A stretch of DNA of 64,000 nt from a virus, in the IMG/VR virus record IMGVR_UViG_3300032242_002636, positions 43,455 to 107,454 of that record; one strand, written 5' to 3'. Below, one piece after another: positions 1-64,000 of this stretch; position 1 is the stretch's first letter, and each line of letters starts with the position of its first letter. A program made the position numbers and the translations under genes. Under the pieces are notes generated by a model. That model did not search any database. It was not told the origin of the DNA and saw only the letters and a program-made list of their open reading frames with translations.

Positions 1-1
1 T

Positions 2-1897
2 ACTGATAGATGTTTTGCAGCCATACAAAACTCTTGGAAATCATTAGTTAAAATTTTTCAAGGTAATGTTTTTATAAAAGGACATGGTAATGTTAGTATA
101 AATGCTGGACATGATGTTCATGTAACTGCTCAAAATAAACAAGAAACTACATATGGTTCCAATAATACATATAATAGAGGTGGTGGAAATACTGTAAAGG
201 GTGAATTAAGCAAAGAACATAGTAAACAAGTAGACGAATATACACAACACTTAGAATCCATTGATAAAGCAAAAATGGATGCAATGAAAGCAACAAAAGC
301 AGAAAAAGTTGTATGCGCTAATTGTAATCAAGTTCACTTGGTGGATGATAAAAGTGATAATTGGAGTATTATTTTAGATGAAGTAAGAAAAAAGATAGAT
401 GGGATGCCGTATCTACAAGGTCCTTTTTCTGTTTTAAGATGGTTGGTTCAAAAGGTTTATGTAGCATTACATGGCACTAAAAGTAATATAGATCTTAATA
501 TGGGAAAAGGGTGCGGACCCGGATGTGATGCTGGACTTAGAGACGGATTATCTTTAAAATTTCAAGCTGGTGAGGAGGCTGCTAAGAAAGAAATGGAAAG
601 ATTGTCCGAAACAATGAATAAACTTACAGCAAATATGCCTAGTAATTCTTCTGGTGCAGAAGTACATGCACTAGGATATGCTTTTGTATTTGGACAACCA
701 TCTGTTCCTAAAAATGTTCCATATCAGAATCATGGTGATTATCATCAATTAGCAATGAATCTTAGAGTTTCTGATGCTCTTAGAAATAAATTAAGAGTAA
801 CAACAGAAGGAAATTGCAAAAGAATAGTTTATCACCCACCCGAAAGTTCACCTTTTGGTAATTTATTAATTAATATACAAAATAATTTTAAAATTACATC
901 AGGTAATAATGGTATGGATTTTATTTCTACTGGAGAAATTGCAATAAAAGGAGGTTCTGTTCATATTAATGGAAGTCAGGGAGAAGTTTCTTTAACCTCT
1001 GGAAATCTTACTACTATTGGTGGTGCAAACGTTTTAATATCTGCTGATAATAAATCAGGAGAATCGGGTGTCCATATAGATTCTAAACGCACTTATATAG
1101 GAGGTTCATTTAACGTAAACGGAGATTCTGCAATGTTAGGTTCATTAAGAGTCGATGGTGCTTTATCTGTAGATTATATTAATTGTCCTACTATGGCTGC
1201 GCCATCAACTATAAATGGTAATGATAATTTTGTAACTCATCATTCAAATTGGCAATATGTAGCAGGTGGTCTAAATGGTGCTAATCTTGCTTTAAAATTG
1301 GGAACAAAATTTGCATTACAACCTTGGATGTTAATGTTACCAACTGGTATATTAGAATTGTTTTTAGAACATTACAACATTGCAATGATGTCTCTTCCTA
1401 TAGAAATTCTTCCTACTGGTGTATTTTGGGGCTATAGTTGGGGAGTAGGAGTAGGAACCTGTGCTGGTTGGATTTGGAATTATCCACACAATCATACAAG
1501 AACACCTGAAGAACATGGACATGAAACACCAGTTCCTAATGGAGGATATTGGAGAAAATCATCTGGAGCAGGACAAGCAAATACTGCTGGTAATCCTGCA
1601 CCTACTCCTATACCAACAAGCGGTACATATCCAAAACCCGGACCTAGAACGTGGGGAGGTGGTTGTGGTGGTGGTGGTTTATATTCTAAGGTTCGTAATC
1701 AAAAATACGGAATCAATAGTGATGATGCATTTAACGGAGGAAATTATGTAACAACTACTGTAGTTAGAAATGCGGATGGTTCTATATACCCAACACCTGA
1801 TTTAACTTATAGATATGTTAAAGACAATGGTTCTAATGCCACTGTAGATACTAATACAGGTACTGTATCATATCCTCTCACAGGTATTAACTGTTAA
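2..1897 (+). CDS. Spike-like phage structural protein, 5' end outside window
   Basis: The reading frame is open from base 2, so the first visible ATG (275) is internal and at least 631 codons are present. The part before 275 (for example NVFIKGHGNVSINAGHDVHV) and residues around 900-1180 nt have the alternating short-strand, glycine and asparagine pattern of beta-helical spikes such as the C-terminal parts of T4 gp5 or VgrG proteins. Two cysteine pairs (CANC, and CGPGC near 510-525 nt) and a His/Glu-rich stretch near 1490-1530 nt could bind metal. A hydrophobic segment lies near 1320-1480 nt. A role as a baseplate or tail-tip puncturing protein is an inference; no enzymatic motif was seen. 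Its stop shares a TTAA tetramer with the convergent gene. Confidence 0.5.
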   Translation, partial: TDRCFAAIQNSWKSLVKIFQGNVFIKGHGNVSINAGHDVHVTAQNKQETTYGSNNTYNRGGGNTVKGELSKEHSKQVDEYTQHLESIDKAKMDAMKATKAEKVVCANCNQVHLVDDKSDNWSIILDEVRKKIDGMPYLQGPFSVLRWLVQKVYVALHGTKSNIDLNMGKGCGPGCDAGLRDGLSLKFQAGEEAAKKEMERLSETMNKLTANMPSNSSGAEVHALGYAFVFGQPSVPKNVPYQNHGDYHQLAMNLRVSDALRNKLRVTTEGNCKRIVYHPPESSPFGNLLINIQNNFKITSGNNGMDFISTGEIAIKGGSVHINGSQGEVSLTSGNLTTIGGANVLISADNKSGESGVHIDSKRTYIGGSFNVNGDSAMLGSLRVDGALSVDYINCPTMAAPSTINGNDNFVTHHSNWQYVAGGLNGANLALKLGTKFALQPWMLMLPTGILELFLEHYNIAMMSLPIEILPTGVFWGYSWGVGVGTCAGWIWNYPHNHTRTPEEHGHETPVPNGGYWRKSSGAGQANTAGNPAPTPIPTSGTYPKPGPRTWGGGCGGGGLYSKVRNQKYGINSDDAFNGGNYVTTTVVRNADGSIYPTPDLTYRYVKDNGSNATVDTNTGTVSYPLTGINC

Positions 1898-2622
1898 GAA
1901 GATTGATTGAAAATCATAGGAGTACTTTTTAATAAAGCTAAAAAGTCTTTAGGCTCATCAGTAGTATCTATGATATTATTATCGTTTACATCACTTTCTG
2001 TTAAAGGAATTTGTAAAGAAGATGAAATATAATTCTTTTGATCATAGAAATATTTAAAATATACATTAGAACTATTTGCTTTTTTTAACTTTATTACAAA
2101 TTGATTAACAAAAAGCATATCATATAAAATAGCAGTCCATCCATTGTTTAAATAATTAACATTTAAAAAATTAACAAAAGCATCTGCTTCTGCTATTAAT
2201 GCATTATTGAAAGATGTTTTAGTAAATTCTTCAACTTCTTTAGGTTTAATAACTTCAATATTAACTCCGGGTTTACAATTAACAGAAGCCTTTACAATAG
2301 GATTTCCATCACTATCACATATATAGTTATTAATAATTTGACAACCTCCTGCATCTACTACTTCTTGATATGCTAATTGACGAGGAAGAAATGTATCAAA
2401 CATAGCTTTTGTTGCTACATTTAAAGGATATCTAGGATCTCCTGATCCTTTAAAATTATCAGGATCAAATGGATATGTTGGAATATCTATAGGATTATTT
2501 CTAACCCATCCATCCCATGAATCATTTCCTGCTGCATTTGCCATATCAGATACAAATTGTTTGGCATTAAATTTAAGAGGATCTGCTGTAGCAGAGGGCC
2601 AACTTGTTGATAAATTATTCAT
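1894..2622 (-). CDS. Hypothetical protein, 242 aa
   Basis: I do not recognise this protein. It is soluble in appearance, with a Trp/Asn/Pro-rich N-terminal third (DSWDGWVRNNP) and a Lys/Phe/Tyr-rich C-terminal half, and without signal peptide or membrane segment. It is the last gene of the long leftward block that includes gp32 and gp45, starting 4 bases after the upstream gene stops. Its stop codon shares the palindrome TTAA with the convergent spike-like gene, leaving no room for a terminator. Function unknown. Confidence 0.6.
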   Translation of the reverse strand: MNNLSTSWPSATADPLKFNAKQFVSDMANAAGNDSWDGWVRNNPIDIPTYPFDPDNFKGSGDPRYPLNVATKAMFDTFLPRQLAYQEVVDAGGCQIINNYICDSDGNPIVKASVNCKPGVNIEVIKPKEVEEFTKTSFNNALIAEADAFVNFLNVNYLNNGWTAILYDMLFVNQFVIKLKKANSSNVYFKYFYDQKNYISSSLQIPLTESDVNDNNIIDTTDEPKDFLALLKSTPMIFNQSS

Positions 2623-2626
2623 ATAA

Positions 2627-3031
2627 TTAATTATCCTCCTCGTCTATATCTAGGAAGTTTTCATGCTGCTGCTTAAGGAATATTGTCTTAAGAAATTCCA
2701 TCATAGCATCACGATCTTTGGCATTTTTAAAGTGCTGAATTATGGTTCTATCTCCTTGTGTACTATATCCAAAAAGAATATAAGCATCCAGATATTCAGT
2801 TATAATTGACTTCAGAATATTTAAATCCCTCATGACAATCTTATTGTCTTGATAATTTTTCTTAAGCCAAATATCTAAAGCCTTTTCTAGCTCTAGGTTA
2901 TTAAGAGAAGAAAATACCTTTTCCCTAATCTCCCCTAAAGAAGGTTCTTCTATAGGAGCTTGTAATCCTGTGGAGGATAGAGAAGGGACAGAAGTATTTT
3001 TCTTTATTGTTCTTTTTTTAGGCTCCGACAT
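2627..3031 (-). CDS. Hypothetical small protein, 134 aa
   Basis: The start at 3031 (MSEPKKRTIKK) is chosen because extending to 3169 would run deep into the upstream 107-residue gene; with this start the two overlap by only 14 bases. The N-terminal 30 residues are basic and Ser/Thr/Pro-rich, probably disordered. The rest is predicted helical and ends in an acidic tail (DIDEEDN). Position downstream of the sliding clamp gene suggests a replication or transcription accessory role, but no motif supports one. A gp33-like coactivator was considered; I see no convincing match. Confidence 0.6.
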   Translation of the reverse strand: MSEPKKRTIKKNTSVPSLSSTGLQAPIEEPSLGEIREKVFSSLNNLELEKALDIWLKKNYQDNKIVMRDLNILKSIITEYLDAYILFGYSTQGDRTIIQHFKNAKDRDAMMEFLKTIFLKQQHENFLDIDEEDN

Positions 3032-3341
3032 AAGTTGAGGCTTTGTTATTAATGCCAAACTTAACAAGGTATTCAATAACAACCTCAATGGAGCTAGTCT
3101 TGATCTTAAAACGATCTGGAATGAACTGTCCTCCGTCATGCAGTTCGAAGTATTCCTCACCCATTTCATTATGATTATTATAACAAGTGATGATTACCGA
3201 TGCTACATTAGGATCTACTACTACAGTCCAACTACGAGGATCTGTATAAGCATATTCACCGAATAGTTTATCTACTACATAACCGCTGTCACGAAGACGC
3301 TTAATAAAGTAGCTGCATGTTGTTATTTTATTCTTTGACAT
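3018..3341 (-). CDS. Conserved-looking hypothetical protein, 107 aa
   Basis: A compact alpha/beta protein opening with a Cys-containing helix (YFIKRLRDSGYVVDKLF) followed by strands (SWTVVVDPNVASVIITCY). The style resembles small conserved proteins of T4-like phages, but I cannot name a function. It lies 25 bases downstream of the gp45 clamp gene in the same direction. A TAAATA-like box (minus strand, 3349-3356) ends 7 bases before the start and may allow separate late expression. No membrane segment or enzymatic motif was seen. Confidence 0.65.
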   Translation of the reverse strand: MSKNKITTCSYFIKRLRDSGYVVDKLFGEYAYTDPRSWTVVVDPNVASVIITCYNNHNEMGEEYFELHDGGQFIPDRFKIKTSSIEVVIEYLVKFGINNKASTYVGA

Positions 3342-3366
3342 ATCGTTTTTATTTATTGAAATGTTT

Positions 3367-4119
3367 TTATTTTACAAGTGCAGAAACAATATACTTTAAT
3401 TCAACATCACTATCATCTTTATTCTGAAATACAAATACTTTATACTGATTATTGATCTTTACCTTTACATCATTGCGACATGTAGCAAGATTCTTGAATA
3501 CTTCAGTATTAATAGGAAGTGCTTCAGGAATTGGTTGACCATCAAATTCTTCAGATATTTTTAAAGTAATATTATCAACATTCTGTAGTGTATGATCATT
3601 AATTTCAGCACATATTCTTCCTTCACTGGTATAGAAATAAATCTTAGTAAGATCGGATGCAAATGCATATCCAGCCATGATTTGTTTGAGTTTTGCAGTT
3701 GTTATAGAAAATTCTGTATCAAAGTTTAATTGTGCAATTTTACTGATATTAACAGGACATTCCCTAACAACAGTATCATCAACAAGATGATATTTAAAAT
3801 GAGTATTTTCATTATCAGGAGCTTTATTAAGACACTTGATGTTATTATGATTTAATTCTATAGAAAATTCACCATTGTCACCCAAGCATTCAAGACCAGA
3901 TAAAAGCTTCTTGATACTAATAATGTTCAGTCTGATAGGCTTTTCAATCTTAAGAGGAAGTTTAATCCTAGCATATAAGATTACTGTATTATCAGGTGAT
4001 GAACAGATAGTATAAAGACCTTCTGTATCAGTCTTTAATACACAACTCTCTGAGAGTCTGTTTACAGGCTTCAAAAGCTTTTCTAAAAAAACCTTTGGGA
4101 TAGGGATTAATTCACTCAT
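3367..4119 (-). CDS. gp45: Sliding clamp (DNA polymerase processivity factor), gp45-like
   Basis: At 250 residues it is close to T4 gp45 (228), the trimeric ring that holds the replicative polymerase on DNA and, in T4, also activates late transcription with gp55 and gp33. The sequence shows the repetitive strand-rich pattern of clamps, including KIYFYTSEGRICAEINDHT and a phage-clamp-like FKYHLVDDTVVRECPVNIS. There is no enzymatic motif, as expected. It overlaps the upstream gene by 8 bases and is co-oriented with gp32. The clamp loader genes are elsewhere (gp44 at 62.5 kb, gp62-like at 43.2 kb). Assignment rests on recognised pattern and context. Confidence 0.8.
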   Translation of the reverse strand: MSELIPIPKVFLEKLLKPVNRLSESCVLKTDTEGLYTICSSPDNTVILYARIKLPLKIEKPIRLNIISIKKLLSGLECLGDNGEFSIELNHNNIKCLNKAPDNENTHFKYHLVDDTVVRECPVNISKIAQLNFDTEFSITTAKLKQIMAGYAFASDLTKIYFYTSEGRICAEINDHTLQNVDNITLKISEEFDGQPIPEALPINTEVFKNLATCRNDVKVKINNQYKVFVFQNKDDSDVELKYIVSALVK

Positions 4120-4573
4120 ATTTGGTTAGTTTGCTATTTTGAAGTAATTTTAGCATACCAGCCAATGTTTTGTCGATATTTTTTAGAGAATTTCTGATAC
4201 TATCCACATCACTGCGACTAATCAATACCTCTCCACTATCCTTTCTAATCTTTAAAGGAGCCTGTGGGTGCGCTACAGACGCAGGGAGAGGCGTTCCTAC
4301 TAATGGAGCATGAGCATTGATGGGTTCTGGAATCGACTGCAAAGCCAATTCATTAACACCTTCATAAGCTTTTCTCACATCAGCAGGAACTTCTGCCTCA
4401 AAAGAAGTTTTTTGAATCTGCTGTCCAACAAGAGGAGCAACAAAATTCTGCATATTGATTTTGTTTGCACTATTATTAGAACGCTCGACAGTTAATGAAT
4501 CCACACCGCTTAAGTGTGAACCAACCATTCTGGCAAGCATTGCTGCTTCAATAACTTCTTCTCTATTCTGCAT
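4112..4573 (-). CDS. Hypothetical protein between gp32 and gp45, 153 aa
   Basis: Not recognised. The N-terminal part (EEVIEAAMLARMVGSHLSG) and C-terminal part (DVDSIRNSLKNIDKTLAGMLKLLQ) look helical and possibly coiled-coil. They flank a Pro/Ala-rich middle (residues about 80-105) likely to be a flexible linker. It starts 2 bases from the gp32 stop and overlaps the clamp gene by 8 bases, so it is translationally coupled to both. A role linked to gp32 or gp45 is plausible from position only. Confidence 0.6.
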   Translation of the reverse strand: MQNREEVIEAAMLARMVGSHLSGVDSLTVERSNNSANKINMQNFVAPLVGQQIQKTSFEAEVPADVRKAYEGVNELALQSIPEPINAHAPLVGTPLPASVAHPQAPLKIRKDSGEVLISRSDVDSIRNSLKNIDKTLAGMLKLLQNSKLTKYE

Positions 4574-4574
4574 T

Positions 4575-5435
4575 TTAGAGATCCTTCAGGATATCTTGGA
4601 TTCTATCGTCCTGTGCTTGTGCTTCTGTAAGCTCTTCCTTCTCAGAAGAAACAGAAGATGTCTTGTTGACGATGGGAGCAACGTACTCCTCTTCTTCCTT
4701 ATAAGAAGTAGGAACAGAAGTCTCAGAAACTTCCTCACCCAAGAAGTGAACCTTCAGCATCTTGGAGATTTCGTCTCTAGTCTTGTGTTCAAAGACACCA
4801 TCAAGATCCTTTGCAGATGCATAGATCTCTTCGACATTATCAACACCTTCCAGTGCTGAAGGAGACATGAACTTAGAAGCTGTGTAGGTAGGATAACCAC
4901 CTTCATTCGACTCTACCTTAATACGAAGACTGCATCCCTTCTCAGAAAGATCAAAGATCTTGGAACCAAACTCTTCAGCATCATCACCATTTATGGCTTC
5001 AGAAATAATCTTGAAGAGTTGCTTACCAAAGCGAAGAACCTTGGTCTGTCCCTGATTATCGGGATTGGTAGGATCTTTAACAACATAAGCGTTGCAAAGC
5101 CAACTTTCGTTTCTCTTCAGAGGCTTGATGCGCTCAATCTCACCTTCATTCTTGGTGTTATAAATCTTGGAACGATACTCATCAATAGGGCATCCCTCTC
5201 CATATGTATTAGGACAGAGGACAGAAACCAACTGATTAGTGATGACACTCTTCCAGATATGATGGAAATAGTGGAATAGAGTTCTCTCTGGATTCTCAAG
5301 ATTTGGAATCAGACGAACTACATATGTATTTCCGATCTCAAGCTTCATGAAATCACGATAGCCAGCATTATCGGAGGTTGTCTTCTTGTTAAGAGCCTCT
5401 TTAATAGACTCGAATAGGTTGTTTGTATACTTCAT
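4575..5435 (-). CDS. gp32: Single-stranded DNA-binding protein, gp32-like
   Basis: This is the T4-type ssDNA-binding protein that coats single strands in replication and recombination. The OB-fold core shows the family pattern around W60-W115 (NESWLCNAYVVKDPTNPDNQG then KVLRFGKQLFKII). An acidic C-terminal region ends IQDILKDL, matching the DDLLNDL-type tail of T4 gp32 that contacts partner proteins. T4 gp32 binds zinc with one His and three Cys. Here C74, C82 and nearby H55/H58/H59 are present, but the last ligand of the CPxC pair is Asp (CPID, residues 82-85). Length 286 versus 301 in T4. It has its own promoter and an unusual A/C-rich leader. Confidence 0.9.
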   Translation of the reverse strand: MKYTNNLFESIKEALNKKTTSDNAGYRDFMKLEIGNTYVVRLIPNLENPERTLFHYFHHIWKSVITNQLVSVLCPNTYGEGCPIDEYRSKIYNTKNEGEIERIKPLKRNESWLCNAYVVKDPTNPDNQGQTKVLRFGKQLFKIISEAINGDDAEEFGSKIFDLSEKGCSLRIKVESNEGGYPTYTASKFMSPSALEGVDNVEEIYASAKDLDGVFEHKTRDEISKMLKVHFLGEEVSETSVPTSYKEEEEYVAPIVNKTSSVSSEKEELTEAQAQDDRIQDILKDL

Positions 5436-5478
5436 AATTTAGTTTTGTTTGTTTTTGTTTGTTTTTGTTTTCTATGCT
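5436..5478 (-). promoter_or_regulatory. A/C-repeat leader of gp32 mRNA, candidate autogenous operator
   Basis: Between the predicted transcription start near 5478 and the gp32 ATG, the mRNA strand is made of repeated AAACAAAAAC/AAACA units with almost no potential for secondary structure. T4 gp32 represses its own translation by coating an unstructured leader, so this tract is a natural candidate for the same control. The composition is seen directly; the function is inferred. Confidence 0.5.
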
Positions 5479-5484
5479 TCTAAT

Positions 5485-5513
5485 ATAATAGCTCAAACTG
5501 ACGCAGTTTGCAA
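5485..5513 (-). promoter_or_regulatory. Sigma70-like promoter of gp32
   Basis: On the minus strand, TTGCAA (5513-5508) and TATTAT (5490-5485) are separated by 17 bases. The predicted start lies about 43 bases before the gp32 ATG, in contrast to most other early promoters here, which abut the start codon. Confidence 0.5.
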
Positions 5514-6149
5514 CTCTTTTTTTAGAAATTCTTTTATTTTCTTAATAGCCTCTTTTACAAGAGTTTTTGTCTTTTCACTAGTATAGTAGCGTGTTTTATA
5601 AGAATCAATTCGATCAAAAAAGTCACCAGACCAGATTATTCTTTCCTCTTCATTCATCATTCTAAATCGATCTAGATTACCAAGACCAATCAAAGCATAA
5701 GGATTTACATTATGCTCTCTATAATGCTGCATCCATGTAGGCATTGATCTGATTTTATGGTTTAAATAGTCATCAAGCTGTATTCTATTTTTTAAACAGA
5801 ACATAGCAATGTAGTGAAAACTCTCTTTGATTTTATCCAATTGCTTTTCAGGAGACTCGTCTTCTCTTTTCTTCATAGCAAGAGAATATGCTCTGATTGC
5901 TGGTCTAGTTATAAAGAATTGGATAGGGGGACAATCTTCGTCTGGATGTAGCTCTCTAGGTGCTCCAAAAAAATCATCAGGAGTTATATGAGGAAACTTT
6001 GAGAAAAATGCATTTAGTTTACGCAGTTGAACTACCAGAGTAGGACTTATGTTTGAGAAGTCCTTTCTAGGTTGATACGGTAGTCCATTACGGAAATACT
6101 TTAAGAAACAATTGTATATGTTCTTTTCTTGCTGTGAAATATTGCTCAA
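5493..6149 (-). CDS. Possible helicase loader, gp59-like
   Basis: At 218 residues and immediately upstream of gp32 in the same direction, it matches T4 gp59 (217 aa, next to gene 32) in length and position. gp59 places the gp41 helicase onto gp32-coated DNA. The C-terminal half (YIAMFCLKNRIQLDDYLNH, then WMQHYREHNVNPYALIG) is helical and resembles gp59-type proteins loosely; no diagnostic motif exists. The start is TTG at 6149, overlapping the upstream TGA as TTGA; no ATG occurs until about residue 90. An unrelated conserved protein is the alternative. Confidence 0.45.
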   Translation of the reverse strand: MSNISQQEKNIYNCFLKYFRNGLPYQPRKDFSNISPTLVVQLRKLNAFFSKFPHITPDDFFGAPRELHPDEDCPPIQFFITRPAIRAYSLAMKKREDESPEKQLDKIKESFHYIAMFCLKNRIQLDDYLNHKIRSMPTWMQHYREHNVNPYALIGLGNLDRFRMMNEEERIIWSGDFFDRIDSYKTRYYTSEKTKTLVKEAIKKIKEFLKKELQTASV

Positions 6150-6454
6150 GGATTGTCGGAAGTTTTTTTGTTAAGTTTTGATCTGAAAATTTTCTTATAG
6201 ATATTGGGTGTGCTACTAAGATAAGCCTTTATTACGTTTTGTAAATTATTTTCTCCTAAAAGTTCAAAATAAATTTTCTGTGTCTTCTTATCTTCTATCA
6301 GGAACTTTAAGAAGTTCAAGAAATTAAATTTCTTTTTTCTGGATATACAGACAAAAGAACCGAATTTAAGAGTAATATCCTCAAATTCGGATAAATCAAA
6401 TACGTTTGATGGGTTTACGATTTCTTCTACTTGTTGTGTGGATGTGATGATCAT
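6146..6454 (-). CDS. Hypothetical small basic protein, 102 aa
   Basis: Not recognised. An acidic beginning (NVFDLSEFEDITLKFGSF) is followed by a Lys/Phe-rich helical region and a strongly basic C-terminus (KIFRSKLNKKTSDNP). It is wedged between the DHH phosphoesterase gene (4-base overlap) and the gp59-like gene (TTGA overlap), so it is co-translated with replication genes. No metal-binding or catalytic motif was seen. Confidence 0.55.
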   Translation of the reverse strand: MIITSTQQVEEIVNPSNVFDLSEFEDITLKFGSFVCISRKKKFNFLNFLKFLIEDKKTQKIYFELLGENNLQNVIKAYLSSTPNIYKKIFRSKLNKKTSDNP

Positions 6455-7338
6455 AGTGGTTTTAAATTCTTTGTTATCTCCATGAATATAGGAGTTATCT
6501 TTCCTGCTGAAGCATTCGGATGTCCTCCTCCTTCACAGACTTTTTCAGCAAAAGCACCACAATCAATAGGATTTTCTTGGGTGCATTGTCTTATGGAAAC
6601 TTTTTCATTCTTTACATTGATAAAGAAAAATAGGTCAGGAGAATACTTTTTAATCAGAATCTCCATAACCTGTGGAACTATACGTTCTACCATAGCCGCA
6701 CAGGTTTTTTTTACCTTTCCACCGATGTTTATCTCACCATAATAGACAGGAATCTTTGATGCTTCATCAGCTGCTTCTTTTTTAATAAAGGCTATGGCTC
6801 TCTTTTGCTTATCGGTAAATGGTTTCCATCCATTATAGTAATCTTTTATGAAATCAGAGAATCTATTCTGATATTCACTCCAGAATAAAATATTCAGATC
6901 ATATGAATAAGGAATCTGTAACTTATAAGAATCAAAGTCATCAATGATGGCAACAAGTGTTTTCTGTGCTTCTGTTGCTGTGATGGTTTCTTTGAATAAT
7001 TTATAGGTTAAAAGTGTATTTGATGAATATTCCTTGTATAAGATTTTAGCCTTTTTAAACTTTTCTACAAAGGTTTCAGAAGATTTATGATGGTCTATGA
7101 ATGTTATATGTGACTGATCAAGTTCAGGTAGAAATTCTTCCCTTAAACCCAAATCTAACACAAAAGTCTCTGATGGATTATGAGTATTTGTAATCTCCCT
7201 TTTCAGTTTTGGGATCTCCATATTAGAAATAGGAGTATACTGAAATGAGTCTTCCTGTGGTTTGCTCCACATATAAGCCAGAATACTTCCTGCTCCGTCT
7301 AGATCATTGTGAGAGAATAAATGGTGACATTTTGCCAT
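6451..7338 (-). CDS. DHH-family phosphoesterase (NrnA/RecJ-like)
   Basis: Motifs of the DHH superfamily appear in order: SHNDLDGAG (residues 9-17, motif I), VLDLG (60-64, motif II), IDHHKS (81-86, the DHH motif), IIDDFD (131-136), and a C-terminal DHHA1-type GGGHPNASAG near 270-279. These bind Mn2+ in enzymes that hydrolyse short RNAs, pAp or ssDNA. Length 295 fits the compact NrnA type rather than full RecJ. Placement among gp41, gp59-like and gp32 suggests a role in nucleotide recycling or primer/end processing, but the substrate cannot be told from sequence. Motif I is NDLDG instead of the more usual DxDG. Confidence 0.85.
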   Translation of the reverse strand: MAKCHHLFSHNDLDGAGSILAYMWSKPQEDSFQYTPISNMEIPKLKREITNTHNPSETFVLDLGLREEFLPELDQSHITFIDHHKSSETFVEKFKKAKILYKEYSSNTLLTYKLFKETITATEAQKTLVAIIDDFDSYKLQIPYSYDLNILFWSEYQNRFSDFIKDYYNGWKPFTDKQKRAIAFIKKEAADEASKIPVYYGEINIGGKVKKTCAAMVERIVPQVMEILIKKYSPDLFFFINVKNEKVSIRQCTQENPIDCGAFAEKVCEGGGHPNASAGKITPIFMEITKNLKPL

Positions 7339-7364
7339 ATGGTGTACTATTTACAGAGATACTA

Positions 7365-8747
7365 TTAATTGTCATCTGTACTATCTAAATTTTCAATTGC
7401 ATTAAGAGTATCTGCTATACTATTACTTTTACCATTTTTGAACTTATCGGACACAAACATCAAAGATACGTTATCAGGATCTTTGATACTGAGAGTGGGA
7501 TAATCAATCTCCAAAACAGTGTTACAATCTTTTCTACCGAATCGGTTCTTCGTGATACCAAGATGGATTATACCAGCATCAAAATCACCATCTTCAGACC
7601 AAATAGAGAATTGAGCATCAGCAGTATGAGCAAGACCCATAGATTCACTCATCGTTTCTAGACCCGGATTTGCTTCTCCATAAGCACTTCTGTTGGTTTG
7701 AGTGGCACTAATCACAGGACACTCAAAATGATATGACATGGCTCTTACATGCTCCGTAACAGCCTTAACAGACTCATATGAATTCTTACCTTTCTCAGGT
7801 GGAGCAATAAGATTTAGATAGTCGATAACAATTACATCTGGCTTGATTCCCTTTCTTACCAATTTGTCTATATATGCCTTAATATGAGCAGGAGTTACTG
7901 TCTGTGGAGGAAATTCCTTAACAATAAGCTTTGCTTCACTATGCTTTGCTTTATAGGAATTTACTTGCTTCTTAAGTGGTTCAATATTAAAAGGCAATTC
8001 CTTCTGTGCAATGTTAGAAAACAAGGAACTCATTCGCTTTGAGTAAACTTGTTCTGACATTTCCAAAGAGATCAAAACTACTGTTTTATTTTGATTAAGA
8101 ATATTAGCAGCTATGTTACCCAAAAAGATAGATTTTCCTGAATTTGTCGTTCCATAGAATACATATAATGCCCTTCCATCAGAAAGGAATCCACCACCAA
8201 TATGATCATCAAGCCATTTCCAACCAGTAGAAAGTGTTTTGGTAATCTTTAAGAGTTCTTTACAATGCTCATCAATATTCTCAAAGTAATCAAATCCGAT
8301 ATTATCAATAAGAGAAATTCCACATGCCTTTTCAAAATCTTCAAGAATCTGAGTCGTATTGATAGTTCCAGATTGGACATCGACCGATGTTTTTAGAACA
8401 GTATTATAAACTGCTTTCTCTTTCAAGAATCTTTCTGTATTCTTGAGAAGAACATCTCTGTCATAAGTTTTGTCAATATCAGCAAAACTAAGAGCAACAT
8501 TTCTAAGTGCCAGTTTTCTTTCAGGTTCTACTAAATGTGCTTTAAGTTCTGTGATATTTGGTACTTTTCCATGAGCATAAAAATATTGATGAAGAGTCTC
8601 AAATACAATTCTAATGTCTTTGTTTTTAAAGTATGAAGGTTTTGCATACTCTATAATACTTTCTAGATAGATAGAATCAAAAATAGCATTATAGATCATC
8701 ATCCTCTCAAAGAGGTCGAAGTCTAAAGGGAGAGTATTTTTTACCAT
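7365..8747 (-). CDS. gp41: Replicative DNA helicase, gp41/DnaB-like
   Basis: This hexameric 5'-3' helicase unwinds the fork and partners with primase. Residues 1-160 form the helical N-terminal region. The RecA-type motor has Walker A GTTNSGKS (199-206), a DnaB-typical LISLEMS (225-231), Walker B VIVIDYLNLI (Asp 309) and the following TEHVRAMSYHFECPVISATQ. Length 460 is close to T4 gp41 (475). A near-consensus promoter ends 8 bases before the ATG. It lies between uvsX and the DHH gene. Confidence 0.92.
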   Translation of the reverse strand: MVKNTLPLDFDLFERMMIYNAIFDSIYLESIIEYAKPSYFKNKDIRIVFETLHQYFYAHGKVPNITELKAHLVEPERKLALRNVALSFADIDKTYDRDVLLKNTERFLKEKAVYNTVLKTSVDVQSGTINTTQILEDFEKACGISLIDNIGFDYFENIDEHCKELLKITKTLSTGWKWLDDHIGGGFLSDGRALYVFYGTTNSGKSIFLGNIAANILNQNKTVVLISLEMSEQVYSKRMSSLFSNIAQKELPFNIEPLKKQVNSYKAKHSEAKLIVKEFPPQTVTPAHIKAYIDKLVRKGIKPDVIVIDYLNLIAPPEKGKNSYESVKAVTEHVRAMSYHFECPVISATQTNRSAYGEANPGLETMSESMGLAHTADAQFSIWSEDGDFDAGIIHLGITKNRFGRKDCNTVLEIDYPTLSIKDPDNVSLMFVSDKFKNGKSNSIADTLNAIENLDSTDDN

Positions 8748-8755
8748 ATCAGCAT

Positions 8756-8784
8756 ATTATAGATTGCTTTGATGATATTAACAA
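8756..8784 (-). promoter_or_regulatory. Sigma70-like promoter of gp41, start-proximal
   Basis: Minus strand: TTGTTA (8784-8779), 17-base spacer, TATAAT (8761-8756), then 8 bases to the ATG at 8747. The predicted transcription start falls within about 2 bases of the start codon. Confidence 0.65.
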
Positions 8785-8789
8785 CGCTT

Positions 8790-9887
8790 TTATTCTTCTC
8801 TCTTAAATTTAAGCTCTGATTGGAGTTTTTCTTCTAGCTTTGGAAGAATCTTTGCCCAAGCAGCATCATCATCTTTCCAATCCTTGTAAAATCCAAGGAC
8901 TTCCTCACCGACAACATAACGATGACCTTGCTTTGTAATAACACCATATCCCTCTGCCATCTCAAGAAGACCAGAATACTTTGAAATTCCAGTTCGGAAG
9001 TTCAGATACATTTCAGCCTCAAGGAAAGGAGGAACAAAGCGATTCTTGGTAGTCAATGCCCTCATGGTAAGTCCATTAACATCCTTGGAGAGAGGAGTAG
9101 TTTCGTCTGAAGCATTCTTGTTGTCAGATTTTCCCACACGCTCTTGCTTGGTTGCCATCTGAACTAGCACAGAGGACATATACAGAGGTCCAGAACCACC
9201 AGACTGACTCTTTATTAGTGTAGGATAAAGAGCACCGGGATTGTCATATGTATGATTGGTAAAGACAACAGGGCAATTAGCTTTAGCAGCAGCATGAGTA
9301 ATTGCTCTAAGCATACTCTTGAGAGAGACTGCTCTTGCTCCCATGTCAGCAGAATCTTTACCGTCTTCAATAACCTTTGCCTCTCTTGCAGAAATAAGAT
9401 TACCAAGAGAGTCGATTGCAATCATCACCTTTCCCTGAAGTTTATTTTCAACAACAGTCTTTAAGAATTTAACAATCTGATTACGACACTCCTCAATAAT
9501 CTCAATAGGACAATGCTTAATCTTTGCAGGATCACAACCAAGACTCTCGGCAGTATCCTTGTCCAAAGCATTTTCTGTATCAAAGTAGACTACATGCATA
9601 CTTTTCTTCTGAGCATTAGCCATGATCTTATTAACCATGAGAGTCTTTCCGCAAGCCTGTGGACCTGCAAAACCAATAATTCTTCCCATAGGAATTCCAC
9701 CATAGAGAGAACCTGAAATAATTGCATTAAGAGCCATACAACCTGTATCAATCCACTCCTTAACGGTGGACAAGGTATTCTCATCCAAAAATTGAGCATC
9801 GGGATTAAGATCATCTAGGATCTTAAATGCATCTTTAATATCACCACTGAACTCTGTATCTTCTGTTTCGTTTTTCTTTTTAGCCAT
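8790..9887 (-). CDS. uvsX: RecA-like recombinase UvsX
   Basis: UvsX forms filaments on gp32-cleared ssDNA and drives strand invasion for recombination-dependent replication. The protein has Walker A GPQACGKT (75-82), Walker B VMIAIDSLG (Asp 159), a glutamate-containing YFDTENALD (101-109) and the glycine-rich DNA-binding loop KSQSGGSGPLY. The start at 9887 (MAKKKNETED) is preferred over an upstream in-frame ATG at 9914, which would lie inside the promoter. With this start the protein is 365 residues, near the T4 length (391). Confidence 0.92.
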   Translation of the reverse strand: MAKKKNETEDTEFSGDIKDAFKILDDLNPDAQFLDENTLSTVKEWIDTGCMALNAIISGSLYGGIPMGRIIGFAGPQACGKTLMVNKIMANAQKKSMHVVYFDTENALDKDTAESLGCDPAKIKHCPIEIIEECRNQIVKFLKTVVENKLQGKVMIAIDSLGNLISAREAKVIEDGKDSADMGARAVSLKSMLRAITHAAAKANCPVVFTNHTYDNPGALYPTLIKSQSGGSGPLYMSSVLVQMATKQERVGKSDNKNASDETTPLSKDVNGLTMRALTTKNRFVPPFLEAEMYLNFRTGISKYSGLLEMAEGYGVITKQGHRYVVGEEVLGFYKDWKDDDAAWAKILPKLEEKLQSELKFKREE

Positions 9888-9893
9888 ATCAAT

Positions 9894-9921
9894 ATAATAA
9901 CACAAAATCCACAAAAGTCAA
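9894..9921 (-). promoter_or_regulatory. Sigma70-like promoter of uvsX, start-proximal
   Basis: Minus strand: TTGACT (9921-9916), 16-base spacer, TATTAT (9899-9894), then 6 bases to the ATG at 9887. The expected +1 is the A of ATG, predicting a leaderless mRNA. Confidence 0.65.
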
Positions 9922-9937
9922 AGACCTTTGTGGATTT
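9905..9937. repeat. Perfect 11-bp inverted repeat around the uvsX -35 box
   Basis: AAATCCACAAA (9905-9915) and TTTGTGGATTT (9927-9937) are perfect reverse complements separated by 11 bases. The -35 hexamer of the uvsX promoter starts the central spacer (9916-9921). On the minus strand no U-run follows, so a terminator is unlikely; an operator for a dimeric regulator fits the geometry better. This role is inferred. Confidence 0.6.
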
Positions 9938-9970
9938 GTACTGGTTTCTTTTTTTGGATGCGATTACGAA

Positions 9971-10375
9971 TTACTCATCAAAAAGGTTTATGATAGCTGG
10001 ATTAGCTTGTGTTGCTCCAGCAGGTGTTACCTCACCAGCGGTGGGTGGTACAAAGATGTTGCTCTTGTTGAACATCTGATCATACTGAGCCTTCAGACGG
10101 AAATCAAAAGCCTCAATATCGGTCTCGGTGATGCTATTCTTCTTGAATGAGAAGATAACATCTCCACTCTTATCTGCTAAGAACTCACGGAAGAAGATAG
10201 GAAGAAGCTGAACTGACATTCTTCCACTCTGGTCTTGTGGTACTACATGGAGTACAACTGGATTCTTAACAGCCAAGACTGTTTCAGTGGTTTTACTTGC
10301 ATCCTTTTCGCCTACAATCGTTCTACCGACTGTATCAAGGAATGTTACTATGGTTGTTGTTTCTGTTTCGCTCAT
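9971..10375 (-). CDS. Hypothetical protein upstream of uvsX, 134 aa
   Basis: Not assigned. A strand-rich core (VLAVKNPVVLHVVPQDQ, then QLLPIFFREFLADKSGDVIF) is followed by a Pro/Ala-rich stretch and a C-terminal INLFDE. The last part could be a protein-contact tail like clamp- or SSB-binding peptides, but that is speculative. Its own promoter lies inside the 3' end of thyX. It sits directly before uvsX, a position where other T4-like phages also carry small conserved genes. Confidence 0.65.
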   Translation of the reverse strand: MSETETTTIVTFLDTVGRTIVGEKDASKTTETVLAVKNPVVLHVVPQDQSGRMSVQLLPIFFREFLADKSGDVIFSFKKNSITETDIEAFDFRLKAQYDQMFNKSNIFVPPTAGEVTPAGATQANPAIINLFDE

Positions 10376-10384
10376 ATGTTTTAT

Positions 10385-10412
10385 ATTTTACTACAAGTTA
10401 GTTATAAGTCAA
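10385..10412 (-). promoter_or_regulatory. Sigma70-like promoter, start-proximal
   Basis: Minus strand: TTGACT (10412-10407), 16-base spacer, TAAAAT (10390-10385), 9 bases before the ATG at 10375. It overlaps the last codons of thyX. Confidence 0.55.
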
Positions 10413-11058
10413 CTGACTTTTTCCAATTTAATGCTTCACTAGTATTAGGAAATATATCAATTAATATATCTTTAATAGCAATAGCAATCTCTCTATGTTC
10501 TAATTGAGTATCTTCGTTTGATCTAAGATCAACATAATGTGTCCAGCTTCTAAGGTTTCCTGTCATGTACATAGTTGTTTGTGTACAAAGAGGAAGAATC
10601 ATACGAGCACATTCTTTTGCTGCACCTTTCTTTATAAGTTTATCATACAATTCAGCACCAGTTACCAAATAATTTTTAAGATTTTCCAAATCATTATCAC
10701 TAAGATCCATTAAATCTGCACTGGATTGTCTGTTTTTATCTGCTTGCTTCCTTACTTGGAAAGATTCAAAGTCTGTAACCTCACTATATCTCTGACTAAA
10801 TTCTTGAAAGCAAAAACTTCTATGACGAAGAATCTGTGCAGCAATTGCTCTTGAGGTGACAATTTGAAACGTCAAAGAAACTTGTTCAAATGGCGACCAG
10901 TGCTTATGTTTTATAAGATAAGCAAGTAACTTTGGTGCTGTTTCGGTATTCATCTGATTAGATGGATTGGAAACTCTTGCTATGTAGCTTATAAGATCTT
11001 CAGGGGAAAGAATACCTTCGATTACTGGTTGAGTTAGACTTATTAATTTTACGTTCAT
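10402..11058 (-). CDS. thyX: FAD-dependent thymidylate synthase ThyX
   Basis: ThyX methylates dUMP to dTMP using FAD, NADPH and methylene-tetrahydrofolate, supplying thymidine for replication. The signature RHR-x7-S is present as R78-H79-R80 to S88 (RHRSFCFQEFSQR). A substrate-binding region appears near the C-terminus (NLRSWTHYVDLR, then LEHREIA). Length 218 is usual for the family. The gene lies between the polymerase gene (17-base gap) and the 134-residue gene, behind its own promoter. Confidence 0.93.
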   Translation of the reverse strand: MNVKLISLTQPVIEGILSPEDLISYIARVSNPSNQMNTETAPKLLAYLIKHKHWSPFEQVSLTFQIVTSRAIAAQILRHRSFCFQEFSQRYSEVTDFESFQVRKQADKNRQSSADLMDLSDNDLENLKNYLVTGAELYDKLIKKGAAKECARMILPLCTQTTMYMTGNLRSWTHYVDLRSNEDTQLEHREIAIAIKDILIDIFPNTSEALNWKKSVDL

Positions 11059-11064
11059 ACCAAT

Positions 11065-11092
11065 ATTATAAACTATTATGAGAATAAATCAA
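11065..11092 (-). promoter_or_regulatory. Sigma70-like promoter of thyX, start-proximal
   Basis: Minus strand: TTGATT (11092-11087), 16-base spacer, TATAAT (11070-11065), then 6 bases to ATG. The -35 box lies inside the 3' end of gp43. It predicts a leaderless mRNA. Confidence 0.65.
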
Positions 11093-13649
11093 TAAGATCA
11101 GTATGAACTTGCATGGTAACTTGAGGAAGATCCCATCCTATACAATCATATAATCTTTCAATCGGAGGAGTTACGCTTTTATTAAACATTTTTTCGTAAT
11201 CTATCGTGAAAACATCAGAAAGTTCTTTAGGAAATTCGTCTAAGAATGCCATTGAACTAAAATTAAAAGGATTTCTAGCAGGATAAAACCATTTTATTTT
11301 AATACCACTTCCAATAGACTCATATTTTGATGTTAAATCATAATGTTTCAACATTTCATTGAAATGAATGGCTCCTTTTGAATGTACAGGAGTTCCTTTT
11401 CCAATTTTTCCATCATCTCCAATCTTTCTTTCCTGTTTTCCTAGATCTGAAATGTTACTACGGAAAGAAATATCTTGAATAGGCATACTACAAAACTTGT
11501 CATATGCCTCTTTTAAGATTTTATTGGATGCTGACTTGTCTTGAGAAAGAATCGCAAGCTCAATAACATTTTTAATCAGGCTTTTTGTGGCTTCTGAGAA
11601 AGAAGAACGCACAACTTCAACACCTACATATTTAAATGGATTTTTAGGAACAACTCCTTCTGATTCCAGAACATGCATAATGTATCTCTTCTTTTCCATG
11701 AAGACCGCAACATCACAAACAGCTTCTTGTTTGAAAATAAATCTAGGATCTATGGATTTAAGATCAATCTTTGCCCAATCAATGATTTCTTTATTAAGAT
11801 AATTACCAATATCTTTAATAACCTTACGAGCTTCATCGGTTATCTTTCCGTTTTCCAATAATTTTATGTTTAGATGATTTAGAATAGGTTGGAAAGAGAA
11901 GTAAGCACTATCAGTATCACCATATTTGTAAATATCCTTCTTTTCACAAGACAATCCTTGGTTTAACGCATAGTTATATACGATTTCAGATGCTTGTTTA
12001 ACGACTGATTGACCAGTTAAGGTGATACTTGCGGCATGATCAATGTCATATAAAGGAGAATAACGCTGTCCAAAGACACCATAGATGGAGTTTAGAATGA
12101 GTTTATAGACGTTTTGGATGGTATCTAGGTCTAGAATCCTCTCTTCTATCTTTTCAAGCTGAGAGGGATCTTTAATTTTCTTAGATTCCTTCTTTAATTC
12201 GATCATTTTGTTCTTTGCATCAACACGTTCCGTATAAAGACGATCAATAAACTTAGGAACAACACCTTGAAACTTCTGTGTGTACAGAACATTATACTTT
12301 GAAACAGAAAGTTGTTCCTTTTTTACAAGTCTTTGGAACTTTTCTTCTTCTAAAGTAACTATTTTGTTGTTTGAAAGTCTTAATGTATAGTTTCCATCCT
12401 CTACAAGAGTGATTTTACCTATTTTTGTCTCTGGAGAGACGTTAAGGGAGATGATTGTGTTAGGATATAGACTGTTTGCATCATAACTAACGACTGCTTT
12501 ACTCAAACCACGCTCTGGTTCATGTACATATCCACCTACATAATCAGTTTCTCCTTCATCTAGCTTGAATGTAGGTATAATCATACCATCTTTTGATGCC
12601 TGATGAGCGATTGCACCAGTAATAAGTGACACTTTACCTAATGATTGCTCAAAAGGAATGAATCCTTTGTATGAAAGTGTACGAATTAGTTTGATATACT
12701 TGAGCTTTTCATCAAGTTTTACCAGCAATCTTACGTCTTGGATGTTGTAATCAACGAATTTTTTCCAATCAGTATCAGAAAGTGTTGATAAATTGGTTGC
12801 TCCGATATCAACCTTAGTCTCTCCAAGCTCATATTGACCAATATAACCCAATTTATATGACTCTCTATCACTCCTTGCAAAGGATTTATAGGCTTCCATG
12901 TAATCAATACAGCTTAATCCTCTGATATACCAGCGATTGATTACTTTTCCGAACTTATCTACACCAACATTCTCTCTATAAAAGATAGAATTAACAGGAG
13001 AAAGTCTTGCTGCATCCTCTGAACTGAGGACATTATGCAAACGAGTCATGATATATGGAATATCGAACCCACTTGAGTTCCATCCAACCAATATATCAGG
13101 TGGATCTGCTTCCCAAAACATCAAGAATCGTTGAATTAATTCTATCTCAGACTTACAATGAAAGTATTTTACATTAGAATCCGAAGGAGTATACGGCTTA
13201 AGTCCCCATGTATAGTAGGTATCATTAAGAGTATTGTAAATTGTGATGAGATTTATAGGATCTTCTGCTTTTTCTGGAACAGGAAATGATCCTGTTGAGT
13301 AGGTTTCGATATCGAAGAAGTAAACCTTAAGAGGAAACTGTCCAAAGTTTGGGTTATCTATCTCATCTTTGTATGTACTGAGAAGAAAGTCTTGGTCACA
13401 ACCTATGTTATGGAACAATCTCTTTATAGGAGTCTCGTTTACAAATTTATTCCTTTCAAATTGATTCTTGAAAGTCAGTTTTCTCAATGGAGTATTGAAA
13501 ATAGAGACTCCATCTGTTGCTTTGGGTGACTCTACAAACAGATGAGGCTCATAACTACTTTCAATCTTAATACGATTACCGTTTTCATCCCATGTCCAGA
13601 GATGAATTAACTGGTTTTTGCTATCGTAATATACATTTCTCCACGCCAT
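11076..13649 (-). CDS. gp43: DNA polymerase, family B, gp43-like
   Basis: This is the replicative polymerase with proofreading. Exonuclease motifs are FFDIET (Asp 113, Glu 115), NSSGFD (191-196) and YNIQD (Tyr 301, Asp 305). Polymerase motifs are DANSLYP (A, 390-396), KLILNSIYG (B, 516-524) and YGDTDS (C, 576-581). All catalytic residues are intact, and length 857 is close to T4 gp43 (898). A hairpin lies directly against the AUG, and the upstream glycosyltransferase gene ends only 8 bases before the start, so the two appear co-transcribed. Confidence 0.96.
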   Translation of the reverse strand: MAWRNVYYDSKNQLIHLWTWDENGNRIKIESSYEPHLFVESPKATDGVSIFNTPLRKLTFKNQFERNKFVNETPIKRLFHNIGCDQDFLLSTYKDEIDNPNFGQFPLKVYFFDIETYSTGSFPVPEKAEDPINLITIYNTLNDTYYTWGLKPYTPSDSNVKYFHCKSEIELIQRFLMFWEADPPDILVGWNSSGFDIPYIMTRLHNVLSSEDAARLSPVNSIFYRENVGVDKFGKVINRWYIRGLSCIDYMEAYKSFARSDRESYKLGYIGQYELGETKVDIGATNLSTLSDTDWKKFVDYNIQDVRLLVKLDEKLKYIKLIRTLSYKGFIPFEQSLGKVSLITGAIAHQASKDGMIIPTFKLDEGETDYVGGYVHEPERGLSKAVVSYDANSLYPNTIISLNVSPETKIGKITLVEDGNYTLRLSNNKIVTLEEEKFQRLVKKEQLSVSKYNVLYTQKFQGVVPKFIDRLYTERVDAKNKMIELKKESKKIKDPSQLEKIEERILDLDTIQNVYKLILNSIYGVFGQRYSPLYDIDHAASITLTGQSVVKQASEIVYNYALNQGLSCEKKDIYKYGDTDSAYFSFQPILNHLNIKLLENGKITDEARKVIKDIGNYLNKEIIDWAKIDLKSIDPRFIFKQEAVCDVAVFMEKKRYIMHVLESEGVVPKNPFKYVGVEVVRSSFSEATKSLIKNVIELAILSQDKSASNKILKEAYDKFCSMPIQDISFRSNISDLGKQERKIGDDGKIGKGTPVHSKGAIHFNEMLKHYDLTSKYESIGSGIKIKWFYPARNPFNFSSMAFLDEFPKELSDVFTIDYEKMFNKSVTPPIERLYDCIGWDLPQVTMQVHTDLIDLFS

Positions 13650-13668
13650 AGAGAGTATTATACTCTCT
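13650..13668 (-). promoter_or_regulatory. Hairpin abutting the gp43 start codon, candidate translational operator
   Basis: AGAGAGTA (13650-13657) and TACTCTCT (13661-13668) form an 8-bp stem with a 3-base loop. The loop is the stop codon of the upstream glycosyltransferase gene, and the 3' arm ends at the base before the gp43 ATG. T4 gp43 represses itself by binding a hairpin at its ribosome-binding site; an equivalent role here is inferred. Confidence 0.5.
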
Positions 13669-14971
13669 GCTCTGGGTTATTTGCAACTAAAATCTTTGAT
13701 TTAGCGTTTCTTTCTTTAGATCCCCAAGCGGTTGTGTATATTGCTTCGTATTCATCCATATGATTTTCTAACCATAGACCTTCTGTAAAGGTTCTAGCCT
13801 TTCCAGACAGATCCATATAGCGATCAAAGTCAGAAGTAATATACTCTAACTGAGAAATTAGATCCTTACCATCCTTAAACGGACATTCTGCTCCCTCATA
13901 GGTGCAAAGATCCTGATAAGCACCGGGTAATCCGAATGCTCCTGCCTCAACCATCTTGATATTGCTCTTGGATTTGTTGAATACGTTATCAACGAGAGGT
14001 GCGAATACTGCATTGGCTCCTACATCGTGAATACTTTGTGGAAGATCCATTAAAGGAGACCAATCAATGTATTCCATTTCACCATTATCAATGAATGGTT
14101 TGACTGCAAGTGGGTAGCATCCCTTCCATACAAACTTAAATTTCTTACGAGCCTTGATAATTTCTTCTACTACATGAGAGAAATCATCTTTCATCCCTGT
14201 ACGATTGGTTACATCAATGTGTGTTCCAGATCCAGCATAAAGAATACGAGGACGCTTCTTATGTCTGTCATAGAGTTCTTCAACACGTTTCTTATCATAG
14301 AAACGATCAAGCCAAAACTTAGGAGGATAGTTAGGAATGACTGTAATATTTTTATTACCTGTCTTATTGATGTAGTAATCTTTCATGTACTGACAGGTGA
14401 CAGTTACTTCATCCATCATTCCCATGATTTCTAAGATACTTGAAATGATATCTTGGCTTACGAATGCATCTTTACATCTATTATAGTCAGGAATATCATC
14501 CTTGAAGACGATATCATCGACTTCATAAATCAAACGATATCCCATCTGAGGCTTTGCCTTTACCAATTCTTTAATGAATGCATTCTGTACAGGTGTTGCC
14601 TGTCTTTGCATTCTGATTGCACTAATTCCTTGATAGAATCTAAGATCCAAAACCATACAAGTAAGTCCTGAAATGACTGCCTTGTTATAACTATTTAAAC
14701 AAAATTCGGGCCAAATCATTCTCCAATATCCACAGCCACCGTAATCAGCATAGTAATTGATAGCTCTAGGAAGGCTCATCTCTGGCATATCAATAGGAGG
14801 AGGCTCTGGAAGTTTTACAGGATTTGCGGCTACATAACTGTAGCTAGGCATACCCAAAGGAAGATTATTAGGAGCATTTGGAATACCGCTCTTGGTTGGC
14901 TTGTATTCGTATACAATGCTCTTTGAAGTATCTACAGGAGCAGGAGTATTAGAACCTTTTATCTTAATCAT
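13658..14971 (-). CDS. Glycosyltransferase, GT-B fold (GT4-like), 437 aa
   Basis: The C-terminal half carries a GT4-type nucleotide-sugar site: PRILYAGSGTH (near 247-257), then FNKSKSNIKMVEAGAFGLP, where the Glu of KMVEAGAFG corresponds to the conserved glutamate of the EX7E region. The N-terminal half holds YEVDD (150-154) and a Rossmann-like pattern, preceded by about 60 Pro-rich residues. The acceptor is unknown. It is unusual for a glycosyltransferase to head the polymerase transcription unit, and coupling to gp43 is tight. Confidence 0.75.
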   Translation of the reverse strand: MIKIKGSNTPAPVDTSKSIVYEYKPTKSGIPNAPNNLPLGMPSYSYVAANPVKLPEPPPIDMPEMSLPRAINYYADYGGCGYWRMIWPEFCLNSYNKAVISGLTCMVLDLRFYQGISAIRMQRQATPVQNAFIKELVKAKPQMGYRLIYEVDDIVFKDDIPDYNRCKDAFVSQDIISSILEIMGMMDEVTVTCQYMKDYYINKTGNKNITVIPNYPPKFWLDRFYDKKRVEELYDRHKKRPRILYAGSGTHIDVTNRTGMKDDFSHVVEEIIKARKKFKFVWKGCYPLAVKPFIDNGEMEYIDWSPLMDLPQSIHDVGANAVFAPLVDNVFNKSKSNIKMVEAGAFGLPGAYQDLCTYEGAECPFKDGKDLISQLEYITSDFDRYMDLSGKARTFTEGLWLENHMDEYEAIYTTAWGSKERNAKSKILVANNPEQRV

Positions 14972-14979
14972 ATTATTTT

Positions 14980-15008
14980 ATATTAACAAATGGTGTGTTA
15001 TAAATCAA
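14980..15008 (-). promoter_or_regulatory. Sigma70-like promoter, start-proximal
   Basis: Minus strand: TTGATT (15008-15003), 17-base spacer, TAATAT (14985-14980), 8 bases to the ATG at 14971. It would serve the glycosyltransferase-gp43 pair. The -10 match is weaker than at neighbouring sites. Confidence 0.45.
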
Positions 15009-16816
15009 GGTGCTATGGAAGTTTTACCGTCTTTCTTCTCTAACTTAATAATTGCATCAAAGTTAGAATTAACAGCAGCCTTATTATGAGATATGATATA
15101 AACAGCCTCATCATATTTGTCGGTTCTTTCTCTTAAAATCTCAAGAATTTTGTTAACTCCCTTCTCATCTAAGGCAGAATCAAACAACTCATCATACATA
15201 CTCAGATTGAAAGCAACACCTGTCTGCATTCTTAGTATATCTTGGAACATAAAGAGGATAGCAATGTCTATTCTCTTTCTTTCACCACCACTAAAATTGA
15301 AATAGGAACATTCCTTGCCTTGTGTATTGTAGATTGTTTCTTCAAACATCTCATTGAATTCACATGTACAAGGAGCATCAAGAGTTTTTAGATAGAAATT
15401 AAGCTGTGCATTCAGTACAGAAAGCATTTTCTTGACGATAAAAGTTTTAACACCTTCTTCAGATACAACAAACTTTGCAGTTTCTAAAACCAAAAGATGT
15501 TTTTGCAAATCAGAAATGTTTTTTTCCAGATTCTCTATTTTCTTTTGAGCATCTTCTATCTTTTTATCATCTTTGAACTCTTCCTTTTCTATCTCTTCGA
15601 TGTTTTCTTGATACTCTTCTATTTTTTCCTCTAAGGATTTTATTTTCTGCTCATGTAAAGCAGAATTTGATATCTCATCCTTATAATCTTTGATCTCATC
15701 CTTAAGAGTTTCTATGTTATTGGTAATCTTTGAACCGAAAGCAGTTTTTTCAGATCCTATCTTCTTATTTTCATCATAGATGGGTTGGTTAATAGAAATT
15801 AACTCATCTAATTTTTTAATTTCACTTTCAATATACTGTAAATCATCTTCACAATACTGTCTGTTGCAAGTAGGGCATACATTTCCCTTATCTAATATCT
15901 TTTGCTTCTCTTTTTTAGCTTGGTTTATAGTATTATAAGCTTCGGATTTATTTTCTCCTATCTCTACTATTTCTCTGTTTGTTTCGATCAATAATTCTCT
16001 GAGCTTTTCAATCTTATCCTCATTATTCTTTATCTTTTCCTTTAAAGAAGAAATTTCAGGAATGTCTTTTTTTCTCAATGAGGCTAAATCATTTTTGGTA
16101 ACATCAATTTTCTTATTAATACTCTCTATTCTTTCTGATTTGTTCTCATCAAATCCTTCCTTACTGTTTTCTAAAAACTCTAGTATTCTTTGTTCTGAAG
16201 AAAAATCTTTGGATAGGAATTCGTTTTCCTTTTTCTTTTCATTGTAGTCTGCTCTTGTCTTTAAAAGCATCTCACCAAAGATTCCAAGATTTAAAATACC
16301 TTCAACAAACTTTCTCTTATCAATCTTTTTCTGTGCCATGAAGGGCATGGTATTATTTGCCGTCATGATCACAGCATTTTGAAATACTTCTTCGTTTGCT
16401 CCTATCAGTTGCTTGATATACTCATCAGTCTTCGGCATCGTAGAAAGAGAAATATCTTCTAAAGATAAGTCTCCATACTTCTCTAAGAGAAGTTTACTAG
16501 GCTCCAATGATCTAGTTAATTTATAAGATGTGGAAACCTTGCCGTCTTCAATAGCAAATTCCAAAACTACAACAGAACCTCCTTTGCTTTGGTTGTGTAC
16601 TATCTTGTCCTTTTTAATATCTCTGATAGTAGAACCAAACAAAGCCCAATAAATTGACTCTATAAGAGAGCTTTTACCAACACCATTCCTGCCACCATTG
16701 TCTTTATTCTCTCCAGTTATCAGAGAGATTCCCTTCTTAAAATCTAAAGAGACTTCTTCTTTTCCTATAGATAGGAAATTCTTGATTGAAATACTATTAA
16801 ACTTAATTTTTTTCAC
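15005..16816 (-). CDS. gp46: Recombination nuclease ATPase subunit, gp46/SbcC/Rad50-like
   Basis: With gp47 this forms the Mre11/Rad50-type complex that resects DNA ends for recombination and replication. Walker A is GRNGVGKSS (42-50). A long coiled coil carries a zinc hook CPTC near residue 314. The ABC signature FSGGERKR lies near 507 and Walker B LSMYDELFD near 540, followed by IISHNKA. Length 603 is close to T4 gp46 (560). The start is GTG. The partner gp47 gene is 8.2 kb upstream, separated by glycosyltransferase genes. Confidence 0.93.
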   Translation of the reverse strand: MKKIKFNSISIKNFLSIGKEEVSLDFKKGISLITGENKDNGGRNGVGKSSLIESIYWALFGSTIRDIKKDKIVHNQSKGGSVVVLEFAIEDGKVSTSYKLTRSLEPSKLLLEKYGDLSLEDISLSTMPKTDEYIKQLIGANEEVFQNAVIMTANNTMPFMAQKKIDKRKFVEGILNLGIFGEMLLKTRADYNEKKKENEFLSKDFSSEQRILEFLENSKEGFDENKSERIESINKKIDVTKNDLASLRKKDIPEISSLKEKIKNNEDKIEKLRELLIETNREIVEIGENKSEAYNTINQAKKEKQKILDKGNVCPTCNRQYCEDDLQYIESEIKKLDELISINQPIYDENKKIGSEKTAFGSKITNNIETLKDEIKDYKDEISNSALHEQKIKSLEEKIEEYQENIEEIEKEEFKDDKKIEDAQKKIENLEKNISDLQKHLLVLETAKFVVSEEGVKTFIVKKMLSVLNAQLNFYLKTLDAPCTCEFNEMFEETIYNTQGKECSYFNFSGGERKRIDIAILFMFQDILRMQTGVAFNLSMYDELFDSALDEKGVNKILEILRERTDKYDEAVYIISHNKAAVNSNFDAIIKLEKKDGKTSIAP

Positions 16817-16823
16817 TTTTATT

Positions 16824-16851
16824 AGTATATACTAAAATAAAGTAATTTCAA
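16824..16851 (-). promoter_or_regulatory. Sigma70-like promoter of gp46, start-proximal
   Basis: Minus strand: TTGAAA (16851-16846), 16-base spacer, TATACT (16829-16824), 7 bases to the GTG at 16816. It gives gp46 expression independent of the glycosyltransferase block. Confidence 0.65.
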
Positions 16852-17591
16852 CCTGATAGTATATCTTTATTATTCCAATAAAATTTCTCATTAGGATATG
16901 AATTAATTGTTTTAAATTCTAATTTTCTAGGTTCTCCAAACATTCCCTCTATTCCAGAATCGGTCTTAGAATATTTCTTATTGAATATAAAGTCTCTGTT
17001 ATATGCAGTATAGTGCATGATTCCTGTTTTAACACCACTTGGTTTACTTCCATCATGTGCATTAATAATCCCACTCATCATTGGTTTATGAACCTTCTTA
17101 CCTATCTCCTCTAGTCTCCAAAACATATCGGTATCTTCTTCTCCTATTCCTAATAATCTTTCTTCAAACCATCCTACCTTTTCTACTAATTTTCTATTAA
17201 TAAAATAATGCGACCAAGAACCATTTATGGCAAATGCTTCTGTATCTTTATGGTTATCTGCTATGTTAGATAAAGATTCAAAAGAAAAATTCCTATCTAT
17301 AATAACATCATCATTTAGGATTAAATTCCAATCTTTAGGGCTATTTATTAGGATTGTATTCCATAATTTAGCCAAGCTCCTGAATTCAGGAAACATAGAA
17401 ACTATGCAATTAGGAGTTTCACTTGCTAGTTTCAATATTTTTTTCCTATAGTCTTCATCAATAGGTTGATTGTACTCTCCGTTAACAGCAAGTATTATAG
17501 TCCAATTACCTCTTTCTCTTATAGAAGATATTAGATTTTTAACTCTTTCAAATCTGGCTTTAAAGGTTGTTATTCCTATTGCAAAACTCAT
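16848..17591 (-). CDS. Glycosyltransferase, GT-A fold (GT2-like), 247 aa
   Basis: Opens with the GT2-type strand FAIGITTFKARFERV, has the nucleotide-sugar metal motif as LILNDDVII (near residues 90-98), and ends the catalytic domain with GIGEEDTDMFWRL, a GEED-type acceptor/base motif. A His near HDGSK could complete metal binding. It is the last gene of the glycosyltransferase block and overlaps the upstream gene by 32 bases. Sugar and acceptor unknown. Confidence 0.75.
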   Translation of the reverse strand: MSFAIGITTFKARFERVKNLISSIRERGNWTIILAVNGEYNQPIDEDYRKKILKLASETPNCIVSMFPEFRSLAKLWNTILINSPKDWNLILNDDVIIDRNFSFESLSNIADNHKDTEAFAINGSWSHYFINRKLVEKVGWFEERLLGIGEEDTDMFWRLEEIGKKVHKPMMSGIINAHDGSKPSGVKTGIMHYTAYNRDFIFNKKYSKTDSGIEGMFGEPRKLEFKTINSYPNEKFYWNNKDILSG

Positions 17592-18483
17592 AAAACTTAT
17601 TTAGCACAGCATCGAATCTTTGGATTGATGTATGATTGTTTAAAACATTTTGATAGCCATTATTTGCTATTCTTTCTCTTTCTTTATCGTTCTTGGAATA
17701 GAAGTTTATTTTTTCTATGGCATCTTCCATGCTATCGTAAAAAACAATATCCTCTCCATCGGTAAAGAGCGTGTCTAATCCTCTTTCAAAAGGAAGTCTG
17801 TCTGTCATCACCATTCTTTTACAATACATTCCTTCAAATATTCTTCTGGAAACTTCTCCGTATCTACTATTTTGAATTACAATTTTTCCTGTGCTAAGAA
17901 GATCTCTCTGTAGAATATTAAAGTCTCTTTTATTAGAGAATCTATTGCCTATTCTTGATTTAAGCTCATCTAGAAATGGTGTGTCTCCGTCTCCTCGTGT
18001 GCTTACGACATCATATGTTGGTTTGATATCAGGATTTTCTGAACCTTCTAATGCATCTGCAAAGTGTGTCCAGTAAATTGCATCTATATCTCTCTTTTTA
18101 TACTCCTGTAATGAAACCAAATCAGGAGTCAGAACAAGATCAAAGTTCCATGCCTTATTAGAATTGTTACCAAAGCACTGAGGATCGTCTCCAGCTTCCA
18201 TTACGGTATAGATGTCTGGAAAGTATTGCCTATCAAGTAAGGGATGATTAAAAGCTCCATAATCCATATGGAAGATTATGTCTGGTTTATATTGACCACT
18301 TTGTATATGTTGGTATAAAGCAGTCAATCCAGATATTGAATACTGTTTATTCCTGTCATATAAAGAATATATACGACCTTTTATATTTCTTCTCTTGGAT
18401 TCATTAACTATGGAGAGGGGAGTAGACCATCTCTCATCAGGCATCCATGCAAAAAGAAAAGCTATGTTAAGATTATTTTCCAT
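17560..18483 (-). CDS. Glycosyltransferase, GT-B fold (CgeB-like), 307 aa
   Basis: The C-terminal part (EVSRRIFEGMYCKRMVMTDR, near 205-225) is the donor-site helix of group-1 glycosyltransferases of the CgeB type, followed by a usual DGEDIVFYDSMEDAIEKI segment. The N-terminal half contains PDIIFHMDYGAF and LVLTPD, typical of a first Rossmann domain. Overlaps neighbouring genes on both sides (32 and 11 bases). No signal peptide, so it acts in the host cytoplasm. Confidence 0.75.
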   Translation of the reverse strand: MENNLNIAFLFAWMPDERWSTPLSIVNESKRRNIKGRIYSLYDRNKQYSISGLTALYQHIQSGQYKPDIIFHMDYGAFNHPLLDRQYFPDIYTVMEAGDDPQCFGNNSNKAWNFDLVLTPDLVSLQEYKKRDIDAIYWTHFADALEGSENPDIKPTYDVVSTRGDGDTPFLDELKSRIGNRFSNKRDFNILQRDLLSTGKIVIQNSRYGEVSRRIFEGMYCKRMVMTDRLPFERGLDTLFTDGEDIVFYDSMEDAIEKINFYSKNDKERERIANNGYQNVLNNHTSIQRFDAVLNKFYEFCNRNNNL

Positions 18484-19204
18484 CTATTCTATCATGACAG
18501 AATAATCCATCACCTGTTATTACATTAAAATCTTGATTACTCCACCAAGATGTTGCTGCTGTTTCTATGTCTGTATTATCAATACAGAATTGAGGAATGA
18601 TATGCTTCTTATAAAAGTCCCTTCTAAAGATACAGGGATTGTTTGTAAAGTTAGCATTGGCTGATTTGAATTTATACCATATAGGAGATTCACTTATCTT
18701 CTTACAGTATTCAGGAAAATCTAAATCGGGTGTATCTCTCCAGTGTGTACATTCTGCCAAATGAGTCATGCATCTGTGTTCTTGACCAGTAAACCAAGAT
18801 GAATACAAAGGATTACCGGGATTTTTTCTATGTCTGAGTCTTGCAACATCCGCTATTTCATTGTTTATTAATTCTGTTCCTGTTTTTAAAATATCTATTA
18901 CTTTCTGTTTATCTTTTTCTATGAGAAAAAAATCATCTTCCAATAAAAGAATATTATTAGATATACAATTTTCTACAAGCCATTTAAAACCAGCGGCTAT
19001 CCATTTATTACTATCTGCTACATAAGTTTCTACATTAAAATCCTTGAGAACATCAACAGTCTCTTTTACTAAAGAAGAAGGATTAACATATACACTAATC
19101 TGTTTGAATTCTTCATTAATACCCTTTTCAAAAATACTGTTTAATGTATTTCTAAGAGTATTTGGAGCATTATAAGTTAAAATTCCTAAAGTTAAATCAT
19201 TCAT
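18473..19204 (-). CDS. Glycosyltransferase, GT-A fold (GT2-like), 243 aa
   Basis: N-terminal LTLGILTYNAPNTLRNTLNS is the GT2 opening, and ILLLEDDFFL (near 83-92) is the DxD-type metal motif. The C-terminal part is Cys/Trp/His-rich (CMTHLAECTHWRDTP) and lacks a clear EDxD motif, so catalytic residues downstream are uncertain. It overlaps the next gene by 11 bases and the previous one by 4. Sugar and acceptor unknown. Confidence 0.65.
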   Translation of the reverse strand: MNDLTLGILTYNAPNTLRNTLNSIFEKGINEEFKQISVYVNPSSLVKETVDVLKDFNVETYVADSNKWIAAGFKWLVENCISNNILLLEDDFFLIEKDKQKVIDILKTGTELINNEIADVARLRHRKNPGNPLYSSWFTGQEHRCMTHLAECTHWRDTPDLDFPEYCKKISESPIWYKFKSANANFTNNPCIFRRDFYKKHIIPQFCIDNTDIETAATSWWSNQDFNVITGDGLFCHDRIDGK

Positions 19205-20460
19205 AGAGGTGTTGTAGTGATATCGTCATTATAGATATATGTATGAATGACTTTATCTATATGATACTCTGTTTTAGCCTCTTTTGCAAGTTGTTCTGCC
19301 CAAAACCAATCTTCTGAATAGTTCTTATCACTAAAAGTATATTTTTTTCCTAATTCAGATTTCCATGCACATACATGGAAAGGAACTCTGTTAATATATC
19401 CATCGGGATAATACTCTTCATTAATTTTATTGTTAAGAGAAAAGTTTATAACCGATACTGGTTTGTCATTTACATAGCAATATTGTTTGAACGTAACAAC
19501 ATCAGGATTATGTTTTATTCCTTCTAGGAGTGAATCTACATAATCATCAGATATATCATCATCATCATCTACGAATGCCATGTATCTTCCGTTAGCCATC
19601 TGAACCAATGTTTCTCTTTTGGCTCCTATACTTCTCTTCCTATTATCAAGGAAAACAAGATGCTCTACTTTTTTATCTCCTATTTGGTTTTTTATCTTCT
19701 CTATCAGTTTTTTAAGATGGGAATCTACTCTTTCGTAAACAGAAGGTGTTAATATAGAAAGCAAAGGTTTATTCAAATCAAGATCAAATTTTCTTTCTTT
19801 TCTTTTCTCGTAGGTTTCTCTGTCTATGTTAAAATAAGATTCGTTTCTAATATATAACTCATCATAATTTGTCTTTTGATAGACAGGATGTTGATGTTCA
19901 ATGATGACTTTATCAGAACGATAAACCTTTTTAAGCTGAATGGAAACATCGGTGAATTCGTTGTCACACCAGAGACTGATATAATCTGGATGGTAGATAT
20001 AACCAAAGTGGTCATAGTATTTTTTACCTAAAATACAAAGAGTATTGATATTGTTCTGTCCACCATCGCTATACCAGAGAACTCCATCGGTATCTCTAAA
20101 GTATTCATTCATATCCTTTCGGATAATGTCATCATATCCTTTTATTACAGGAATCATGTCATCGGATGCTAGTAAAACTATATCCCAACCATTAATTTTT
20201 TCCATATCAGCATTAATGGCTTGCATCTTTGTTTTACTATTACCAAAGAAGTATGCAATCTTATATTTCTCTTTGTATGAATCTAATCTACTTCTAATAA
20301 TAAGATTGTTCATACTAGAATCATCATCATCCAATGAAATCAGAAAGGCTATCTTCGATGGATCGGTAGCCATTTCAATATATCTATTCAATACATTAAA
20401 AAACTTTTCTGGTCTTCCTCTAGTTGGAAACTTAATTAATATTTTTAAATTCTTATGCAT
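19201..20460 (-). CDS. Two-domain GT-A glycosyltransferase, 419 aa
   Basis: Two GT-A domains in tandem. Domain 1 (1-220) starts LKILIKFPTRGRP and carries FLISLDDDDSSM. Domain 2 (about 230-419) starts LLSILTPSVYERV and carries YMAFVDDDDDISDDYV, closing with SEDWFWAEQLAKEA, an EDW-type acceptor motif. Domain 2 resembles the next gene upstream (20464-21006), suggesting duplication. Tandem GT2 domains are typical of polymerising or disaccharide-adding enzymes, but the product here is not deducible. Confidence 0.75.
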   Translation of the reverse strand: MHKNLKILIKFPTRGRPEKFFNVLNRYIEMATDPSKIAFLISLDDDDSSMNNLIIRSRLDSYKEKYKIAYFFGNSKTKMQAINADMEKINGWDIVLLASDDMIPVIKGYDDIIRKDMNEYFRDTDGVLWYSDGGQNNINTLCILGKKYYDHFGYIYHPDYISLWCDNEFTDVSIQLKKVYRSDKVIIEHQHPVYQKTNYDELYIRNESYFNIDRETYEKRKERKFDLDLNKPLLSILTPSVYERVDSHLKKLIEKIKNQIGDKKVEHLVFLDNRKRSIGAKRETLVQMANGRYMAFVDDDDDISDDYVDSLLEGIKHNPDVVTFKQYCYVNDKPVSVINFSLNNKINEEYYPDGYINRVPFHVCAWKSELGKKYTFSDKNYSEDWFWAEQLAKEAKTEYHIDKVIHTYIYNDDITTTPL

Positions 20461-20463
20461 ATT

Positions 20464-21006
20464 TTAACCTCCTGATGGATAGTAGTAGTAAATTGGTCCT
20501 TTAATATAGACTTCTGTTTTTAATTTTCCTTTGAGTGCTTCAGAAAAAGCTTTATCTTCTTGCCAAGATTTGTCTGGAAACATTGTATCAAGTGCTATTT
20601 CTCTTTTGATAGGATTTAAATGATTAGGACAACGATAATAAATGTCATCATTTTCAAACCAATCTTGATATTGAATGGAATGTATGAACTTTTTAGGTCC
20701 AATATTCCTTAAAGTTATAATACCTTCTATACCACAACAATCAGGATTTGACTTGAGGGCTTCCAGAATTCCAAAGGTATAGAAAGGGGAAACCATATCG
20801 TCATCATCAACGAATACTACATAGTCTCCCTTTGCTGCTTGTAAGAGTTCGTTTCTTTTTTGACCAATAGATTTTGATCCATTATCACTATTAGCAAGCA
20901 TTTCTACTTCACCATTAGACTGTGCTCTGAGTACTCTTGCTAAATTTTGAAATACATCTTTTCTACTGTCTACTGTAACTGTTAATATAGATAATTTTTT
21001 ACTCAT
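20464..21006 (-). CDS. Glycosyltransferase, GT2-like, 180 aa
   Basis: A compact GT-A domain: LSILTVTVDSRKDVFQNL, then SIGQKRNELLQAAKGDYVVF, the metal motif VDDDDMVSPFY (near residues 71-81) and SWQEDKAFSEALKG as the acceptor-side motif. The order and wording match the second domain of the adjacent 419-residue protein. It overlaps the GT4-like gene by 4 bases. Confidence 0.8.
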   Translation of the reverse strand: MSKKLSILTVTVDSRKDVFQNLARVLRAQSNGEVEMLANSDNGSKSIGQKRNELLQAAKGDYVVFVDDDDMVSPFYTFGILEALKSNPDCCGIEGIITLRNIGPKKFIHSIQYQDWFENDDIYYRCPNHLNPIKREIALDTMFPDKSWQEDKAFSEALKGKLKTEVYIKGPIYYYYPSGG

Positions 21007-22007
21007 TTTAAAAATACATTCTCAAAGGTTTTTATGACTTTATCTGGTGTATATGCTCTGTAGGCATTATAATCAAAATCATCTACTATTTTATAGTCGA
21101 GTAGCAATTTTTCTAGGTCTTTTTGATTATTATATAATACTCCTTTATCTCCAAGCATCTCTATATGAGCCTTTTCACGAGAACCAGACCATGTAAGAAC
21201 AGGTTTATTACAAGAAGAGAACTCTGCGATTGCCATTCCAAAAGTTTCTCCTCTTTCACGAGCATGTATCATGGCATTACAGGCTCCTATAAAGCTATAT
21301 TTCTCCTTTAAATCTATTATAGGAGAGAAATAAATAACATTTGGATGTTTAAAGAAACCTTTTGTATTACAAAATATAAAATAGATATTTGGTTCTTTAT
21401 TAACTGTATTTTTGATGGCTTCATGTACAAAATCTATGTTGAATTCATTGAAGCTTCCTATTCTACCAAATACCTTTGCATCTAATGGAATGTTATGCCT
21501 CTCTCTAAATTTATTCCCTAACTCATTAATATCAAATGTATTTTCCCTAACTATATGAGGAACAAAAGGAACACTTCCATTTGAACAGTGAGTGGACAAC
21601 CATTGAGAAACAAACGCATATTTGTCTCCATGCACATGATTTGGATGTTGTGGAAAAACTGCATGAATAATATTTGTTGCCTTTTCAGAAAGATATCCTT
21701 CTGGTTCACCTGATTTTATTTGATAAACATAATCTATTTTGTTTTCTATAATATAATCTTCTAAATCTTTTATATGGGTTCCCAACTTGGTAGGAAATCG
21801 GATTTGAACAGAATTAAAAGCATCATCTACAGCTTTTTTAAAAATATCTTGAGACCAATGAGGTTCAAAGGAAGAATCAATCTTTTTATGAAAAGCCAAG
21901 AATGATTTATTACCTAGATACTTCTCATTTGCAAAGGCATAGTCTAGTAAAGCTCTGGTAGAACCTGCTACTGTAAACAATCCCTCATAGAAAAGAATAT
22001 TAGCCAT
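21003..22007 (-). CDS. Glycosyltransferase, GT-B fold (GT4-like), 334 aa
   Basis: Contains the GT4 donor-site motif MIHARERGETFGMAIAEF near residues 236-253, with the E-x7-E pair formed by the Glu of RERGETFG and AIAEF, followed by NKPVLTW. The middle Rossmann strand KVFGRIGSFNEFNIDF is the usual phosphate-loop region. Length is slightly short for GT4. Its gene starts 3 bases from the stop of the GT2-GT7 fusion gene. Confidence 0.8.
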   Translation of the reverse strand: MANILFYEGLFTVAGSTRALLDYAFANEKYLGNKSFLAFHKKIDSSFEPHWSQDIFKKAVDDAFNSVQIRFPTKLGTHIKDLEDYIIENKIDYVYQIKSGEPEGYLSEKATNIIHAVFPQHPNHVHGDKYAFVSQWLSTHCSNGSVPFVPHIVRENTFDINELGNKFRERHNIPLDAKVFGRIGSFNEFNIDFVHEAIKNTVNKEPNIYFIFCNTKGFFKHPNVIYFSPIIDLKEKYSFIGACNAMIHARERGETFGMAIAEFSSCNKPVLTWSGSREKAHIEMLGDKGVLYNNQKDLEKLLLDYKIVDDFDYNAYRAYTPDKVIKTFENVFLK

Positions 22008-22010
22008 AAA

Positions 22011-23492
22011 TTAAAAAATTACTGAAATGTATTTCACTCCATCTTTAACTTCCTCTGAAAAACTTTCTATCATTTCCAAGCAATTTGATAGACCATCTTT
22101 CTTGTGATAGTTTTTACCTAGTTTTCCATTGACAAATGCCCTGAATCTATCACCATTCTTTAGGTGTAGATTGTTTTCTACCTGATTTGTCAATCTATGT
22201 TGGTGGGGAACACTATAAAAACGTCCATATGGGCTTTTATAGGGCTTTAAAGACTCTTTCTCACACCTTGCATAGAGGTCATCATCTTCTTTTCCCCAAC
22301 CATTGAACTCATTACTATATCCATTTACCTGTTTGTAATGTTCATTGGTGAATAAAACAACTCCACCCATGATTTTATCAGGGATATTAATATAATTAAA
22401 CTGACTGCAATGACTACTCATGTGAGTAGGTAAGGCTGGATAGCTATAATCAGCAAATTCTGGCAAAAGATCGACATCATGAAAACAAATATAATCAGAA
22501 TCCTTAGCAGAAGCAGCAAATCCCACATTATTAAGCAATCCTTTGTTGAAAGGTTTGTCATTTTGTTGTTCAACTACAATTATCTCAAAGTTTTCTACCT
22601 GCTTTGATACATATTCTTTTAATTTAGGTAATAAAAGTCTACGAGCAGTCTCTCTATTTCTATATGGAATAATAATTGAGAGTTTTTTTCCTTTATTGAC
22701 TAGTTTTTTCCTGCTATAGTTTGTTTGAAGGTGTATTAAACACTCATGCAACTGTTGAGCAGTAGGTTCTGGTACATCTATTGTAAAATGTCCCCACTTT
22801 TTGATAAAGTACTCGGTAGATTTTGCTACATTTTTTTTATACATAGGTTTATTGGTAATAGATGAGTTGTCATTACTACCTTCTATGTCTGTTAGATACT
22901 TTTCACTGTCTAAAATATCAGGAAAGAACCAAAAACAAGGTGCTACTCCCTTTCTAGTAAGGTTATAAGCGAAATCTACATGCTCAAAGGCATTCATGTA
23001 CTGTTCATCAAAGTATCCTAGCTTTTTAACAAGACTAGCATTGATATACATGAAGGCTCCTTGTGGATTATGGTAAAATCCTATCTTAACACCATCAGGT
23101 TGTTCTAATACGAACTTTAAAGTCTGTTCATTACCAGCAATTTTTTCAAAACATAGGTGATGTATACCTGTGGACTGAGCAGCTTTTATATATTGTTGAA
23201 ATATACTGGTATCTTTGATTAGAATATCATCTTCAATCAAGAAGATATGCTCCACATCACGCTTTATAAGCTCAAATATAGCCTTGTTTTTTGATTTGGA
23301 TACACCCAACTGCTTGTCATTGTGGATAACAACATCGCCATCTTCACTTTTTGCATAGTGATCGGTTCCATCATTTACAATAACAAGCTCATCTATCTCA
23401 TTTCTTGGGATAGATGCTAAACATTTCTTATAATACTCAAAACGATTGTAGGTTGTTATTCCTACTCCTATTTTACCGTATGTCTTTTCCAT
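22011..23492 (-). CDS. Glycosyltransferase fusion: GT2-like domain plus beta-1,4-galactosyltransferase (GT7)-like domain
   Basis: Residues 1-215 form a GT2 domain (GVGITTYNRFEYY, metal motif HIFLIEDDILI) closely related to the next protein upstream. Residues about 265-450 match the order of motifs in animal beta-4-galactosyltransferases: IIPYRNR, FNKGLLNNVGF (near 314), CFHDVDLLPE, then GGVVLFTNEHYKQVNGY (near 377) and NGWGKEDDDLYAR. In GT7 enzymes these bind UDP-Gal or UDP-GalNAc and Mn2+ (DVD) and supply the catalytic acid (WGxEDDD). All are intact. Galactose or GalNAc transfer is inferred from the family. Confidence 0.85.
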   Translation of the reverse strand: MEKTYGKIGVGITTYNRFEYYKKCLASIPRNEIDELVIVNDGTDHYAKSEDGDVVIHNDKQLGVSKSKNKAIFELIKRDVEHIFLIEDDILIKDTSIFQQYIKAAQSTGIHHLCFEKIAGNEQTLKFVLEQPDGVKIGFYHNPQGAFMYINASLVKKLGYFDEQYMNAFEHVDFAYNLTRKGVAPCFWFFPDILDSEKYLTDIEGSNDNSSITNKPMYKKNVAKSTEYFIKKWGHFTIDVPEPTAQQLHECLIHLQTNYSRKKLVNKGKKLSIIIPYRNRETARRLLLPKLKEYVSKQVENFEIIVVEQQNDKPFNKGLLNNVGFAASAKDSDYICFHDVDLLPEFADYSYPALPTHMSSHCSQFNYINIPDKIMGGVVLFTNEHYKQVNGYSNEFNGWGKEDDDLYARCEKESLKPYKSPYGRFYSVPHQHRLTNQVENNLHLKNGDRFRAFVNGKLGKNYHKKDGLSNCLEMIESFSEEVKDGVKYISVIF

Positions 23493-24310
23493 ATTTCTTT
23501 TAGATTCTTTAATACTTCTTCTTCAGTATGATTGGTTTCGGTTGGACCTCTACCATAAATTACTCCAAACTTATTCTTATCAACAAATCTGTCATGATTT
23601 TTGAAAAAATTATCCATGAAATCCTTTTCAGATCTTATTTTACTTTGTTGATGATCAGGAACTACGTCTTTTACACACTCATTAGCACCTTCTACATCAG
23701 CAAACCATCTAAAAGGTGGATGATAACCAGCTTTGATGATCTGATATGTATGGTCAACATGCTCTAATGCATTATAAAACTGTTCATCCATCAATCCAAC
23801 TTCATTTAATGTATCTATATGATAGTAACTGAGTGCTCCTAATACATTAGGATAAAGAATAATCTTTGTTTCATCTGGATAATTAATTATTTTTCTATGA
23901 ACAGGATATCCATTACCATCTGTGTTATGATTTCCATGTAAACCAAAGTTAAAATGCTTTATACCAGTAGATTTGTATGCATTTATGTATAGATTGAATA
24001 CGTTTTTATCCAATATTTCTATATCATCTTCTACTAGGAAGATATGCTCACATCTACATTCAATCAAATACTTTAAGGCTTTGTTTTTAGCTACAGCAAC
24101 TCCTTCTTTTCCTTTTGTCTTTATGTAATGAGTATTACCATCTTCTGTAAAGTCTATTAAATCTCTTACATTTGACTCTGATCCATCATCAACAACCACA
24201 AAGCTTGCATCATAGTTATATTCAAGAGACTTATAACTCTTTTTAAAGAATTCTGGTCTATCGCAGGTGATTAAACCTATACCTATCTTACTTGGTAATG
24301 GGTTTTGCAT
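23468..24310 (-). CDS. Glycosyltransferase, GT2-like, paralogue of the GT2 half of the neighbouring fusion
   Basis: GIGLITCDRPEFFKKSYKSL, FVVVDDGSE, GVAVAKNKALKYLIECRCEH and the metal motif IFLVEDDIEIL follow the same order as the N-terminal domain of the 493-residue fusion, as do AFEHVDFAY/ALEHVDHTY and the aromatic segment after it. These two and the 253-residue gene upstream look like products of tandem duplication. Overlaps both neighbours by about 25 bases. Confidence 0.8.
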   Translation of the reverse strand: MQNPLPSKIGIGLITCDRPEFFKKSYKSLEYNYDASFVVVDDGSESNVRDLIDFTEDGNTHYIKTKGKEGVAVAKNKALKYLIECRCEHIFLVEDDIEILDKNVFNLYINAYKSTGIKHFNFGLHGNHNTDGNGYPVHRKIINYPDETKIILYPNVLGALSYYHIDTLNEVGLMDEQFYNALEHVDHTYQIIKAGYHPPFRWFADVEGANECVKDVVPDHQQSKIRSEKDFMDNFFKNHDRFVDKNKFGVIYGRGPTETNHTEEEVLKNLKEIWKRHTVK

Positions 24311-25049
24311 AATTTTTCTGTAAAGTCTCTAAGAAGGAAAGTAATTGCTCCTGTGTAATGCCAGCAGGATCGTTCTGACCGGGGATATACTTGTGATTGT
24401 GTACAAAATATCCATAGGAAAGACCTACACTACGATGCATATCAGGGAAATCTTTGAATCCGATCTTTTTAATTGGATGATATGACTTCTTCATACCTTC
24501 ACCAATGGTGGGATGATAGTGACTAGGAGGATATACTCCTTTCTTTCTGAGCTTTAGGACATAATCCATCACATCCAAGTCCTTTGTGTTGAAATATCTT
24601 TCATCAAAGTAACCGTTATTGGTTACAATACTAGAAAGGATGAACATGAATTCGCTATTAAGCTCTGGAGAAGCATGTAAAGTGACTCCACTCTCTTCAT
24701 CTTCCAGAGGTAAACTGTTTTTACCATCTCCCATGACAACCCAAGTACCAAAGACTTCTCCTAGTCTTATGGTATTCTCAAATATCTTTGGATCATCTAC
24801 TATTTGATTTGAATGTAACAAGAAAAGATATTTGTATTCATTCAGTCTCATCTGTGACAAGAGCCAATTCCTAAGAGTAGCCATAGGAACATCACCATAC
24901 TTCCTATAGTTTTCATTTACCATAATGTTATTCGTAGCAGAAGCAACAAAAACATTATGTTTTAACTCTTCTGGTATAGAAGCATAACAAACCTCAAGGT
25001 CTTCCTGTTCGTATATATCAATAATTCCTATTCCTATTTTGTCGTTCAT
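24288..25049 (-). CDS. Degenerate GT2-like protein, 253 aa
   Basis: The overall layout (KIGIGIIDIYEQEDLEVCYASI, then YKYLFLLHSNQIVDDPKIF, then DERYFNTKDLDVMDYVLKL) parallels the two paralogues downstream. Where they have FLVEDD or FLIEDD this protein has FLLHSNQ, so the metal-binding aspartates are missing. It may be a non-catalytic partner or use a different chemistry. It overlaps gp47 by 4 bases, making it the first gene of the inserted block. Confidence 0.65.
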   Translation of the reverse strand: MNDKIGIGIIDIYEQEDLEVCYASIPEELKHNVFVASATNNIMVNENYRKYGDVPMATLRNWLLSQMRLNEYKYLFLLHSNQIVDDPKIFENTIRLGEVFGTWVVMGDGKNSLPLEDEESGVTLHASPELNSEFMFILSSIVTNNGYFDERYFNTKDLDVMDYVLKLRKKGVYPPSHYHPTIGEGMKKSYHPIKKIGFKDFPDMHRSVGLSYGYFVHNHKYIPGQNDPAGITQEQLLSFLETLQKNYAKPITK

Positions 25050-26101
25050 AATGTTAATTCTTTATATGTGTTGGTTAGATACTCTATCACATCTTCTTTA
25101 TGCTGAACGTCTATTGAGTTCACAAAATCTTCGATGTTTTTTTCAATATCTATTAAATTATAATCCACCTTTGAAGAATTTTCAATTAAATCTGTGTTAA
25201 TTGATTTATAATCAATTCTAAAAAACTTGGGAGCAAGGTTTTGTAGTTTGGCGGTTAATAAAGTTATCTTATCATTGGTTATCTCTTCGTCTACGATAAA
25301 AGATACCATGTTGTTAGGCACATTCTCCTTTAAAAAATCAGCATCTTGCTTCTTATTTCTCAAATGACTCAGGTAAACCTTTATATGTTTAGGAGATATT
25401 TTATTTTCTATGAATTCTAACTTCTCTGATTCTATATCCAGTATATAAACACCTCTTACCTGATCAACATCACCAAAATTCTGTTGATAAGGACTTCCTA
25501 CATAAACAATCTTTCCGTTTTTATATGATCTCTCATCTTTGCTGTGAAAGTGTCCAGAGATAATAAAAGATGACTTCTTTAAAAGGTTAGAAGATTCTAT
25601 ACCATGATCACAGACTTTAAAACTGTTCATATAGAAAGTCTGGATCTCAAAATGACCAAAACAAATATCTGCTTTTGGTATATCATCAATCTCCGTTCCC
25701 CAAGGAATAAGAGATATGGTCTTTTCACCTGCCTGTATGAGTAAAGGAGCCTTATCTACTACAACAATATTCTTCCATCCACCAAAAAGAGAAATGGAAT
25801 TTACATCAGAACGATCTTTGTAATAACAATCGTGATTACCAGCTGATATAAAAATCCTAAAGTCCTTTAAGATGTCAAAGAACTCATTAGCAGTAGCAAG
25901 AGTGTTTACGGATATTTCACTTCTGTTATGAAAGATATCACCGGGTATGATGATATCGTTGATACCAGCTTTGGTATAGGTTTTAGAAACCCACTTAGCA
26001 AAATTCAATACGATATCATGCCAAGTAGAACTATCCTGACCTAATCCTATGTGAATATCAGAAAAAACTCCTATCTTTTTACTTTTTATAACACAACTCA
26101 T
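25046..26101 (-). CDS. gp47: Recombination nuclease subunit, gp47/SbcD/Mre11-like
   Basis: Metallophosphoesterase motifs in order: SDIHIG (14-19), GDIFHNR (54-60), GNHD (88-91) and SGHFHSKDE near 196-204. They coordinate two Mn2+ ions for DNA-end cleavage together with gp46. Length 351 matches T4 gp47 (339). The gene overlaps gp55 upstream and the degenerate glycosyltransferase downstream by 4 bases each. Confidence 0.93.
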   Translation of the reverse strand: MSCVIKSKKIGVFSDIHIGLGQDSSTWHDIVLNFAKWVSKTYTKAGINDIIIPGDIFHNRSEISVNTLATANEFFDILKDFRIFISAGNHDCYYKDRSDVNSISLFGGWKNIVVVDKAPLLIQAGEKTISLIPWGTEIDDIPKADICFGHFEIQTFYMNSFKVCDHGIESSNLLKKSSFIISGHFHSKDERSYKNGKIVYVGSPYQQNFGDVDQVRGVYILDIESEKLEFIENKISPKHIKVYLSHLRNKKQDADFLKENVPNNMVSFIVDEEITNDKITLLTAKLQNLAPKFFRIDYKSINTDLIENSSKVDYNLIDIEKNIEDFVNSIDVQHKEDVIEYLTNTYKELTL

Positions 26102-26727
26102 TCGTCTTTCTTATACATCTTAGTTCTGTTATTTTTCATCATGTTGTTATAATTTTCAGAAAACATCATGTATTCATTCTGATACTTCTCATGTGTTTCA
26201 TGAATATGCTTTTCCTTTTTAATTCTATTTCTGAAAGCATTAAATGCAATTCTAGTGAAATATGAAAAAGGATTAGTTCCTTTGGTATGATTATATTTCT
26301 TGGACATCAATGCTTTAAACATTCTAATGATTCCATCACCCACCATCTCTTCACGATATGAATAATTAATAAAATTAGGGGCATAACTTAGTTTATGAGC
26401 AATCTTGCTTACCATCTCTGCTAATTCATTAGAAAGAATGCCTGATTCATAATATTTCATAATCTGAGTATCAAACTCTTTAGGATCTACATAGAATTTG
26501 GTTTTATCAGCTTTCTTGCCTCTCTTTGGTTTTTCATTAACAACAACTTCTTCAATTACTTCCTCTTCAATTAGGTCTTCATCAACCTCTTCTATAAGCT
26601 GCTCTTCAGGCTCTTCCATTTCTATGTCATCTAAACATAGTGCTTCAGCCTCTTCTTGGGAGTACTCAATTTTATCTTCGTTAAGAAGTGCCTTCTTATT
26701 ACGATATTTCTTTTTCTGTGTAGTCAT
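26098..26727 (-). CDS. gp55: Late-transcription sigma factor, gp55-like
   Basis: The core (about residues 95-185) carries gp55-type sigma region 2: YREEMVGDGIIRMFKAL followed by NPFSYFTRIAFNAFRNRIKKE, the pattern of RNA polymerase binding and -10 recognition in T4-like late sigma factors. The first 75 residues are acidic and Glu-rich and probably disordered, an extension relative to T4 gp55 (185 aa). It starts 29 bases inside uvsW. Its likely target is the NTAAATAN motif found before structural genes here. Confidence 0.88.
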   Translation of the reverse strand: MTTQKKKYRNKKALLNEDKIEYSQEEAEALCLDDIEMEEPEEQLIEEVDEDLIEEEVIEEVVVNEKPKRGKKADKTKFYVDPKEFDTQIMKYYESGILSNELAEMVSKIAHKLSYAPNFINYSYREEMVGDGIIRMFKALMSKKYNHTKGTNPFSYFTRIAFNAFRNRIKKEKHIHETHEKYQNEYMMFSENYNNMMKNNRTKMYKKDE

Positions 26728-28114
26728 AATTTTCTAAATTGTATAATTTCTTGCGTTCATTTAAATGGAGTATACCATACTTTGTATTATCTGCAATATC
26801 AAATATATTAGCCATTGATTTAGTAGGATGTAAACGTAATGCTCTTCCTATTGATTGCATTATTTTAATCTTAGCTTTTCCAGCAGATGCAAATATAATA
26901 TTATGTAAATTGGGAATGTTAATACCTGTGCTGAATATTTTTGATATTGCTATTACGATAACATCATTTCTATCATTCATAAATGATCTTATCTTTTCTC
27001 TATCTTCAATATCAGTAGATCCTCTTATGAAATATATAGGTCTTTTATTATCACAAGTCTTTGTTAAAATTTTTTCTACTATTTCTCCATGAGCAATACG
27101 ATCAACCATTATTAAACTATTATTAGTTAATTTATTTGCTAGATTACAAATAATTTGATTTCTCCTTTCGTTATTGATTAAGAAATCTAATTCATTCTCA
27201 TAAGCAGAACTAGGAGTTCCAACAATTGCGGTGCTTGGTTTTGTTTGATGTTTAACTTTGAGAACTATTACTTTAAAGTTTGAAATATATGACTGATCTT
27301 TTAAAGTTTCAGTTTTCTGTTCAAAGGTTATTGGACCTAATTTACCAATTATATTCCATTGATCTATTTTAGAAGTTGGCATGGTTCCAGTAAATCCAAA
27401 CTTATGAGGAGTTTGTACAAATTTTAAAACTTTGTTTATTTCATTACCTCGTTTAAGTGAATGACACTCATCTACTAATAATATTTTTACATCAGCTAAT
27501 ATAGAAAGATCAGTCTTCTCACTCATTAACATTTGAGTACCTGCTACTATGATTTTAGCAGAATGATCTAATTTGTTATTACCAGACCATTTTGCTACAT
27601 CTTTTAGACCATAAGAGATAAAATCATTAGCAGTCTGCTCTACAAGCTGAATCGATGGAACGGTTACAAGAACCAAAGCATCAGGATCGTTTAAATTTTG
27701 TCTTATGCTTTCAATTAATCCTGCACAGATAAGAGTTTTACCACCTGCCGTAGGAATTATGGTGATTCCTCTGCCTTGTTGAATTGCGGCTATGATAGAT
27801 TTCTCCTGATAATCTCTAAAAGGAAGATTCAATGTCTTCACATTAGGTTCATTAAAACCACAGGAGAATTCTCTTATCAATTCCTTTGAAACATTATATG
27901 TATAATGAGAATTTTCTATAAAACAAATAATATCACCTGTCATTCCTACTTCAAACTTTCCTCTAGGTGTTATTGAATATAAACGACTAGGAATATAAGG
28001 AACATTTTTCCTGTAAGCAGGATTTGCTATAGAAAAATGCTCTCTAATAAGATTTAGAGTATCCGAATCAGCTGTTACCTGACCTTGTGTTTTTGTTAAA
28101 GACAGTTCTATCAT
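26699..28114 (-). CDS. uvsW: SF2 helicase UvsW-like
   Basis: In T4, UvsW remodels branched DNA and R-loops and helps switch from origin to recombination-driven replication. Motifs: PTAGGKT (121-127, Walker A), VDECH (214-218, DEAH-type), FTGTMP (motif III), and C-terminal IAISKIFSTGINIPNL with QSIGRALR (motif VI). The N-terminal 90 residues are the usual accessory domain. Length 471 is near T4 (503 aa). It sits between uvsY and gp55 with overlaps on both sides. Confidence 0.9.
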   Translation of the reverse strand: MIELSLTKTQGQVTADSDTLNLIREHFSIANPAYRKNVPYIPSRLYSITPRGKFEVGMTGDIICFIENSHYTYNVSKELIREFSCGFNEPNVKTLNLPFRDYQEKSIIAAIQQGRGITIIPTAGGKTLICAGLIESIRQNLNDPDALVLVTVPSIQLVEQTANDFISYGLKDVAKWSGNNKLDHSAKIIVAGTQMLMSEKTDLSILADVKILLVDECHSLKRGNEINKVLKFVQTPHKFGFTGTMPTSKIDQWNIIGKLGPITFEQKTETLKDQSYISNFKVIVLKVKHQTKPSTAIVGTPSSAYENELDFLINNERRNQIICNLANKLTNNSLIMVDRIAHGEIVEKILTKTCDNKRPIYFIRGSTDIEDREKIRSFMNDRNDVIVIAISKIFSTGINIPNLHNIIFASAGKAKIKIMQSIGRALRLHPTKSMANIFDIADNTKYGILHLNERKKLYNLENYDYTEKEIS

Positions 28115-28512
28115 TATGTAGTTTCTAATTTATTAATTTCTACGATATTTTTCATATCATAGGTCATGCTTCTGAAGATAGTCTCTATTTTTTCAAAATA
28201 CTCTATCAAGACTTCGGTATCTTGTATTTCTTCTTCTATCTTTAACATTTCTTCAGAACCATCTATCTTTTTATCCAAAGCAGACTTAGGAATTCCTGTT
28301 GGTAATCCTTTTTTTTCTAAAGTTTCCAATACTCCTGCTCTTAATGATTTCTTTTTTCTATTAAGAGAATTGAGTTTTCTTTTCTGATCCATCAACCTAG
28401 CAACCCACTTATGTTTAATTGCAGGAAGCATCATTTGCTTCTCTAATAAATTAATTTGGTCGATTTTTGTATCTTCCTGCAATTCTTCTTTGAATTCTTC
28501 TAAACAGACCAT
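28114..28512 (-). CDS. uvsY: Recombination mediator UvsY-like
   Basis: UvsY loads UvsX onto gp32-covered ssDNA. The N-terminus LEEFKEELQEDTKIDQINL matches the T4 pattern (LEDLQEELKKDVFID), followed by KHKWVARLMDQKRKLNSL and KKSLRAGVLE, as expected. Length 132 versus 137 in T4. The gene ends where uvsW begins (1-base overlap), preserving the T4 uvsY-uvsW neighbourhood. It heads a leftward unit of about 11.7 kb. Confidence 0.85.
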   Translation of the reverse strand: MVCLEEFKEELQEDTKIDQINLLEKQMMLPAIKHKWVARLMDQKRKLNSLNRKKKSLRAGVLETLEKKGLPTGIPKSALDKKIDGSEEMLKIEEEIQDTEVLIEYFEKIETIFRSMTYDMKNIVEINKLETT

Positions 28513-28523
28513 AAGTATCTTAA

Positions 28524-28551
28524 ATTATACATTATGTTAAATAAATTTCAA
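28524..28551 (-). promoter_or_regulatory. Sigma70-like promoter of the uvsY-uvsW-gp55-gp47 unit
   Basis: Minus strand: TTGAAA (28551-28546), 16-base spacer, TATAAT (28529-28524), 11 bases to the ATG at 28512. It overlaps the first codons of the divergent gene at 28534. No other strong promoter was seen until gp46, so it may also drive the glycosyltransferase block. Confidence 0.65.
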
Positions 28552-28809
28552 GTATTAGTTAAAACTATTTTAGAGAATATGAATGCTGCTGGTGCTGGAG
28601 GTGCTTTTGGTACTCCACAACAGGCAGTTTATGATCCTGCAAATCCTGTAAGTGGAAATACTTATGCTCCAAATGACAATCGTAATGTTACTGGTGCATA
28701 TTTTCCTGCTAAAGGAACTAAGAAAGGAACTAAGAAAGGTAAAAATAAGAATAAAAAGAAAGTAAAACCTTTGGTTATTCGTAGAACTCTTCAAAGGAAA
28801 ACTTTTTAA
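28534..28809 (+). CDS. Small basic virion-type protein, 91 aa
   Basis: An amphipathic N-terminus (FQVLVKTILENMN) is followed by a Gly/Asn/Pro-rich middle (AAGAGGAFGTPQQ) and a Lys-rich tail (KKGTKKGKNKNKKK). Such tails suit DNA contact inside a capsid. The N-terminus resembles those of three or four other proteins in this window and could be a packaging or prohead-targeting signal. No function is proven. Unlike its neighbours it has no clear promoter match. Confidence 0.6.
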   Translation: MLNKFQVLVKTILENMNAAGAGGAFGTPQQAVYDPANPVSGNTYAPNDNRNVTGAYFPAKGTKKGTKKGKNKNKKKVKPLVIRRTLQRKTF

Positions 28810-28826
28810 TAAATATAATATATTGA

Positions 28827-29768
28827 TTAACAATATTGCCATTTATATCCATATGCAGTTTTTCTTTTACCTAAACATACTCTGACTATTGCTTGATATT
28901 TTGCGTTGTTATCTTTAGCTGCTTCTTTTATAGAGTTATATTCCTTTAATAAATTTCCATTTAAATCTATTTTTTTAACTTTTGTTTTATTAAAATTATG
29001 CAATTTTTTTAAATGATTTATAATTTTTATTGTTTTTTTGGGTGATTTTCTGTTTATATGTTTTCTACCAGTATTTAATTTTCTAAAATAAATCGACCAT
29101 TCTTTTTTTGTTTTTTGTGGTTTTTTATTTTTAATTTTTATTTTTTTTTCTTTTTTAATTTTTATTTTATAATTAAAATCATTATTGTTTTCAAATTTAA
29201 AAATAAATTCATTTTTGTATAGTTTATTATATTCATAAAAATTGTTTCTAAAATATACATCAGAGAATTTTTCAATTTTATACATCTCAGTCATAGATGA
29301 ATATCTTTTAATTAAATTACCATACAAATCTGTTTTTAGTATTGGTTTTAATATTTTTTTATATTTTCCTAATCTATGGTTTTCTTTGTTTTTTAAACTT
29401 ATTTTTATCTTTTCTTCTTTTGTCATTTTTCGTTTAATTGGAGGTTTGTTTCCTCCTTTATGTAAATTTAAACCTATTTTAGAACCATTTAAAACATTTG
29501 AATTGTATTTTTTAATATAAAAAATTTCTCTTGAGTTTAGATCAATTTCATTACATTCTTCTAAAACTTCAAATTTATGGTTAATATACCCATATTTTTT
29601 AAAAGATTTAAAAATTAAACTGTTTTTATTTCTTTTTTTATAACAATCATAGTCTCTCTGAAAATATTTATAAGAATTCCATCTAGAACATATGTTTTTT
29701 GATTGTCCTATATAAATTTTATTATTTGGTGATGTTATTTTGTATATTCCCGTTATTTTTTTCATCAT
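28827..29768 (-). CDS. GIY-YIG homing endonuclease with C-terminal NUMOD-type DNA-binding repeats
   Basis: Residues 5-95 form a GIY-YIG nuclease: GIYKI (7-11), IYIGQ (18-22), an Arg in ICSRW and the later Glu in NSREIFYIKKY. Repeated target-reading modules follow: TDLYGNLIKRYSSMTEMY near 145 and a complete one at the C-terminus, IDLNGNLLKEYNSIKEAA then GYKW, typical of NUMOD1/IENR1. It stands free, not in an intron, and is more AT-rich and Lys-rich than neighbours, consistent with mobility. It overlaps the upstream endonuclease gene by 47 bases. Confidence 0.88.
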   Translation of the reverse strand: MMKKITGIYKITSPNNKIYIGQSKNICSRWNSYKYFQRDYDCYKKRNKNSLIFKSFKKYGYINHKFEVLEECNEIDLNSREIFYIKKYNSNVLNGSKIGLNLHKGGNKPPIKRKMTKEEKIKISLKNKENHRLGKYKKILKPILKTDLYGNLIKRYSSMTEMYKIEKFSDVYFRNNFYEYNKLYKNEFIFKFENNNDFNYKIKIKKEKKIKIKNKKPQKTKKEWSIYFRKLNTGRKHINRKSPKKTIKIINHLKKLHNFNKTKVKKIDLNGNLLKEYNSIKEAAKDNNAKYQAIVRVCLGKRKTAYGYKWQYC

Positions 29769-30210
29769 TGTTACTTATACATGAAACCATATTTTCGTAA
29801 TATTTTTTTAAACTTTTTGGAGGACGGTTAATTCTAACATTTAAAATTCCATTATATGTATCATCTCTAAACAAAACATTATTTTCTATTTGTAATTTTA
29901 ATTCTTCATATTTTAGTTGCCACTTACAGGTACATAACTTGAGTATTGTTCTTTTAAAGTTTTCCTTACCATGTTTTTTAACATCTTTTTTCAATTCTTC
30001 ACTACTACCATAGTAATCTTTCCAATCTGAGTCGCATATTTTTTTTCTTTTTCTTTTAAATCCTTTCAAAGGTTTTAATTTTATTGTTTTTTTTAACATT
30101 TTACATCCCCAATAATATTTTTTTTCTTTTTGTTTTGCATTTAATCTTTCGATCAAATAGACAAAACCAAACCAATCTTCCAAATTATCAGGTATATTTT
30201 CCCATTCCAT
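29722..30210 (-). CDS. Second GIY-YIG-like endonuclease, Seg-type, 162 aa
   Basis: GFVYLIERLNAKQKEKKYYWG near residues 15-35 is a GIY-YIG-type start, with the second element read as YYWG. The segment SDWKDYYGSSEELKKDVKKHG and KRTILKLC, then KYEELKLQ, follows the layout of short phage GIY-YIG nucleases such as Seg proteins. ATG at 30210 is chosen; a TTG at 30237 in the same frame would collide with the divergent gene. Together with the next gene it forms a mobile endonuclease pair. Activity uncertain because the motif is divergent. Confidence 0.65.
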   Translation of the reverse strand: MEWENIPDNLEDWFGFVYLIERLNAKQKEKKYYWGCKMLKKTIKLKPLKGFKRKRKKICDSDWKDYYGSSEELKKDVKKHGKENFKRTILKLCTCKWQLKYEELKLQIENNVLFRDDTYNGILNVRINRPPKSLKKYYENMVSCISNNDEKNNGNIQNNITK

Positions 30211-30224
30211 ATTTGTACTTATAG

Positions 30225-30232
30225 GTAAATAT
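30225..30232 (+). promoter_or_regulatory. Late-promoter-like box GTAAATAT
   Basis: GTAAATAT lies 4 bases before the ATG at 30237. Matches the NTAAATAN motif seen before other structural-type genes here. Confidence 0.45.
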
Positions 30233-30236
30233 AACA

Positions 30237-30797
30237 ATGGCTAATACATCTTGCATCTATTGTGGTTCTTCTTCATATGGAAAACCATGTCTTTTTTCTC
30301 CTACCGAAACACATGTTCATATGGATGAACCCGGTAAGTGCATCTATTGTGGATCTCCTTATATAGGAACAGGTTGTATATGGAATCCTTATGGAAATGT
30401 TCATGTAAGAGGGCCAGAATATCTAAATAGAGCCTCTGTACAGAGTGAAAAAGCTGCTGTTTTATCATATATTTTCAATATTGCTAGTTCTCTTTTATCT
30501 GAAGAACATTCTTATACTTCTCCTTTAGATAGATTATATAAGAGAATGGCTTCTATCATTGCTTCCGTAACAGAACCTCTTCTAGAGGCACTCTGTCTTC
30601 AAGAAACACCTACCTACGGAAAGCTCTCAAAGCCAGAACTCATAAAAACTGTAGAATTTAAAAACAAATTTAAAAAACAGTTGGAAGAATTTTCTGAAAC
30701 TTTAAAAGAAGCTTCTTTGGCTTTACCACAGGAAATAGTTGAAAAAACATTAATAGATGCTATAATGAATCTTGATGTTAGAAAAAACAAAGATTAA
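30237..30797 (+). CDS. Protein with tandem Cys/His zinc-type motifs, 186 aa
   Basis: Two near-identical modules open the protein: CIYCGSSSYGKPCLFSP (6-22) followed by HVH, and CIYCGSPYIGTGCIWNP (35-51) followed by VHV. Each has CxxC plus a third Cys and, in the first, His, the arrangement of a small zinc ribbon. Residues 65-186 are helical, ending in a basic tail. Function unknown; RNA, DNA or protein binding is possible. A late-promoter-like box 4 bases upstream suggests late expression. Confidence 0.7.
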   Translation: MANTSCIYCGSSSYGKPCLFSPTETHVHMDEPGKCIYCGSPYIGTGCIWNPYGNVHVRGPEYLNRASVQSEKAAVLSYIFNIASSLLSEEHSYTSPLDRLYKRMASIIASVTEPLLEALCLQETPTYGKLSKPELIKTVEFKNKFKKQLEEFSETLKEASLALPQEIVEKTLIDAIMNLDVRKNKD

Positions 30798-31257
30798 GGA
30801 TTTCCTAATCTATTATATTTCACAAAGAATTATAATATTCCCAATATATGAGTATCTTCCTATACTTGCGAATACTATTATAAGAGATTTTCAAGAGTGG
30901 GATCTATTAGAAGGTAAGAAAATTACTCAAAAAGAGAAATACTTTAAATATTTCTTAGAAAAAGAACTTGACAAAATATTAGAAACGTTTATAATATTAT
31001 TTAGGGACCTTAATATTAAAATTATTACAGTATATAAAGAAGTATTACTAAATTCAGAATATTCAGAATTCTTCATAAATTATGAAAACTTTAGTAAAAT
31101 TGTAAAGTATAAAATAAAGAAAAAAACCAAGTACTTCAGGGAAATAAAAAATGATTCTCTATTTCTCAATACTAAAGGATATTATAAAAATATAAGAGTA
31201 GGAATACCTAGTGGAGAAGACCTTGAATTTTTTATTAAACTTAATAAATTAAAATAA
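30775..31257 (+). CDS. Hypothetical Lys/Ile-rich protein, 160 aa
   Basis: Not recognised. ATG at 30775 is chosen over an adjacent TTG at 30772; either overlaps the upstream gene by about 25 bases. Mostly helical, with many Lys, Ile and Phe and a hydrophobic stretch near residues 8-30 (FLIYYISQRIIIFPIYEYLP) that could associate with a membrane. Low GC like the downstream glycan genes. Confidence 0.5.
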   Translation: MLEKTKIKDFLIYYISQRIIIFPIYEYLPILANTIIRDFQEWDLLEGKKITQKEKYFKYFLEKELDKILETFIILFRDLNIKIITVYKEVLLNSEYSEFFINYENFSKIVKYKIKKKTKYFREIKNDSLFLNTKGYYKNIRVGIPSGEDLEFFIKLNKLK

Positions 31258-32186
31258 TGGACAAATATTCAATTTTTCATATCGATGGTGGTTGTGGTAA
31301 ATCAATAGTAGGTACTTCTGTTGTTAAATCAATAAAAGCAGCATATCCTGAAAACAAATTAATCGTTGTAACAGCATATCCTGAAGTATTCCTTCATAAT
31401 CCTAATGTTTTTAGAGTATATAAATTTGGAAATATTGCTTATTTTTATGATGATTACATAAAAAATAAAGATACTAAAATTTTCAGAATGGAACCTTATC
31501 ATTCTGGTGATCTTCTTTACAAAAAAAAGCATTTAGCGGAAATATGGTGTGATGTTTTTAATATTCCCTGTGTAACCACAAAACCAGAAATATTTTTAAC
31601 TGAAAGAGAATTAGTTTCTGTTAATAAAGAATTAAACAAACAAGGTCCAGTATTGATTATTCAATCATCAGGAGGTGCTGAAAATCAAAAATATCCTTAT
31701 TCATGGTCTAGAGATTTACCTTCTAATACTGCACAAGAAATTGTTAATGAAGTTAAAGATAAGTTTAGTAAAGTCCTTCATATAAGAAGAAATAACCAAT
31801 TAGAAATTAAAAATACAATTCAACTTTCTGATAATTTTAGAAATCTTTTTTGTTATATTTTCTTAGCTGATAAATTCTTATGTATGGACTCTTTTGTTCA
31901 ACATGCAGCAGCAGCTTTTAATAAATCAGCTACAGTTGGATGGATTTCAAATTCACCTGTTGTATTTGGGCATGAAATTCATACTAATATAATTGCATCA
32001 GGAGAAGAATCATTCCGTCATCGTATTGATTCATATTTAGAATCTGAAGATTGGACAGGTGGAAGGCTTTATGAATGTCCTTATGATAATCTTTCTACTA
32101 TTTTTAATAAACAAGATTTTATAGATTCTATTTTAGAAACAAAAAAAGAATTGCTTTTTCAAGAAAATCCAACTATAATATTCTAA
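31257..32186 (+). CDS. Glycosyltransferase, GT9/heptosyltransferase-like, 309 aa
   Basis: N-terminal FHIDGGCGKSIVGTSVVKSIK is the opening of GT9 enzymes, which transfer heptose or related sugars. The C-terminal CMDSFVQHAAAAFNKSATVGW with NSPVVFGHEIHTN matches the GT9 donor-site pattern (DS..H.AAA, then a glycine-containing loop). Middle QSSGGAENQKYPYSW is consistent. Length 309 is typical. It starts at the stop of the previous gene and leads a four-gene glycan cluster. Confidence 0.75.
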   Translation: MDKYSIFHIDGGCGKSIVGTSVVKSIKAAYPENKLIVVTAYPEVFLHNPNVFRVYKFGNIAYFYDDYIKNKDTKIFRMEPYHSGDLLYKKKHLAEIWCDVFNIPCVTTKPEIFLTERELVSVNKELNKQGPVLIIQSSGGAENQKYPYSWSRDLPSNTAQEIVNEVKDKFSKVLHIRRNNQLEIKNTIQLSDNFRNLFCYIFLADKFLCMDSFVQHAAAAFNKSATVGWISNSPVVFGHEIHTNIIASGEESFRHRIDSYLESEDWTGGRLYECPYDNLSTIFNKQDFIDSILETKKELLFQENPTIIF

Positions 32187-32187
32187 C

Positions 32188-33006
32188 ATGATATTTTTTA
32201 ATTCCTCAATGCCGAGAAGTATGTCAACGCTTCTCCAATGTATTCTTAATCAAAATCCAGACATAGCAGCAACTCCTACCGATCCTGTTTTGGAATATCT
32301 TTTTGGTGCTAGGTTGAATTATACAAATACACCAGAGGTTAAGGCTATGGATAAGGAGTTAGCCTTGAGAACATGGAGAGGATTTTGTTGGGGAGGATTG
32401 GAAGGATATGCAAATGCTTATTCATCCAAAGAACATCTTTGTATCAAGACAAGAGGAGGAACAATTCATTATAAATGGTTTGAGGCTTTCATGCCAGAAA
32501 AGCCAAAAATGGTTTGTATGGTTAGAAACCTTAAAAGTATTATTTCTTCAATGGAAAAAATCTATAGAAAGAATCAAGAATCCCATCAGGCAATTCAAAA
32601 TCACTCTGAAATGAAAGGAACCAATACTCCAAAGCGTGTTGATGCTTGGATGGCTTCTCCACCAGTAGGAATGGCATTAGAACGCTTACAGCAGTGCTTC
32701 CTAGAAGGTATCAATAAAGAAGTTCTTTATATTAGAGCCGAAGATTTAACTTCCTATCCACAAAGAGAGATGGATAAGATTTACAAATATCTTGGATTTG
32801 AATCTTTCCAACATGATTTTGATAATGTTGAACAGAGTATTAAAGAAGATGATTCTGTTTATGGATTAACTTCTGATCTTCATACTATCAGACAAAAGGT
32901 ACAACCTTTAACAAGCGATTATACACAGATTTTAGGTAATCAGGTATGTGATTGGATTGATAACACTTATTCTTGGTATCAGAAGGGATTTGGTTATATT
33001 AAATAA
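32188..33006 (+). CDS. Sulfotransferase-like protein, 272 aa
   Basis: SMPRSMSTLLQ (7-17) is a 5'-phosphosulfate-binding loop of PAPS-dependent sulfotransferases, with Arg and Ser/Thr in place. VCMVRNLKSIISSM near 109-122 corresponds to the 3'-phosphate site (R..x7..S). YIRAEDLTSYPQREMDKIYKYL is the usual C-terminal helix of the family. The acceptor is probably a sugar or protein tyrosine, but cannot be chosen from sequence. It lies 2 bases downstream of the GT9-like gene. Confidence 0.78.
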   Translation: MIFFNSSMPRSMSTLLQCILNQNPDIAATPTDPVLEYLFGARLNYTNTPEVKAMDKELALRTWRGFCWGGLEGYANAYSSKEHLCIKTRGGTIHYKWFEAFMPEKPKMVCMVRNLKSIISSMEKIYRKNQESHQAIQNHSEMKGTNTPKRVDAWMASPPVGMALERLQQCFLEGINKEVLYIRAEDLTSYPQREMDKIYKYLGFESFQHDFDNVEQSIKEDDSVYGLTSDLHTIRQKVQPLTSDYTQILGNQVCDWIDNTYSWYQKGFGYIK

Positions 33007-33092
33007 CTAAATAATCACTTATAAAGATATTTTAGTATAAATTAATCTATAGATATATTATTATTTGTATATAATAAATATTATCAGATTAA

Positions 33093-34970
33093 ATGCATCT
33101 CTTTACAACATATTTTAAATCTACTAATCAAGAAAGACAAAAAGAACTTGATTTTTGTATTAAAAAAAATTGCTTAAATGACATTATATCTAGAATAACT
33201 ATTTTTCTAGATAGTAATACAACAGAAGATGATCTTTATAATTTGGGATTAGATTTAACAAAAATTGATTTTGTTAAAATAAATAGACTTCCAACATATA
33301 AAGATTGGCTTATTAATGGAATTAATTCAAATGAAGAGTTTTTAATTTTTTCTAATGCAGACATTTATTTTAATGAAACACTAGAGGAAATTAAAAAATA
33401 CCCATTAAATGAAAAAGCAGTAATGTGTATTAGTCGTTATGAAGAAACCATAAACGGAATTGAAAAAACAAAATTTTCATTTTTTTCTCAAGATGTTTGG
33501 ATAATAAAAAGAAAAAACATACCATCTATAACCTTTATAGATAATTTGAATATATCTACAGGTGTTGTTAGATGTGACAATAAATTTGCTTATTTTTTTG
33601 CATCTAATGGTTGGGATTTATATAATCCAGTAGAACATATAAAAGTCATACATAGACATGAATCAAATATAAGAACTTATGATTATTATAGTAAAGAAAA
33701 TACTGGTTCTGTAGCATTTGTAGAAGAAAGTCACAATTATATGCCTTCTGAAGTTATGGTTAGAAACGCAAATGTTAATAATCTTAACTCTAATTATAGT
33801 TCTGGTGAAAATATTCCTTTTAATATTAAAACCTATATACATAGAGCTATTATTAATAGATACATTATAGCTAATGACTATGAAAGTTTAATAAAATATA
33901 CACAAGAAGAAAATAGTCCCAAATTGCTTTCAATGGTAATGGAACATTTAGATAAGCATAATGATTTGAACTTTGTAGAAATATGTAAAAATGCTTTACA
34001 AAAAAATAATACAGATATTAAAAATAATTTTTTTAAACCTATTTTAAGTCATTATAAAAAACAACATTTGAGTGGTTGGGGAATTATTAATTGTGAATTA
34101 GAAAATTTTAGTACTACAACTGATGCTATAAATTTAGTAAGTTTTCTTTCTCAATCTTATACTTTATATAATAATAGAATTGAATTTAAACAAACTTTAA
34201 GCAAACCTTGGATCGGTATAGAACATCTAACTAACTATATACCAGAATATTACAATTTTGAAAATAATTCTCATAAATTATTTCAGAATATTAAAGATAT
34301 TGGAGTTCTTGATACATGCAAAGGAATACTTTTTACCTCAGAAACTCAATTAAAAAATCAAATAAACAATCTTTTTTTAAATAATATAAAAAAAGATTTT
34401 ATCTATCATCCTATTATTAGATGTAATTCAAGTATAGATTTTAATTTTAATTTGTTTTTAAATAATAAAAATAAGCAATTGATAAATTTGGGTTGGTATA
34501 ATAGAAACTTTACAGTTTTTGAAAAATTACAAGTTCAAGATTATAAAAAAATATTTGTATTTGGAGGAAAAGATAGCAATTATAGATACAATATATTTCA
34601 AAAAGACTTGCAATACCATAATATTGATAAAGTGACAACAGAAATCGCTCCACATTTAAAGGATAATGAATTAAACGAATTATTATCCAATAATATAGTC
34701 TTTATTAATTTATATGATGCAGCAGCAAATAATGCTATTTTAGATTGTATTGAAAGATCAACACCTATAGTTGTAAACAGATTACCTGCTTGCGAAGAAT
34801 ATCTTGGCAAGGAATATCCTCTTTTTTATGATACTATAGATCAGGTACAAGATTTACTTTCTTTTGAAAAAATATATCTAGCTCATTCGTATTTAAAAAA
34901 TATCGATAAAACAAAATTTACAATGGAGTCTTTTATTACAAAGATAAATCAATTTGTTGAATCATTATGA
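33093..34970 (+). CDS. Bifunctional glycosyltransferase (GT-A plus GT-B domains), 625 aa
   Basis: The N-terminal 210 residues look like a GT-A domain with EEFLIFSNADIYFNE (near 85-99) as the metal site region. The C-terminal 200 residues are GT4-like: QLINLGWYNRNF, KIFVFGGKDSNY, then LYDAAANNAILDCIERSTPI and NRLPACEEYLG, the donor-site and substrate segments. The middle is helical and Asn/Lys-rich. An 86-base AT-rich gap precedes it with a CTAAATAA box at 33006-33013. The low GC suggests separate ancestry from replication genes. Confidence 0.65.
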   Translation: MHLFTTYFKSTNQERQKELDFCIKKNCLNDIISRITIFLDSNTTEDDLYNLGLDLTKIDFVKINRLPTYKDWLINGINSNEEFLIFSNADIYFNETLEEIKKYPLNEKAVMCISRYEETINGIEKTKFSFFSQDVWIIKRKNIPSITFIDNLNISTGVVRCDNKFAYFFASNGWDLYNPVEHIKVIHRHESNIRTYDYYSKENTGSVAFVEESHNYMPSEVMVRNANVNNLNSNYSSGENIPFNIKTYIHRAIINRYIIANDYESLIKYTQEENSPKLLSMVMEHLDKHNDLNFVEICKNALQKNNTDIKNNFFKPILSHYKKQHLSGWGIINCELENFSTTTDAINLVSFLSQSYTLYNNRIEFKQTLSKPWIGIEHLTNYIPEYYNFENNSHKLFQNIKDIGVLDTCKGILFTSETQLKNQINNLFLNNIKKDFIYHPIIRCNSSIDFNFNLFLNNKNKQLINLGWYNRNFTVFEKLQVQDYKKIFVFGGKDSNYRYNIFQKDLQYHNIDKVTTEIAPHLKDNELNELLSNNIVFINLYDAAANNAILDCIERSTPIVVNRLPACEEYLGKEYPLFYDTIDQVQDLLSFEKIYLAHSYLKNIDKTKFTMESFITKINQFVESL

Positions 34971-35719
34971 ATAAGGTACTTTTATTAACACAAGCAAGAC
35001 ATGGATCTACATATTTTATAGATAATTTATTTAAAAAAGGTAATATAGAACAATTTTATATGGAGTATGAATTATTTAAAGAATTTTATTTACAAGACCA
35101 AGATGGACTTTTAGGTTTTGTAAAAAGACATTCCTTAGTAAATTTTGAATTTGAAATTATACAATTAAAAAAATTAAGAAAAACAAATGAAAAAGAATAT
35201 TTTAATACAATTTTTAAAATGTTAGAAAAAAATGCAAAAGAATATAATACTAAAAACTATGGTTTTAAAATTTTTCCTTCTCATGTTTATGGAATGATAG
35301 GAAATAATAAAATAAATTTACAAGAAATAATTTCATTTGTAGATAAAATTATTATTTTAGACAGAGATGATATTGAATTTGCTTATTCATTTGCAAATGC
35401 TATTGTGACAAATAAATGGTCAATTTCTCAGAGACACGAAAAGAAAAGAGTTATTTTAAATAATGAGCAAATAAATAATATTATCAATCAAATTAAATTA
35501 AAAAAAAGATTTTTTGAAGAAGCAAAACAAATAATAAAAGAAACAAATAAAGATTGTTTATATTTACATTATAACAATTTAGGCAAGTCTTATAAAGACA
35601 TTAATAAATTTTTAAATATTGATTTAAAGACTTGGATTCCTTTTGAAAAAAGGAAATATGATTATGAATCTTTTTTAAAAGATAATCCAACCTTGTTAAA
35701 TTTTTTTTATAAAATATAA
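34967..35719 (+). CDS. Second sulfotransferase-like protein (Stf0-type), 250 aa
   Basis: LLLTQARHGSTYFIDNLF (5-22) contains the RxGSTxF 5'-phosphosulfate loop, and IIILDRDDIEFAYSFANAI (near 128-146) the 3'-phosphate region with Arg and Ser. This matches the Stf0 type, which sulfates sugars such as trehalose. It overlaps the bifunctional glycosyltransferase by 4 bases (ATGA), so the two are translationally coupled. Very Lys/Asn-rich and AT-rich. Confidence 0.68.
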   Translation: MNKVLLLTQARHGSTYFIDNLFKKGNIEQFYMEYELFKEFYLQDQDGLLGFVKRHSLVNFEFEIIQLKKLRKTNEKEYFNTIFKMLEKNAKEYNTKNYGFKIFPSHVYGMIGNNKINLQEIISFVDKIIILDRDDIEFAYSFANAIVTNKWSISQRHEKKRVILNNEQINNIINQIKLKKRFFEEAKQIIKETNKDCLYLHYNNLGKSYKDINKFLNIDLKTWIPFEKRKYDYESFLKDNPTLLNFFYKI

Positions 35720-35735
35720 AATTTTTAGTTCTTAT

Positions 35736-38699
35736 CTATAAATAAACTGGTATATAACCAATATAATTTCCATTATAATCAAAAGCAGAAACACGTTTTG
35801 AGAATGTACCAAGTGTACCAGCAGTTCCTGTACAATTAAATGCAGGATTTGTCATAGTAACTCTACCTTGTGAACTTAAGTTATTAACATAGGTATAATT
35901 TACTTGTTTAGCACTTAAACCAGAACCTAATAAGAACGTATTGTCATAGTTTGTATAGTTAGCACAACCTCCAGCTATGAAGGAACAAGAACTATTATAG
36001 ATGTAATTGTTTTTTCCACTTGTAATATTTGAACTATCTACAGTACAATTATAAGCGTATATAGTATTACCATGTCCACTTATAATACTGGAATCAAGTA
36101 AAAAGCTTATAGGATACGAATAAGCAGAATTAGAATTATTATTACATAAAGTATTATTAGAACCACCAGAAATACCTAAATTGTTTATTGCACTATTTAG
36201 GTTAGCATTACATATAGTATTATAAGAACCACTAGTAATGTTTGAATTATAAAAATAACCACATGTTGCGCCTCCAGATATACTATTATGAGAGCCACCA
36301 CCTATACTTAGAAAAGAACCGGGATTATAATTACCAAAACCAGAAGAGTTTATTGAATTCGACTGACCACCTACAATACTTGAATACTCTGCATTAATTG
36401 TATTACCACCACCTCCTCCGATATTAGAAGCACCAAGATAAATTGTATTACCAGCACCACCCCCGATATTAGAATTACCACCAGAAACTGTATTAGCATT
36501 TCCACCAGCTATGTTGGAATAACCACCAGAAACTGTATTAGCCTTTCCACCAGCTATGTTGGAATAACCACTAAAAACTGTATTATTTTTACCACCAGCA
36601 ACATTAGAAGCACCACCACAATTAACTAAATTGCTTACACCACCTGCAATAAAAGAACAAGAAGCATTATAAATAAGATTACCATGACCACCTGCTATAC
36701 TAGAATCATTTATATTTCTATTTAAACCGCATATACTATTATTACAACCGCCAACTATAGATGTATTGGAAAGAGTGCCATAGTAACGAACAGAATTAAT
36801 ATTATTAGAACCACCTGCTATAAATGCATTTGAAAGATTGCTATTATTATAACCACAATTACTATTACCACAACCACCTGCTATCGATGTATTTGAAAGA
36901 GTGCTGCATAAACCAATACTATTAATATTATTACAACCACCAGCTATCGATGTATTTGAAAGAGTGGAGCAGTAACCACTATTACTATTACCAGATCCAC
37001 CTGCTATCGATGTATTTGAAAGAGTGGAGCAGTAGCAACCACTATTACTATTACCAGATCCACCAGCTATCGATGTATTTGAAAGAGTGGAGTAGCAACC
37101 ACTATTACTATTACCACAACCACCAGCTATCGATGTATTTGAAAGAGAACTACTAGCACTACAATTGGTATTACTTGAACCACCAGCGATATTTGAATAA
37201 AATATACCTCCACCACTGCTATTACTACAACTACTCGTGCTATTATTATAGCCACTGATAATACCTGAGCTATTTATACAGCTATAACAGGATTTTATAA
37301 TATTGTTACAGCCACCAGCAATATTTGAATTACAAATACAGCCATAATACGGGTATGTAAGTATTGTATTACTACTTCCCCCAGTAATATTTGAATTACA
37401 AATACTAGAATAATAAGCACTATTTGTAGCAATATTGCCACCACAAGTAGGTGTAATAATATTAGCACCTACACTAGTATTATATTGATATACAGATCCT
37501 GCAAAAGCATCACAAAGTAAATAACCAGTCGTTGCATCACAGGTTGCTACATTTGCACTACCAGTACTTGTTGCATATCCAGAGTTTGTTGCATATGTAG
37601 CACTAACAGCAGTACTAGCACTTGTTGCATATCTAGCACTAACAGCACTAACAGCAGTACTAGCACTTGTTGCATATCTAGCACTAACAGCACTAACAGC
37701 AGTACTAGCACTTGTTGCATATCTAGCACTAACAGCAGTACTAGCACTTGTTGCATATGTAGCACTAACAGCACTAACAGCAGTACTAGCACTTGTTGCA
37801 TATGTAGCATTTGTAGCATTTGCAACTGTTCCATTTAAAGAATAAATTGTACCACAAACACAAAGATCGTTTGTATAGGTTGTATTTGAAGCACCAGCTG
37901 TTATGCTTGATCCAAGAATAAAGGAATTATCGGCTGTATTTATTGTATTATTATGACCACCAGCAATAAATGAACAATTAGAATTATAGATTGAATTACT
38001 ATCACCACTTGCAATAGCTGAACCATTTGAAGAACCATAATAACTAGATATGGTATTATTATACCCACCAGCTATATTAGAATTATTTAAAGAACTACGA
38101 TAACAACCAGATATAGTATTATGAGAACCACCAGCTATATTAGAATTTTCAAAAAATACACAATCAGCGTTACTAGTAATTTTATTATTAGAACCACCAC
38201 CTATGTTTAAAGTACTTGAAACTCCCCAACTTATTGGTGAAGCAGTTATTAAATTATTTACACCGCCTACAATACTTGAATAATCTGTATTTACAATATT
38301 ACCACCGCCACCACCGATATTAGAAGCACCACCAGAAACTGTATTACCACCGCCGCCACCGATATTAGAAATTTCACCAGAAACTGTATTACTACATCCT
38401 CCTCCAATATGAGAAGAATTACTGGCTGCATTATTTAAACCACCACCTATTGCTGAGTAATTTCCATAAGCATTATTATTATTACCACCAACTACATTGG
38501 CATATAATCCACCAGCTATATTAGATCCCTTTACTGGTTTAATAGAATTAGTACCAGAGCCAAAATTATAAACATTATCATTAAGCAAAGCAGATAAAGG
38601 AGTCTGATATGTGGTTCCTTGTATATTTGCTATAAGAACTGCACTACCCGATACTGTAAAATTATTAAATGGCAACTGACTAATTTTCTTTGTGGACAT
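35736..38699 (-). CDS. Long tail fibre/adhesin with YadA-head-like repeats, 987 aa
   Basis: Start at 38699 (MSTKKISQLPFNN) is preferred to 38747: the N-terminus then has the common phage-fibre anchor style, and a TATAAATA box lies 5 bases upstream. Two blocks (about residues 50-275 and 400-945) consist of 14-21-residue repeats of the type SNIAGGxxNTVSGG, the left-handed roll seen in YadA-type trimeric adhesin heads. Between them sits a low-complexity segment of YATSASTAVSA repeats (about 310-385), probably a flexible or coiled stalk. The C-terminus (SKRVSAFDYNGNYIGYIPVYL region) may be the tip or trimerisation domain. Likely trimeric and receptor-facing. Confidence 0.8.
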   Translation of the reverse strand: MSTKKISQLPFNNFTVSGSAVLIANIQGTTYQTPLSALLNDNVYNFGSGTNSIKPVKGSNIAGGLYANVVGGNNNNAYGNYSAIGGGLNNAASNSSHIGGGCSNTVSGEISNIGGGGGNTVSGGASNIGGGGGNIVNTDYSSIVGGVNNLITASPISWGVSSTLNIGGGSNNKITSNADCVFFENSNIAGGSHNTISGCYRSSLNNSNIAGGYNNTISSYYGSSNGSAIASGDSNSIYNSNCSFIAGGHNNTINTADNSFILGSSITAGASNTTYTNDLCVCGTIYSLNGTVANATNATYATSASTAVSAVSATYATSASTAVSARYATSASTAVSAVSARYATSASTAVSAVSARYATSASTAVSATYATNSGYATSTGSANVATCDATTGYLLCDAFAGSVYQYNTSVGANIITPTCGGNIATNSAYYSSICNSNITGGSSNTILTYPYYGCICNSNIAGGCNNIIKSCYSCINSSGIISGYNNSTSSCSNSSGGGIFYSNIAGGSSNTNCSASSSLSNTSIAGGCGNSNSGCYSTLSNTSIAGGSGNSNSGCYCSTLSNTSIAGGSGNSNSGYCSTLSNTSIAGGCNNINSIGLCSTLSNTSIAGGCGNSNCGYNNSNLSNAFIAGGSNNINSVRYYGTLSNTSIVGGCNNSICGLNRNINDSSIAGGHGNLIYNASCSFIAGGVSNLVNCGGASNVAGGKNNTVFSGYSNIAGGKANTVSGGYSNIAGGNANTVSGGNSNIGGGAGNTIYLGASNIGGGGGNTINAEYSSIVGGQSNSINSSGFGNYNPGSFLSIGGGSHNSISGGATCGYFYNSNITSGSYNTICNANLNSAINNLGISGGSNNTLCNNNSNSAYSYPISFLLDSSIISGHGNTIYAYNCTVDSSNITSGKNNYIYNSSCSFIAGGCANYTNYDNTFLLGSGLSAKQVNYTYVNNLSSQGRVTMTNPAFNCTGTAGTLGTFSKRVSAFDYNGNYIGYIPVYL
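36475..36600. repeat. Tandem 60-bp coding repeats in the fibre gene
   Basis: Successive copies of ccaccagaaactgtattagc followed by ttccaccagctatgttggaa occur at about 36479-36524 and 36529-36584, with a third diverged copy after. They encode consecutive SNIAGGKANTVSGGY-type turns. Confidence 0.75.
36872..37145. repeat. Five-copy 60/63-bp near-identical repeat in the fibre gene
   Basis: The core gctatcgatgtatttgaaag recurs with ATCGAT at 36883, 36946, 37006, 37069 and 37129, spacings of 63, 60, 63 and 60. The units stay in frame and encode LSNTSIAGGCGNSNSGCYST-type modules. Near identity at DNA level points to recent duplication or gene-conversion-like exchange. Confidence 0.85.
37558..37812. 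repeat. Low-complexity repeats encoding YATSASTAVSA units
   Basis: Repeated 33- and 45-base units built from gcactaacagcagtactagc and acttgttgcatat, at least five copies. All lengths are multiples of three, so copy-number change would keep the fibre frame. Confidence 0.85.
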
Positions 38700-38704
38700 A
38701 AAGT

Positions 38705-38712
38705 TATTTATA
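38705..38712 (-). promoter_or_regulatory. Late promoter box TATAAATA before the fibre gene
   Basis: The minus strand reads TATAAATA exactly, the T4 late-promoter consensus, ending 5 bases before the ATG at 38699. Confidence 0.65.
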
Positions 38713-38729
38713 TTTATCTCAATAGGAAG

Positions 38730-38737
38730 GTAAATAG
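38730..38737 (+). promoter_or_regulatory. Late-promoter-like box GTAAATAG
   Basis: Ten bases before the ATG at 38748, divergent from the TATAAATA box of the fibre gene in the same 48-base gap. Confidence 0.5.
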
Positions 38738-38747
38738 TCATAATCAA

Positions 38748-39092
38748 ATGAGCAAATTCTTAAAATTAATAAATTCCGTAATAATAGAACAGGGATTAAA
38801 TGAATTCCCTGAAAAGACTGATGATGCAGCAGAACCTAAATCTATGGATTCTGATATTCCTTCTGCACTTCCTGAACCTAAAGATATAGCATTAGACGTT
38901 GTAAAGTATAAAACACTTTTAAAGGCTCTCAGAGAAGCACTTTATAATTCAGCAAAAGATAATATTGAAAAACAAAGAGAGATTTCTAATATTGATGTTG
39001 ATGTTGATGATGTTGAAAAGCTCAAACAAGTTGAAGACCAACTTATGGGATTTTTAGATCAGTCAGAAACTATTCCTACAACACAAGAATAA
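38748..39092 (+). CDS. Small acidic virion-type protein, 114 aa
   Basis: Start at 38748 (MSKFLKLINSVIIEQGLNEF) fits the GTAAATAG box and avoids running through the divergent promoter. The first 20 residues are amphipathic and resemble those of the proteins at 28534, 40060 and 61912. The rest is acidic and helical (ALREALYNSAKDNIEKQREI, then DVDVDDVEKLKQVEDQL). Function unknown; a head-internal or scaffold-associated role is an inference from the N-terminus and late-type promoter. Confidence 0.6.
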   Translation: MSKFLKLINSVIIEQGLNEFPEKTDDAAEPKSMDSDIPSALPEPKDIALDVVKYKTLLKALREALYNSAKDNIEKQREISNIDVDVDDVEKLKQVEDQLMGFLDQSETIPTTQE

Positions 39093-39127
39093 CTTGATTT
39101 TATTCATTTCTTTGGTAAAATAGGGGA

Positions 39128-39400
39128 ATGAAGAATTATTCTGTAGAAAACTTAACCGAAGATCAACTTAGATTGGTAGTCGAAGCATTATTGTTTTCTG
39201 CCTCAACTTCTGTTAATGCACGTTGGTATTCAGAAGAGGATGAATCCTTGATGAAACTTGCTTTGGATCTCAGAAAAAAATATCCAGAAGTTCTTATGAA
39301 GAATATCTTCATTCTAAAAGAAAAGGAATATCATGATCAATTCGCAGGAGATATTGTTGATTATTTCCCTGAGATCGTAGAAACCGCACCAGTTTTATGA
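39128..39400 (+). CDS. Hypothetical small acidic protein, 90 aa
   Basis: Not recognised. Helical, acidic, with VVEALLFSASTSVNARWYSEE near residues 17-37 and KIEI-like patterns absent. The GGGGA just before the ATG is one of few Shine-Dalgarno-like sites in the window. It overlaps the kinase-like gene by 4 bases. Confidence 0.6.
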   Translation: MKNYSVENLTEDQLRLVVEALLFSASTSVNARWYSEEDESLMKLALDLRKKYPEVLMKNIFILKEKEYHDQFAGDIVDYFPEIVETAPVL

Positions 39401-40038
39401 AAATAGCCGTATCAGGTACACATTGCCAAGGAAAAAGTACTTACATAAAAGACTTTTTGAAAACATGGACTAACTATAAGACACCAGAAAAGTCTTATAG
39501 AGATTACATCAAGGAACAAAACCTTCCACATTCTAAAGAAGGAACCGAAGAGAGTCAGCAGATTATTCTCAATGCTCTTCTTGATCAGGCACAGGAATAT
39601 TCAAAGAATGATAATGTCATTTTTGATCGTTGTATTCTTGATAATCTTGCCTATTCTTCTTGGCTTAATCTTAACGGAAAAGTTTCTGATAAATTCTTGG
39701 ATGAATCAAGAATCCTTATCCGTGAAGCACTCAAGACTTTTGATGTAATTTTCTTTGTTCCTCTTACAAAGGTTGCACCTGTAGAATTCAAAGAAGATGA
39801 TCTTCGTGACAATGATCTTGTCTACCGTGAGGAGATTGACAACATCTTTAAGGTATTTGTTCAGTCTTTCCATCAGGGAGACGGAAGAGTATTTGCTGCT
39901 GATGATGCTCCTCCTATCATTGAAATCTTTGGTAATCCTATTGAGCGTATTGAAATGACAAAGCTCTATATTACAGAAGAGGGACAGCCATATGGAGAAG
40001 ACAAGAGTTTAATTTCTGACATTTATACAGGTATCTAG
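39397..40038 (+). CDS. P-loop nucleotide-kinase-like ATPase (AAA_28 type), 213 aa
   Basis: GTHCQGKST (7-15) is a Walker A loop at the very N-terminus, as in nucleoside/nucleotide kinases and NadR-type enzymes. VIFDRCILDNLAYSSW (near 73-88) is the DR-containing substrate-binding motif, and DVIFFVPLTKV the next core strand. EIDNIFKVFVQSF and the later helices fit the lid region. A role in nucleotide metabolism is likely; the exact substrate is not readable. Confidence 0.7.
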   Translation: MKIAVSGTHCQGKSTYIKDFLKTWTNYKTPEKSYRDYIKEQNLPHSKEGTEESQQIILNALLDQAQEYSKNDNVIFDRCILDNLAYSSWLNLNGKVSDKFLDESRILIREALKTFDVIFFVPLTKVAPVEFKEDDLRDNDLVYREEIDNIFKVFVQSFHQGDGRVFAADDAPPIIEIFGNPIERIEMTKLYITEEGQPYGEDKSLISDIYTGI

Positions 40039-40039
40039 G

Positions 40040-40047
40040 ATAAATAT
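40040..40047 (+). promoter_or_regulatory. Late-promoter-like box ATAAATAT
   Basis: Twelve bases before the ATG at 40060, directly after the stop of the kinase-like gene. Confidence 0.5.
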
Positions 40048-40059
40048 CATATATTATAT

Positions 40060-40839
40060 ATGAAATTTGATGTCTTAGCAGAAAGTATTATATCCTCCTT
40101 AGTAAACGAAGGTCGTTTAGCAAAGGCTTCTAAGTTTGCAAACATTTCTGTTGATGCAGAAAAGCTTGCAGAGAAGTTAAATGCTGGTGATTTTGAAATT
40201 CTAACAAAGGGATGGGCTGGTAATCCTAGATATGCAAGTCTTTCAGAAGACGAAATCAAGGATGTCATAAAAAACGTAGCTACTCAAATTACAGAGTATC
40301 AACCTTCTTCATACCAAGACTTAAATTCAACAATCGAAGGTGTTGTTGATAATGTTTATGCTAATAAAGGTCCAAATAGAAAGACCTATAATACCAGACT
40401 TACAAAGGCAATTGCAAATCTTATTACCCATAAAGAATATGGATTAGTTTCAATCGGTGAATCTCCAAAAACACAGGAGAATGAATACGATATCGAAGGT
40501 CTTTCACAAGTAGAATCTGCTGTTTTAGATTTTATTACACAGGCTGATGTACCAACAAACATCAAAGATGTTGAGACACAGTTTGCCAATGGAAGTGATA
40601 TCGTAGATTCCTTGGTAGAAAAGGGATTTGTAAAGAGAGAAGGTGATATCTTAACCGCTCCTGACAGTGAAGAAGGTGGTAAGGTATTGGATGTTGAAGA
40701 TGAGGACGAGGAAGATCCTCTAGAGGCAGAACCAGATGTTGCCAGAGCATATAGAAGTACAGTAGGAAATACAAGAAGCTACGATGATGACAATAGCGAT
40801 GATACTTCTATGGGATATGTCCCATCTTGGGAGAGATAA
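40060..40839 (+). CDS. Virion-type hypothetical protein, 259 aa
   Basis: The N-terminus MKFDVLAESIISSLVNEG belongs to the amphipathic, Glu-ended type shared by several small proteins here, resembling T4 capsid-targeting sequences. Residues about 165-210 (QVESAVLDFITQADVP then DIVDSLVEKGFVKREGDILT) look like a winged-helix fold. The last 50 residues are highly acidic (DVEDEDEEDPLEAEPDVARA). Not otherwise recognised; a head protein injected or processed during assembly is one possibility. Confidence 0.6.
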   Translation: MKFDVLAESIISSLVNEGRLAKASKFANISVDAEKLAEKLNAGDFEILTKGWAGNPRYASLSEDEIKDVIKNVATQITEYQPSSYQDLNSTIEGVVDNVYANKGPNRKTYNTRLTKAIANLITHKEYGLVSIGESPKTQENEYDIEGLSQVESAVLDFITQADVPTNIKDVETQFANGSDIVDSLVEKGFVKREGDILTAPDSEEGGKVLDVEDEDEEDPLEAEPDVARAYRSTVGNTRSYDDDNSDDTSMGYVPSWER

Positions 40840-40846
40840 AAAAACT

Positions 40847-40874
40847 TTGACATTTCAGTAGTTTTTAGTATACT
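40847..40874 (+). promoter_or_regulatory. Sigma70 promoter of the primase gene, start-proximal
   Basis: TTGACA (40847-40852), 16-base spacer, TATACT (40869-40874), then 6 bases to the GTG at 40881. The expected +1 is the G of GTG. Confidence 0.75.
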
Positions 40875-40880
40875 GGTTTA

Positions 40881-41837
40881 GTGAATCAGATACCTTCAAA
40901 CTATCTTTTAGAGAAGTTTTACACTTATGCAGGTGCTCCTTCTTATAATAAGTTTACAAAGGTATATTGTGGATCTTGTCCTGTCTGTAGGGAAGGAAAA
41001 AGCTGGTTAAAGAAGAAGAGATTATTCTTTTATCCTACTACCAATAGCTTTTATTGTTTTAATTGTACTAAATCATGGAATTCATATACATGGTTGTATG
41101 CTGTAACAGGAATGACCAAAGAAGAAATCCATGCAGAAGTACGTTCTGGTGATTCTTCTCGTGATATCTCACAAGAGATAAACAAAAAGAAGACGTTCAA
41201 TCGTCAATCAATGCTTCTTCCTCATGATTCTATCAATTTAAATGAATTACAGCAGAGATCATATTATGGATCTAATGTATATGTTAAAGCAGCATTGGGA
41301 TATATTGAAAGAAGAAAGTTAAATACGGCAGTAAATCGAAATCCAGCTTATTATATAAGCTTAACTGATAATTTTCATAGTAATAGACTTTGTATTCCTT
41401 ACTATGATACGGATAAGAAGATAGTTTTTTATCAGACTCGTTCCTTGGATGGTACTGAACCTCGTTATCTAAATAAGGTAGGATGTGATAAGACTCTATT
41501 TGGTATTGAGCGAATAGATCCTAACCTAGATTATATATTCTTATTTGAAGGACCAATTGATGCAATGATGGTAAAGAATGGTGTTGCTGTAGCAGGGCTT
41601 ACGTTAACCGAATCTCAAAAAAGACAACTCGCACAATTCCCTTTTCATCAAAAGATATGGGTTTTGGATAATCCTAAAATGGATAAAGCAGCTAGTGATA
41701 ATACCAAAAAAATAACTATCGAAGGAGAGAAGGTATTTAGATGGCTAGACAAGCCATATAAAGACTTTAATGAATGGGCTGTGGCAGAAAATCTTAATGA
41801 AATTGACTATAATATTATTATAGAAAATTTATATTAA
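40881..41837 (+). CDS. gp61: DNA primase, gp61/DnaG-like
   Basis: The zinc-binding domain is CGSCPVC (30-36) with FYCFNC (58-62). The TOPRIM catalytic core carries FLFEGPIDAMMV near 218-229 (the conserved Glu) and KIWVLDNPKMD near 265 (the DxD-type site, here DNPKMD). Length 318 is close to T4 gp61 (342). It primes lagging-strand synthesis together with gp41. The GTG start is supported by its position relative to the promoter and by homologous spacing to the zinc motif. Confidence 0.88.
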   Translation: MNQIPSNYLLEKFYTYAGAPSYNKFTKVYCGSCPVCREGKSWLKKKRLFFYPTTNSFYCFNCTKSWNSYTWLYAVTGMTKEEIHAEVRSGDSSRDISQEINKKKTFNRQSMLLPHDSINLNELQQRSYYGSNVYVKAALGYIERRKLNTAVNRNPAYYISLTDNFHSNRLCIPYYDTDKKIVFYQTRSLDGTEPRYLNKVGCDKTLFGIERIDPNLDYIFLFEGPIDAMMVKNGVAVAGLTLTESQKRQLAQFPFHQKIWVLDNPKMDKAASDNTKKITIEGEKVFRWLDKPYKDFNEWAVAENLNEIDYNIIIENLY

Positions 41838-42487
41838 GCACTCTTTAGGTTTTCAGAATCTCGTAGCTTTTTTGGAGCCATGATAATGAATGAATTAAGA
41901 ACTTCTTTAAGTTTCTCAATTTCACCAGCGATACGAGTGATAGAATCAGAAGCCTTACGAGTTACACCACGGAGTAAACTTCCTGCCTTGTCGTTATCAG
42001 CAAGGATTTTGTGAAGTGATTCGGTTGAAGGATCATTTAAGAATTCAGCGAATTCATTGAGCTTACCAGACCAATCCTTGATCTTCTTGATACTTTCTGT
42101 TGAAATGTTAGGATCAAGACCTTCTATATCAAAGTTTTCTTTGTCTGTTTCTGGTTCTAATGATTTATCGAAATCTGCTTTTGTAGCATCAGGAGTAAAG
42201 TCTTTAGGAGCCTTTTGTTCTTCATCAGCAATATTTTCAGATGGAATATCAGCAACTTCCTCATCAGCTTCTTTTAAGAGATGAGAATAAAAACTACGAA
42301 CGAAGGGAAGATCCGCTTCAGTTAGATTTTGCTTCTTGATTATAGATTCGATGGATTCTTTCATATGTGGATTAGGAATTGGTAATATATTACTTACTAA
42401 AATTCTACTTATCTCCTTCTTTGCCTTTTTGCATACAGGAGGAATAGTTGTTTTAGGGCTTTTTAACTTGATTTTCTTCTTAGCCAT
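41834..42487 (-). CDS. Late-type hypothetical protein, 217 aa
   Basis: A basic N-terminus (KKKIKLKSPKTT) is followed by FVRSFYSHLLKEADEEVA, again an amphipathic LLKEA-type segment, then an acidic disordered stretch and two helical regions (IKKIKDWSGKLNEFAEFL; ITRIAGEIEKLKEVLNSFI). A GTAAATAT box 14 bases upstream suggests late expression. Stop shares TTAA with primase. Function unknown; scaffold or core proteins of the head look like this, but that is only a suggestion. Confidence 0.6.
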   Translation of the reverse strand: MAKKKIKLKSPKTTIPPVCKKAKKEISRILVSNILPIPNPHMKESIESIIKKQNLTEADLPFVRSFYSHLLKEADEEVADIPSENIADEEQKAPKDFTPDATKADFDKSLEPETDKENFDIEGLDPNISTESIKKIKDWSGKLNEFAEFLNDPSTESLHKILADNDKAGSLLRGVTRKASDSITRIAGEIEKLKEVLNSFIIMAPKKLRDSENLKSA

Positions 42488-42501
42488 GCGATAATATACT
42501 T

Positions 42502-42509
42502 ATATTTAC
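42502..42509 (-). promoter_or_regulatory. Late-promoter-like box GTAAATAT
   Basis: Minus strand GTAAATAT, 14 bases before the ATG at 42487. Confidence 0.5.
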
Positions 42510-42536
42510 TCCAAAATAGTTTAAATTATATAAAAT

Positions 42537-43208
42537 ATGAATGAAGAATATAAATTTATTATTGCAACACCACATTCTAGACAAGAATTTGCAGAAAAAA
42601 GTGCCATAGCCATTACTTTAGACAAATTAGGAATAGTTGCTGAGGTTCTTTATGACAATAAAGAAGGCTTAACAAAGATTTATAACAGATATATAACCGA
42701 AGAATACAGAGGCAAAAAGCTAATTTTTGTACATGATGATGTACTCATAGAAGATTTATTCCTTATAGACAAGCTTAATCTGGCTTTTGAGAAGTTTGAT
42801 GTTGTTGGATTAGCTGGAGCAAAGCAATGCGATCTAAATGCACCTATGATGGCATGGCATTTAATGGCTCCTAAAGAGAGTTATGTAGGTGAGGTAGCTC
42901 ATAGCAAGGATGGAATAAACTGGACAACAGTTTTTGGACAAACTCCATCAAGAGCATTGATGATTGATGGTCTTTTTATTGCTGTTAATGTTGGTAAATT
43001 ACTTGATACCAACACTCGTTTTGATGAAGATTTTGATTTTCATCATTATGATATATCATTCTGCTTGATTGCTAATAGAAATAAGCTTAAGATAGGTGTA
43101 TATCCAATCAGAGTTGTACATTTTGGTTTGGGAGACAGTATGATGTCACCTGAATGGAATAAAAGCCAAGTTATATTCAAAAACAAGTATTCTAAATTAA
43201 CAAATTAA
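42537..43208 (+). CDS. Glycosyltransferase, GT2-like (Glyco_tranf_2_5 type), 223 aa
   Basis: KLIFVHDDVLIED (near 60-72) is the metal site, followed by FDVVGLAGAKQCD, PMMAWHLMAP, GEVAHSKDG, MIDGLFIAV and the closing FDEDFDFHHYDISFCLIA with GVYPIRVVHFG. This series is characteristic of a family often found in phages and capsule loci. All acidic residues are present. It starts a rightward block; a weak TTTACT-N16-TATATA promoter precedes it. Acceptor unknown. Confidence 0.82.
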   Translation: MNEEYKFIIATPHSRQEFAEKSAIAITLDKLGIVAEVLYDNKEGLTKIYNRYITEEYRGKKLIFVHDDVLIEDLFLIDKLNLAFEKFDVVGLAGAKQCDLNAPMMAWHLMAPKESYVGEVAHSKDGINWTTVFGQTPSRALMIDGLFIAVNVGKLLDTNTRFDEDFDFHHYDISFCLIANRNKLKIGVYPIRVVHFGLGDSMMSPEWNKSQVIFKNKYSKLTN

Positions 43209-43600
43209 TGGTAAAGAAGTCATTTAATAACGATCTTTTTGGGTATCTTGATTGGATACTAAAAAAAAGAGGAGCAGAACCTTCTGAACAGAGTATTCCT
43301 TATCCTTTTTTAGTCAATAGATGGCTTTCTATGGCAGATCCTTTAATAGCACAAATAGTAAATGCTACTACAAATAAATGGATAGTAGAAAATGGCATTG
43401 CAACCGATGGTGTTATGATGGGAAAATTCTTTAGAGTAATTTTACCTAAGTTTACAGGGAAAATTAACTATATTAAAAAAGCATTTAAGGAAAAAGATCA
43501 CGAAGACTCTTCAAATATTGCACAAAATATGCAACTCTCTATTAGAGAAATAGAAATATACGAAAAAACACTTGCAGAAATTAAAAAGACTGTTAAATAA
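43208..43600 (+). CDS. Possible clamp-loader small subunit, gp62-like
   Basis: The arrangement IPYPFLVNRWLSMADPLIAQIVNATTNKW..., then FFRVILPKFTGKINYIKK and a final helix REIEIYEKTLAEIKK follows the layout of short gp62 proteins in divergent T4-like phages (FxVNRxLS, a KxxxYIKK-like middle, and a helical end). No catalytic motif is expected. If right, gp62 and gp44 genes are 19 kb apart, whereas in T4 they are adjacent. Alternative: an unrelated small protein. Confidence 0.5.
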   Translation: MVKKSFNNDLFGYLDWILKKRGAEPSEQSIPYPFLVNRWLSMADPLIAQIVNATTNKWIVENGIATDGVMMGKFFRVILPKFTGKINYIKKAFKEKDHEDSSNIAQNMQLSIREIEIYEKTLAEIKKTVK

Positions 43601-43605
43601 AACAT

Positions 43606-44019
43606 ATGATACAAAGACCCGAATTAGAAGATAGAATTGGTGGATTAGTGCAGATTGATGACTATAAAGGAAGTAACTTTGAGTTAGATGGATGGGAACT
43701 GACATCAGTATTAGATGATATTTTAATGGTTCAGTTCGTTGATATCAACGAAGATGGTGATATGGTAAAGCGTGGAAGCATGTGGGTTCCTATTAATGCT
43801 GTAAATCATGTATGGAGAATCGGTAGAGTGCTTTTAGCTGGACCAAATTGTAAAACAGTTAAGGAAGGAGATCATATAGTATTCCCTAATGACAGAGGAA
43901 TACAAGTTTCAAATCTTAATGGATTGAAACATATTGTCTTCTTGAATGAAGCAAGAATTTTTGGTATTTGCAAAACAAAAACTACCGAAGATACTGCTAA
44001 GAAGTCTAAGAAAAAGTAA
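43606..44019 (+). CDS. GroES-like co-chaperonin, gp31-like
   Basis: The strand pattern DDILMVQFVDINEDGD, then GRVLLAGPNCKTVKEGDHIVF and FLNEARIFGIC, matches Cpn10/GroES proteins (VLAVGPG..VKxGDxVxF, then ExDILAVI). T4 gp31 replaces host GroES to let GroEL fold the major capsid protein. The mobile-loop region would be KRGSMWVPINAVNHV. N-terminal 30 residues and a basic C-terminal tail are additions. Acts in the cytoplasm with host GroEL. Confidence 0.65.
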   Translation: MIQRPELEDRIGGLVQIDDYKGSNFELDGWELTSVLDDILMVQFVDINEDGDMVKRGSMWVPINAVNHVWRIGRVLLAGPNCKTVKEGDHIVFPNDRGIQVSNLNGLKHIVFLNEARIFGICKTKTTEDTAKKSKKK

Positions 44020-44403
44020 GTGAAATTATCTTGGGATGGTCTCTATAATTTATGTCAGGTAAACTTGGTTGAAATAAAGTTTACTAGAAGACTACAATTT
44101 ATAGGTAGACCTCCTTCCCGAAGAATGTTAGCTACTTTAGATGGACAATTATTAAATTCAAAAGAAGGAATGGAAATTTTAAATTTTAAACCACCGATGA
44201 GAAGTCCTGCCTATGATGCTAAATCAAAAGGACTATTAACTGTTTGGGATTTACTATTCCAAGATTGGAGAAACATTCCTGTTACTAATTGTGATGTTAT
44301 AGCAACGGTTCCTAGTAGACCTCCTGATAAATTTTGGGAATACTTTAACAAAGTTATTGGTAAAATGTCAGCAGCACAAAAAGCTGCATTTGTAGATAGA
44401 TGA
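44020..44403 (+). CDS. Conserved T4-like phage protein, SH3/Sm-like fold candidate, 127 aa
   Basis: Starts with GTG directly after the GroES-like stop. Sequence VNLVEIKFTRRLQFIGRPPSRRML, then LNFKPPMRSPAYDAKSKGLL and VWDLLFQDWRNIPVTNC, resembles the small WYL_2 (formerly DUF2693) family of T4-like phages as I recall it. The function of that family is unknown to me. The basic, Arg-rich strands would suit nucleic-acid binding. Overlaps the next gene by 4 bases. Confidence 0.6.
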   Translation: MKLSWDGLYNLCQVNLVEIKFTRRLQFIGRPPSRRMLATLDGQLLNSKEGMEILNFKPPMRSPAYDAKSKGLLTVWDLLFQDWRNIPVTNCDVIATVPSRPPDKFWEYFNKVIGKMSAAQKAAFVDR

Positions 44404-44759
44404 ATATTACCAAAACTCCAATTGAAGAAGCTTGTAAGTTTTTGTTGCAAAAAACTATGACTCTGGAACTTAATAATAAAGTTCATAAGCAGGGAAAATT
44501 GATTCTTTTTTATCAAAAGAATTTTTACTTGACTTTTATTATGGATACTGTTAAAAAGAAGAAAGAAAAGATAGAAATACCCATTCCTTTTGAGGTAGAA
44601 ATACATGAAGAAGATAACTTGGTATATTTCGATTATAGATTGAAAACGCTTGCCAAACATGCTCCTGAAGTAGAAAATTACCTCAAAGTATATTCATCAA
44701 AGAAAACCTCAAACAAATTTTGGAATGCAATTTTGACAATAGATGCAAAACTCAAATAA
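44400..44759 (+). CDS. Hypothetical protein, 119 aa
   Basis: Not recognised. An alpha/beta layout: helix (EEACKFLLQKTMTLEL), strands (KLILFYQKNFYLTFI) and a second strand pair (IPIPFEVEIHEEDNLVYFDY), then a basic C-terminal helix. Sits between two other small genes in a tightly packed early-type block, overlapping the GTG-started gene by 4 bases. Confidence 0.55.
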   Translation: MNITKTPIEEACKFLLQKTMTLELNNKVHKQGKLILFYQKNFYLTFIMDTVKKKKEKIEIPIPFEVEIHEEDNLVYFDYRLKTLAKHAPEVENYLKVYSSKKTSNKFWNAILTIDAKLK

Positions 44760-44760
44760 A

Positions 44761-45000
44761 ATGTTAATGTATAGTGTTTTTTCTGGAAATTTTTATGATA
44801 TTCCAGAAAAAGATTTTCCCTTAATGGATGTAGGTCAGCTTCCTTTAATCAAAAAGCCTTCCTCTAATTGTCCTAAATGCCACGGAAGAGGACATACAGG
44901 TAGAGATACACAAACATTTGGATATTCTGTATGTTCTTGTGTACGAAAGGTGATAAACCATGATATAATTAGACATGCTGAAAACATTACCATTGGTTGA
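44761..45000 (+). CDS. Small zinc-finger-like protein, 79 aa
   Basis: CPKCHGRGHTGRD with a second pair CSC (near residues 37-61) could bind zinc, a pattern reminiscent of DnaJ-type cysteine repeats (CxxCxGxG). The N-terminal YSVFSGNFYDIPEKDFPLMD and GQLPLIKKP motif looks conserved. ATG at 44761 follows the previous stop directly; an alternative ATG at 44743 adds six residues. Function unknown. Confidence 0.6.
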   Translation: MLMYSVFSGNFYDIPEKDFPLMDVGQLPLIKKPSSNCPKCHGRGHTGRDTQTFGYSVCSCVRKVINHDIIRHAENITIG

Positions 45001-46648
45001 TTACCTAGAGACCTTCCCATCTGATTCAGAGGCACGACCTCAACAAAAACAAGCTCTTGAAAAGATAGCTAGAGTATTCTCTAGCGGTAAAAAGTTTGTA
45101 ATTGCTTGTCTTCCTACAGGATCAGGTAAGTCTCATATTGCCGCCGCTGTTGCAAGGTCAGCAAGTCCTATTTGTGAGCGTAAAAAACAGATTATAAGCA
45201 CATATGCTGTTTATGATAAAGATCGTGATGGTGCATACAAATATGAAGATGATTTTCTTTCTGGTGATTCTTTTGGAAGTTATATTTTAACTGTAACTAA
45301 ATCTCTTCAGGATCAATACAAAGAACTTTTTCCTGATTTGGTTATAGCAAAGGGAAAGAATAATTATAATTGTGATATAGATCCTAATGTAACAGTAGAT
45401 TTTGCTCCTTGTTTACATTCTCCCAAGATTAAAGAAAAGTGTTTTGCGGCTAATAGATGTCCTTATTATATTGCAAGGAATGAGGCATTCATGTCTATTG
45501 ATCCTATTTTAAATTATAGGGCATTTATTTCTTTACCTGCCTTTTTAAGAAGAAGAGAAATTTATATTTGTGACGAAGCAAGTGATTTAGAGGCTGAATT
45601 AGTGGGACAGTATTCCATTACAATCAATTATTCACAGCTTGCGTCTGAAGGTATTGATTATAACAAGCTCTACAGCGATGATAGTGATACTGCATTCAAA
45701 TGGCTTCAGGATGTTTATATCAAAACCAAGAATGAACTTGATAGTCTTAAGACCAGAATATCCAATATGGCTAAGAATGACTCTTCTACAGCTATTAAAG
45801 CAAAGGAAATACAAAGACTTGGTAAATTAAATGGATTGGTGAGTTCCATTGAAGAAGTCATCAGCGTATGGGATGAATGTGAATACTTGGTAGAAAATAG
45901 AGATTCAGAAAAAATCACATTTGTTCCTTATGACATTAAACCTTTGGCTAGAAAGATATTTAATGGTGCGGATATGATTCTTATGATGTCTGCTACCATT
46001 ACAAATCCACAGGAATTTGCCAAGAGTCTAGGTATTACCGAAAATGAATATGAGTATATAGAGATTCCTTCTGGTTTTGATCCTAAAATGTCTCCTATTA
46101 AGTCTACAAGAAAATATAGCCTTTCATATAAGACTAATAATAAAGATCTTCCTCATATCATAGATTCTGCTATTCAGATTTGTGATAATCACAAAGGAGA
46201 AAAGGGGATTATCCATACCCATACCAATCAAATAACCCAAGCTTTGAGAAATAGAGTAGGAAACAATAGTAGGTTCTTGTTCAGGGATATTGGAACTACC
46301 AATGAGCAAATTATCTCTGAACATAGGGACAGAATTAATGATGATACCATTCTCGTAAGTCCTTCCTTGGACACAGGAATTAGTTTAGATGGAGACTTAG
46401 GGAGATTTCAGATTATTTTAAAGGCTCCTTTCCTTCCTCTAAATTCAAAGAGAATTAAAAAGATATACGATAAGAATAAAAAGTATTATATCATGAAAAT
46501 GTTAGATAATCTGGTTCAGATGTGTGGTAGATGTACTAGATCAGCCGAAGATCACTCTGTTACCTATATATTAGATGGTAATGCAGTTACATCTATTCTA
46601 GATAATAAAAGATATTTGCCTAAACACTTCTTAGAACGACTTGTATGA
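44975..46648 (+). CDS. XPD/DinG-type SF2 helicase with Fe-S cysteines
   Basis: LPTGSGKSH (46-54, Walker A) and ICDEAS (198-203, DEAH-type) make the first motor domain. Between them four cysteines (C133, C146, C156, C162) are spaced like the 4Fe-4S ligands of XPD and DinG helicases, which separate strands 5' to 3'. MMSATI is motif III, and QMCGRCTRS with the preceding SLDTGISL are motifs VI and V. Length 557 is compact. It may resolve R-loops or forks. The start overlaps the zinc-finger-like gene by 26 bases. Confidence 0.85.
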   Translation: MLKTLPLVDYLETFPSDSEARPQQKQALEKIARVFSSGKKFVIACLPTGSGKSHIAAAVARSASPICERKKQIISTYAVYDKDRDGAYKYEDDFLSGDSFGSYILTVTKSLQDQYKELFPDLVIAKGKNNYNCDIDPNVTVDFAPCLHSPKIKEKCFAANRCPYYIARNEAFMSIDPILNYRAFISLPAFLRRREIYICDEASDLEAELVGQYSITINYSQLASEGIDYNKLYSDDSDTAFKWLQDVYIKTKNELDSLKTRISNMAKNDSSTAIKAKEIQRLGKLNGLVSSIEEVISVWDECEYLVENRDSEKITFVPYDIKPLARKIFNGADMILMMSATITNPQEFAKSLGITENEYEYIEIPSGFDPKMSPIKSTRKYSLSYKTNNKDLPHIIDSAIQICDNHKGEKGIIHTHTNQITQALRNRVGNNSRFLFRDIGTTNEQIISEHRDRINDDTILVSPSLDTGISLDGDLGRFQIILKAPFLPLNSKRIKKIYDKNKKYYIMKMLDNLVQMCGRCTRSAEDHSVTYILDGNAVTSILDNKRYLPKHFLERLV

Positions 46649-46649
46649 A

Positions 46650-46657
46650 GTAAATAT
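46650..46657 (+). promoter_or_regulatory. Late-promoter-like box GTAAATAT
   Basis: Five bases before the GTG at 46663; marks the switch from early-type to structural genes in this block. Confidence 0.55.
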
Positions 46658-46662
46658 TAAAG

Positions 46663-47358
46663 GTGAAGAACTATACCTTTAATTTTGAAGTACAGACGCT
46701 GTTAGAACAGTTCGTAGCGGCTTTTAATGATATTATCATTAAAAGATATGATAATAACAAAACATTAATATCTCCTACAAGTGGTCATAAGGTTAGTTTT
46801 GTTTATGCTCCAAAGCAAAGAGTATATGATACTCTCAATACACCATCTCCCGGTGGTTTAACTGTACCTGCTGTTGCTGTAACCATAGCAAGTGTTTCTA
46901 GAGACAATGCTAGAGTATTTAATAAGTTAGATGGATTCACTGTTCCTAATATAGATCTTGATAATGGTGATTACTTAAAGAGTATTCCACAACCAGTTCC
47001 TGTTAATATTGGAGTTAACATGACAATTGTTACAAAGTATCAATCTGATATGGATCAGATTATTACTAATTTTACTCCTTATTGTGATCCATATATTATT
47101 ATTTCATGGAAGCTTCCATTTGCAAAGAATTATGAAATAAGATCAGAAGTTCTATGGAGTGGACAGATAAATCTTAATTATCCAACAGATATAGGACCAA
47201 CACAGCCATATAGAGTATCTGCTGATACATCTTTTACAATTAAAGGTTGGTTGTTTAAGAAAACAGATCAGGTTGTTAAGAAAATTTATACAATTAATGC
47301 AGACTTTTTTGATTCTACTAATCCACAACAAGATTCTATTCTATTAACCGAACTCTAA
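46663..47358 (+). CDS. gp15: Tail sheath stabilizer/completion protein, gp15-like
   Basis: gp15 caps the tail and joins it to the head. The protein shows the gp15 layout: QTLLEQFVAAFNDIIIKRY near the start, VSFVYAPKQRVYDTL, PVNIGVNMTIVTKYQSDMDQI near 115-135 (T4: a matching TRYEDDMFQI), then NFTPYCDPYIIISW and the closing VSADTSFTIKGWLF (T4: LTFEVNGWMY). Start is GTG. Length 231 versus 272 in T4, lacking the C-terminal tail. Confidence 0.72.
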   Translation: MKNYTFNFEVQTLLEQFVAAFNDIIIKRYDNNKTLISPTSGHKVSFVYAPKQRVYDTLNTPSPGGLTVPAVAVTIASVSRDNARVFNKLDGFTVPNIDLDNGDYLKSIPQPVPVNIGVNMTIVTKYQSDMDQIITNFTPYCDPYIIISWKLPFAKNYEIRSEVLWSGQINLNYPTDIGPTQPYRVSADTSFTIKGWLFKKTDQVVKKIYTINADFFDSTNPQQDSILLTEL

Positions 47359-47361
47359 AAT

Positions 47362-47853
47362 ATGGAAAAAGTCTCTTTTTACGCAAAACCTAGTGCTACT
47401 GATATAAAGCCTTATAGTCTTTATGTTTTGTCTTTACCACTTTCATCATCACAGTCTAAAACTGTTAATCTTCTTGGTAAAAGTTTTTTATTACCAAGAA
47501 ATTTATATTTAAGTGCAGCTGATATAGAATTATATAATGGACTTAGTTATAGTTATTTCAATCCATTCTCTTCATTTCCTAACTTATCAGAAAATAATCC
47601 CGGTTTTACTGCCTATGCAGTTCCTGAATTTACATTAATAGGTGATACTAAAATTATTTTTAATATACCTAATGAATTTTTTAATTATATTCTTCAAAAA
47701 GAAGGATATAGTACATATATTGATATAATAATAGAAAACGAAGCTGGATATGGTTTGTTATCTAGAGATAGCTATTCATATTCTATTAGTTCTTGGAGTG
47801 GATTTATTCCTTATCAAAAACCAAGTATAAATGGATTTTTACTTTTTAATTGA
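47362..47853 (+). CDS. Hypothetical strand-rich structural protein, 163 aa
   Basis: Not recognised. Aromatic and Ser-rich with strands such as SYSYFNPFSSFP and YIDIIIENEAGYGLLS, compatible with an Ig-like or IPT-type domain. It is 3 bases after gp15 and before the large fibre genes, so a virion component is likely. No signal peptide. Confidence 0.55.
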   Translation: MEKVSFYAKPSATDIKPYSLYVLSLPLSSSQSKTVNLLGKSFLLPRNLYLSAADIELYNGLSYSYFNPFSSFPNLSENNPGFTAYAVPEFTLIGDTKIIFNIPNEFFNYILQKEGYSTYIDIIIENEAGYGLLSRDSYSYSISSWSGFIPYQKPSINGFLLFN

Positions 47854-47892
47854 TTTTTAATCAAATACTACAAGATAAATGAGGTATTATCC

Positions 47893-47900
47893 ATAAATAT
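47893..47900 (+). promoter_or_regulatory. Late-promoter-like box ATAAATAT
   Basis: Five bases before the ATG at 47906 of the 1129-residue fibre protein. Confidence 0.55.
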
Positions 47901-47905
47901 TGTTA

Positions 47906-50900
47906 ATGTCTGCTACGTTTAGTATATACAATATTTTATCTGCTACCTACTGGAAACCAGTGGATTTTAATGTAGTTGGGGAGCAATTTGATGTCAAAAA
48001 GACACCTTTGCTTCTTGATAATGGGATGTATTTTTATTTACATAATGTATTATCTGATCCTATAGATTTTACTTTTAATAGAAAAACAGGAACATTTCTA
48101 TCAAGTATAATATACAATTCATATTTTTTAAAAAATAAGAAAAATCCAAAATTAGTAGATAATTTGACAAAGATTGAATCTCCTATTGCTACTTTATCTG
48201 GTAATATAGTAACCTTTTACAATTCAAATTCTTCTTTACCTAATAATCCTACTGTTTTAAAAGATACTCTTGGTACTATTTTTGGTAAAAATGATGTTTT
48301 TACGTTTTATTTTGAAGAAAATAATAAAGTAAGCATAAAAAATAAACTAGGAAATGTTCTTACTGCTGATTTTTTTGGTACTAATGGCTTAAAATTTAAA
48401 TCTCAAATATATCCACCTGCACAAACACAACTTTTTGATTACTTTTTAGGAGAATCATCTATTATTTTATTTAAATCTAATACAAATTATACAAATATAG
48501 TAACAAGAAATACAGATAATATATATGTATTAAGTTCTGTAAATTTAACAAATAATAACATTTTACCTAATGATGCAATTTTTAATTTTATTTCTTATAA
48601 GAAAAATTTAATAGATTTTGAAAATGATGTTTCTGACAGTTTTATGGTAAAATATAAAACAAATCCAATAATCTATGAAAATATTTTGGATGTTGATTAT
48701 AATTTTTCTAATAATAATTTATTGTCACAAAATTATCTTGGTCTTTTCCCTGTAGAAAATCCCAACATAACCGATGTGGATTGTGTTTATGATTTACAAG
48801 TACATGGTTTGAAAAATTATCAAACTCCTGAATATAAATACACAACAGCAAATCCCTTAACAGGCATATCTTCCTCAATAAGAAGATTATATAATAAGAT
48901 ATACACAGGAACTAATCAACTTAATGGTTATGATAAAGTTTATCTGGGATATAGTGCAGATACAAAAGAATATAATTTCAAAGTAAATCAAGAAACTCCT
49001 TTTTATTATCCATCTACTTGTAAAAGAGTTACACTTCAAAATTCTGGACTTATAGAAGATGGTGCTACAGCAGGTGAATTGCCATTTACTTCTGATCGTA
49101 TTTATATTTATAGAAAAAATTATGAAGAAACAATTCCCGGTCAACCACAACCAAAAAGTATAACTAAATATGACAATGTTTGGCTTTGTTCTTGGTTATC
49201 TGGTTCTAATTTAGGTCATAAAATTTGGCTAGATAGATACTATAATGCTGCTTACTATACTTTAGATCAAGCATTAACTGCAAAAGCAGTTGTTTATAAT
49301 CCTGCTTTATATGCTGATAAACCATTTACATATGATGTTCCTTCTACAATTATTCTAGAACCTGGTGTTCTTTACAAATACAATAGAACAGGTCAGGAAA
49401 GCAGTAAACAATTTTTATCTTATCTGGATCAAGATAAAAATTTACCAAATGGTGCAAAATTATTGAGTATAACTAATTGGTCTTCTGCTGTTTTAGTAGA
49501 TGATTCTAAATATCATAATAACGGATTAACCTTCTTTAATATTTCTGAAAATTTAAATGGTAATTATTGGAAATTGGATGGAACAAATCATGCAGTATTT
49601 CCATCAAAATCTTCACTTTTACAAAAGTCAAGACTTACTGTTTCCATGTGGATTAATGTGAATGATTGGTCTAATATATATGGAGATCAAGTATTTGGAA
49701 ATTATTACGATAGTGGTTTTGGATTAGTTAATGAAGGTGCTTTAAGTGCTCCTATATTAACTATAACCAATGTAGGATCAGCAGTAGCATATAATATAAA
49801 TTATAAATTTACAAAACTTTCTGAGATACCTCTTCCTGCTAATAAAAATTCTGAATATACTTTTATACAAAGACTACCTGATTATAGTTATTGGGTATTT
49901 GATTCAAAAAATAAAACAGGAGTTAAATACAATGCAATTAATAATATCATAGGAGGTCTTTCTAGTTTAAATACAAAACTCAGTGGAATAGATCAAATAG
50001 AAATTGATGCATATCAAAATTTTTATTTCTATGATAATACAATTAAATCATATATAAAAACAGATGGTAATGGCAATTTTATTGAACAAAATTATTTCTC
50101 ATTGACTTCTGGTTTTAATAGAATAGAAATAGATAATCAAACTAATGATGTGATTGGTATATACGGAAATGCATCTGTAATTGATAACTATAATAACATA
50201 TGGGAAGTTGTCGGTGGTAATTTATATAAGAACAGACAAGTATTTGCAAACATAGGTACAACACAACAATTGACATGTGATTCTAAAAATAATATTTGGA
50301 TATCACATAATCAAGATACAATTTCAAAGTTAAACACAATTACAGGATTGTTCGAATTCTCATTTAGAATAGGTAGAAATTCGTCAGCAGAATTAAATCC
50401 TTGTAAATCACAAGAAAGATTTCGTTATATAGATTTTGTTAAAGTACCAAAAGGAAATACAGAAACATGTGATAAGAGCGTAGTATATCAAGATAATTTA
50501 ATTATTGTTGATGTAAGAGATAATGAAATTTATGTATTAGATCAAACAGGAAATTTTTTATCTAAACTTGATATAAGAGGCTTACTATCAAATCCAAAAA
50601 TTTTATTAAATTTTTATGCAAAGGGAGATTTTACAGGATATCAATATCTTAGAAAATTTGGAGGAAATGTAAAAAGACTTTCTTGGAAGTTTAAAATATC
50701 AGAACCTAATGGTAAAAATTCTAAGCTATTATCACTTAACTATGCTGTAAGTTCACTACCTAAAGGATGGCATCATTTCTCATTTGTTTTTGATTCATTA
50801 AAAGGAAATGCAAAATACTACATAGATTCTATACCAGTAGATAGTGTATCATTTACTCCTTTTAAATATCAATTGTACTATGATTACAGATCTTCATTAT

Positions 50901-51295
50901 TACTTGGTGCAGCTACTGTTAAAAATACAACTTTGAACGATATTATAGGAATAGATGATAGTTATAAATTCATAGGTAATGTTTCAGATCTTAAAATGTA
51001 TTCTAAATCTCTTACAAATGGAGAAATAGAACAGATATATTTCTCTTCAGATTTTACAGATTCTCGTAAGGATCTTAATTGGAATATGAGAGTTGGTAGT
51101 AGAAATTTTATTGAAGAAATTGAACATTGGTATAAGATGCAAATGCCCGGTAGTAAAAGCAAGTACTTTAATATTAATATACACAACCTAAATATAGATA
51201 AAAATATAAAGAAAATTTTAGAGGAATCTTTAAAATCAAGTATATCTAAGATTATACCTGCTGAATCTTCTCTTTATAAGATAAAATGGATGTAA
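47906..51295 (+). CDS. Large fibre protein with a LamG domain split by a propeller-like region, 1129 aa
   Basis: Residues about 545-620 (YWKLDGTNHAVFP, then RLTVSMWINVNDWSN and DSGFGLVNEG) are the first half of a LamG/concanavalin-like domain, and 930-1055 (PKGWHHFSFVFDSLKGNAKY, then NVSDLKMYSKSLTNGEI) the second half. Between them lie propeller-type repeats (QNFYFYDN, NNIWEVVGG, NNIWISHNQDT, NEIYVLDQTGNF). The N-terminal 500 residues are strand-rich and Asn/Thr-rich. LamG domains bind sugars, so a receptor role is likely. ATG at 47906 is chosen over the TTG two codons earlier. Confidence 0.72.
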   Translation: MSATFSIYNILSATYWKPVDFNVVGEQFDVKKTPLLLDNGMYFYLHNVLSDPIDFTFNRKTGTFLSSIIYNSYFLKNKKNPKLVDNLTKIESPIATLSGNIVTFYNSNSSLPNNPTVLKDTLGTIFGKNDVFTFYFEENNKVSIKNKLGNVLTADFFGTNGLKFKSQIYPPAQTQLFDYFLGESSIILFKSNTNYTNIVTRNTDNIYVLSSVNLTNNNILPNDAIFNFISYKKNLIDFENDVSDSFMVKYKTNPIIYENILDVDYNFSNNNLLSQNYLGLFPVENPNITDVDCVYDLQVHGLKNYQTPEYKYTTANPLTGISSSIRRLYNKIYTGTNQLNGYDKVYLGYSADTKEYNFKVNQETPFYYPSTCKRVTLQNSGLIEDGATAGELPFTSDRIYIYRKNYEETIPGQPQPKSITKYDNVWLCSWLSGSNLGHKIWLDRYYNAAYYTLDQALTAKAVVYNPALYADKPFTYDVPSTIILEPGVLYKYNRTGQESSKQFLSYLDQDKNLPNGAKLLSITNWSSAVLVDDSKYHNNGLTFFNISENLNGNYWKLDGTNHAVFPSKSSLLQKSRLTVSMWINVNDWSNIYGDQVFGNYYDSGFGLVNEGALSAPILTITNVGSAVAYNINYKFTKLSEIPLPANKNSEYTFIQRLPDYSYWVFDSKNKTGVKYNAINNIIGGLSSLNTKLSGIDQIEIDAYQNFYFYDNTIKSYIKTDGNGNFIEQNYFSLTSGFNRIEIDNQTNDVIGIYGNASVIDNYNNIWEVVGGNLYKNRQVFANIGTTQQLTCDSKNNIWISHNQDTISKLNTITGLFEFSFRIGRNSSAELNPCKSQERFRYIDFVKVPKGNTETCDKSVVYQDNLIIVDVRDNEIYVLDQTGNFLSKLDIRGLLSNPKILLNFYAKGDFTGYQYLRKFGGNVKRLSWKFKISEPNGKNSKLLSLNYAVSSLPKGWHHFSFVFDSLKGNAKYYIDSIPVDSVSFTPFKYQLYYDYRSSLLLGAATVKNTTLNDIIGIDDSYKFIGNVSDLKMYSKSLTNGEIEQIYFSSDFTDSRKDLNWNMRVGSRNFIEEIEHWYKMQMPGSKSKYFNINIHNLNIDKNIKKILEESLKSSISKIIPAESSLYKIKWM

Positions 51296-51296
51296 A

Positions 51297-52076
51297 ATGA
51301 CAACTTTCAAAAAAACAACACCAACATGTTCAAATATCTATTTGATAGATGAGAATCTTTGCTTGGCTAATACATTAGATACTATAAATTACAATGTATA
51401 TTCGCTTTCTTCGGCTATTACTGATGTAAGCAGATATTATTCTACATGGTTTAACTTATATACCATATTTACAACATATAGTTCTAAATGGATAAAAACA
51501 GCTACTAATATTAAATCTTTTAGTGCTACATGGATTGATACTGCAACAACAGTTTCAACACTTAGTTCTAATTGGAATAAATCATATACTTTGTATTATC
51601 CCAAAATGCTTGATATAAATTATTGGAATGGTCTTGGAACAACAAATCAAAATAATATCTTAATAACTTGGTTGAATAATAACTTTAGTTCTAAGATTTA
51701 TAATATAAATCAAATAATTGATATTGTGGTTTATTTAAATCAAAATCAACCATTTTCATTTAGATTTAACAGATCATTCTATGAATCTTGCATACCTACA
51801 GGAGGTGGATTATCTATTTCATGTAATGGTTGTGGTCAGAGACCATACAGAGGATGTAACCACCACGGAGGGAAAGCAGGTTATGGTCCTTGTACAAATG
51901 CTTATGATGGTTGTAACATAACACGAACTTCGAATAATCCTGCATCTGTATCTTGTACTGGAAGCGGAGCAAAAACCTTAAATATAGGATTGAATAGAAA
52001 TGCTACTGATAAAAATACTGCTAGAACAGTAAATGTAAGGTTTAAAAATATAAATAGGAGTTGGACTGTTATATGA
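51297..52076 (+). CDS. Fibre-associated protein, paralogue family member 1, 259 aa
   Basis: The segment WFNLYTIFTTYSSKWIKTAT...SNWNKSYTLYYPKMLD (about 50-105) recurs in the two genes downstream. A Cys/His/Gly-rich insert (NGCGQRPYRGCNHHGGKAG, near 176-195) could bind metal or be disulfide-linked. The C-terminus TVNVRFKNINRSWTVI ends like the next protein. Likely a tail-fibre or baseplate subunit. Confidence 0.6.
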   Translation: MTTFKKTTPTCSNIYLIDENLCLANTLDTINYNVYSLSSAITDVSRYYSTWFNLYTIFTTYSSKWIKTATNIKSFSATWIDTATTVSTLSSNWNKSYTLYYPKMLDINYWNGLGTTNQNNILITWLNNNFSSKIYNINQIIDIVVYLNQNQPFSFRFNRSFYESCIPTGGGLSISCNGCGQRPYRGCNHHGGKAGYGPCTNAYDGCNITRTSNNPASVSCTGSGAKTLNIGLNRNATDKNTARTVNVRFKNINRSWTVI

Positions 52077-53071
52077 GTGTATATTATACAATAAATCCAC
52101 AAGATACTATAGGAAACTCATTATCTTCTGTTAATATTAACTATTATAACTTAGAGTTAGATACCTTTACAGTAAAAACAAGTGCTGATAAATTATGGAC
52201 TCCTATGTTGGAGTATTATCTTACCTTTAATAAATTTTTAAAAGATACAACTAGTATTGTTCAGAGAAATTCTTCTTTATTAATCAGCACTGCTACAACT
52301 GTAGAAAGTAATTCTTCTGGTTGGATAAAACCTATTACTATATTTTATCCATCATTATTTCCTTCTAATTATCCAACTAATTCTATAGTAGAAACTATAT
52401 CATCTTGGGTGGAATCTTATTTTCCAGTTATTAATCCTACTAAATATGTTATTGATGATACTACTGGAAATACAATAGAAATACCACCAACAAAAACTAA
52501 CTATGTAGAAAACCAAATGGCTATTATATATGCACATACATGGCAATATGGTACAAGTATTTCAGAAAATCAATTTATATTAGATTACACATTATGCACT
52601 ACTGCTGATAAAACTATTTGTTCATATTGTACTGATAGGTATTATGGATATGTTTATTGTAGTAATGGAAATTTCAACTGTGGGGGACAAGCATTTTCAT
52701 GTCAAAAATGTCAAACATTGAGTTGTTATTATAAAACTCCTCCTTATAATCTTTATGTCCCTCCCATAACATATACTTGGAAAACAGAAGATCATTATTC
52801 TACTATACCAACAGTTGTAAATAATCCTATTTTAAATAAAAAAGGGATATTATTTAAATATATAAAGAAAGTTGTTCAAAGAGTTGTAAAATGGACAACA
52901 AGAACACTTGTTCCTAGTACACCTACACCAAGTAACAAAAATTCTTATGGTGGTATAACGGCAAATATAGAAATGACATTTCAAGACAGAAATGAATTAG
53001 ATACTATAACAGCAGTTGTTTTTAAAGTTAAAAACTGTAAGTGGGTATTTGACAAAAAATATATAACATAA
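52073..53071 (+). CDS. Fibre-associated protein, paralogue family member 2, 332 aa
   Basis: ATG at 52073 overlaps the previous stop (ATGA). The N-terminal 100 residues (LWTPMLEYYLTFNKFLKDTT ... WIKPITIFYPSLFP) match member 1. A cysteine-rich insert (CTTADKTICSYCTDRYYGY, NCGGQAFSCQKCQTLSC, near 180-225) differs from member 1 but sits at the same place. The ending AVVFKVKNCKWVF matches too. Swapping the insert between shared ends is typical of receptor-contact proteins. Confidence 0.6.
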   Translation: MSVYYTINPQDTIGNSLSSVNINYYNLELDTFTVKTSADKLWTPMLEYYLTFNKFLKDTTSIVQRNSSLLISTATTVESNSSGWIKPITIFYPSLFPSNYPTNSIVETISSWVESYFPVINPTKYVIDDTTGNTIEIPPTKTNYVENQMAIIYAHTWQYGTSISENQFILDYTLCTTADKTICSYCTDRYYGYVYCSNGNFNCGGQAFSCQKCQTLSCYYKTPPYNLYVPPITYTWKTEDHYSTIPTVVNNPILNKKGILFKYIKKVVQRVVKWTTRTLVPSTPTPSNKNSYGGITANIEMTFQDRNELDTITAVVFKVKNCKWVFDKKYIT

Positions 53072-53072
53072 A

Positions 53073-54617
53073 ATGAGCAATAGAAAATTAACTCAAGAAA
53101 TTTATAAAGAAGATTGTGTAGGAGATTCTTCTGGAAAACACAATTATAATTTAATGTCTTTGGACACATATATTTGCAATCTATCTAGTGAATTTTTTAT
53201 ATCAAAAAATAATTTTTATACAATATTCAGTGATTTTATAAAAAATTATCCTATCTTTATACAAGCTACTAATTTGTTTTTAGACCCAAGCAGATATAAT
53301 CTTGTTACAGCAACAGTAAACTTGCTTAGTGCCTATTGGGATAAACATGAATTTTCTGTTCATTATCCTCTTAATATATCACTTCTTAATAATCTTGCAA
53401 TAAGTTGTCCAACAGTTAATCAATTAGATCAAAAATTAATTTCTTTAGCTAAAACATATTTAAATAAAAATTATCCCGCAACAGGTTATACAAAAAATAC
53501 AAATGTAAATGTTATATTTTTCCTTTATAATGTTCCTGTAAATCCTAATGATCCAAATGATTTAATAACCTTTAATACTAGTCCTGAATTTTCATTTATG
53601 ACTAGGCATATGTATGCTGAATACATAAAACAAGATATTCATTTAGGAAATGGAAAAATATTTAAATTTTATAATGATAACAATGGCAATTGGATATATG
53701 ATAGTTTAGATGTAGGTAGTACAGAAGTAACAAAACAACCCATTTTTGTTAAAGGTATACCTCCTAGAATATCAACCAGACCTTCAACAGAAAATGGTAG
53801 ATCTACTATAGAACTAACTTTAGTTAATGACACAACAAACTTTGATTTATTCTATCAAACAGTTCATAGTGGTCTTTATTATGCTGGTTATACTGATGTA
53901 ATATTAACTATTAATAGAGGTGTTAATGTTGGAAGTGATGTAAATGGTGGTGCTGCACTGGTTGTTTCTGGATTTACCGTAGGAGATACTATAACCATAA
54001 AAAATAATGGAAATATATATGGTTATGGAGGTCTCGGTGGTGATGGTGAATCTCTCGGTATTCCTTTATCAAATTCTAATAATGGTTCAAATGGTGGAGA
54101 TGCAATTTTATTAACATTCCCTACTAAAATAGTTAATAACGGAGTTATAGCTGGTGGAGGTGGTGGAGGTGCTGGAGGAATTGCCACATATAATAATACT
54201 AGTTATATTACTTTAAAGGGAAAGAAAGGAGAAAAACTTCAAGGTGGAGGTGGAGGTGGAGGAGGTGCTGGTTATGCTGGTGGTGCTGCTGGTTCTGGTG
54301 GATTTAAAAACGTAAAACCTCTCAACCCAAAAATAAAATATCTTTGGACTGATAGTGCTGGAACTGATGGTATTTCTGGTACATTTAATACACCCGGAAA
54401 TGGTGGAAGCGGTTATGTAAATGGTGGAACTGGCGGAACTTTAGGATCTGATGGTATTAACACAGGAGTTAAAGACGCTAAAGGAACTCAATTACCTCCT
54501 CTTGGTGGTAAGGCAGGTGCAGCTATTAAAGGATATAATTTCATAAACTCAATTACAACAACAAATTCTAATCCTGTGTCTATTAACGGTGACATTAGAG
54601 GATTATTTGTGCTATAA
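53073..54617 (+). CDS. Receptor-binding-type tail fibre with polyglycine region, member 3, 514 aa
   Basis: The N-terminal 120 residues repeat the family layout (FYTIFSDFIKNYPIF, LSAYWDKHEFSVHYPLN). Residues about 285-370 (VILTINRGVNVGSDVNGGAA, TIKNNGNIYGYGG, IVNNGVIAGGGGGGAGG) are the pattern found in tail-tip and fibre proteins of many phages. It then continues into glycine-rich runs up to residue 470. Such polyglycine segments form the receptor-binding sandwich of the T2/S16-type gp38 adhesins. Host-range determinant is the likely role. Confidence 0.75.
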   Translation: MSNRKLTQEIYKEDCVGDSSGKHNYNLMSLDTYICNLSSEFFISKNNFYTIFSDFIKNYPIFIQATNLFLDPSRYNLVTATVNLLSAYWDKHEFSVHYPLNISLLNNLAISCPTVNQLDQKLISLAKTYLNKNYPATGYTKNTNVNVIFFLYNVPVNPNDPNDLITFNTSPEFSFMTRHMYAEYIKQDIHLGNGKIFKFYNDNNGNWIYDSLDVGSTEVTKQPIFVKGIPPRISTRPSTENGRSTIELTLVNDTTNFDLFYQTVHSGLYYAGYTDVILTINRGVNVGSDVNGGAALVVSGFTVGDTITIKNNGNIYGYGGLGGDGESLGIPLSNSNNGSNGGDAILLTFPTKIVNNGVIAGGGGGGAGGIATYNNTSYITLKGKKGEKLQGGGGGGGGAGYAGGAAGSGGFKNVKPLNPKIKYLWTDSAGTDGISGTFNTPGNGGSGYVNGGTGGTLGSDGINTGVKDAKGTQLPPLGGKAGAAIKGYNFINSITTTNSNPVSINGDIRGLFVL

Positions 54618-54623
54618 TGAAGT

Positions 54624-55067
54624 ATGTTTGCACTTTTTAATACAGAAAAACAATTTATAGGATATAGTCCTGATATTCCAGAAAATTCAAATATCTTAAA
54701 GAAAGATATACCAGAGGAACAATCTGATATTACTCTGTGGAGATGGGAAGGAGACTATGATAATGGTAGAATGATTTCTATAAATATAGGATATCCCATA
54801 GAAGAAATAGAATTAGAAAGACAGTTATTTGAGTATATAGGCAAGGAATATCCTATTAATGTTCAAATACTTAAAATAATAAAGCAATTAAAAAGAATCG
54901 TACAAGATAATGACCGATTACAAGATGATGAATTTATGGATATGTCAGATTGTATAATAAGTGCAGTAGACAAATACACTAAAAGAGTTAATTATTATAG
55001 AAATTACGCCAATTTAATACCAAGACATGAATCAGAGCAACAATTCAATAACGCATTTGGAAAATAA
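54624..55067 (+). CDS. Hypothetical protein after the fibre genes, 147 aa
   Basis: Starts MFALFNTEKQFIGYSPDIP and contains LWRWEGDYDNGRMISI (near 38-53), a layout reminiscent of tail-fibre assembly proteins, followed by helices (LERQLFEYIGKEYPI, KIIKQLKRIVQDNDRL). Position directly behind receptor-binding genes fits a fibre chaperone, but I see no defining motif. Overlaps the next gene by 41 bases. Confidence 0.55.
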   Translation: MFALFNTEKQFIGYSPDIPENSNILKKDIPEEQSDITLWRWEGDYDNGRMISINIGYPIEEIELERQLFEYIGKEYPINVQILKIIKQLKRIVQDNDRLQDDEFMDMSDCIISAVDKYTKRVNYYRNYANLIPRHESEQQFNNAFGK

Positions 55068-55512
55068 TAATGATCCTAGTCTAAAATTACGATATTCTCG
55101 TGGATTAGGAGATGCAATTGCATCCATTTTGCATAGTAAAGCCATAGGATGGTTAACAAAAATCATTACAGGCAAGAATAAGCCATGTAAAGTATGTTCT
55201 GAGAGGGCTAATGCATTGAATATTTTATTCCCAATACCTTTTTGGAGATTATTTTTTCGAAATGCAGAAGATCTTGTTCAATCTTTAGCTAAAGAGATGG
55301 AGGAAGCTGGTTACAAAGTCGAATTAACATCAGATAAATTAGGATTATCATCCTCTAAAGCAAAAATAAAAATACATTCAGAAGAAAATCAAGAAGAAAC
55401 CTTTTATAAGCATAAAATAGATCAAAATTTAGATAATTATAAATTAATAACAAGTGGTGATAATTTTGCAGGTGAGTTTATGATAAGAACTCAAATATAC
55501 AAAAAAATATAA
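55027..55512 (+). CDS. Protein with C-x2-C-x2-R...LNxLFPxP motif, 161 aa
   Basis: SRGLGDAIASILHSKAIGWL (near 24-43) followed by CKVCSERANALNILFPIP (near 54-71) is a pairing (GLGDxIA, then CxxCxxRxxxLN-LFP) that I recall from small proteins of several unrelated phages. The function is unknown to me. The rest is helical with an acidic/basic mix. The 41-base overlap with the upstream gene is the longest on this strand; the next in-frame ATG is far inside. Confidence 0.6.
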   Translation: MNQSNNSITHLENNNDPSLKLRYSRGLGDAIASILHSKAIGWLTKIITGKNKPCKVCSERANALNILFPIPFWRLFFRNAEDLVQSLAKEMEEAGYKVELTSDKLGLSSSKAKIKIHSEENQEETFYKHKIDQNLDNYKLITSGDNFAGEFMIRTQIYKKI

Positions 55513-55513
55513 T

Positions 55514-55978
55514 ATGGAAATACAAGTAATAGCTCCTCAACCAGTAGAAAACTCTCTAGATTCAACTAGAGAGTTTGGAATTCTTTTATTAAAGGCAGAA
55601 TCTATCATTCATATGGTTCATTGGTATGTCTTAAATTATGATGCCCATAAAATACTTGGTAATCTCTATGAAGATCTTGATGGATTATTTGATAAGATTC
55701 AAGAAGAAATAATAGGAGTTTGTAGACAGAATAATATAACACTTCCTAGAATTAACTCTGTTATATTAGATTTAGACTATATATTGCAATATAGAGATGA
55801 GAATAGTAATATACTAGAAACCTATTATAAGGTTTATAATATTCTCATAGAGCTTTTAACTTCTTTGGAATTTAACAATTTCCTAACCCAAGCAAAAACA
55901 GGTATACATAATACTGTTGATGATATTATAACCAGATTAAATAAAGCAAATTACCTTCTTTCTTTGGTAAAAAACTAG
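55514..55978 (+). CDS. Dps/ferritin-like four-helix protein, 154 aa
   Basis: MVHWYVLNYDAHKILGNLYE followed by LFDKIQEEI parallels Dps proteins, which oxidise iron at a His, His, Asp, Glu site. Here H33/H36, H45, D60 and E64 keep the Dps order, with spacing 15 (H45-D60) and 4 (D60-E64) as in E. coli Dps. The rest is two long helices (VYNILIELLTSLEFNNF; HNTVDDIITRLNKANYLL). Protection of DNA or iron handling is possible; a purely structural use is the alternative. Stop shares CTAG with the convergent baseplate gene. Confidence 0.55.
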   Translation: MEIQVIAPQPVENSLDSTREFGILLLKAESIIHMVHWYVLNYDAHKILGNLYEDLDGLFDKIQEEIIGVCRQNNITLPRINSVILDLDYILQYRDENSNILETYYKVYNILIELLTSLEFNNFLTQAKTGIHNTVDDIITRLNKANYLLSLVKN

Positions 55979-58900
55979 TTTTGTATTAATCCTAGTCCCT
56001 TATATAACTCATAAGAGAATTCAGAATCAATGAATCCTTCCTCACCAAACCAATAGTTTGCTGTTGAAAGATTTTCATTAATTGTTGTTTGTGGATTATC
56101 CCAATCAATGAGACCAGCCACTTGTTTCATATCATAACTAGGTACAAATTCATAAAATTCATAGTATTGTTGCCAGTTATTTTCTAATCCTATGAATACA
56201 CTAAGGTCGTAAAGAGAATAGGTATAATTTCCGTATATCTCTCCTGTAGGTATTATTCTATATTTGTTTAAAGTTTTATCTTTTAATATAACTGGTTTTC
56301 CAGCTGTTATAGTATATGTTAATGAATTTATTAAACTTCCTTTATTACTAATACTTTGATTATTGATATTGATAAATGCATCCTGACTTAATGAACGTGA
56401 ACCAAATAGTCTAGATTGATTTACACTTGCATAATCAACTAATCTTTGAATATTAGGAGGAAAGTTTAACCTAAAATCTTCAGAATCCATTCCTATTTCC
56501 TGTGCCATATCATAAAGTTGATTGATATTACAATAATCTATGTCGGAATGATTTGATACATAGTTTGCAATTTTTTCATAGGTTGCTAAGCCCAAATCAT
56601 CATGAGCAAATGGATATTTTCCATAAATAGAACCTAAGAAATTTTCAAATAAATTAGTACTTTCATTAAGTGCTGGCATAAACGCTAATGATTGCATTTG
56701 ACCTGCCATATCAAAATCTTCATTTTTCTTAAAAATATCATAATCTTCATGCTTGATGAAATTTAAATATTTAGATTGACCAGTTATTTGAACAGTAAAT
56801 GTATCTCCTTTATAGAATGGTAAACTAATATTACCATATTTATTAACCCATTTAAGACCTGACCAATCTCCTGATGCCTGTAGAGATTTATTCCAAAGAG
56901 ATGCAGACATCACAGTTGGACTTGATTGATCTTCTAAATAGAATGTAAATCCTTGTGGATTGATATAGAATTTGTTTAGGAATTTTCTATTAACTGCATC
57001 AATTACATAAACTTGATTTTCAATTGAATTAATTACATAGACTCTTCCCTTGAGATCACAGGCAATACCTTCTAATGCTGTTTCATCATTTCCATAATTA
57101 GGATTTAACCAATCAGCAGCATTTGTTGTTTGATTAGAACCTGAAAGATTGATAGTAAAGATATCACCTGTATCTTCATCAATAGATCCTATCCAACTAT
57201 AACTAAAGGTAAACCAAGGATTTTGATTTGAGTCTATAGTTAGGTAGTTTAGACCTCTTATAGGGAATACAGAACTTAATAATTGACCTGTAGAAGATCT
57301 CTTTTCAAGAGTACATTGAGAATCCCATATATTATTAGATAATGCAATCCATATATTATCTTTATTATCTACAACAATTTGTTGAGGACATGAACATACT
57401 GGATAGGTGTGCGAATAAATCATTCCACCTTGAGAGTTATATTTTACTAAATAACCACTAGCATAATGAGAATATGTTACCCATGCATTATCCTTTGAAT
57501 CTGTATCAACACAATTAGGTTCTACAAAATTAAGATCGACATTGTTTAGTTTATTCCAATCGTACTTAGCAGTCTGATCATAATCATAATATGAATTCTC
57601 AGCATACCAAGGACCAGCTATATTAGGAGCAGGAGGAAATAGATATCCAGTACTAGAAAGTGGTATTGTAGCAAATAAGAAATTTCCCCATCTATCAAAC
57701 TTAAGAGTTGAGATAGTGTCATGGAGAGTCATCCATATATTCTGTTTACTATCTAATACTATAGAAGCAGGAGAAACCTGATCAGGTGAAAGAAATCCTA
57801 ATTGATTATCATATACAACCTGATTAACATCAATAGCACATAGAATATCTCCATTGGTTGTTAATCTGTAAAGATAGTTCAATTCAGAATCTAATGCCCA
57901 TGCATGATAATCAGGGAAAGGCATAGCAGCTATACTATAAATTCCGTGAATACCAGAAAGTGCCATAGGATCTTTTACAAAATCTACCTGATTGATTATA
58001 GGCATTCCAAAACTATGAACTTGTGCTATATTAAGATTAGGAGTAGTAACAGCAGCTGATAATGATGCACTATAGTTGTACTGAGCAGTAGCCATAAGTC
58101 CTGCTTCTGGATTAGATATCCAAAGCACAGGATTAAGATATTGAGCAGATAGTGCAGGTGGATTAAACATTGCAGATGCTGTAATGATAGCATTTAAAGA
58201 TGATACGGTATTAGTAAAAAAACTACCTTTATAATAACCCGGTGTTTTATAACCAGTATCATCTATCCATTGAAATTGTGTAGGTTCTGGTGTGAATCTA
58301 GCACTTATTCCAGTTGCTCCTAATGATAATGAAATAGAATCAGAAAGAGGAATATAATGAGCAAATGCTTTTTCTCTGTCATATAATTTAACACCATTAC
58401 TATTATCATCCCATTCAAAAGGCTCTGGATATGGTTCACTATAATCAGCAGCTACGATTAAAGGTTGTTCTGCTTCTTGCCATCTTGGATTGACATGTTC
58501 TCTTATTCCATTTTCAGATATTCTTAAAATATCAGGTGTTCTGTACATGAACAAATAAGGACATGCAACAGTAGCCAAACTATTAGAAAAACTTGGAAGA
58601 TCATCACTAAGATTAAAACTATCTCCGAAAGACCTTATTCCACTAGTACGAAGTGTAGCTATGATTGTTGTATATGGTTTTTCTTCTAAAAATAAATCAA
58701 AATTATAGATATCATCTACAAAATAAAATTCTGCAACTCCAGTTACACCAACTACTAATCCCCTTGCATCATGATTTATTTTTCCTAAATCATCTGAGTA
58801 TATTAATGTTTCACTAGGAATTATTACATCTATAGGATTTCCATTAAGGTCTAAAAATCTCCATTGAGGTCTTAGAAAAGACCATTTATTTTCAGGAATT

Positions 58901-59565
58901 TGATTTTCATATGACCTAGAGAATTGAGCACCTATATCAATATAATGCGGACCTTCTTTTGATGATGTATATTGAATACGGAAAGGATATCTATTATAAT
59001 GACCTGCAAATGTTGGAGGTGGTACATACTCAAAATAAATTGATTCATTCATCAGAAGATGAACATTCACTACAGATGAAAGACTAATTACACCAGAAGA
59101 AACATAAGCATTTAATGTTATATTATAATTTCCCGGTAAATTATATATGTGTATAGGATTTTCTATATTGCTTATAGAACCATCACCAAAATCCCACATT
59201 AAGGAATATGCAGAAAGAGTCTTATTAACATTTGTTGTGAATTGATAATGAGTTACTCTAGAATATCCTACTTCAGGAGATATTGAAAAACTTAAAGAAT
59301 TTTCAACATTTGATTTAATTGTAAAATTAACAACAGTAGCAAAATTTCCTTCAGAATTTGTTAATAGAATATAAGCTGATCTATTTCCAATTACAGTAGG
59401 AGTTCCTGTAATTAACCCACTATCAATATCAATACTCAATCCATCAGGTAAACCCACAGCAAGCCATGTAAATGGACCTGTTCCACTATAATCAATTATA
59501 TCACTAAAAAAAGTGCCAAAGATTATATCAAAAGATTGTTTAGATGGTATGAACGGAGCAGCCAT
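55975..59565 (-). CDS. Giant baseplate-associated protein with Ig/PKD and propeller modules, 1196 aa
   Basis: Domains in order: an Ig-like module ending GLSIDIDSGLITGTPTV (about 40-60); a PKD domain with LMWDFGDGSISNIENPIHIY (125-145); a strand-rich region; a propeller of repeats such as QNIWMTLHDTIS, DNAWVTYSHYAS, DNIWIALSNNIW, NPWFTFSYSW (about 540-880); and a C-terminal region (YEKIANYVSNHSDIDYCNIN, FPPNIQRLVDYASVNQSRLFG) resembling the large wedge protein of divergent T4-like phages. It lies 5 bases downstream of gp6, where T4 has gp7. PKD and propeller parts suggest surface binding. Confidence 0.7.
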   Translation of the reverse strand: MAAPFIPSKQSFDIIFGTFFSDIIDYSGTGPFTWLAVGLPDGLSIDIDSGLITGTPTVIGNRSAYILLTNSEGNFATVVNFTIKSNVENSLSFSISPEVGYSRVTHYQFTTNVNKTLSAYSLMWDFGDGSISNIENPIHIYNLPGNYNITLNAYVSSGVISLSSVVNVHLLMNESIYFEYVPPPTFAGHYNRYPFRIQYTSSKEGPHYIDIGAQFSRSYENQIPENKWSFLRPQWRFLDLNGNPIDVIIPSETLIYSDDLGKINHDARGLVVGVTGVAEFYFVDDIYNFDLFLEEKPYTTIIATLRTSGIRSFGDSFNLSDDLPSFSNSLATVACPYLFMYRTPDILRISENGIREHVNPRWQEAEQPLIVAADYSEPYPEPFEWDDNSNGVKLYDREKAFAHYIPLSDSISLSLGATGISARFTPEPTQFQWIDDTGYKTPGYYKGSFFTNTVSSLNAIITASAMFNPPALSAQYLNPVLWISNPEAGLMATAQYNYSASLSAAVTTPNLNIAQVHSFGMPIINQVDFVKDPMALSGIHGIYSIAAMPFPDYHAWALDSELNYLYRLTTNGDILCAIDVNQVVYDNQLGFLSPDQVSPASIVLDSKQNIWMTLHDTISTLKFDRWGNFLFATIPLSSTGYLFPPAPNIAGPWYAENSYYDYDQTAKYDWNKLNNVDLNFVEPNCVDTDSKDNAWVTYSHYASGYLVKYNSQGGMIYSHTYPVCSCPQQIVVDNKDNIWIALSNNIWDSQCTLEKRSSTGQLLSSVFPIRGLNYLTIDSNQNPWFTFSYSWIGSIDEDTGDIFTINLSGSNQTTNAADWLNPNYGNDETALEGIACDLKGRVYVINSIENQVYVIDAVNRKFLNKFYINPQGFTFYLEDQSSPTVMSASLWNKSLQASGDWSGLKWVNKYGNISLPFYKGDTFTVQITGQSKYLNFIKHEDYDIFKKNEDFDMAGQMQSLAFMPALNESTNLFENFLGSIYGKYPFAHDDLGLATYEKIANYVSNHSDIDYCNINQLYDMAQEIGMDSEDFRLNFPPNIQRLVDYASVNQSRLFGSRSLSQDAFININNQSISNKGSLINSLTYTITAGKPVILKDKTLNKYRIIPTGEIYGNYTYSLYDLSVFIGLENNWQQYYEFYEFVPSYDMKQVAGLIDWDNPQTTINENLSTANYWFGEEGFIDSEFSYELYKGLGLIQN

Positions 59566-59570
59566 TTGAA

Positions 59571-61373
59571 TTATAAGTCAACAGCTTTGATAGATCCAGT
59601 TTGTTCTATTACTTCAATTCTTGAAGCAATATCATTTATATTATTAAACACTGGATATTGAAAATATCCTAATGTAATATTCTGTGTATATACAGCTGTG
59701 TCTTGAATTGGATATAAATCATTCCATAAAAGTATTGAGATTCCATTTACAGAAGTATCTGTATCCGATCTATAAGTTTCTACATTTTCAACACCATTAA
59801 TGTTGAGGATATCAGAGGTCAATTGATATAGATCAATGACTTGTCCCAACTTAGATACTTTATGATTAAACATATTTGTGAAGAGTGTTTTGATATCAGC
59901 AATAATTGCCGAAGAAGCTCTTCTTGTGTTTTTTGATTTAATAATTCTAAGTTTATTGATATTTAAATCATTGATTGTAGGATTACTTATAGGTGATTTT
60001 GTATAAAAATCTAAGTTCATATAAACAGGATCAGAAACAACAATATTTGATGTTATTGTTTTTGATTCCTGAAGACCATTTAATATCAATTCTTTTTGTG
60101 GAGGAGATAAGAAATTCTGAAGTTCATTATTAGGAACTGCATAAACATATAGATTATTAAAGTTACAACTATTAGCAAATTTAATCTGATTAAATAATAC
60201 TTGATTCTGTAACTGTGGTTGATTTAGTCCTATATTATAAAGATACTTTATATGTCCTGTTAAATAATCATCATTACTAATGACCTTAGTATCACATATT
60301 ATATTAAAGAAATTAGACTTGATGTAAGATTCATAATCTCTTGTTGTTACAAGACGATATTGTGATCTAAAATTCTGAGGAGCATTTAATCTAATGTTAT
60401 CAACACCTTCATAATCAGAATATGAATTTGAAGGATAATCATTAGATAATGAAATATATCCTAATTGATTACTACTTAATTTCTCATCAAAATTAAAACT
60501 TGTATCGGTTAATATTTGATTGTATTGAACAGAATTAAATTGAATAATTTTTGAATTATTGATTGCATTAGATGAAATGCCTGTGGCATTAGAATCTATT
60601 TGTAGATAATAAATTGCTACCTGATCACCTTCTTGAAGTTTTCTTCCATTAACTCCATTACCAAAACTAATTTCATATTTCAGATTTTCATTAAATCTTG
60701 TTGTGTAAACATTATCGGTTGCGGTGTATAGAAAAAGATCTGATACATTTGACCATTCCTGCCAAGAATTAGCATTTTTTGGCTTTACATATACAAAAAT
60801 GTTGAAATGGTCTATTTGTACATTATCTCCTAATGCAAGGTAAATAACTTCATTATCAATACCAGCAGCACTATATAAAGGATATTCTTGGAAGGTTCCT
60901 TGATATAAGAGATAGTTATTGTTTACATCATCAATTTTTGATGCATCATCGGTTAATTTTGAAAATACTATATCTTGATTGGTTGAATACTGAGTTCCTC
61001 CTACATTGATATAACTATAACGAGGAATGAAATAATTTCCCTTGGTAAGATCAGCAGTTGCTGAAAGATTGAAAGGTACATTTTGACCAAGGCGACCTAT
61101 TGGTTTATAGTTAAGTAATTTTACAATACGATTCATGTTCTCATAAATCTGTGATTCGGAGAACATACTTTCAGAAGATGTCTTGTTTAAATAGTATAAA
61201 AGAGTAGTAAAGGTATAACTGATAATATCAATAAGACCTGATAGATTAGATCCCTGATAATTTTGATCGGTGAATACCTTTCCTTGGTTAAGACGGTTTA
61301 CTATGATATCTCTGATGCTAATACCATCAAAGGCTACATATGAATTTTTGTTAAATGGTACTAAATCGCTCAT
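59571..61373 (-). CDS. gp6: Baseplate wedge protein gp6-like
   Basis: gp6 forms the continuous ring of the baseplate inner region and belongs to the J family of contractile tails. Length 600 matches T4 gp6 (660). Seen: FDGISIRDIIVNRLNQG near the start, a helical segment YLNKTSSESMFSESQIYENM, KYEISFGNGVNGRKLQEGDQ (near 235-254), and FRSQYRLVTTRDYESYIKSN (near 335-354), the RLVTxxDYE pattern of gp6-type wedge proteins. It overlaps gp25 by 4 bases, as expected for this module. Confidence 0.9.
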   Translation of the reverse strand: MSDLVPFNKNSYVAFDGISIRDIIVNRLNQGKVFTDQNYQGSNLSGLIDIISYTFTTLLYYLNKTSSESMFSESQIYENMNRIVKLLNYKPIGRLGQNVPFNLSATADLTKGNYFIPRYSYINVGGTQYSTNQDIVFSKLTDDASKIDDVNNNYLLYQGTFQEYPLYSAAGIDNEVIYLALGDNVQIDHFNIFVYVKPKNANSWQEWSNVSDLFLYTATDNVYTTRFNENLKYEISFGNGVNGRKLQEGDQVAIYYLQIDSNATGISSNAINNSKIIQFNSVQYNQILTDTSFNFDEKLSSNQLGYISLSNDYPSNSYSDYEGVDNIRLNAPQNFRSQYRLVTTRDYESYIKSNFFNIICDTKVISNDDYLTGHIKYLYNIGLNQPQLQNQVLFNQIKFANSCNFNNLYVYAVPNNELQNFLSPPQKELILNGLQESKTITSNIVVSDPVYMNLDFYTKSPISNPTINDLNINKLRIIKSKNTRRASSAIIADIKTLFTNMFNHKVSKLGQVIDLYQLTSDILNINGVENVETYRSDTDTSVNGISILLWNDLYPIQDTAVYTQNITLGYFQYPVFNNINDIASRIEVIEQTGSIKAVDL

Positions 61374-61876
61374 AGAATATTAATTTTATCTCTTTGGAAG
61401 TTTATTTCAAATTTATCAACCTTACCAATATTTAATACTTTATACACAAATATTACATAATATTGATTTTCATCTGGCATTGGCATTACTTGTACATTTT
61501 GTACTTCTATTCTTGGTTCAAATTGACCTACTGAGTTTAAAATGTTATTACCAAGTAATTTTGCTTTAACATCGGTTATACCTTCAAAAAGAAATTGGTC
61601 TAAAGAACCACCAAAGTTAGGATTAAGGATTTTCTGTCCTTTTTTTGTAGTGAATATATTATATAAAGAATTCTTTATTGCATTAGAATCATAATCAGCA
61701 ACAATATCATTGCTATTTACTGGACTTAAGCCATTTCCAACGTTCTTATCTATAGTTAAATCTAAATGAAGATCTGTATAAACGAATTGATTTGGTTTTG
61801 TCTCCTTGGCAGGATAATTAGTAGGAGAATTAACCTCTCTTGGTTTTATAAGATTATCTATGTAAATAGTAGCCAT
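61370..61876 (-). CDS. gp25: Baseplate wedge protein gp25-like
   Basis: gp25 is the lysozyme-like-named sheath initiator at the wedge core, present in all contractile tails. AIKNSLYNIFTTKKGQKILN, then FGGSLDQFLFEGI and FEPRIEVQNVQV, are the GPW/gp25 pattern including the conserved EPR. ATG at 61876 (MATIYIDNL) gives 168 residues, slightly longer than T4 gp25 (132) through an N-terminal extension. A late box lies 9 bases upstream. Confidence 0.9.
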   Translation of the reverse strand: MATIYIDNLIKPREVNSPTNYPAKETKPNQFVYTDLHLDLTIDKNVGNGLSPVNSNDIVADYDSNAIKNSLYNIFTTKKGQKILNPNFGGSLDQFLFEGITDVKAKLLGNNILNSVGQFEPRIEVQNVQVMPMPDENQYYVIFVYKVLNIGKVDKFEINFQRDKINIL

Positions 61877-61881
61877 GTGTG

Positions 61882-61893
61882 GTAAATATTTAT
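61882..61893. promoter_or_regulatory. Overlapping divergent late-promoter boxes (GTAAATATTTAT)
   Basis: Plus strand GTAAATAT (61882-61889) points to the gene at 61912; minus strand ATAAATAT (61893-61886) points to gp25, ending 9 bases before its ATG. The two boxes share the central AT-rich core. Confidence 0.55.
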
Positions 61894-61911
61894 GATAAAA
61901 ACCCAAAATAT

Positions 61912-62526
61912 ATGAGCAAAAAGTTTAATAAATTTGAAACTCTCTGTGAAAAAGCATTCACTCACCATTCAAATGGTGGTTTCCGCACCAATACACCTGT
62001 AAAACTCCGTCCTGAGTTTTTCAATTCCGATTTCTATAAGTCACACTATCAGAAGGATTCAGCCTTTGATCAGTGGCTCAGAGGTTCAATAGAGTCAAAT
62101 CCAAATCTATTCTTCTTCATTCATGATATTGCTGCAAACAGTAATAATGCCAATGCAAAGGATGCTAATGATCTTGCTGGTTCTAATCATATTTTTCTTA
62201 CATTAAAGACCGATCCTCGTACATTACAATCACCTACAGAGTATAATGAATTCACCGTTCCCGGTGATTACAAGCTTATAGAGGTTCTTGATTTCGGTAT
62301 CAATCTTCCTCCTGTACAAGGTGTTCCTAACAAGTATGAGCACTATCAGGACTATGTTCAGTCACAACCAGTTCCTGCTAATCCTGACGAGTTTAAGGCA
62401 CTAGGCAATCAACCCACAGACAACAAGCTTCCTGTTACTCAAACTTCAATTCCTGCTTCACCTGCTATTGCTAAGAAGTATTTCACAGGTCCTAAAAAGA
62501 GTAAGAAATCTTCTAAGAAGAAGTAG
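61912..62526 (+). CDS. Virion-type protein with basic tail, 204 aa
   Basis: Start at 61912 (MSKKFNKFETLCEKAF) follows the late box and avoids overlap with gp25. The N-terminus is of the amphipathic type shared with other small virion-type genes here. The body is Asn/Pro-rich (DFGINLPPVQGVPNKYEHY) and the C-terminus strongly basic (GPKKSKKSSKKK), fitting DNA contact in the head. Not otherwise recognised. Overlaps gp44 by 14 bases at the convergent ends. Confidence 0.6.
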   Translation: MSKKFNKFETLCEKAFTHHSNGGFRTNTPVKLRPEFFNSDFYKSHYQKDSAFDQWLRGSIESNPNLFFFIHDIAANSNNANAKDANDLAGSNHIFLTLKTDPRTLQSPTEYNEFTVPGDYKLIEVLDFGINLPPVQGVPNKYEHYQDYVQSQPVPANPDEFKALGNQPTDNKLPVTQTSIPASPAIAKKYFTGPKKSKKSSKKK

Positions 62527-63454
62527 AAGTTTCCATTGCTAAAATACAGCAAAAGAAGTTAATTTCGTGATCTAACACGAAATTGTCTCTATAAAGATGC
62601 TCTCCGATATCAATTAAGAAGGTCTTCTTAACCTTGTCTGAAAGTTCATCTGAGCTATAGACATAATCAAATAGGTTCTTAAGAAGCTGTTGATAATCAT
62701 TACCAAAGCTCTTCTCTGACTCTATAACCTTCTTTCTAATGTCTAGAGAGGATATCTTACTAATAGCTATTCCCTTGATGATATAACCTGTAAGATCCAA
62801 GAGTTCATCACCATCTGGAATGATGAGTTCACCTGTTACACAGAATCTTTGTAGATCATTGATAATCCTTCTAAGATCAGGATAACGATCTGTTACAAAT
62901 TCTATAAACTTCTTCTTAGATTCATCACTAATCTTGATGTTCTCTTTTTTAATGATCTCTGCACAACGAGCAACACAATCCTCTATATCATTATGTAGCT
63001 TGAATAACATACAACGAGATCTGATTGGTTCAATGATCTTATTGATATAGTTTGCAGTTAATATAAAGCGTGTAGTATCTATATACTCCTCCATGACATT
63101 ACGAAGGATTCTAAGTGATTCTCCAGTAAGACCATCGGCTTCCTCTAGGATAACCACTTTCTTTTTACTATCAAGAGAACGAGTCTGAGCAAATGAAATG
63201 ACCTTATTTCGGATAGTATCAATACCATTCTCATCAGAGGCATTGATATATAGATACTGGCACTTTAGAATATCATTGATGATAATCTTAGCCAGAGTGC
63301 TTTTACCAGTACCCGGAGATCCATAGAAAAGAAGATTAGGGATATCTTCCTTGATTGTCTTGAAATGATCCTTGAGATCACTATCTAAAAGGATATCATC
63401 AAGCGTTTTAGGACGATATTTTTCACACCAAAGGTTATTATAATGGTTACTCAT
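62513..63454 (-). CDS. gp44: Clamp-loader ATPase, gp44-like
   Basis: An AAA+ protein of the RFC type that opens the gp45 ring and places it on primer ends. Walker A GSPGTGKST (45-53), Walker B VVILEEAD (about 99-106, Glu-Glu-Ala-Asp instead of DEAD), sensor 1 FILTANY and the IRSRC motif with arginine finger are present. Length 313 is close to T4 gp44 (319). The usual T4 neighbours gp45 and gp62 are not adjacent here. Confidence 0.92.
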   Translation of the reverse strand: MSNHYNNLWCEKYRPKTLDDILLDSDLKDHFKTIKEDIPNLLFYGSPGTGKSTLAKIIINDILKCQYLYINASDENGIDTIRNKVISFAQTRSLDSKKKVVILEEADGLTGESLRILRNVMEEYIDTTRFILTANYINKIIEPIRSRCMLFKLHNDIEDCVARCAEIIKKENIKISDESKKKFIEFVTDRYPDLRRIINDLQRFCVTGELIIPDGDELLDLTGYIIKGIAISKISSLDIRKKVIESEKSFGNDYQQLLKNLFDYVYSSDELSDKVKKTFLIDIGEHLYRDNFVLDHEINFFCCILAMETSTSS

Positions 63455-63470
63455 CTGTGTTTATAAGAGT

Positions 63471-63498
63471 ATTATAGTAGAAATTCGATAATTATCAA
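63471..63498 (-). promoter_or_regulatory. Sigma70-like promoter of gp44
   Basis: Minus strand: TTGATA (63498-63493), 16-base spacer, TATAAT (63476-63471), 16 bases before the ATG at 63454. Predicts a leader of about 10 bases. Confidence 0.65.
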
Positions 63499-63506
63499 CT
63501 AAATAG
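63499..63506 (+). promoter_or_regulatory. Late-promoter-like box CTAAATAG
   Basis: Fifteen bases before the ATG at 63522; back-to-back with the gp44 early promoter. Confidence 0.45.
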
Positions 63507-63521
63507 TTACAGTATTAAAAT

Positions 63522-64000
63522 ATGGATTCTTCAAATGAAATAGATGCAATTATAGATCAATTGCGTGGAGATGCGGTTCCTTCTCAACCTAAGCCAACAG
63601 AAAAAACAGAGGTAGAAAATCTTAATGATGACAATGTTAGTGATTATGTCTATAAAAAAACTGCCGAAGTAATTGAGGTTGGATTGGAAGCTGTTAATAA
63701 TCTAAAGGATATGGTTACTGCTGGTCAAGATCCAAAGGAGATAGCTGCATTGGCTCAAATGATTGGTGCAGTCACTAAGGCTATTGATAACCTTAATAAG
63801 ATTAATCTTCAAACCAAGCAGCATAAGAATAATTTGGAAGTGGCAAAAGTCGAAGCAAGTGGTACAAAGGCTCTTCCAATTGGTACTCAAACAAATAATA
63901 TTATGATTGCTACAAGAGATGAGGTTATGAATAAATTGTTCGATAGACCTAGTGGTAAGAAAGAAAAAATAGAATTAATAGAAGGCGAGTTCTCTAAAGA
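63522..64000 (+). CDS. gp16: Terminase small subunit, gp16-like, 3' end outside window
   Basis: An open frame from ATG 63522 to the window end (159 complete codons). After an acidic start (NEIDAIIDQLRGDAVPSQP) it shows the gp16 layout: YVYKKTAEVIEVGLEAVNNL, QDPKEIAALAQMIGAVTKAI and a helical central domain, then GTKALPIGTQTNNIMIATRD with EVMNKLFD, paralleling T4 gp16 (TKGAVPTGQMN... then SPTELMDE). The small terminase recognises DNA and regulates the large packaging motor gp17, whose gene would be expected just downstream. Confidence 0.75.
   Translation, partial: MDSSNEIDAIIDQLRGDAVPSQPKPTEKTEVENLNDDNVSDYVYKKTAEVIEVGLEAVNNLKDMVTAGQDPKEIAALAQMIGAVTKAIDNLNKINLQTKQHKNNLEVAKVEASGTKALPIGTQTNNIMIATRDEVMNKLFDRPSGKKEKIELIEGEFSK

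Follow-up and report, generated by a model that had tools for sequence, protein, structure and literature searches.

Beyond a few groups of bacteria, leaderless initiation is commonly regarded as exceptional. According to passages of PMC3160421, leaderless genes are commonest in Deinococcus–Thermus and frequent in Actinobacteria, and their sequence mark is a TA-like box about 10 bases before the start. Among phages, the nearest precedent is phiYS40 of Thermus, for which passages of PMC3594737 report that most middle and late mRNAs are leaderless and that host IF2 and IF3 shift, IF2 being raised and IF3 lowered upon infection. No paper on leaderless T4-like phages was found among the literature matches listed; the match in PMC9004378 is a reference title only, and a passing remark in a passage of PMC5312081, that phage transcripts are ‘often leaderless’, counts against novelty.

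Here we describe a T4-like phage with promoters placed so close to start codons that the promoter-proximal genes of both temporal classes are very probably leaderless or near-leaderless, a reading drawn from sequence. It differs from phiYS40, as portrayed in those passages, in that the set includes replication genes with sigma70-type promoters, in addition to a late class that should depend on a gp55-type sigma factor. Unlike the bacterial leaderless genes of PMC3160421, which in the passages concerned are a share of chromosomal genes, the genes in question belong to a single phage lineage and fall under two classes of promoter, one of them presumably recognized by a phage-encoded sigma.

The analysed window is the 64,000-nt stretch at positions 43,455–107,454 of IMGVR_UViG_3300032242_002636; 111 genes were counted in its own contig. 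T4-type genes (gp43, gp41, uvsX, gp46, SbcD/gp47, gp55, uvsW, uvsY and a single-strand binding protein) and T4-type virion genes (sheath, terminase, tube, baseplate and head closure) identify the phage as T4-like. None of its polymerase, uvsX and terminase matches in a phage collection reaches 60% identity. Throughout, the gap is the number of bases between the end of the -10 box or late core and the start codon (Table 1).

Table 1 Candidate promoter elements and associated features, in positions of the window
Feature	Position	Strand	Elements and remarks
gp41 helicase promoter	8756..8784	-	TTGTTA (8779-8784), spacer 17, TATAAT (8756-8761), gap 8, ATG at 8747
uvsX promoter	9894..9921	-	TTGACT (9916-9921), spacer 16, TATTAT (9894-9899), gap 6, ATG at 9887
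Terminator-like hairpin overlapping uvsX promoter	9905..9937	-	15-bp stem, 3-base loop, then T-rich tract
134-aa gene promoter	10385..10412	-	TTGACT-16-TAAAAT, gap 9
thyX promoter	11065..11092	-	TTGATT-16-TATAAT, gap 6
gp43 DNA polymerase promoter	13657..13686	-	TTGCAA-18-TATAAT, gap 7
GT4-like glycosyltransferase gene promoter	14980..15008	-	TTGATT-17-TAATAT, gap 8; weak
gp46 promoter (GTG start)	16824..16851	-	TTGAAA-16-TATACT, gap 7
Late-type core, gene 16848-17591	17598..17603	-	TAAATA, gap 6; within upstream gene
gp55-type late sigma factor gene	26098..26727	-	phrog_234 late sigma transcription factor, E 6.9e-26
uvsY promoter	28524..28551	-	TTGAAA-16-TATAAT, gap 11
Late-type core, gene starting 30210	30216..30221	-	TAAGTA, gap 5
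Late-type core, 186-aa gene at 30237	30226..30231	+	TAAATA, gap 5; G001 ortholog gap 6
Late-type core, 987-aa gene 35736-38699	38705..38710	-	TAAATA, gap 5
Promoter of 90-aa gene at 39128	39094..39121	+	TTGATT-16-TAAAAT, gap 6
Primase promoter (GTG start 40881)	40847..40874	+	TTGACA-16-TATACT, gap 6
Late-type core, gene 43606-44019	43594..43599	+	TAAATA, gap 6
Late-type core, tail sheath stabilizer gene (GTG 46663)	46651..46656	+	TAAATA, gap 6
Late-type core, baseplate wedge gene 61370-61876	61887..61892	-	TAAATA, gap 10

The original prediction had listed eight sigma70-like promoters with gaps of 6, 6, 6, 7, 8, 8, 9 and 11 and spacers of 16 or 17, and all eight agreed on both counts when their coordinates were checked; that list lacked two more, those of gp43 (gap 7) and of the 90-aa gene at 39128 (gap 6). 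It had also proposed a genome-wide comparison with shuffled controls to see whether -10 boxes cluster before starts. This was run with a consensus set beforehand (a TTGNNN -35 box and a spacing of 16–18), and they do: a sigma70-like site lies at gap 3–12 in 13 of the 111 genes, against a mean of 0.6 (maximum 3) in 200 dinucleotide shuffles and of 0.4 (maximum 3) over 300 rounds of start shifting. The promoter of the GT4-like gene, the weakest of the eight, falls under the cut-off of this count. The mark known from bacterial leaderless genes (passages of PMC3160421), a -10-type element about 10 bases before the start, is thus found here.

Late-type elements are placed likewise. The contig carries a TATAAATA-like late core, TAARTA (TAAATA or TAAGTA), at gap 4–13 in 32 of the 111 genes, compared with 4.5 expected. 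Of the two bases that precede the core, the A is favoured (0.53) and the T is not (0.26), so the element amounts to the T4 core minus its first base; no second element accompanies it that would confirm its identity as a promoter. The gp55-type sigma is the factor expected to read these sites. Its gene occurs in four of five related contigs, with one stop in the match of contig G005, and was not found in contig G011; neither gp33 nor gp45 came up in a scan of 70 proteins, fewer than the genes of the contig. Because late-type promoters share the placement, the early or replication programme originally proposed stands for the early promoters and proves too narrow as a description of the whole.

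All five related contigs show both enrichments over shuffles and shifted starts, with 4–13 sigma70 sites (means 0.3–1.1) and 27–51 late cores (3.2–8.0), the early signal being weak in G011 (4 sigma70 sites at gap 3–12 and 5 at 13–22). Among 268 reciprocal-best ortholog pairs, 36 have a late core in both members and 42 in one only, and 140 have neither element; orthologs of the tail sheath stabilizer gene in G001, G005 and G010 (76, 62 and 38% identity) have late-core gaps of 6, 5 and 6. In the polymerase tree, a branch supported at 100% by SH-aLRT separates the groups with this placement (A and B, 42 rows) from the rest.

The distribution of the gaps has a sharp lower edge. Among the 729 genes of the five contigs, sigma70 sites number 0 at each of gaps 2, 3, 4 and 5, then 23 at gap 6 and 10 at gap 7, and late cores number 2 at gap 3 and 2 at gap 4, then 55 at gap 5 and 54 at gap 6. 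Gap 5 accounts for 55 of the 202 late cores at gaps 5–13 and for 0 of the 48 sigma70 sites in that range (Fisher P = 2.7e-6). Exceptions occur in group A, with two sigma70 sites at gap 5 and three at gap 0. According to passages of PMC1524935, the T4 late core ends at -6, and T4-type early promoters have their conserved -10 T at -7, so gaps of 5 and 6, respectively, would put +1 on the start codon; since the smallest gaps equal these class-specific distances, the RNA is expected to begin there.

T4 and T4-like cyanophages share with this phage the replication and virion genes, gp55, and sigma70-like and TATAAATA-like elements. Unlike here, most promoter elements of T4, Syn9, P-TIM68, B23 and distant contigs (28–34% polymerase identity) lie 18–35 bases upstream: late cores are at gap 24–28 in 9 of 12 cases in T4 (75–115 kb), 20–27 in 8 of 8 in Syn9, 19–34 in 13 of 13 in B23 and 18–35 in 12 of 16 in P-TIM68, and 11 of the 13 sigma70 sites of the distant contigs are at gap 21–32. 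The contrast is not absolute. The remaining four late cores of P-TIM68 are at gap 6–13, and 9 of 25 late-type words of the distant group at gap 0–5. Pelagibacter phage HTVC008M (167 genes) is mixed, with eight late cores at gap exactly 5, where no Shine–Dalgarno site is visible by eye, the others 18–31 bases upstream, several of them with a visible site, and scattered sigma70 sites that include gaps 6, 11 and 12.

These comparisons bear on a different reading of the motifs, as A/T-rich translation-initiation signals of the kind used by bacteria without Shine–Dalgarno sites, with the true promoters elsewhere. The low G+C content of the contig (32%), the lack of a -35 partner for the late core and a distance that also fits a translation enhancer all speak for it. 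We nevertheless consider it improbable, as the sigma70 sites require TTGNNN at a spacing of 16–18 and far exceed the shuffles, the same late core is found mostly 18–35 bases upstream in other T4-like phages, and the lower edges of the gaps differ between the two classes as promoter geometry predicts.

Shine–Dalgarno sites, called as a 5-base match to AAGGAGGTGAT within 20 bases before the start, had been described as almost absent. In the contig of the window they precede 1 of 13 genes with a sigma70 site, 0 of 32 with a late core, 0 of 28 others and 8 of 38 tightly packed internal genes, so the near-absence is true of promoter-proximal genes and less so of internal ones. Over the five contigs, matches occur at 1 of 46 sigma70 and 5 of 197 late promoter-bearing genes, the scarcity expected of leaderless genes, and at 23 of 246 tight internal genes. 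Upstream regions of the distant contigs have 37 in 228, compared with 12 in 322 for the close group.

At uvsX, a terminator-like hairpin with its stem end 17 bases before the ATG would, if it terminates, set an independent limit on leader length. In this arrangement the -35 box would lie within the terminator-like hairpin of the upstream operon and the spacer would consist of the hairpin’s 3′ arm and T-rich tract, with the -10 box and AUG immediately after. Of 28 orthologs, 18 have the element directly before uvsX and 10 lack it, and stem pair changes were also recorded. It is not a general feature: under strict criteria, the five contigs yielded only 8 cases among 730 genes, namely uvsX in G000 and G001, five others with a promoter element and one without. 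No RNA family reached the gathering threshold in the 64-kb window, and a known intron was sought in the uvsX of G009 with no Rfam match.

Such promoters might be real but minor, with translation proceeding mostly from longer mRNAs begun further upstream. Many of the genes stand close together, which makes read-through from the upstream gene possible, and some orthologs are devoid of the promoter (uvsX in L020 and L023; thyX in L020–L023 and L025). The rarity of Shine–Dalgarno sites at promoter-bearing genes and the hairpin before uvsX argue against this, as does the presence of AAGGAG instead in the promoter-less thyX of L021, L022 and L025, and we rate it slightly lower still. Miscalled starts beside random TATAAT-like words, common as single words are in A/T-rich sequence, have next to no chance of explaining the pattern, given the shuffles and shifted starts, peaks that are unchanged when every ORF begins at its most upstream ATG (730 genes), ortholog N-termini at the same codons in most rows, and sigma70 sites at gap 3–12 in 0 of 64 and 0 of 55 genes of the T4 and P-TIM68 slices (34% G+C). 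Late cores formed merely by the TAA stop of the upstream gene are only 21 of 270, and their removal also leaves the peaks unchanged.

A leaderless programme, as originally predicted, is therefore the best reading, and sequence supports it. Early genes would be transcribed by host sigma70 RNA polymerase, and for late genes the polymerase would carry the gp55 sigma of the phage; with promoter and start codon shifted together, RNA synthesis would start at, or a few bases from, the first base of the start codon, and ribosomes would bind the 5′-terminal AUG or GUG instead of a Shine–Dalgarno site. Downstream genes of operons may rely on coupling to the preceding stop codon or on occasional Shine–Dalgarno sites. 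Many mRNAs would be near-leaderless only, as sigma70 gaps of 8–12 and late gaps of 7–13 imply leaders of up to 6–8 bases. The phage-wide scope first claimed extends to both promoter classes and not to every gene: 66 of the 111 genes have no promoter element at leaderless distance, internal genes may be served by coupling or the few Shine–Dalgarno sites, and the predicted leader of gp32 is about 43 bases long.

Searches for the host and for phage-encoded initiation factors add the following. Comparison of uvsX with genome contigs found no relative. An IF3 domain is present in none of the nine group records, and bS21 is present in two, the window’s own contig not among them. The bS21 of G011 matched 15 loci, with a Cytophagaceae MAG as the best hit (49%); the others include Kapaibacterium, Saprospiraceae, Planctomycetes and Anaerolineae. 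Bacteroidota promoters are of the TAnnTTTG type, and the promoters here are not.

Together, early and late genes of this phage and its relatives probably start translation without a ribosome-binding leader, in contrast to T4. With less assurance, we lean towards a lineage-wide fusion in which +1 coincides with the start codon’s first base in host-sigma and phage-sigma classes alike, and in which terminator, promoter and start codon of uvsX fit within about 50 bases; hosts would then have ribosomes well suited to 5′-terminal AUGs, or be reprogrammed to that state by the phage. A lineage with leaderless promoters of both classes beside relatives without them would represent an evolutionary switch, with numerous orthologs available on either side. 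The shortest gaps, 5 for gp55-type and 6 for sigma70-type promoters, provide a rule that might identify leaderless phages from sequence alone, and the placement points to a host whose ribosome suits leaderless mRNAs.

Inspection of the sequence upstream of each named start codon bore out the original observation that eight sigma70-like promoters (those of primase, uvsX, thyX, gp46, gp41, a GT4-like gene, a 134-aa gene and uvsY) have −10 boxes ending 6–11 bases before the start codon (the gap) and spacers of 16 or 17 bases: all eight are present as described, and two more precede gp43 (gap 7) and a 90-aa gene at 39128 (gap 6). Genes were called piecewise across the whole 107,454-base virus contig (G000, of which the window is bases 43455–107454) with a codon-usage score blind to upstream sequence. 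A sigma70 site was defined beforehand as a −35 element starting TTG, a spacer of 16–18 and a −10 element TANNNT, allowing no more than one mismatch to TATAAT in the −10 and no more than three overall. The weakest promoter, that of GT4 (TAATAT), falls under this cut-off, and gp41 was left out of the statistics despite its promoter because the gene caller set its start at an internal ATG. Sites at gap 3–12 precede 9/202, 12/210, 8/109 and 4/97 genes in the related contigs G001, G005, G010 and G011; control means across the five contigs are 0.3–1.1 (shuffles) and 0.4–1.1 (shifted starts). The predicted clustering of −10 boxes relative to shuffles is likewise found, with 13 of 111 G000 genes against control means of about one or less. 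The signal in G011 is weak, its four sites being joined by five at gap 13–22, and longer gaps in G000 hold one (13–22), two (23–32), one (33–42) and one (43–52).

A second class of element has the same placement. TAAATA/TAAGTA, the core of the T4 late promoter, lies at gap 4–13 before 32/111 genes in G000, 47/202 in G001, 51/210 in G005, 40/109 in G010 and 27/97 in G011 (shuffle means 3.2–8.0, maxima 8–15). Among G000 genes with at least 25 bases upstream or a divergent neighbour, 23 of 57 have a late core, against a mean of 2.4. In G000, late cores precede tail sheath, tail tube, baseplate hub, large terminase, sheath stabilizer and one baseplate wedge gene (6/9 virion genes listed), and sigma70 sites precede uvsX, thyX, gp43, gp46, uvsY and primase. 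The exceptions are nrdB, whose late core lies at gap 13, and one baseplate wedge gene that was classed as sigma70 (gap 9); neither class was found before the head-closure and tail-fibre genes, gp47, gp55, uvsW, gp32 or nrdA. This gene-by-class list is without thymidylate kinase and a helicase, neither of which matched at the queried start.

The gaps have a sharp lower edge. Pooled over 729 genes from the five contigs, sigma70 sites number zero at each of gaps 2, 3, 4 and 5, then 23 at gap 6 and 10, 3, 4, 3, 2 and 1 at gaps 7–12, with seven strays at −2, 0 and 1. Late cores number 2 at gap 3, 2 at gap 4, 55 at gap 5, 54 at gap 6 and 19, 17, 12, 13, 16, 7 and 9 at gaps 7–13, with a low tail further out; the classes differ at gap 5 (Fisher p 2.7e-6). 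The peaks stay in place when every ORF is made to begin at its farthest-upstream ATG (late, 51 and 55 at gaps 5 and 6; sigma70, 24 at gap 6). According to PMC1524935, T4 late cores span −13 to −6, and T4-type −10 boxes have a conserved T at −7; on these positions gaps 5 and 6, the shortest that are common, would therefore make the start codon's first base the +1 position. Any shorter gap would lose that base.

The 268 reciprocal-best ortholog pairs that extend to the N-terminus comprise 36 with a late core in both members and 42 with one in a single member; for sigma70 sites the figures are 14 and 34. Two are mixed pairs, and in 140 neither element occurs. The sheath-stabilizer gap, 6 in G000, stays at 6 in the ortholog with 76% identity and is 5 at 62% and 6 at 38%. 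Loci L012–L014, L016–L018 and L042 keep the promoter-like sequence at the thyX start; in L021, L022 and L025 it is missing and AAGGAG is present instead, which at the sequence level is an exchange of one for the other. The gp46 start is GTG in L011–L015, L019, L023, L027 and L038 and ATG in other orthologs. Upstream sequence was sufficient in 28 uvsX orthologs, of which 18 (11/19 distinct upstreams) have a hairpin (−20 to −27 kcal/mol) before the gene; it is absent from L020, L023, L026–L028, L058 and from four members of the 50% group. TTGAC lies in the hairpin's loop and 3′ arm, followed by a T-rich tract with the −10 box directly after, and the fold ends 11–19 bases before the ATG, depending on the number of A-U pairs added. 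Eight aligned sequences (L036 and L039 one base out of register) have both-side changes at stem positions. If the hairpin terminates upstream transcripts, the uvsX mRNA would have to begin no more than about 20 bases from the AUG. In contig G009, uvsX is split by a ~1.5-kb insert that has no Rfam match; its start resembles, by eye, an intein N-terminal domain, after which the frame is lost.

Other T4-like phages, examined as 40–50-kb slices, mostly place these elements differently. In T4, exact TATAAT lies at gap 25–34 in 7/8 cases at 1–45 kb; in the late-gene region (75–115 kb) exact TATAAATA lies at gap 24–28 in 8/9 and TATAAT is scattered (gaps 11, 17, 18 and 27). Late cores lie at gap 20–27 in Syn9 (8/8), at 19–34 in the Synechococcus phage B23 (33% G+C; 13/13) and at 18–35 in P-TIM68 (12/16, the others at 6–13); Melnitz has a single late core at gap 13 and a single sigma70 site at gap 7. 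Contigs retrieved with the window's polymerase form groups A (at least 50% identity), B (41–44%) and C (28–34%). Group A has 51 sigma70 sites at gaps 6–11, and Shine–Dalgarno sites in 12, among 322 distinct upstreams, a set that overlaps with the five contigs through L011 (polymerase 100% identical to the window's), L013 (in G001) and L023 (in G005), and so is no independent sample. Group B has five such sites among 69 upstreams and eight late cores at gap 5–10. In group C (228 upstreams, Shine–Dalgarno sites in 37), two sigma70 sites lie at gaps 6–11 versus 11 at 21–32, and 16/25 late words lie at gap 18–31 and nine at 0–5. The Pelagibacter phage HTVC008M (L094, L130 and L131), an isolate with a known host, was scanned whole and is mixed, with sigma70 gaps of 2, 6, 11, 12, 15, 20, 25, 28 and 31 and late cores at 18–31 besides eight at a gap of exactly 5; it may therefore produce both leaderless and leadered late mRNAs. 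Polymerase fragments from 73 of the 80 loci, from four reference phages and from the window were placed in a quick maximum-likelihood tree whose root position is not fixed. A branch with 100% SH-aLRT support splits A and B (42 rows) from C and all references; T4 is a very long branch of unsure placement. Were the root to lie on the side of T4, a single origin of the placement in an A+B clade would be the simplest interpretation.

An element at leaderless distance precedes 45 of the 111 G000 genes. Another 36 start at most 12 bases after a same-strand stop, six of them with a Shine–Dalgarno site; 14 have a TANNNT word only and 16 nothing recognisable. In T4, an unstructured mRNA leader allows gp32 to regulate its own message. 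Here gp32 has a predicted promoter, TTGCAA-17-TATTAT, and a ~43-base predicted leader rich in A and C, in which no Shine–Dalgarno site was found, and orthologs in L013–L016, L021 and L055 have similar A/C-rich stretches; by analogy, this leader may be used for comparable regulation. Four tRNA genes (Gln, Val, Arg and Tyr) lie in G000 outside the window, within which none was found, and G005 (L111–L114) has 19. G005 and G011 (L119) encode a bS21-like ribosomal protein that was not found in G000.

Features located in the window and related loci
Feature	Record	Positions	Strand	Remarks
gp32 upstream region	window	5436-5513	minus	gene 4575-5435; leader with CAA repeats
Several glycosyltransferase-like genes	window	16848-24310	minus	between gp46 and gp47; possibly a role in DNA or surface modification
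gp55 late sigma gene	window	26098-26727		phrog_234, E 6.9e-26
Homing-endonuclease-like genes	window	28827-30237	minus	near uvsY
987-aa protein	window	35736-38699	minus	late core 5 bases before start; without PHROG match
Homing-endonuclease-like gene region	L008	16177-16893		between ribonucleotide reductase genes
tRNA genes	G000 (L008)	1-20000
uvsX insert	L037 (G009)	13862-15408

Leaderless mRNAs are well known. A review (PMC3594737) has most middle and late mRNAs of phage phiYS40 reported as leaderless, and a passing remark in PMC5312081 calls phage transcripts 'often leaderless'. Among the literature matches listed, none describes a leaderless case in a T4-like phage.

Follow-up and report, generated by a model that had tools for sequence, protein, structure and literature searches.

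A conserved glycosyltransferase–sulfotransferase gene pair beside a repeat fibre gene in large T4-like phages: a candidate route to sulfated-sugar decoration

Why would a virus carry genes for sugar transfer next to genes for sulfation, and what would their products modify? The question is raised by a locus in a 64,000-nucleotide stretch of viral DNA, hereafter the window (IMG/VR record IMGVR_UViG_3300032242_002636, positions 43,455 to 107,454). Four contiguous genes lie on its plus strand: a GT-B glycosyltransferase of GT9 (heptosyltransferase) fold (GT9, 31257–32186), a PAPS-dependent Sulfotransfer_3 sulfotransferase (ST1, 32188–33006), a putative two-domain glycosyltransferase (GT, 33093–34970) and a putative sulfotransferase with motif-like stretches (ST2, 34967–35719). 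As the sequence-only reading had stated, they form two tightly coupled pairs: GT9 and ST1 are 1 bp apart and GT and ST2 share a 4-bp overlap, with 86 bp between the two pairs. A repeat fibre or adhesin gene with IAGGxxN-type repeats follows on the minus strand (35736–38747). Upstream of GT9, two conserved plus-strand genes encode hypothetical proteins of 186 and 161 aa (30237–31257).

The same reading had proposed that the four genes are AT-richer than their surroundings, are bordered by endonucleases and were acquired as one unit. The base composition agrees for GT and ST2, which are AT-rich at 19–23% GC (23.1% and 19.1%, respectively), and to a mild degree for GT9 (27.5%); ST1, at 34.7%, is no richer in AT than the window (31.4%). 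The endonucleases do not adjoin GT9; the 186- and 161-aa genes intervene, and in close relatives these are syntenic with GT9 and ST1 and move with GT9. The distributions of the two pairs also differ, as GT9 and ST1 are widespread and GT and ST2 were found, besides the window, in one near-identical contig only. The locus thus consists of two modules, GT9+ST1 and GT+ST2. We rejected a single four-gene acquired unit on the grounds of these different distributions and the GC content of ST1.

The first gene had been labelled GT9-like. Its protein had no significant Pfam match, PF01075 included, and a homologue in locus L110 scored 19.6 bits against the PF01075 cut-off of 22. The label was nevertheless borne out by the fold of the predicted structure (AF2, 45 homologues, pLDDT 89.2). 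The top PDB matches of this model were 3tov (GT9; 2.4e-12), WaaF (1psw), WaaC and TibC, and the best 31 were all GT9 or bacterial autotransporter heptosyltransferase (BAHT) structures, bar one chain of unrelated title. The protein also matches phrog_8954 (1.6e-9). We rejected a true BAHT: the window protein has no TIGR04414 match and no CxxC, and so is without the cysteines of the four-Cys BAHT iron finger, and its profile–profile probability with the phage BAHT family was only 5%. Phosphoheptose isomerase, a sign of phage-made heptose, was absent from 19 records, so a heptose donor would be host-derived, or the sugar is not heptose.

Profile searches confirmed ST1 as a sulfotransferase, placing it above the cut-offs in both Sulfotransfer_3 (PF13469; 2e-10, 41.7 bits against a cut-off of 27) and Sulfotransfer_1 (PF00685; 2.1e-7). 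The protein also matches phrog_27463 (2.6e-36), and its structure was predicted with a pLDDT of 93.1 (AF2). The PAPS-binding residues, whose absence would have spoken against the sequence-only reading, were checked at sequence level across 46 diverse homologues and are present and invariant: P9, R10, S13 and T14 in the 5'-PSB loop (PRSxST), and R113 and S121 in the 3'-PB motif. ST1 shares its PAPS-binding motifs and overall fold with other Sulfotransfer_3 enzymes, namely TPST1/2, NoeE and those of the cyanophages S-SKS1, S-SRM01 and S-SCSM1. The S-SKS1 enzyme is 30% identical to ST1 and has no GT9 gene near it, whereas the ST1 clade is almost obligately paired with GT9.

This pairing was seen from both sides. 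Viral loci fetched with ST1 alone had GT9 nearby in 37 of 44 cases, and ST1 was present in 67 of the 80 fetched with GT9 alone. After clustering at 97% identity, 60/64 clusters had the two genes on the same strand and no more than 3 kb apart. Both gene orders occur, the order flipping between clades. GT9 and ST1 are therefore a deeply conserved, widespread pair.

Sulfation is chiefly familiar from the surfaces of eukaryotes and from a small number of bacterial glycans. With a probability of about 0.5, we read GT9+ST1 as a two-enzyme cassette for decoration, conserved among large T4-like phages, which most likely places a sulfated sugar on the fibre. GT9 would move a sugar from a nucleotide-sugar donor. 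ST1 would then pass sulfate from PAPS to that sugar or its carrier. The PAPS would come from the host or from the APS kinase that many relatives encode. Progeny virions would thereby carry anionic, sulfated fibres, with a presumed benefit in adsorption, masking or stability. If this is true, sulfation joins the means by which phages modify virions or hosts, and an anionic sulfated coat would have consequences for adsorption, for how stable the fibres are and for receptor mimicry.

The most likely acceptor, judged from gene neighbourhood and composition, is the long repeat fibre next door, which is rich in Ser (17%), Asn (15%), Thr (8%) and Tyr (6%). Of 12 long records, 10 have a relative of this fibre no more than 6 kb from the pair, against 1.7 expected; this test overstates significance, because these phages commonly carry fibre genes and the records are not independent of one another. 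Within the fetched flanks, only 27/64 clusters had a repeat-fibre match at a distance of 6 kb or less. As the proximity exceeds chance, our best guess at the target is a virion protein, and the reading has the merit of naming a testable acceptor. In locus L078, the fibre relative ends in a Peptidase_S74 fibre chaperone domain.

The proposed arrangement would be analogous to that of TibC, which hyperglycosylates the repeat adhesin TibA. The GT9-related BAHT enzymes (TibC/AAH) act on the repeat adhesins TibA and AIDA-I (PMC4358343). In common with them, the window enzyme has a GT9-type GT-B fold and a gene beside a long, repetitive, beta-rich surface protein; it differs in its missing iron finger and TIGR04414 match and in the added sulfotransferase. 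A true TIGR04414 homologue does occur in the same cluster in the L110 clade, where an Aah/TibC-type heptosyltransferase with four invariant Cys is encoded between the fibres and GT9, as a gene separate from GT9. Virion glycosylation by phage glycosyltransferases has been proposed for mycobacteriophages (e.g. PMC11256854). There too, phage enzymes are thought to decorate virion proteins, but no sulfation step is described.

A possible but doubtful alternative is that the pair alters the host envelope (LPS, capsule or exopolysaccharide) rather than the virion, blocking superinfection or the re-adsorption of progeny to debris. Most GT9 enzymes are LPS heptosyltransferases, the window holds further glycosyltransferase genes (13658–14971 and 22011–23492), and GT2, GT4, GT8 and FkbM genes join the cluster in relatives. 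However, in several clades the pair sits near a fibre and among virion genes (portal, head protease and head–tail adaptor in locus L021; tail sheath, tube and baseplate hub in L078), not with early genes. In addition, an unsystematic look at the cluster revealed no apparent membrane-anchored flippase or polymerase.

Sulfation draws on PAPS, and the PAPS-making APS kinase (cysC) was encoded within 4 kb of the pair in 27 of 64 clusters. Among 11 records of the window's clade, six carry a full-length APS kinase elsewhere and the other five have none over the cut-off. No APS kinase was found in the 107-kb record from which the window comes, which may be incomplete. Neither a PAPS reductase over the cut-off nor an ATP sulfurylase was found in 19 records. 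In locus L214, ST1 overlaps a gene for a fusion of APS kinase with a CTP_transf_like nucleotidyltransferase, and in L191 a Sulfotransfer_2 gene lies directly upstream of the APS kinase gene. We also collected 35 cysC-bearing phage contigs with a cysC alignment built from phages that carry ST1; the set is partly redundant and its contigs may be incomplete. A sulfotransferase is encoded in 19 of them, a full-length PAPS reductase in only one. As a statistic, this co-occurrence of ST1 and cysC is weak, because Sulfotransfer_3 was also found in 5 of 10 phages picked by DNA polymerase, three of these close relatives of the window. For the link between cysC and sulfation, adjacency of the genes is better evidence than co-occurrence counts.

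In freshwater phages, 62 cysC genes have been read as belonging to assimilatory sulfate reduction (PMC10914622). They are the same gene in the same kind of phage, large freshwater Caudoviricetes; here we read it as PAPS supply for sulfotransferases. The alternative built on the published reading, that linked cysC genes are auxiliary metabolic genes for host cysteine synthesis that accompany ST1 by coincidence, appears unlikely to us given the rarity of PAPS reductase relative to sulfotransferase in the cysC contigs and the gene arrangements in L214 and L191. Taken at the level of gene content and order, the cysC data favour sulfation over assimilatory sulfate reduction. Many large lake phages carry the pair, typically with a repetitive virion-fibre gene nearby and often with an APS kinase; this arrangement suggests that they put a sulfated sugar on fibres of their own or on the cell surface. 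We more tentatively propose a dedicated virion-sulfation module, in which the phage's own APS kinase would make PAPS and GT9 and the sulfotransferase would coat repeat fibres with sulfated sugar, phage cysC in general being a gene for sulfation and not for cysteine assimilation. If so, there is another way to read those cysC genes that are at present assigned to viral sulfur cycling in lakes. Among the papers searched, none joined phage, cysC and sulfotransferase; the one match concerned cyanobacterial photosynthesis.

A further, unlikely reading is that ST1 is a protein-tyrosine sulfotransferase acting directly on fibre Tyr, with GT9 acting separately on Ser, Thr or Asn: the best PDB profile matches and the 13 best structural matches of ST1 are all tyrosylprotein sulfotransferases (TPSTs), the TPST catalytic Lys aligns with its invariant K87 and the 1003-aa fibre contains 61 Tyr, but identity to TPSTs is about 16% with a TM-score of at most 0.64, the GEETR loop holding the TPST catalytic Glu is replaced by TPT[S/D] (TPTDP/TPTSG, T31 invariant), a weak NCBIfam match points to the sugar sulfotransferase NoeE, and a sugar acceptor is favoured because pairing with a glycosyltransferase is near-obligate.

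Under the preferred reading of a sulfated sugar on the fibre, GT and ST2 would be a second pair, recently gained and inserted between ST1 and the fibre gene, and probably elaborate the same glycan. GT had been called a two-domain glycosyltransferase. GT had no Pfam or PDB match; the label is plausible because, over its N-terminal 223 aa, GT shares 32.6% identity with a hypothetical protein that Synechococcus phage S-SKS1 encodes next to a nucleotide-sugar epimerase. ST2 had been labelled Stf0-like. It had no match in Pfam, NCBIfam or the PDB, its profile showed no similarity to the ST1 family, and the Stf0 profile PF09037 did not match it in a search that matched in no control genome either. 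The label therefore reflects motif resemblance in the window's sequence, in which a 5'-PSB-like (QARHGSTYFIDNL) and a 3'-PB-like (LDRDDIEFAYSFANA) stretch were picked out by eye. The earlier proposal that the locus combines sugar transfer with PAPS-dependent sulfation finds good support in GT9 and ST1, through fold, invariant PAPS residues and linked APS kinases; its Stf0 component was not supported by the searches.

As to the host, psbA, a sign of a cyanobacterial host, was absent from 18 related records. The absence of Shine-Dalgarno enrichment in 47 upstream regions, together with relatives of the GT9–ST1–fibre arrangement in contigs binned, if unreliably, as Bacteroidetes, hints at a host among the Bacteroidota.

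The window spans bases 43455-107454 of a 107,454-base IMG/VR virus record, whose T4-like DNA polymerase shares ~31% identity with Kyanoviridae and Methylophilales phage polymerases. All four ORFs that the sequence-only reading had assigned to one sulfated-glycan locus are present. A glycosyltransferase of GT9 fold (GT9, 31257-32186) lies 1 bp from a PAPS-dependent sulfotransferase (ST1, 32188-33006), and a putative two-domain glycosyltransferase (GT, 33093-34970) overlaps a putative sulfotransferase (ST2, 34967-35719) by 4 bp. The proposal that they were acquired as a single unit was not sustained; they form two modules, of which only the first is widespread. In the best reading, GT9 and ST1 are a conserved glycosylation-sulfation cassette, probably acting on the virion fibre. 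Phage glycan modification as such is already known, and the cassette is a variant of it.

The linkage of GT9 and ST1 was assessed by scanning IMG/VR with each protein. GT9 was found in 37 of 44 loci retrieved with ST1 (three of the remaining seven begin too near ST1 to judge), and ST1 in 67 of 80 loci retrieved with GT9. After clustering at 97% ST1 identity, 33 of 64 clusters had GT9 followed by ST1 within 60 bp, 11 had the reverse order at the same spacing, and a further 16 carried both genes on one strand within 3 kb; three clusters lacked GT9 and one was truncated. The pair is thus widespread in viral loci, and its order has flipped while linkage was kept. GT9-ST1 pairs also occur in three contigs, L142, L146 and L149, which were binned as Bacteroidetes or Flavobacteriaceae and may be of phage origin; L142 and L146 have fibre repeats close to the pair.

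Beyond the window, GT and ST2 were found in only a single near-identical contig. They fill a slot between ST1 and the repeat fibre gene (35736-38747, - strand) where relatives have different genes. The GC contents (ST1, 34.7%; GT9, 27.5%; GT, 23.1%; ST2, 19.1%; window, 31.4%) agree with the two-module split. GT and ST2 are best read as a second pair, recently gained and of uncertain function, their putative assignments resting on motifs and a partial match. Two homing-type endonucleases lie at 28827-30237 (- strand); syntenic phages carry a relative of the SegE-like one at the same site, on the opposite strand.

The enzymatic identities proposed for the first pair are well supported. ST1 matched Sulfotransfer_3 and Sulfotransfer_1 above cut-off, its structure was predicted confidently (pLDDT 93), and its PAPS-binding residues (P9, R10, S13, T14, R113 and S121) are invariant across 46 sequences with identities down to 36%. 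The closest solved folds are tyrosylprotein sulfotransferases (TPSTs), then polyketide-pathway and heparan sulfotransferases. ST1 does not conserve the catalytic Glu loop of TPSTs, so its fold does not imply tyrosine specificity. The window's GT9 gene had no Pfam match; its predicted structure is a confident GT9 fold (pLDDT 89). TibC was among the structural matches, but GT9 lacks the TibC iron finger and falls outside the TibC family profile. Further glycosyltransferases lie at 22011-23492 and 13658-14971 (a GT2 and Glyco_transf_7 fusion and a PHROG glycosyltransferase).

The best candidate acceptor is the fibre, on three grounds. A repeat fibre lies within 6 kb of the pair in 10 of 12 fibre-bearing records, against 1.7 expected at random placement (Fisher combined 1.6e-4, ignoring shared ancestry of records). 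In the fetched loci, the pair neighbours portal, head protease, head-tail adaptor, sheath, tube or baseplate genes. Finally, one clade encodes a TibC/Aah-type autotransporter heptosyltransferase homologue with four invariant Cys between the fibres and GT9 (L110:5058-5972; TIGR04414, 8.5e-36; relatives in L108-L125), whose bacterial relatives hyperglycosylate repeat adhesins (PMC4358343). The host envelope is a possible alternative acceptor.

A source of PAPS is often encoded close by: 27 of 64 clusters have an APS kinase gene (cysC) no more than 4 kb from ST1. The typical order in a second clade is fibre, GT2-like, GT4, FkbM methyltransferase, small gene, ST1, GT9, APS kinase, small HxGH nucleotidyltransferase and DUF2061, then tail sheath and tube. 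L214 encodes a 349-aa protein, overlapping the ST1 orthologue, in which APS kinase (8e-67) and CTP_transf_like (7e-9) domains are fused (L214:2917-3966). Given that the second domain shares its broad nucleotidyltransferase fold class with ATP sulfurylase, the fusion could represent a miniature PAPS synthetase; this is a guess, because the best scores of the nucleotidyltransferase are against NMN adenylyltransferases. Within the window's clade, 6 of 11 records have a full-length APS kinase elsewhere; none was found in the window record, which may be incomplete.

Phage cysC has been interpreted in an earlier survey as serving assimilatory sulfate reduction (PMC10914622). PAPS supply for sulfation fits our data better. 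Neither a PAPS reductase over cut-off nor an ATP sulfurylase was found in 19 records. A scan with APS kinases gave 70 viral loci, and among the 35 contigs of at least 60 kb, PAPS reductase was full-length in one and a short partial match in another. Sulfotransfer_3 occurred in 14 of these contigs, Sulfotransfer_2 over cut-off in six and either kind in 19, counts that are not independent because the scan was seeded with sequences from ST1-bearing phages and a number of the contigs nearly duplicate one another; Sulfotransfer_3 was also present in 5 of 10 phages chosen by DNA polymerase. Gene adjacency is the stronger evidence for the link: in L191, three small HIPKT-type proteins are encoded directly upstream of APS kinase (L191:1568-3516), and the one matching Sulfotransfer_2 over cut-off ends 9 bp before the kinase gene starts.

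Small HxGH nucleotidyltransferases are conserved directly after phage APS kinases (L078:7282-7680, L193:3891-4355 and L199:3899-4363), often followed by a DUF2061 protein. Shine-Dalgarno enrichment was absent upstream of 47 gene starts in the window, a pattern also seen in Bacteroidota and in some phages that infect them.
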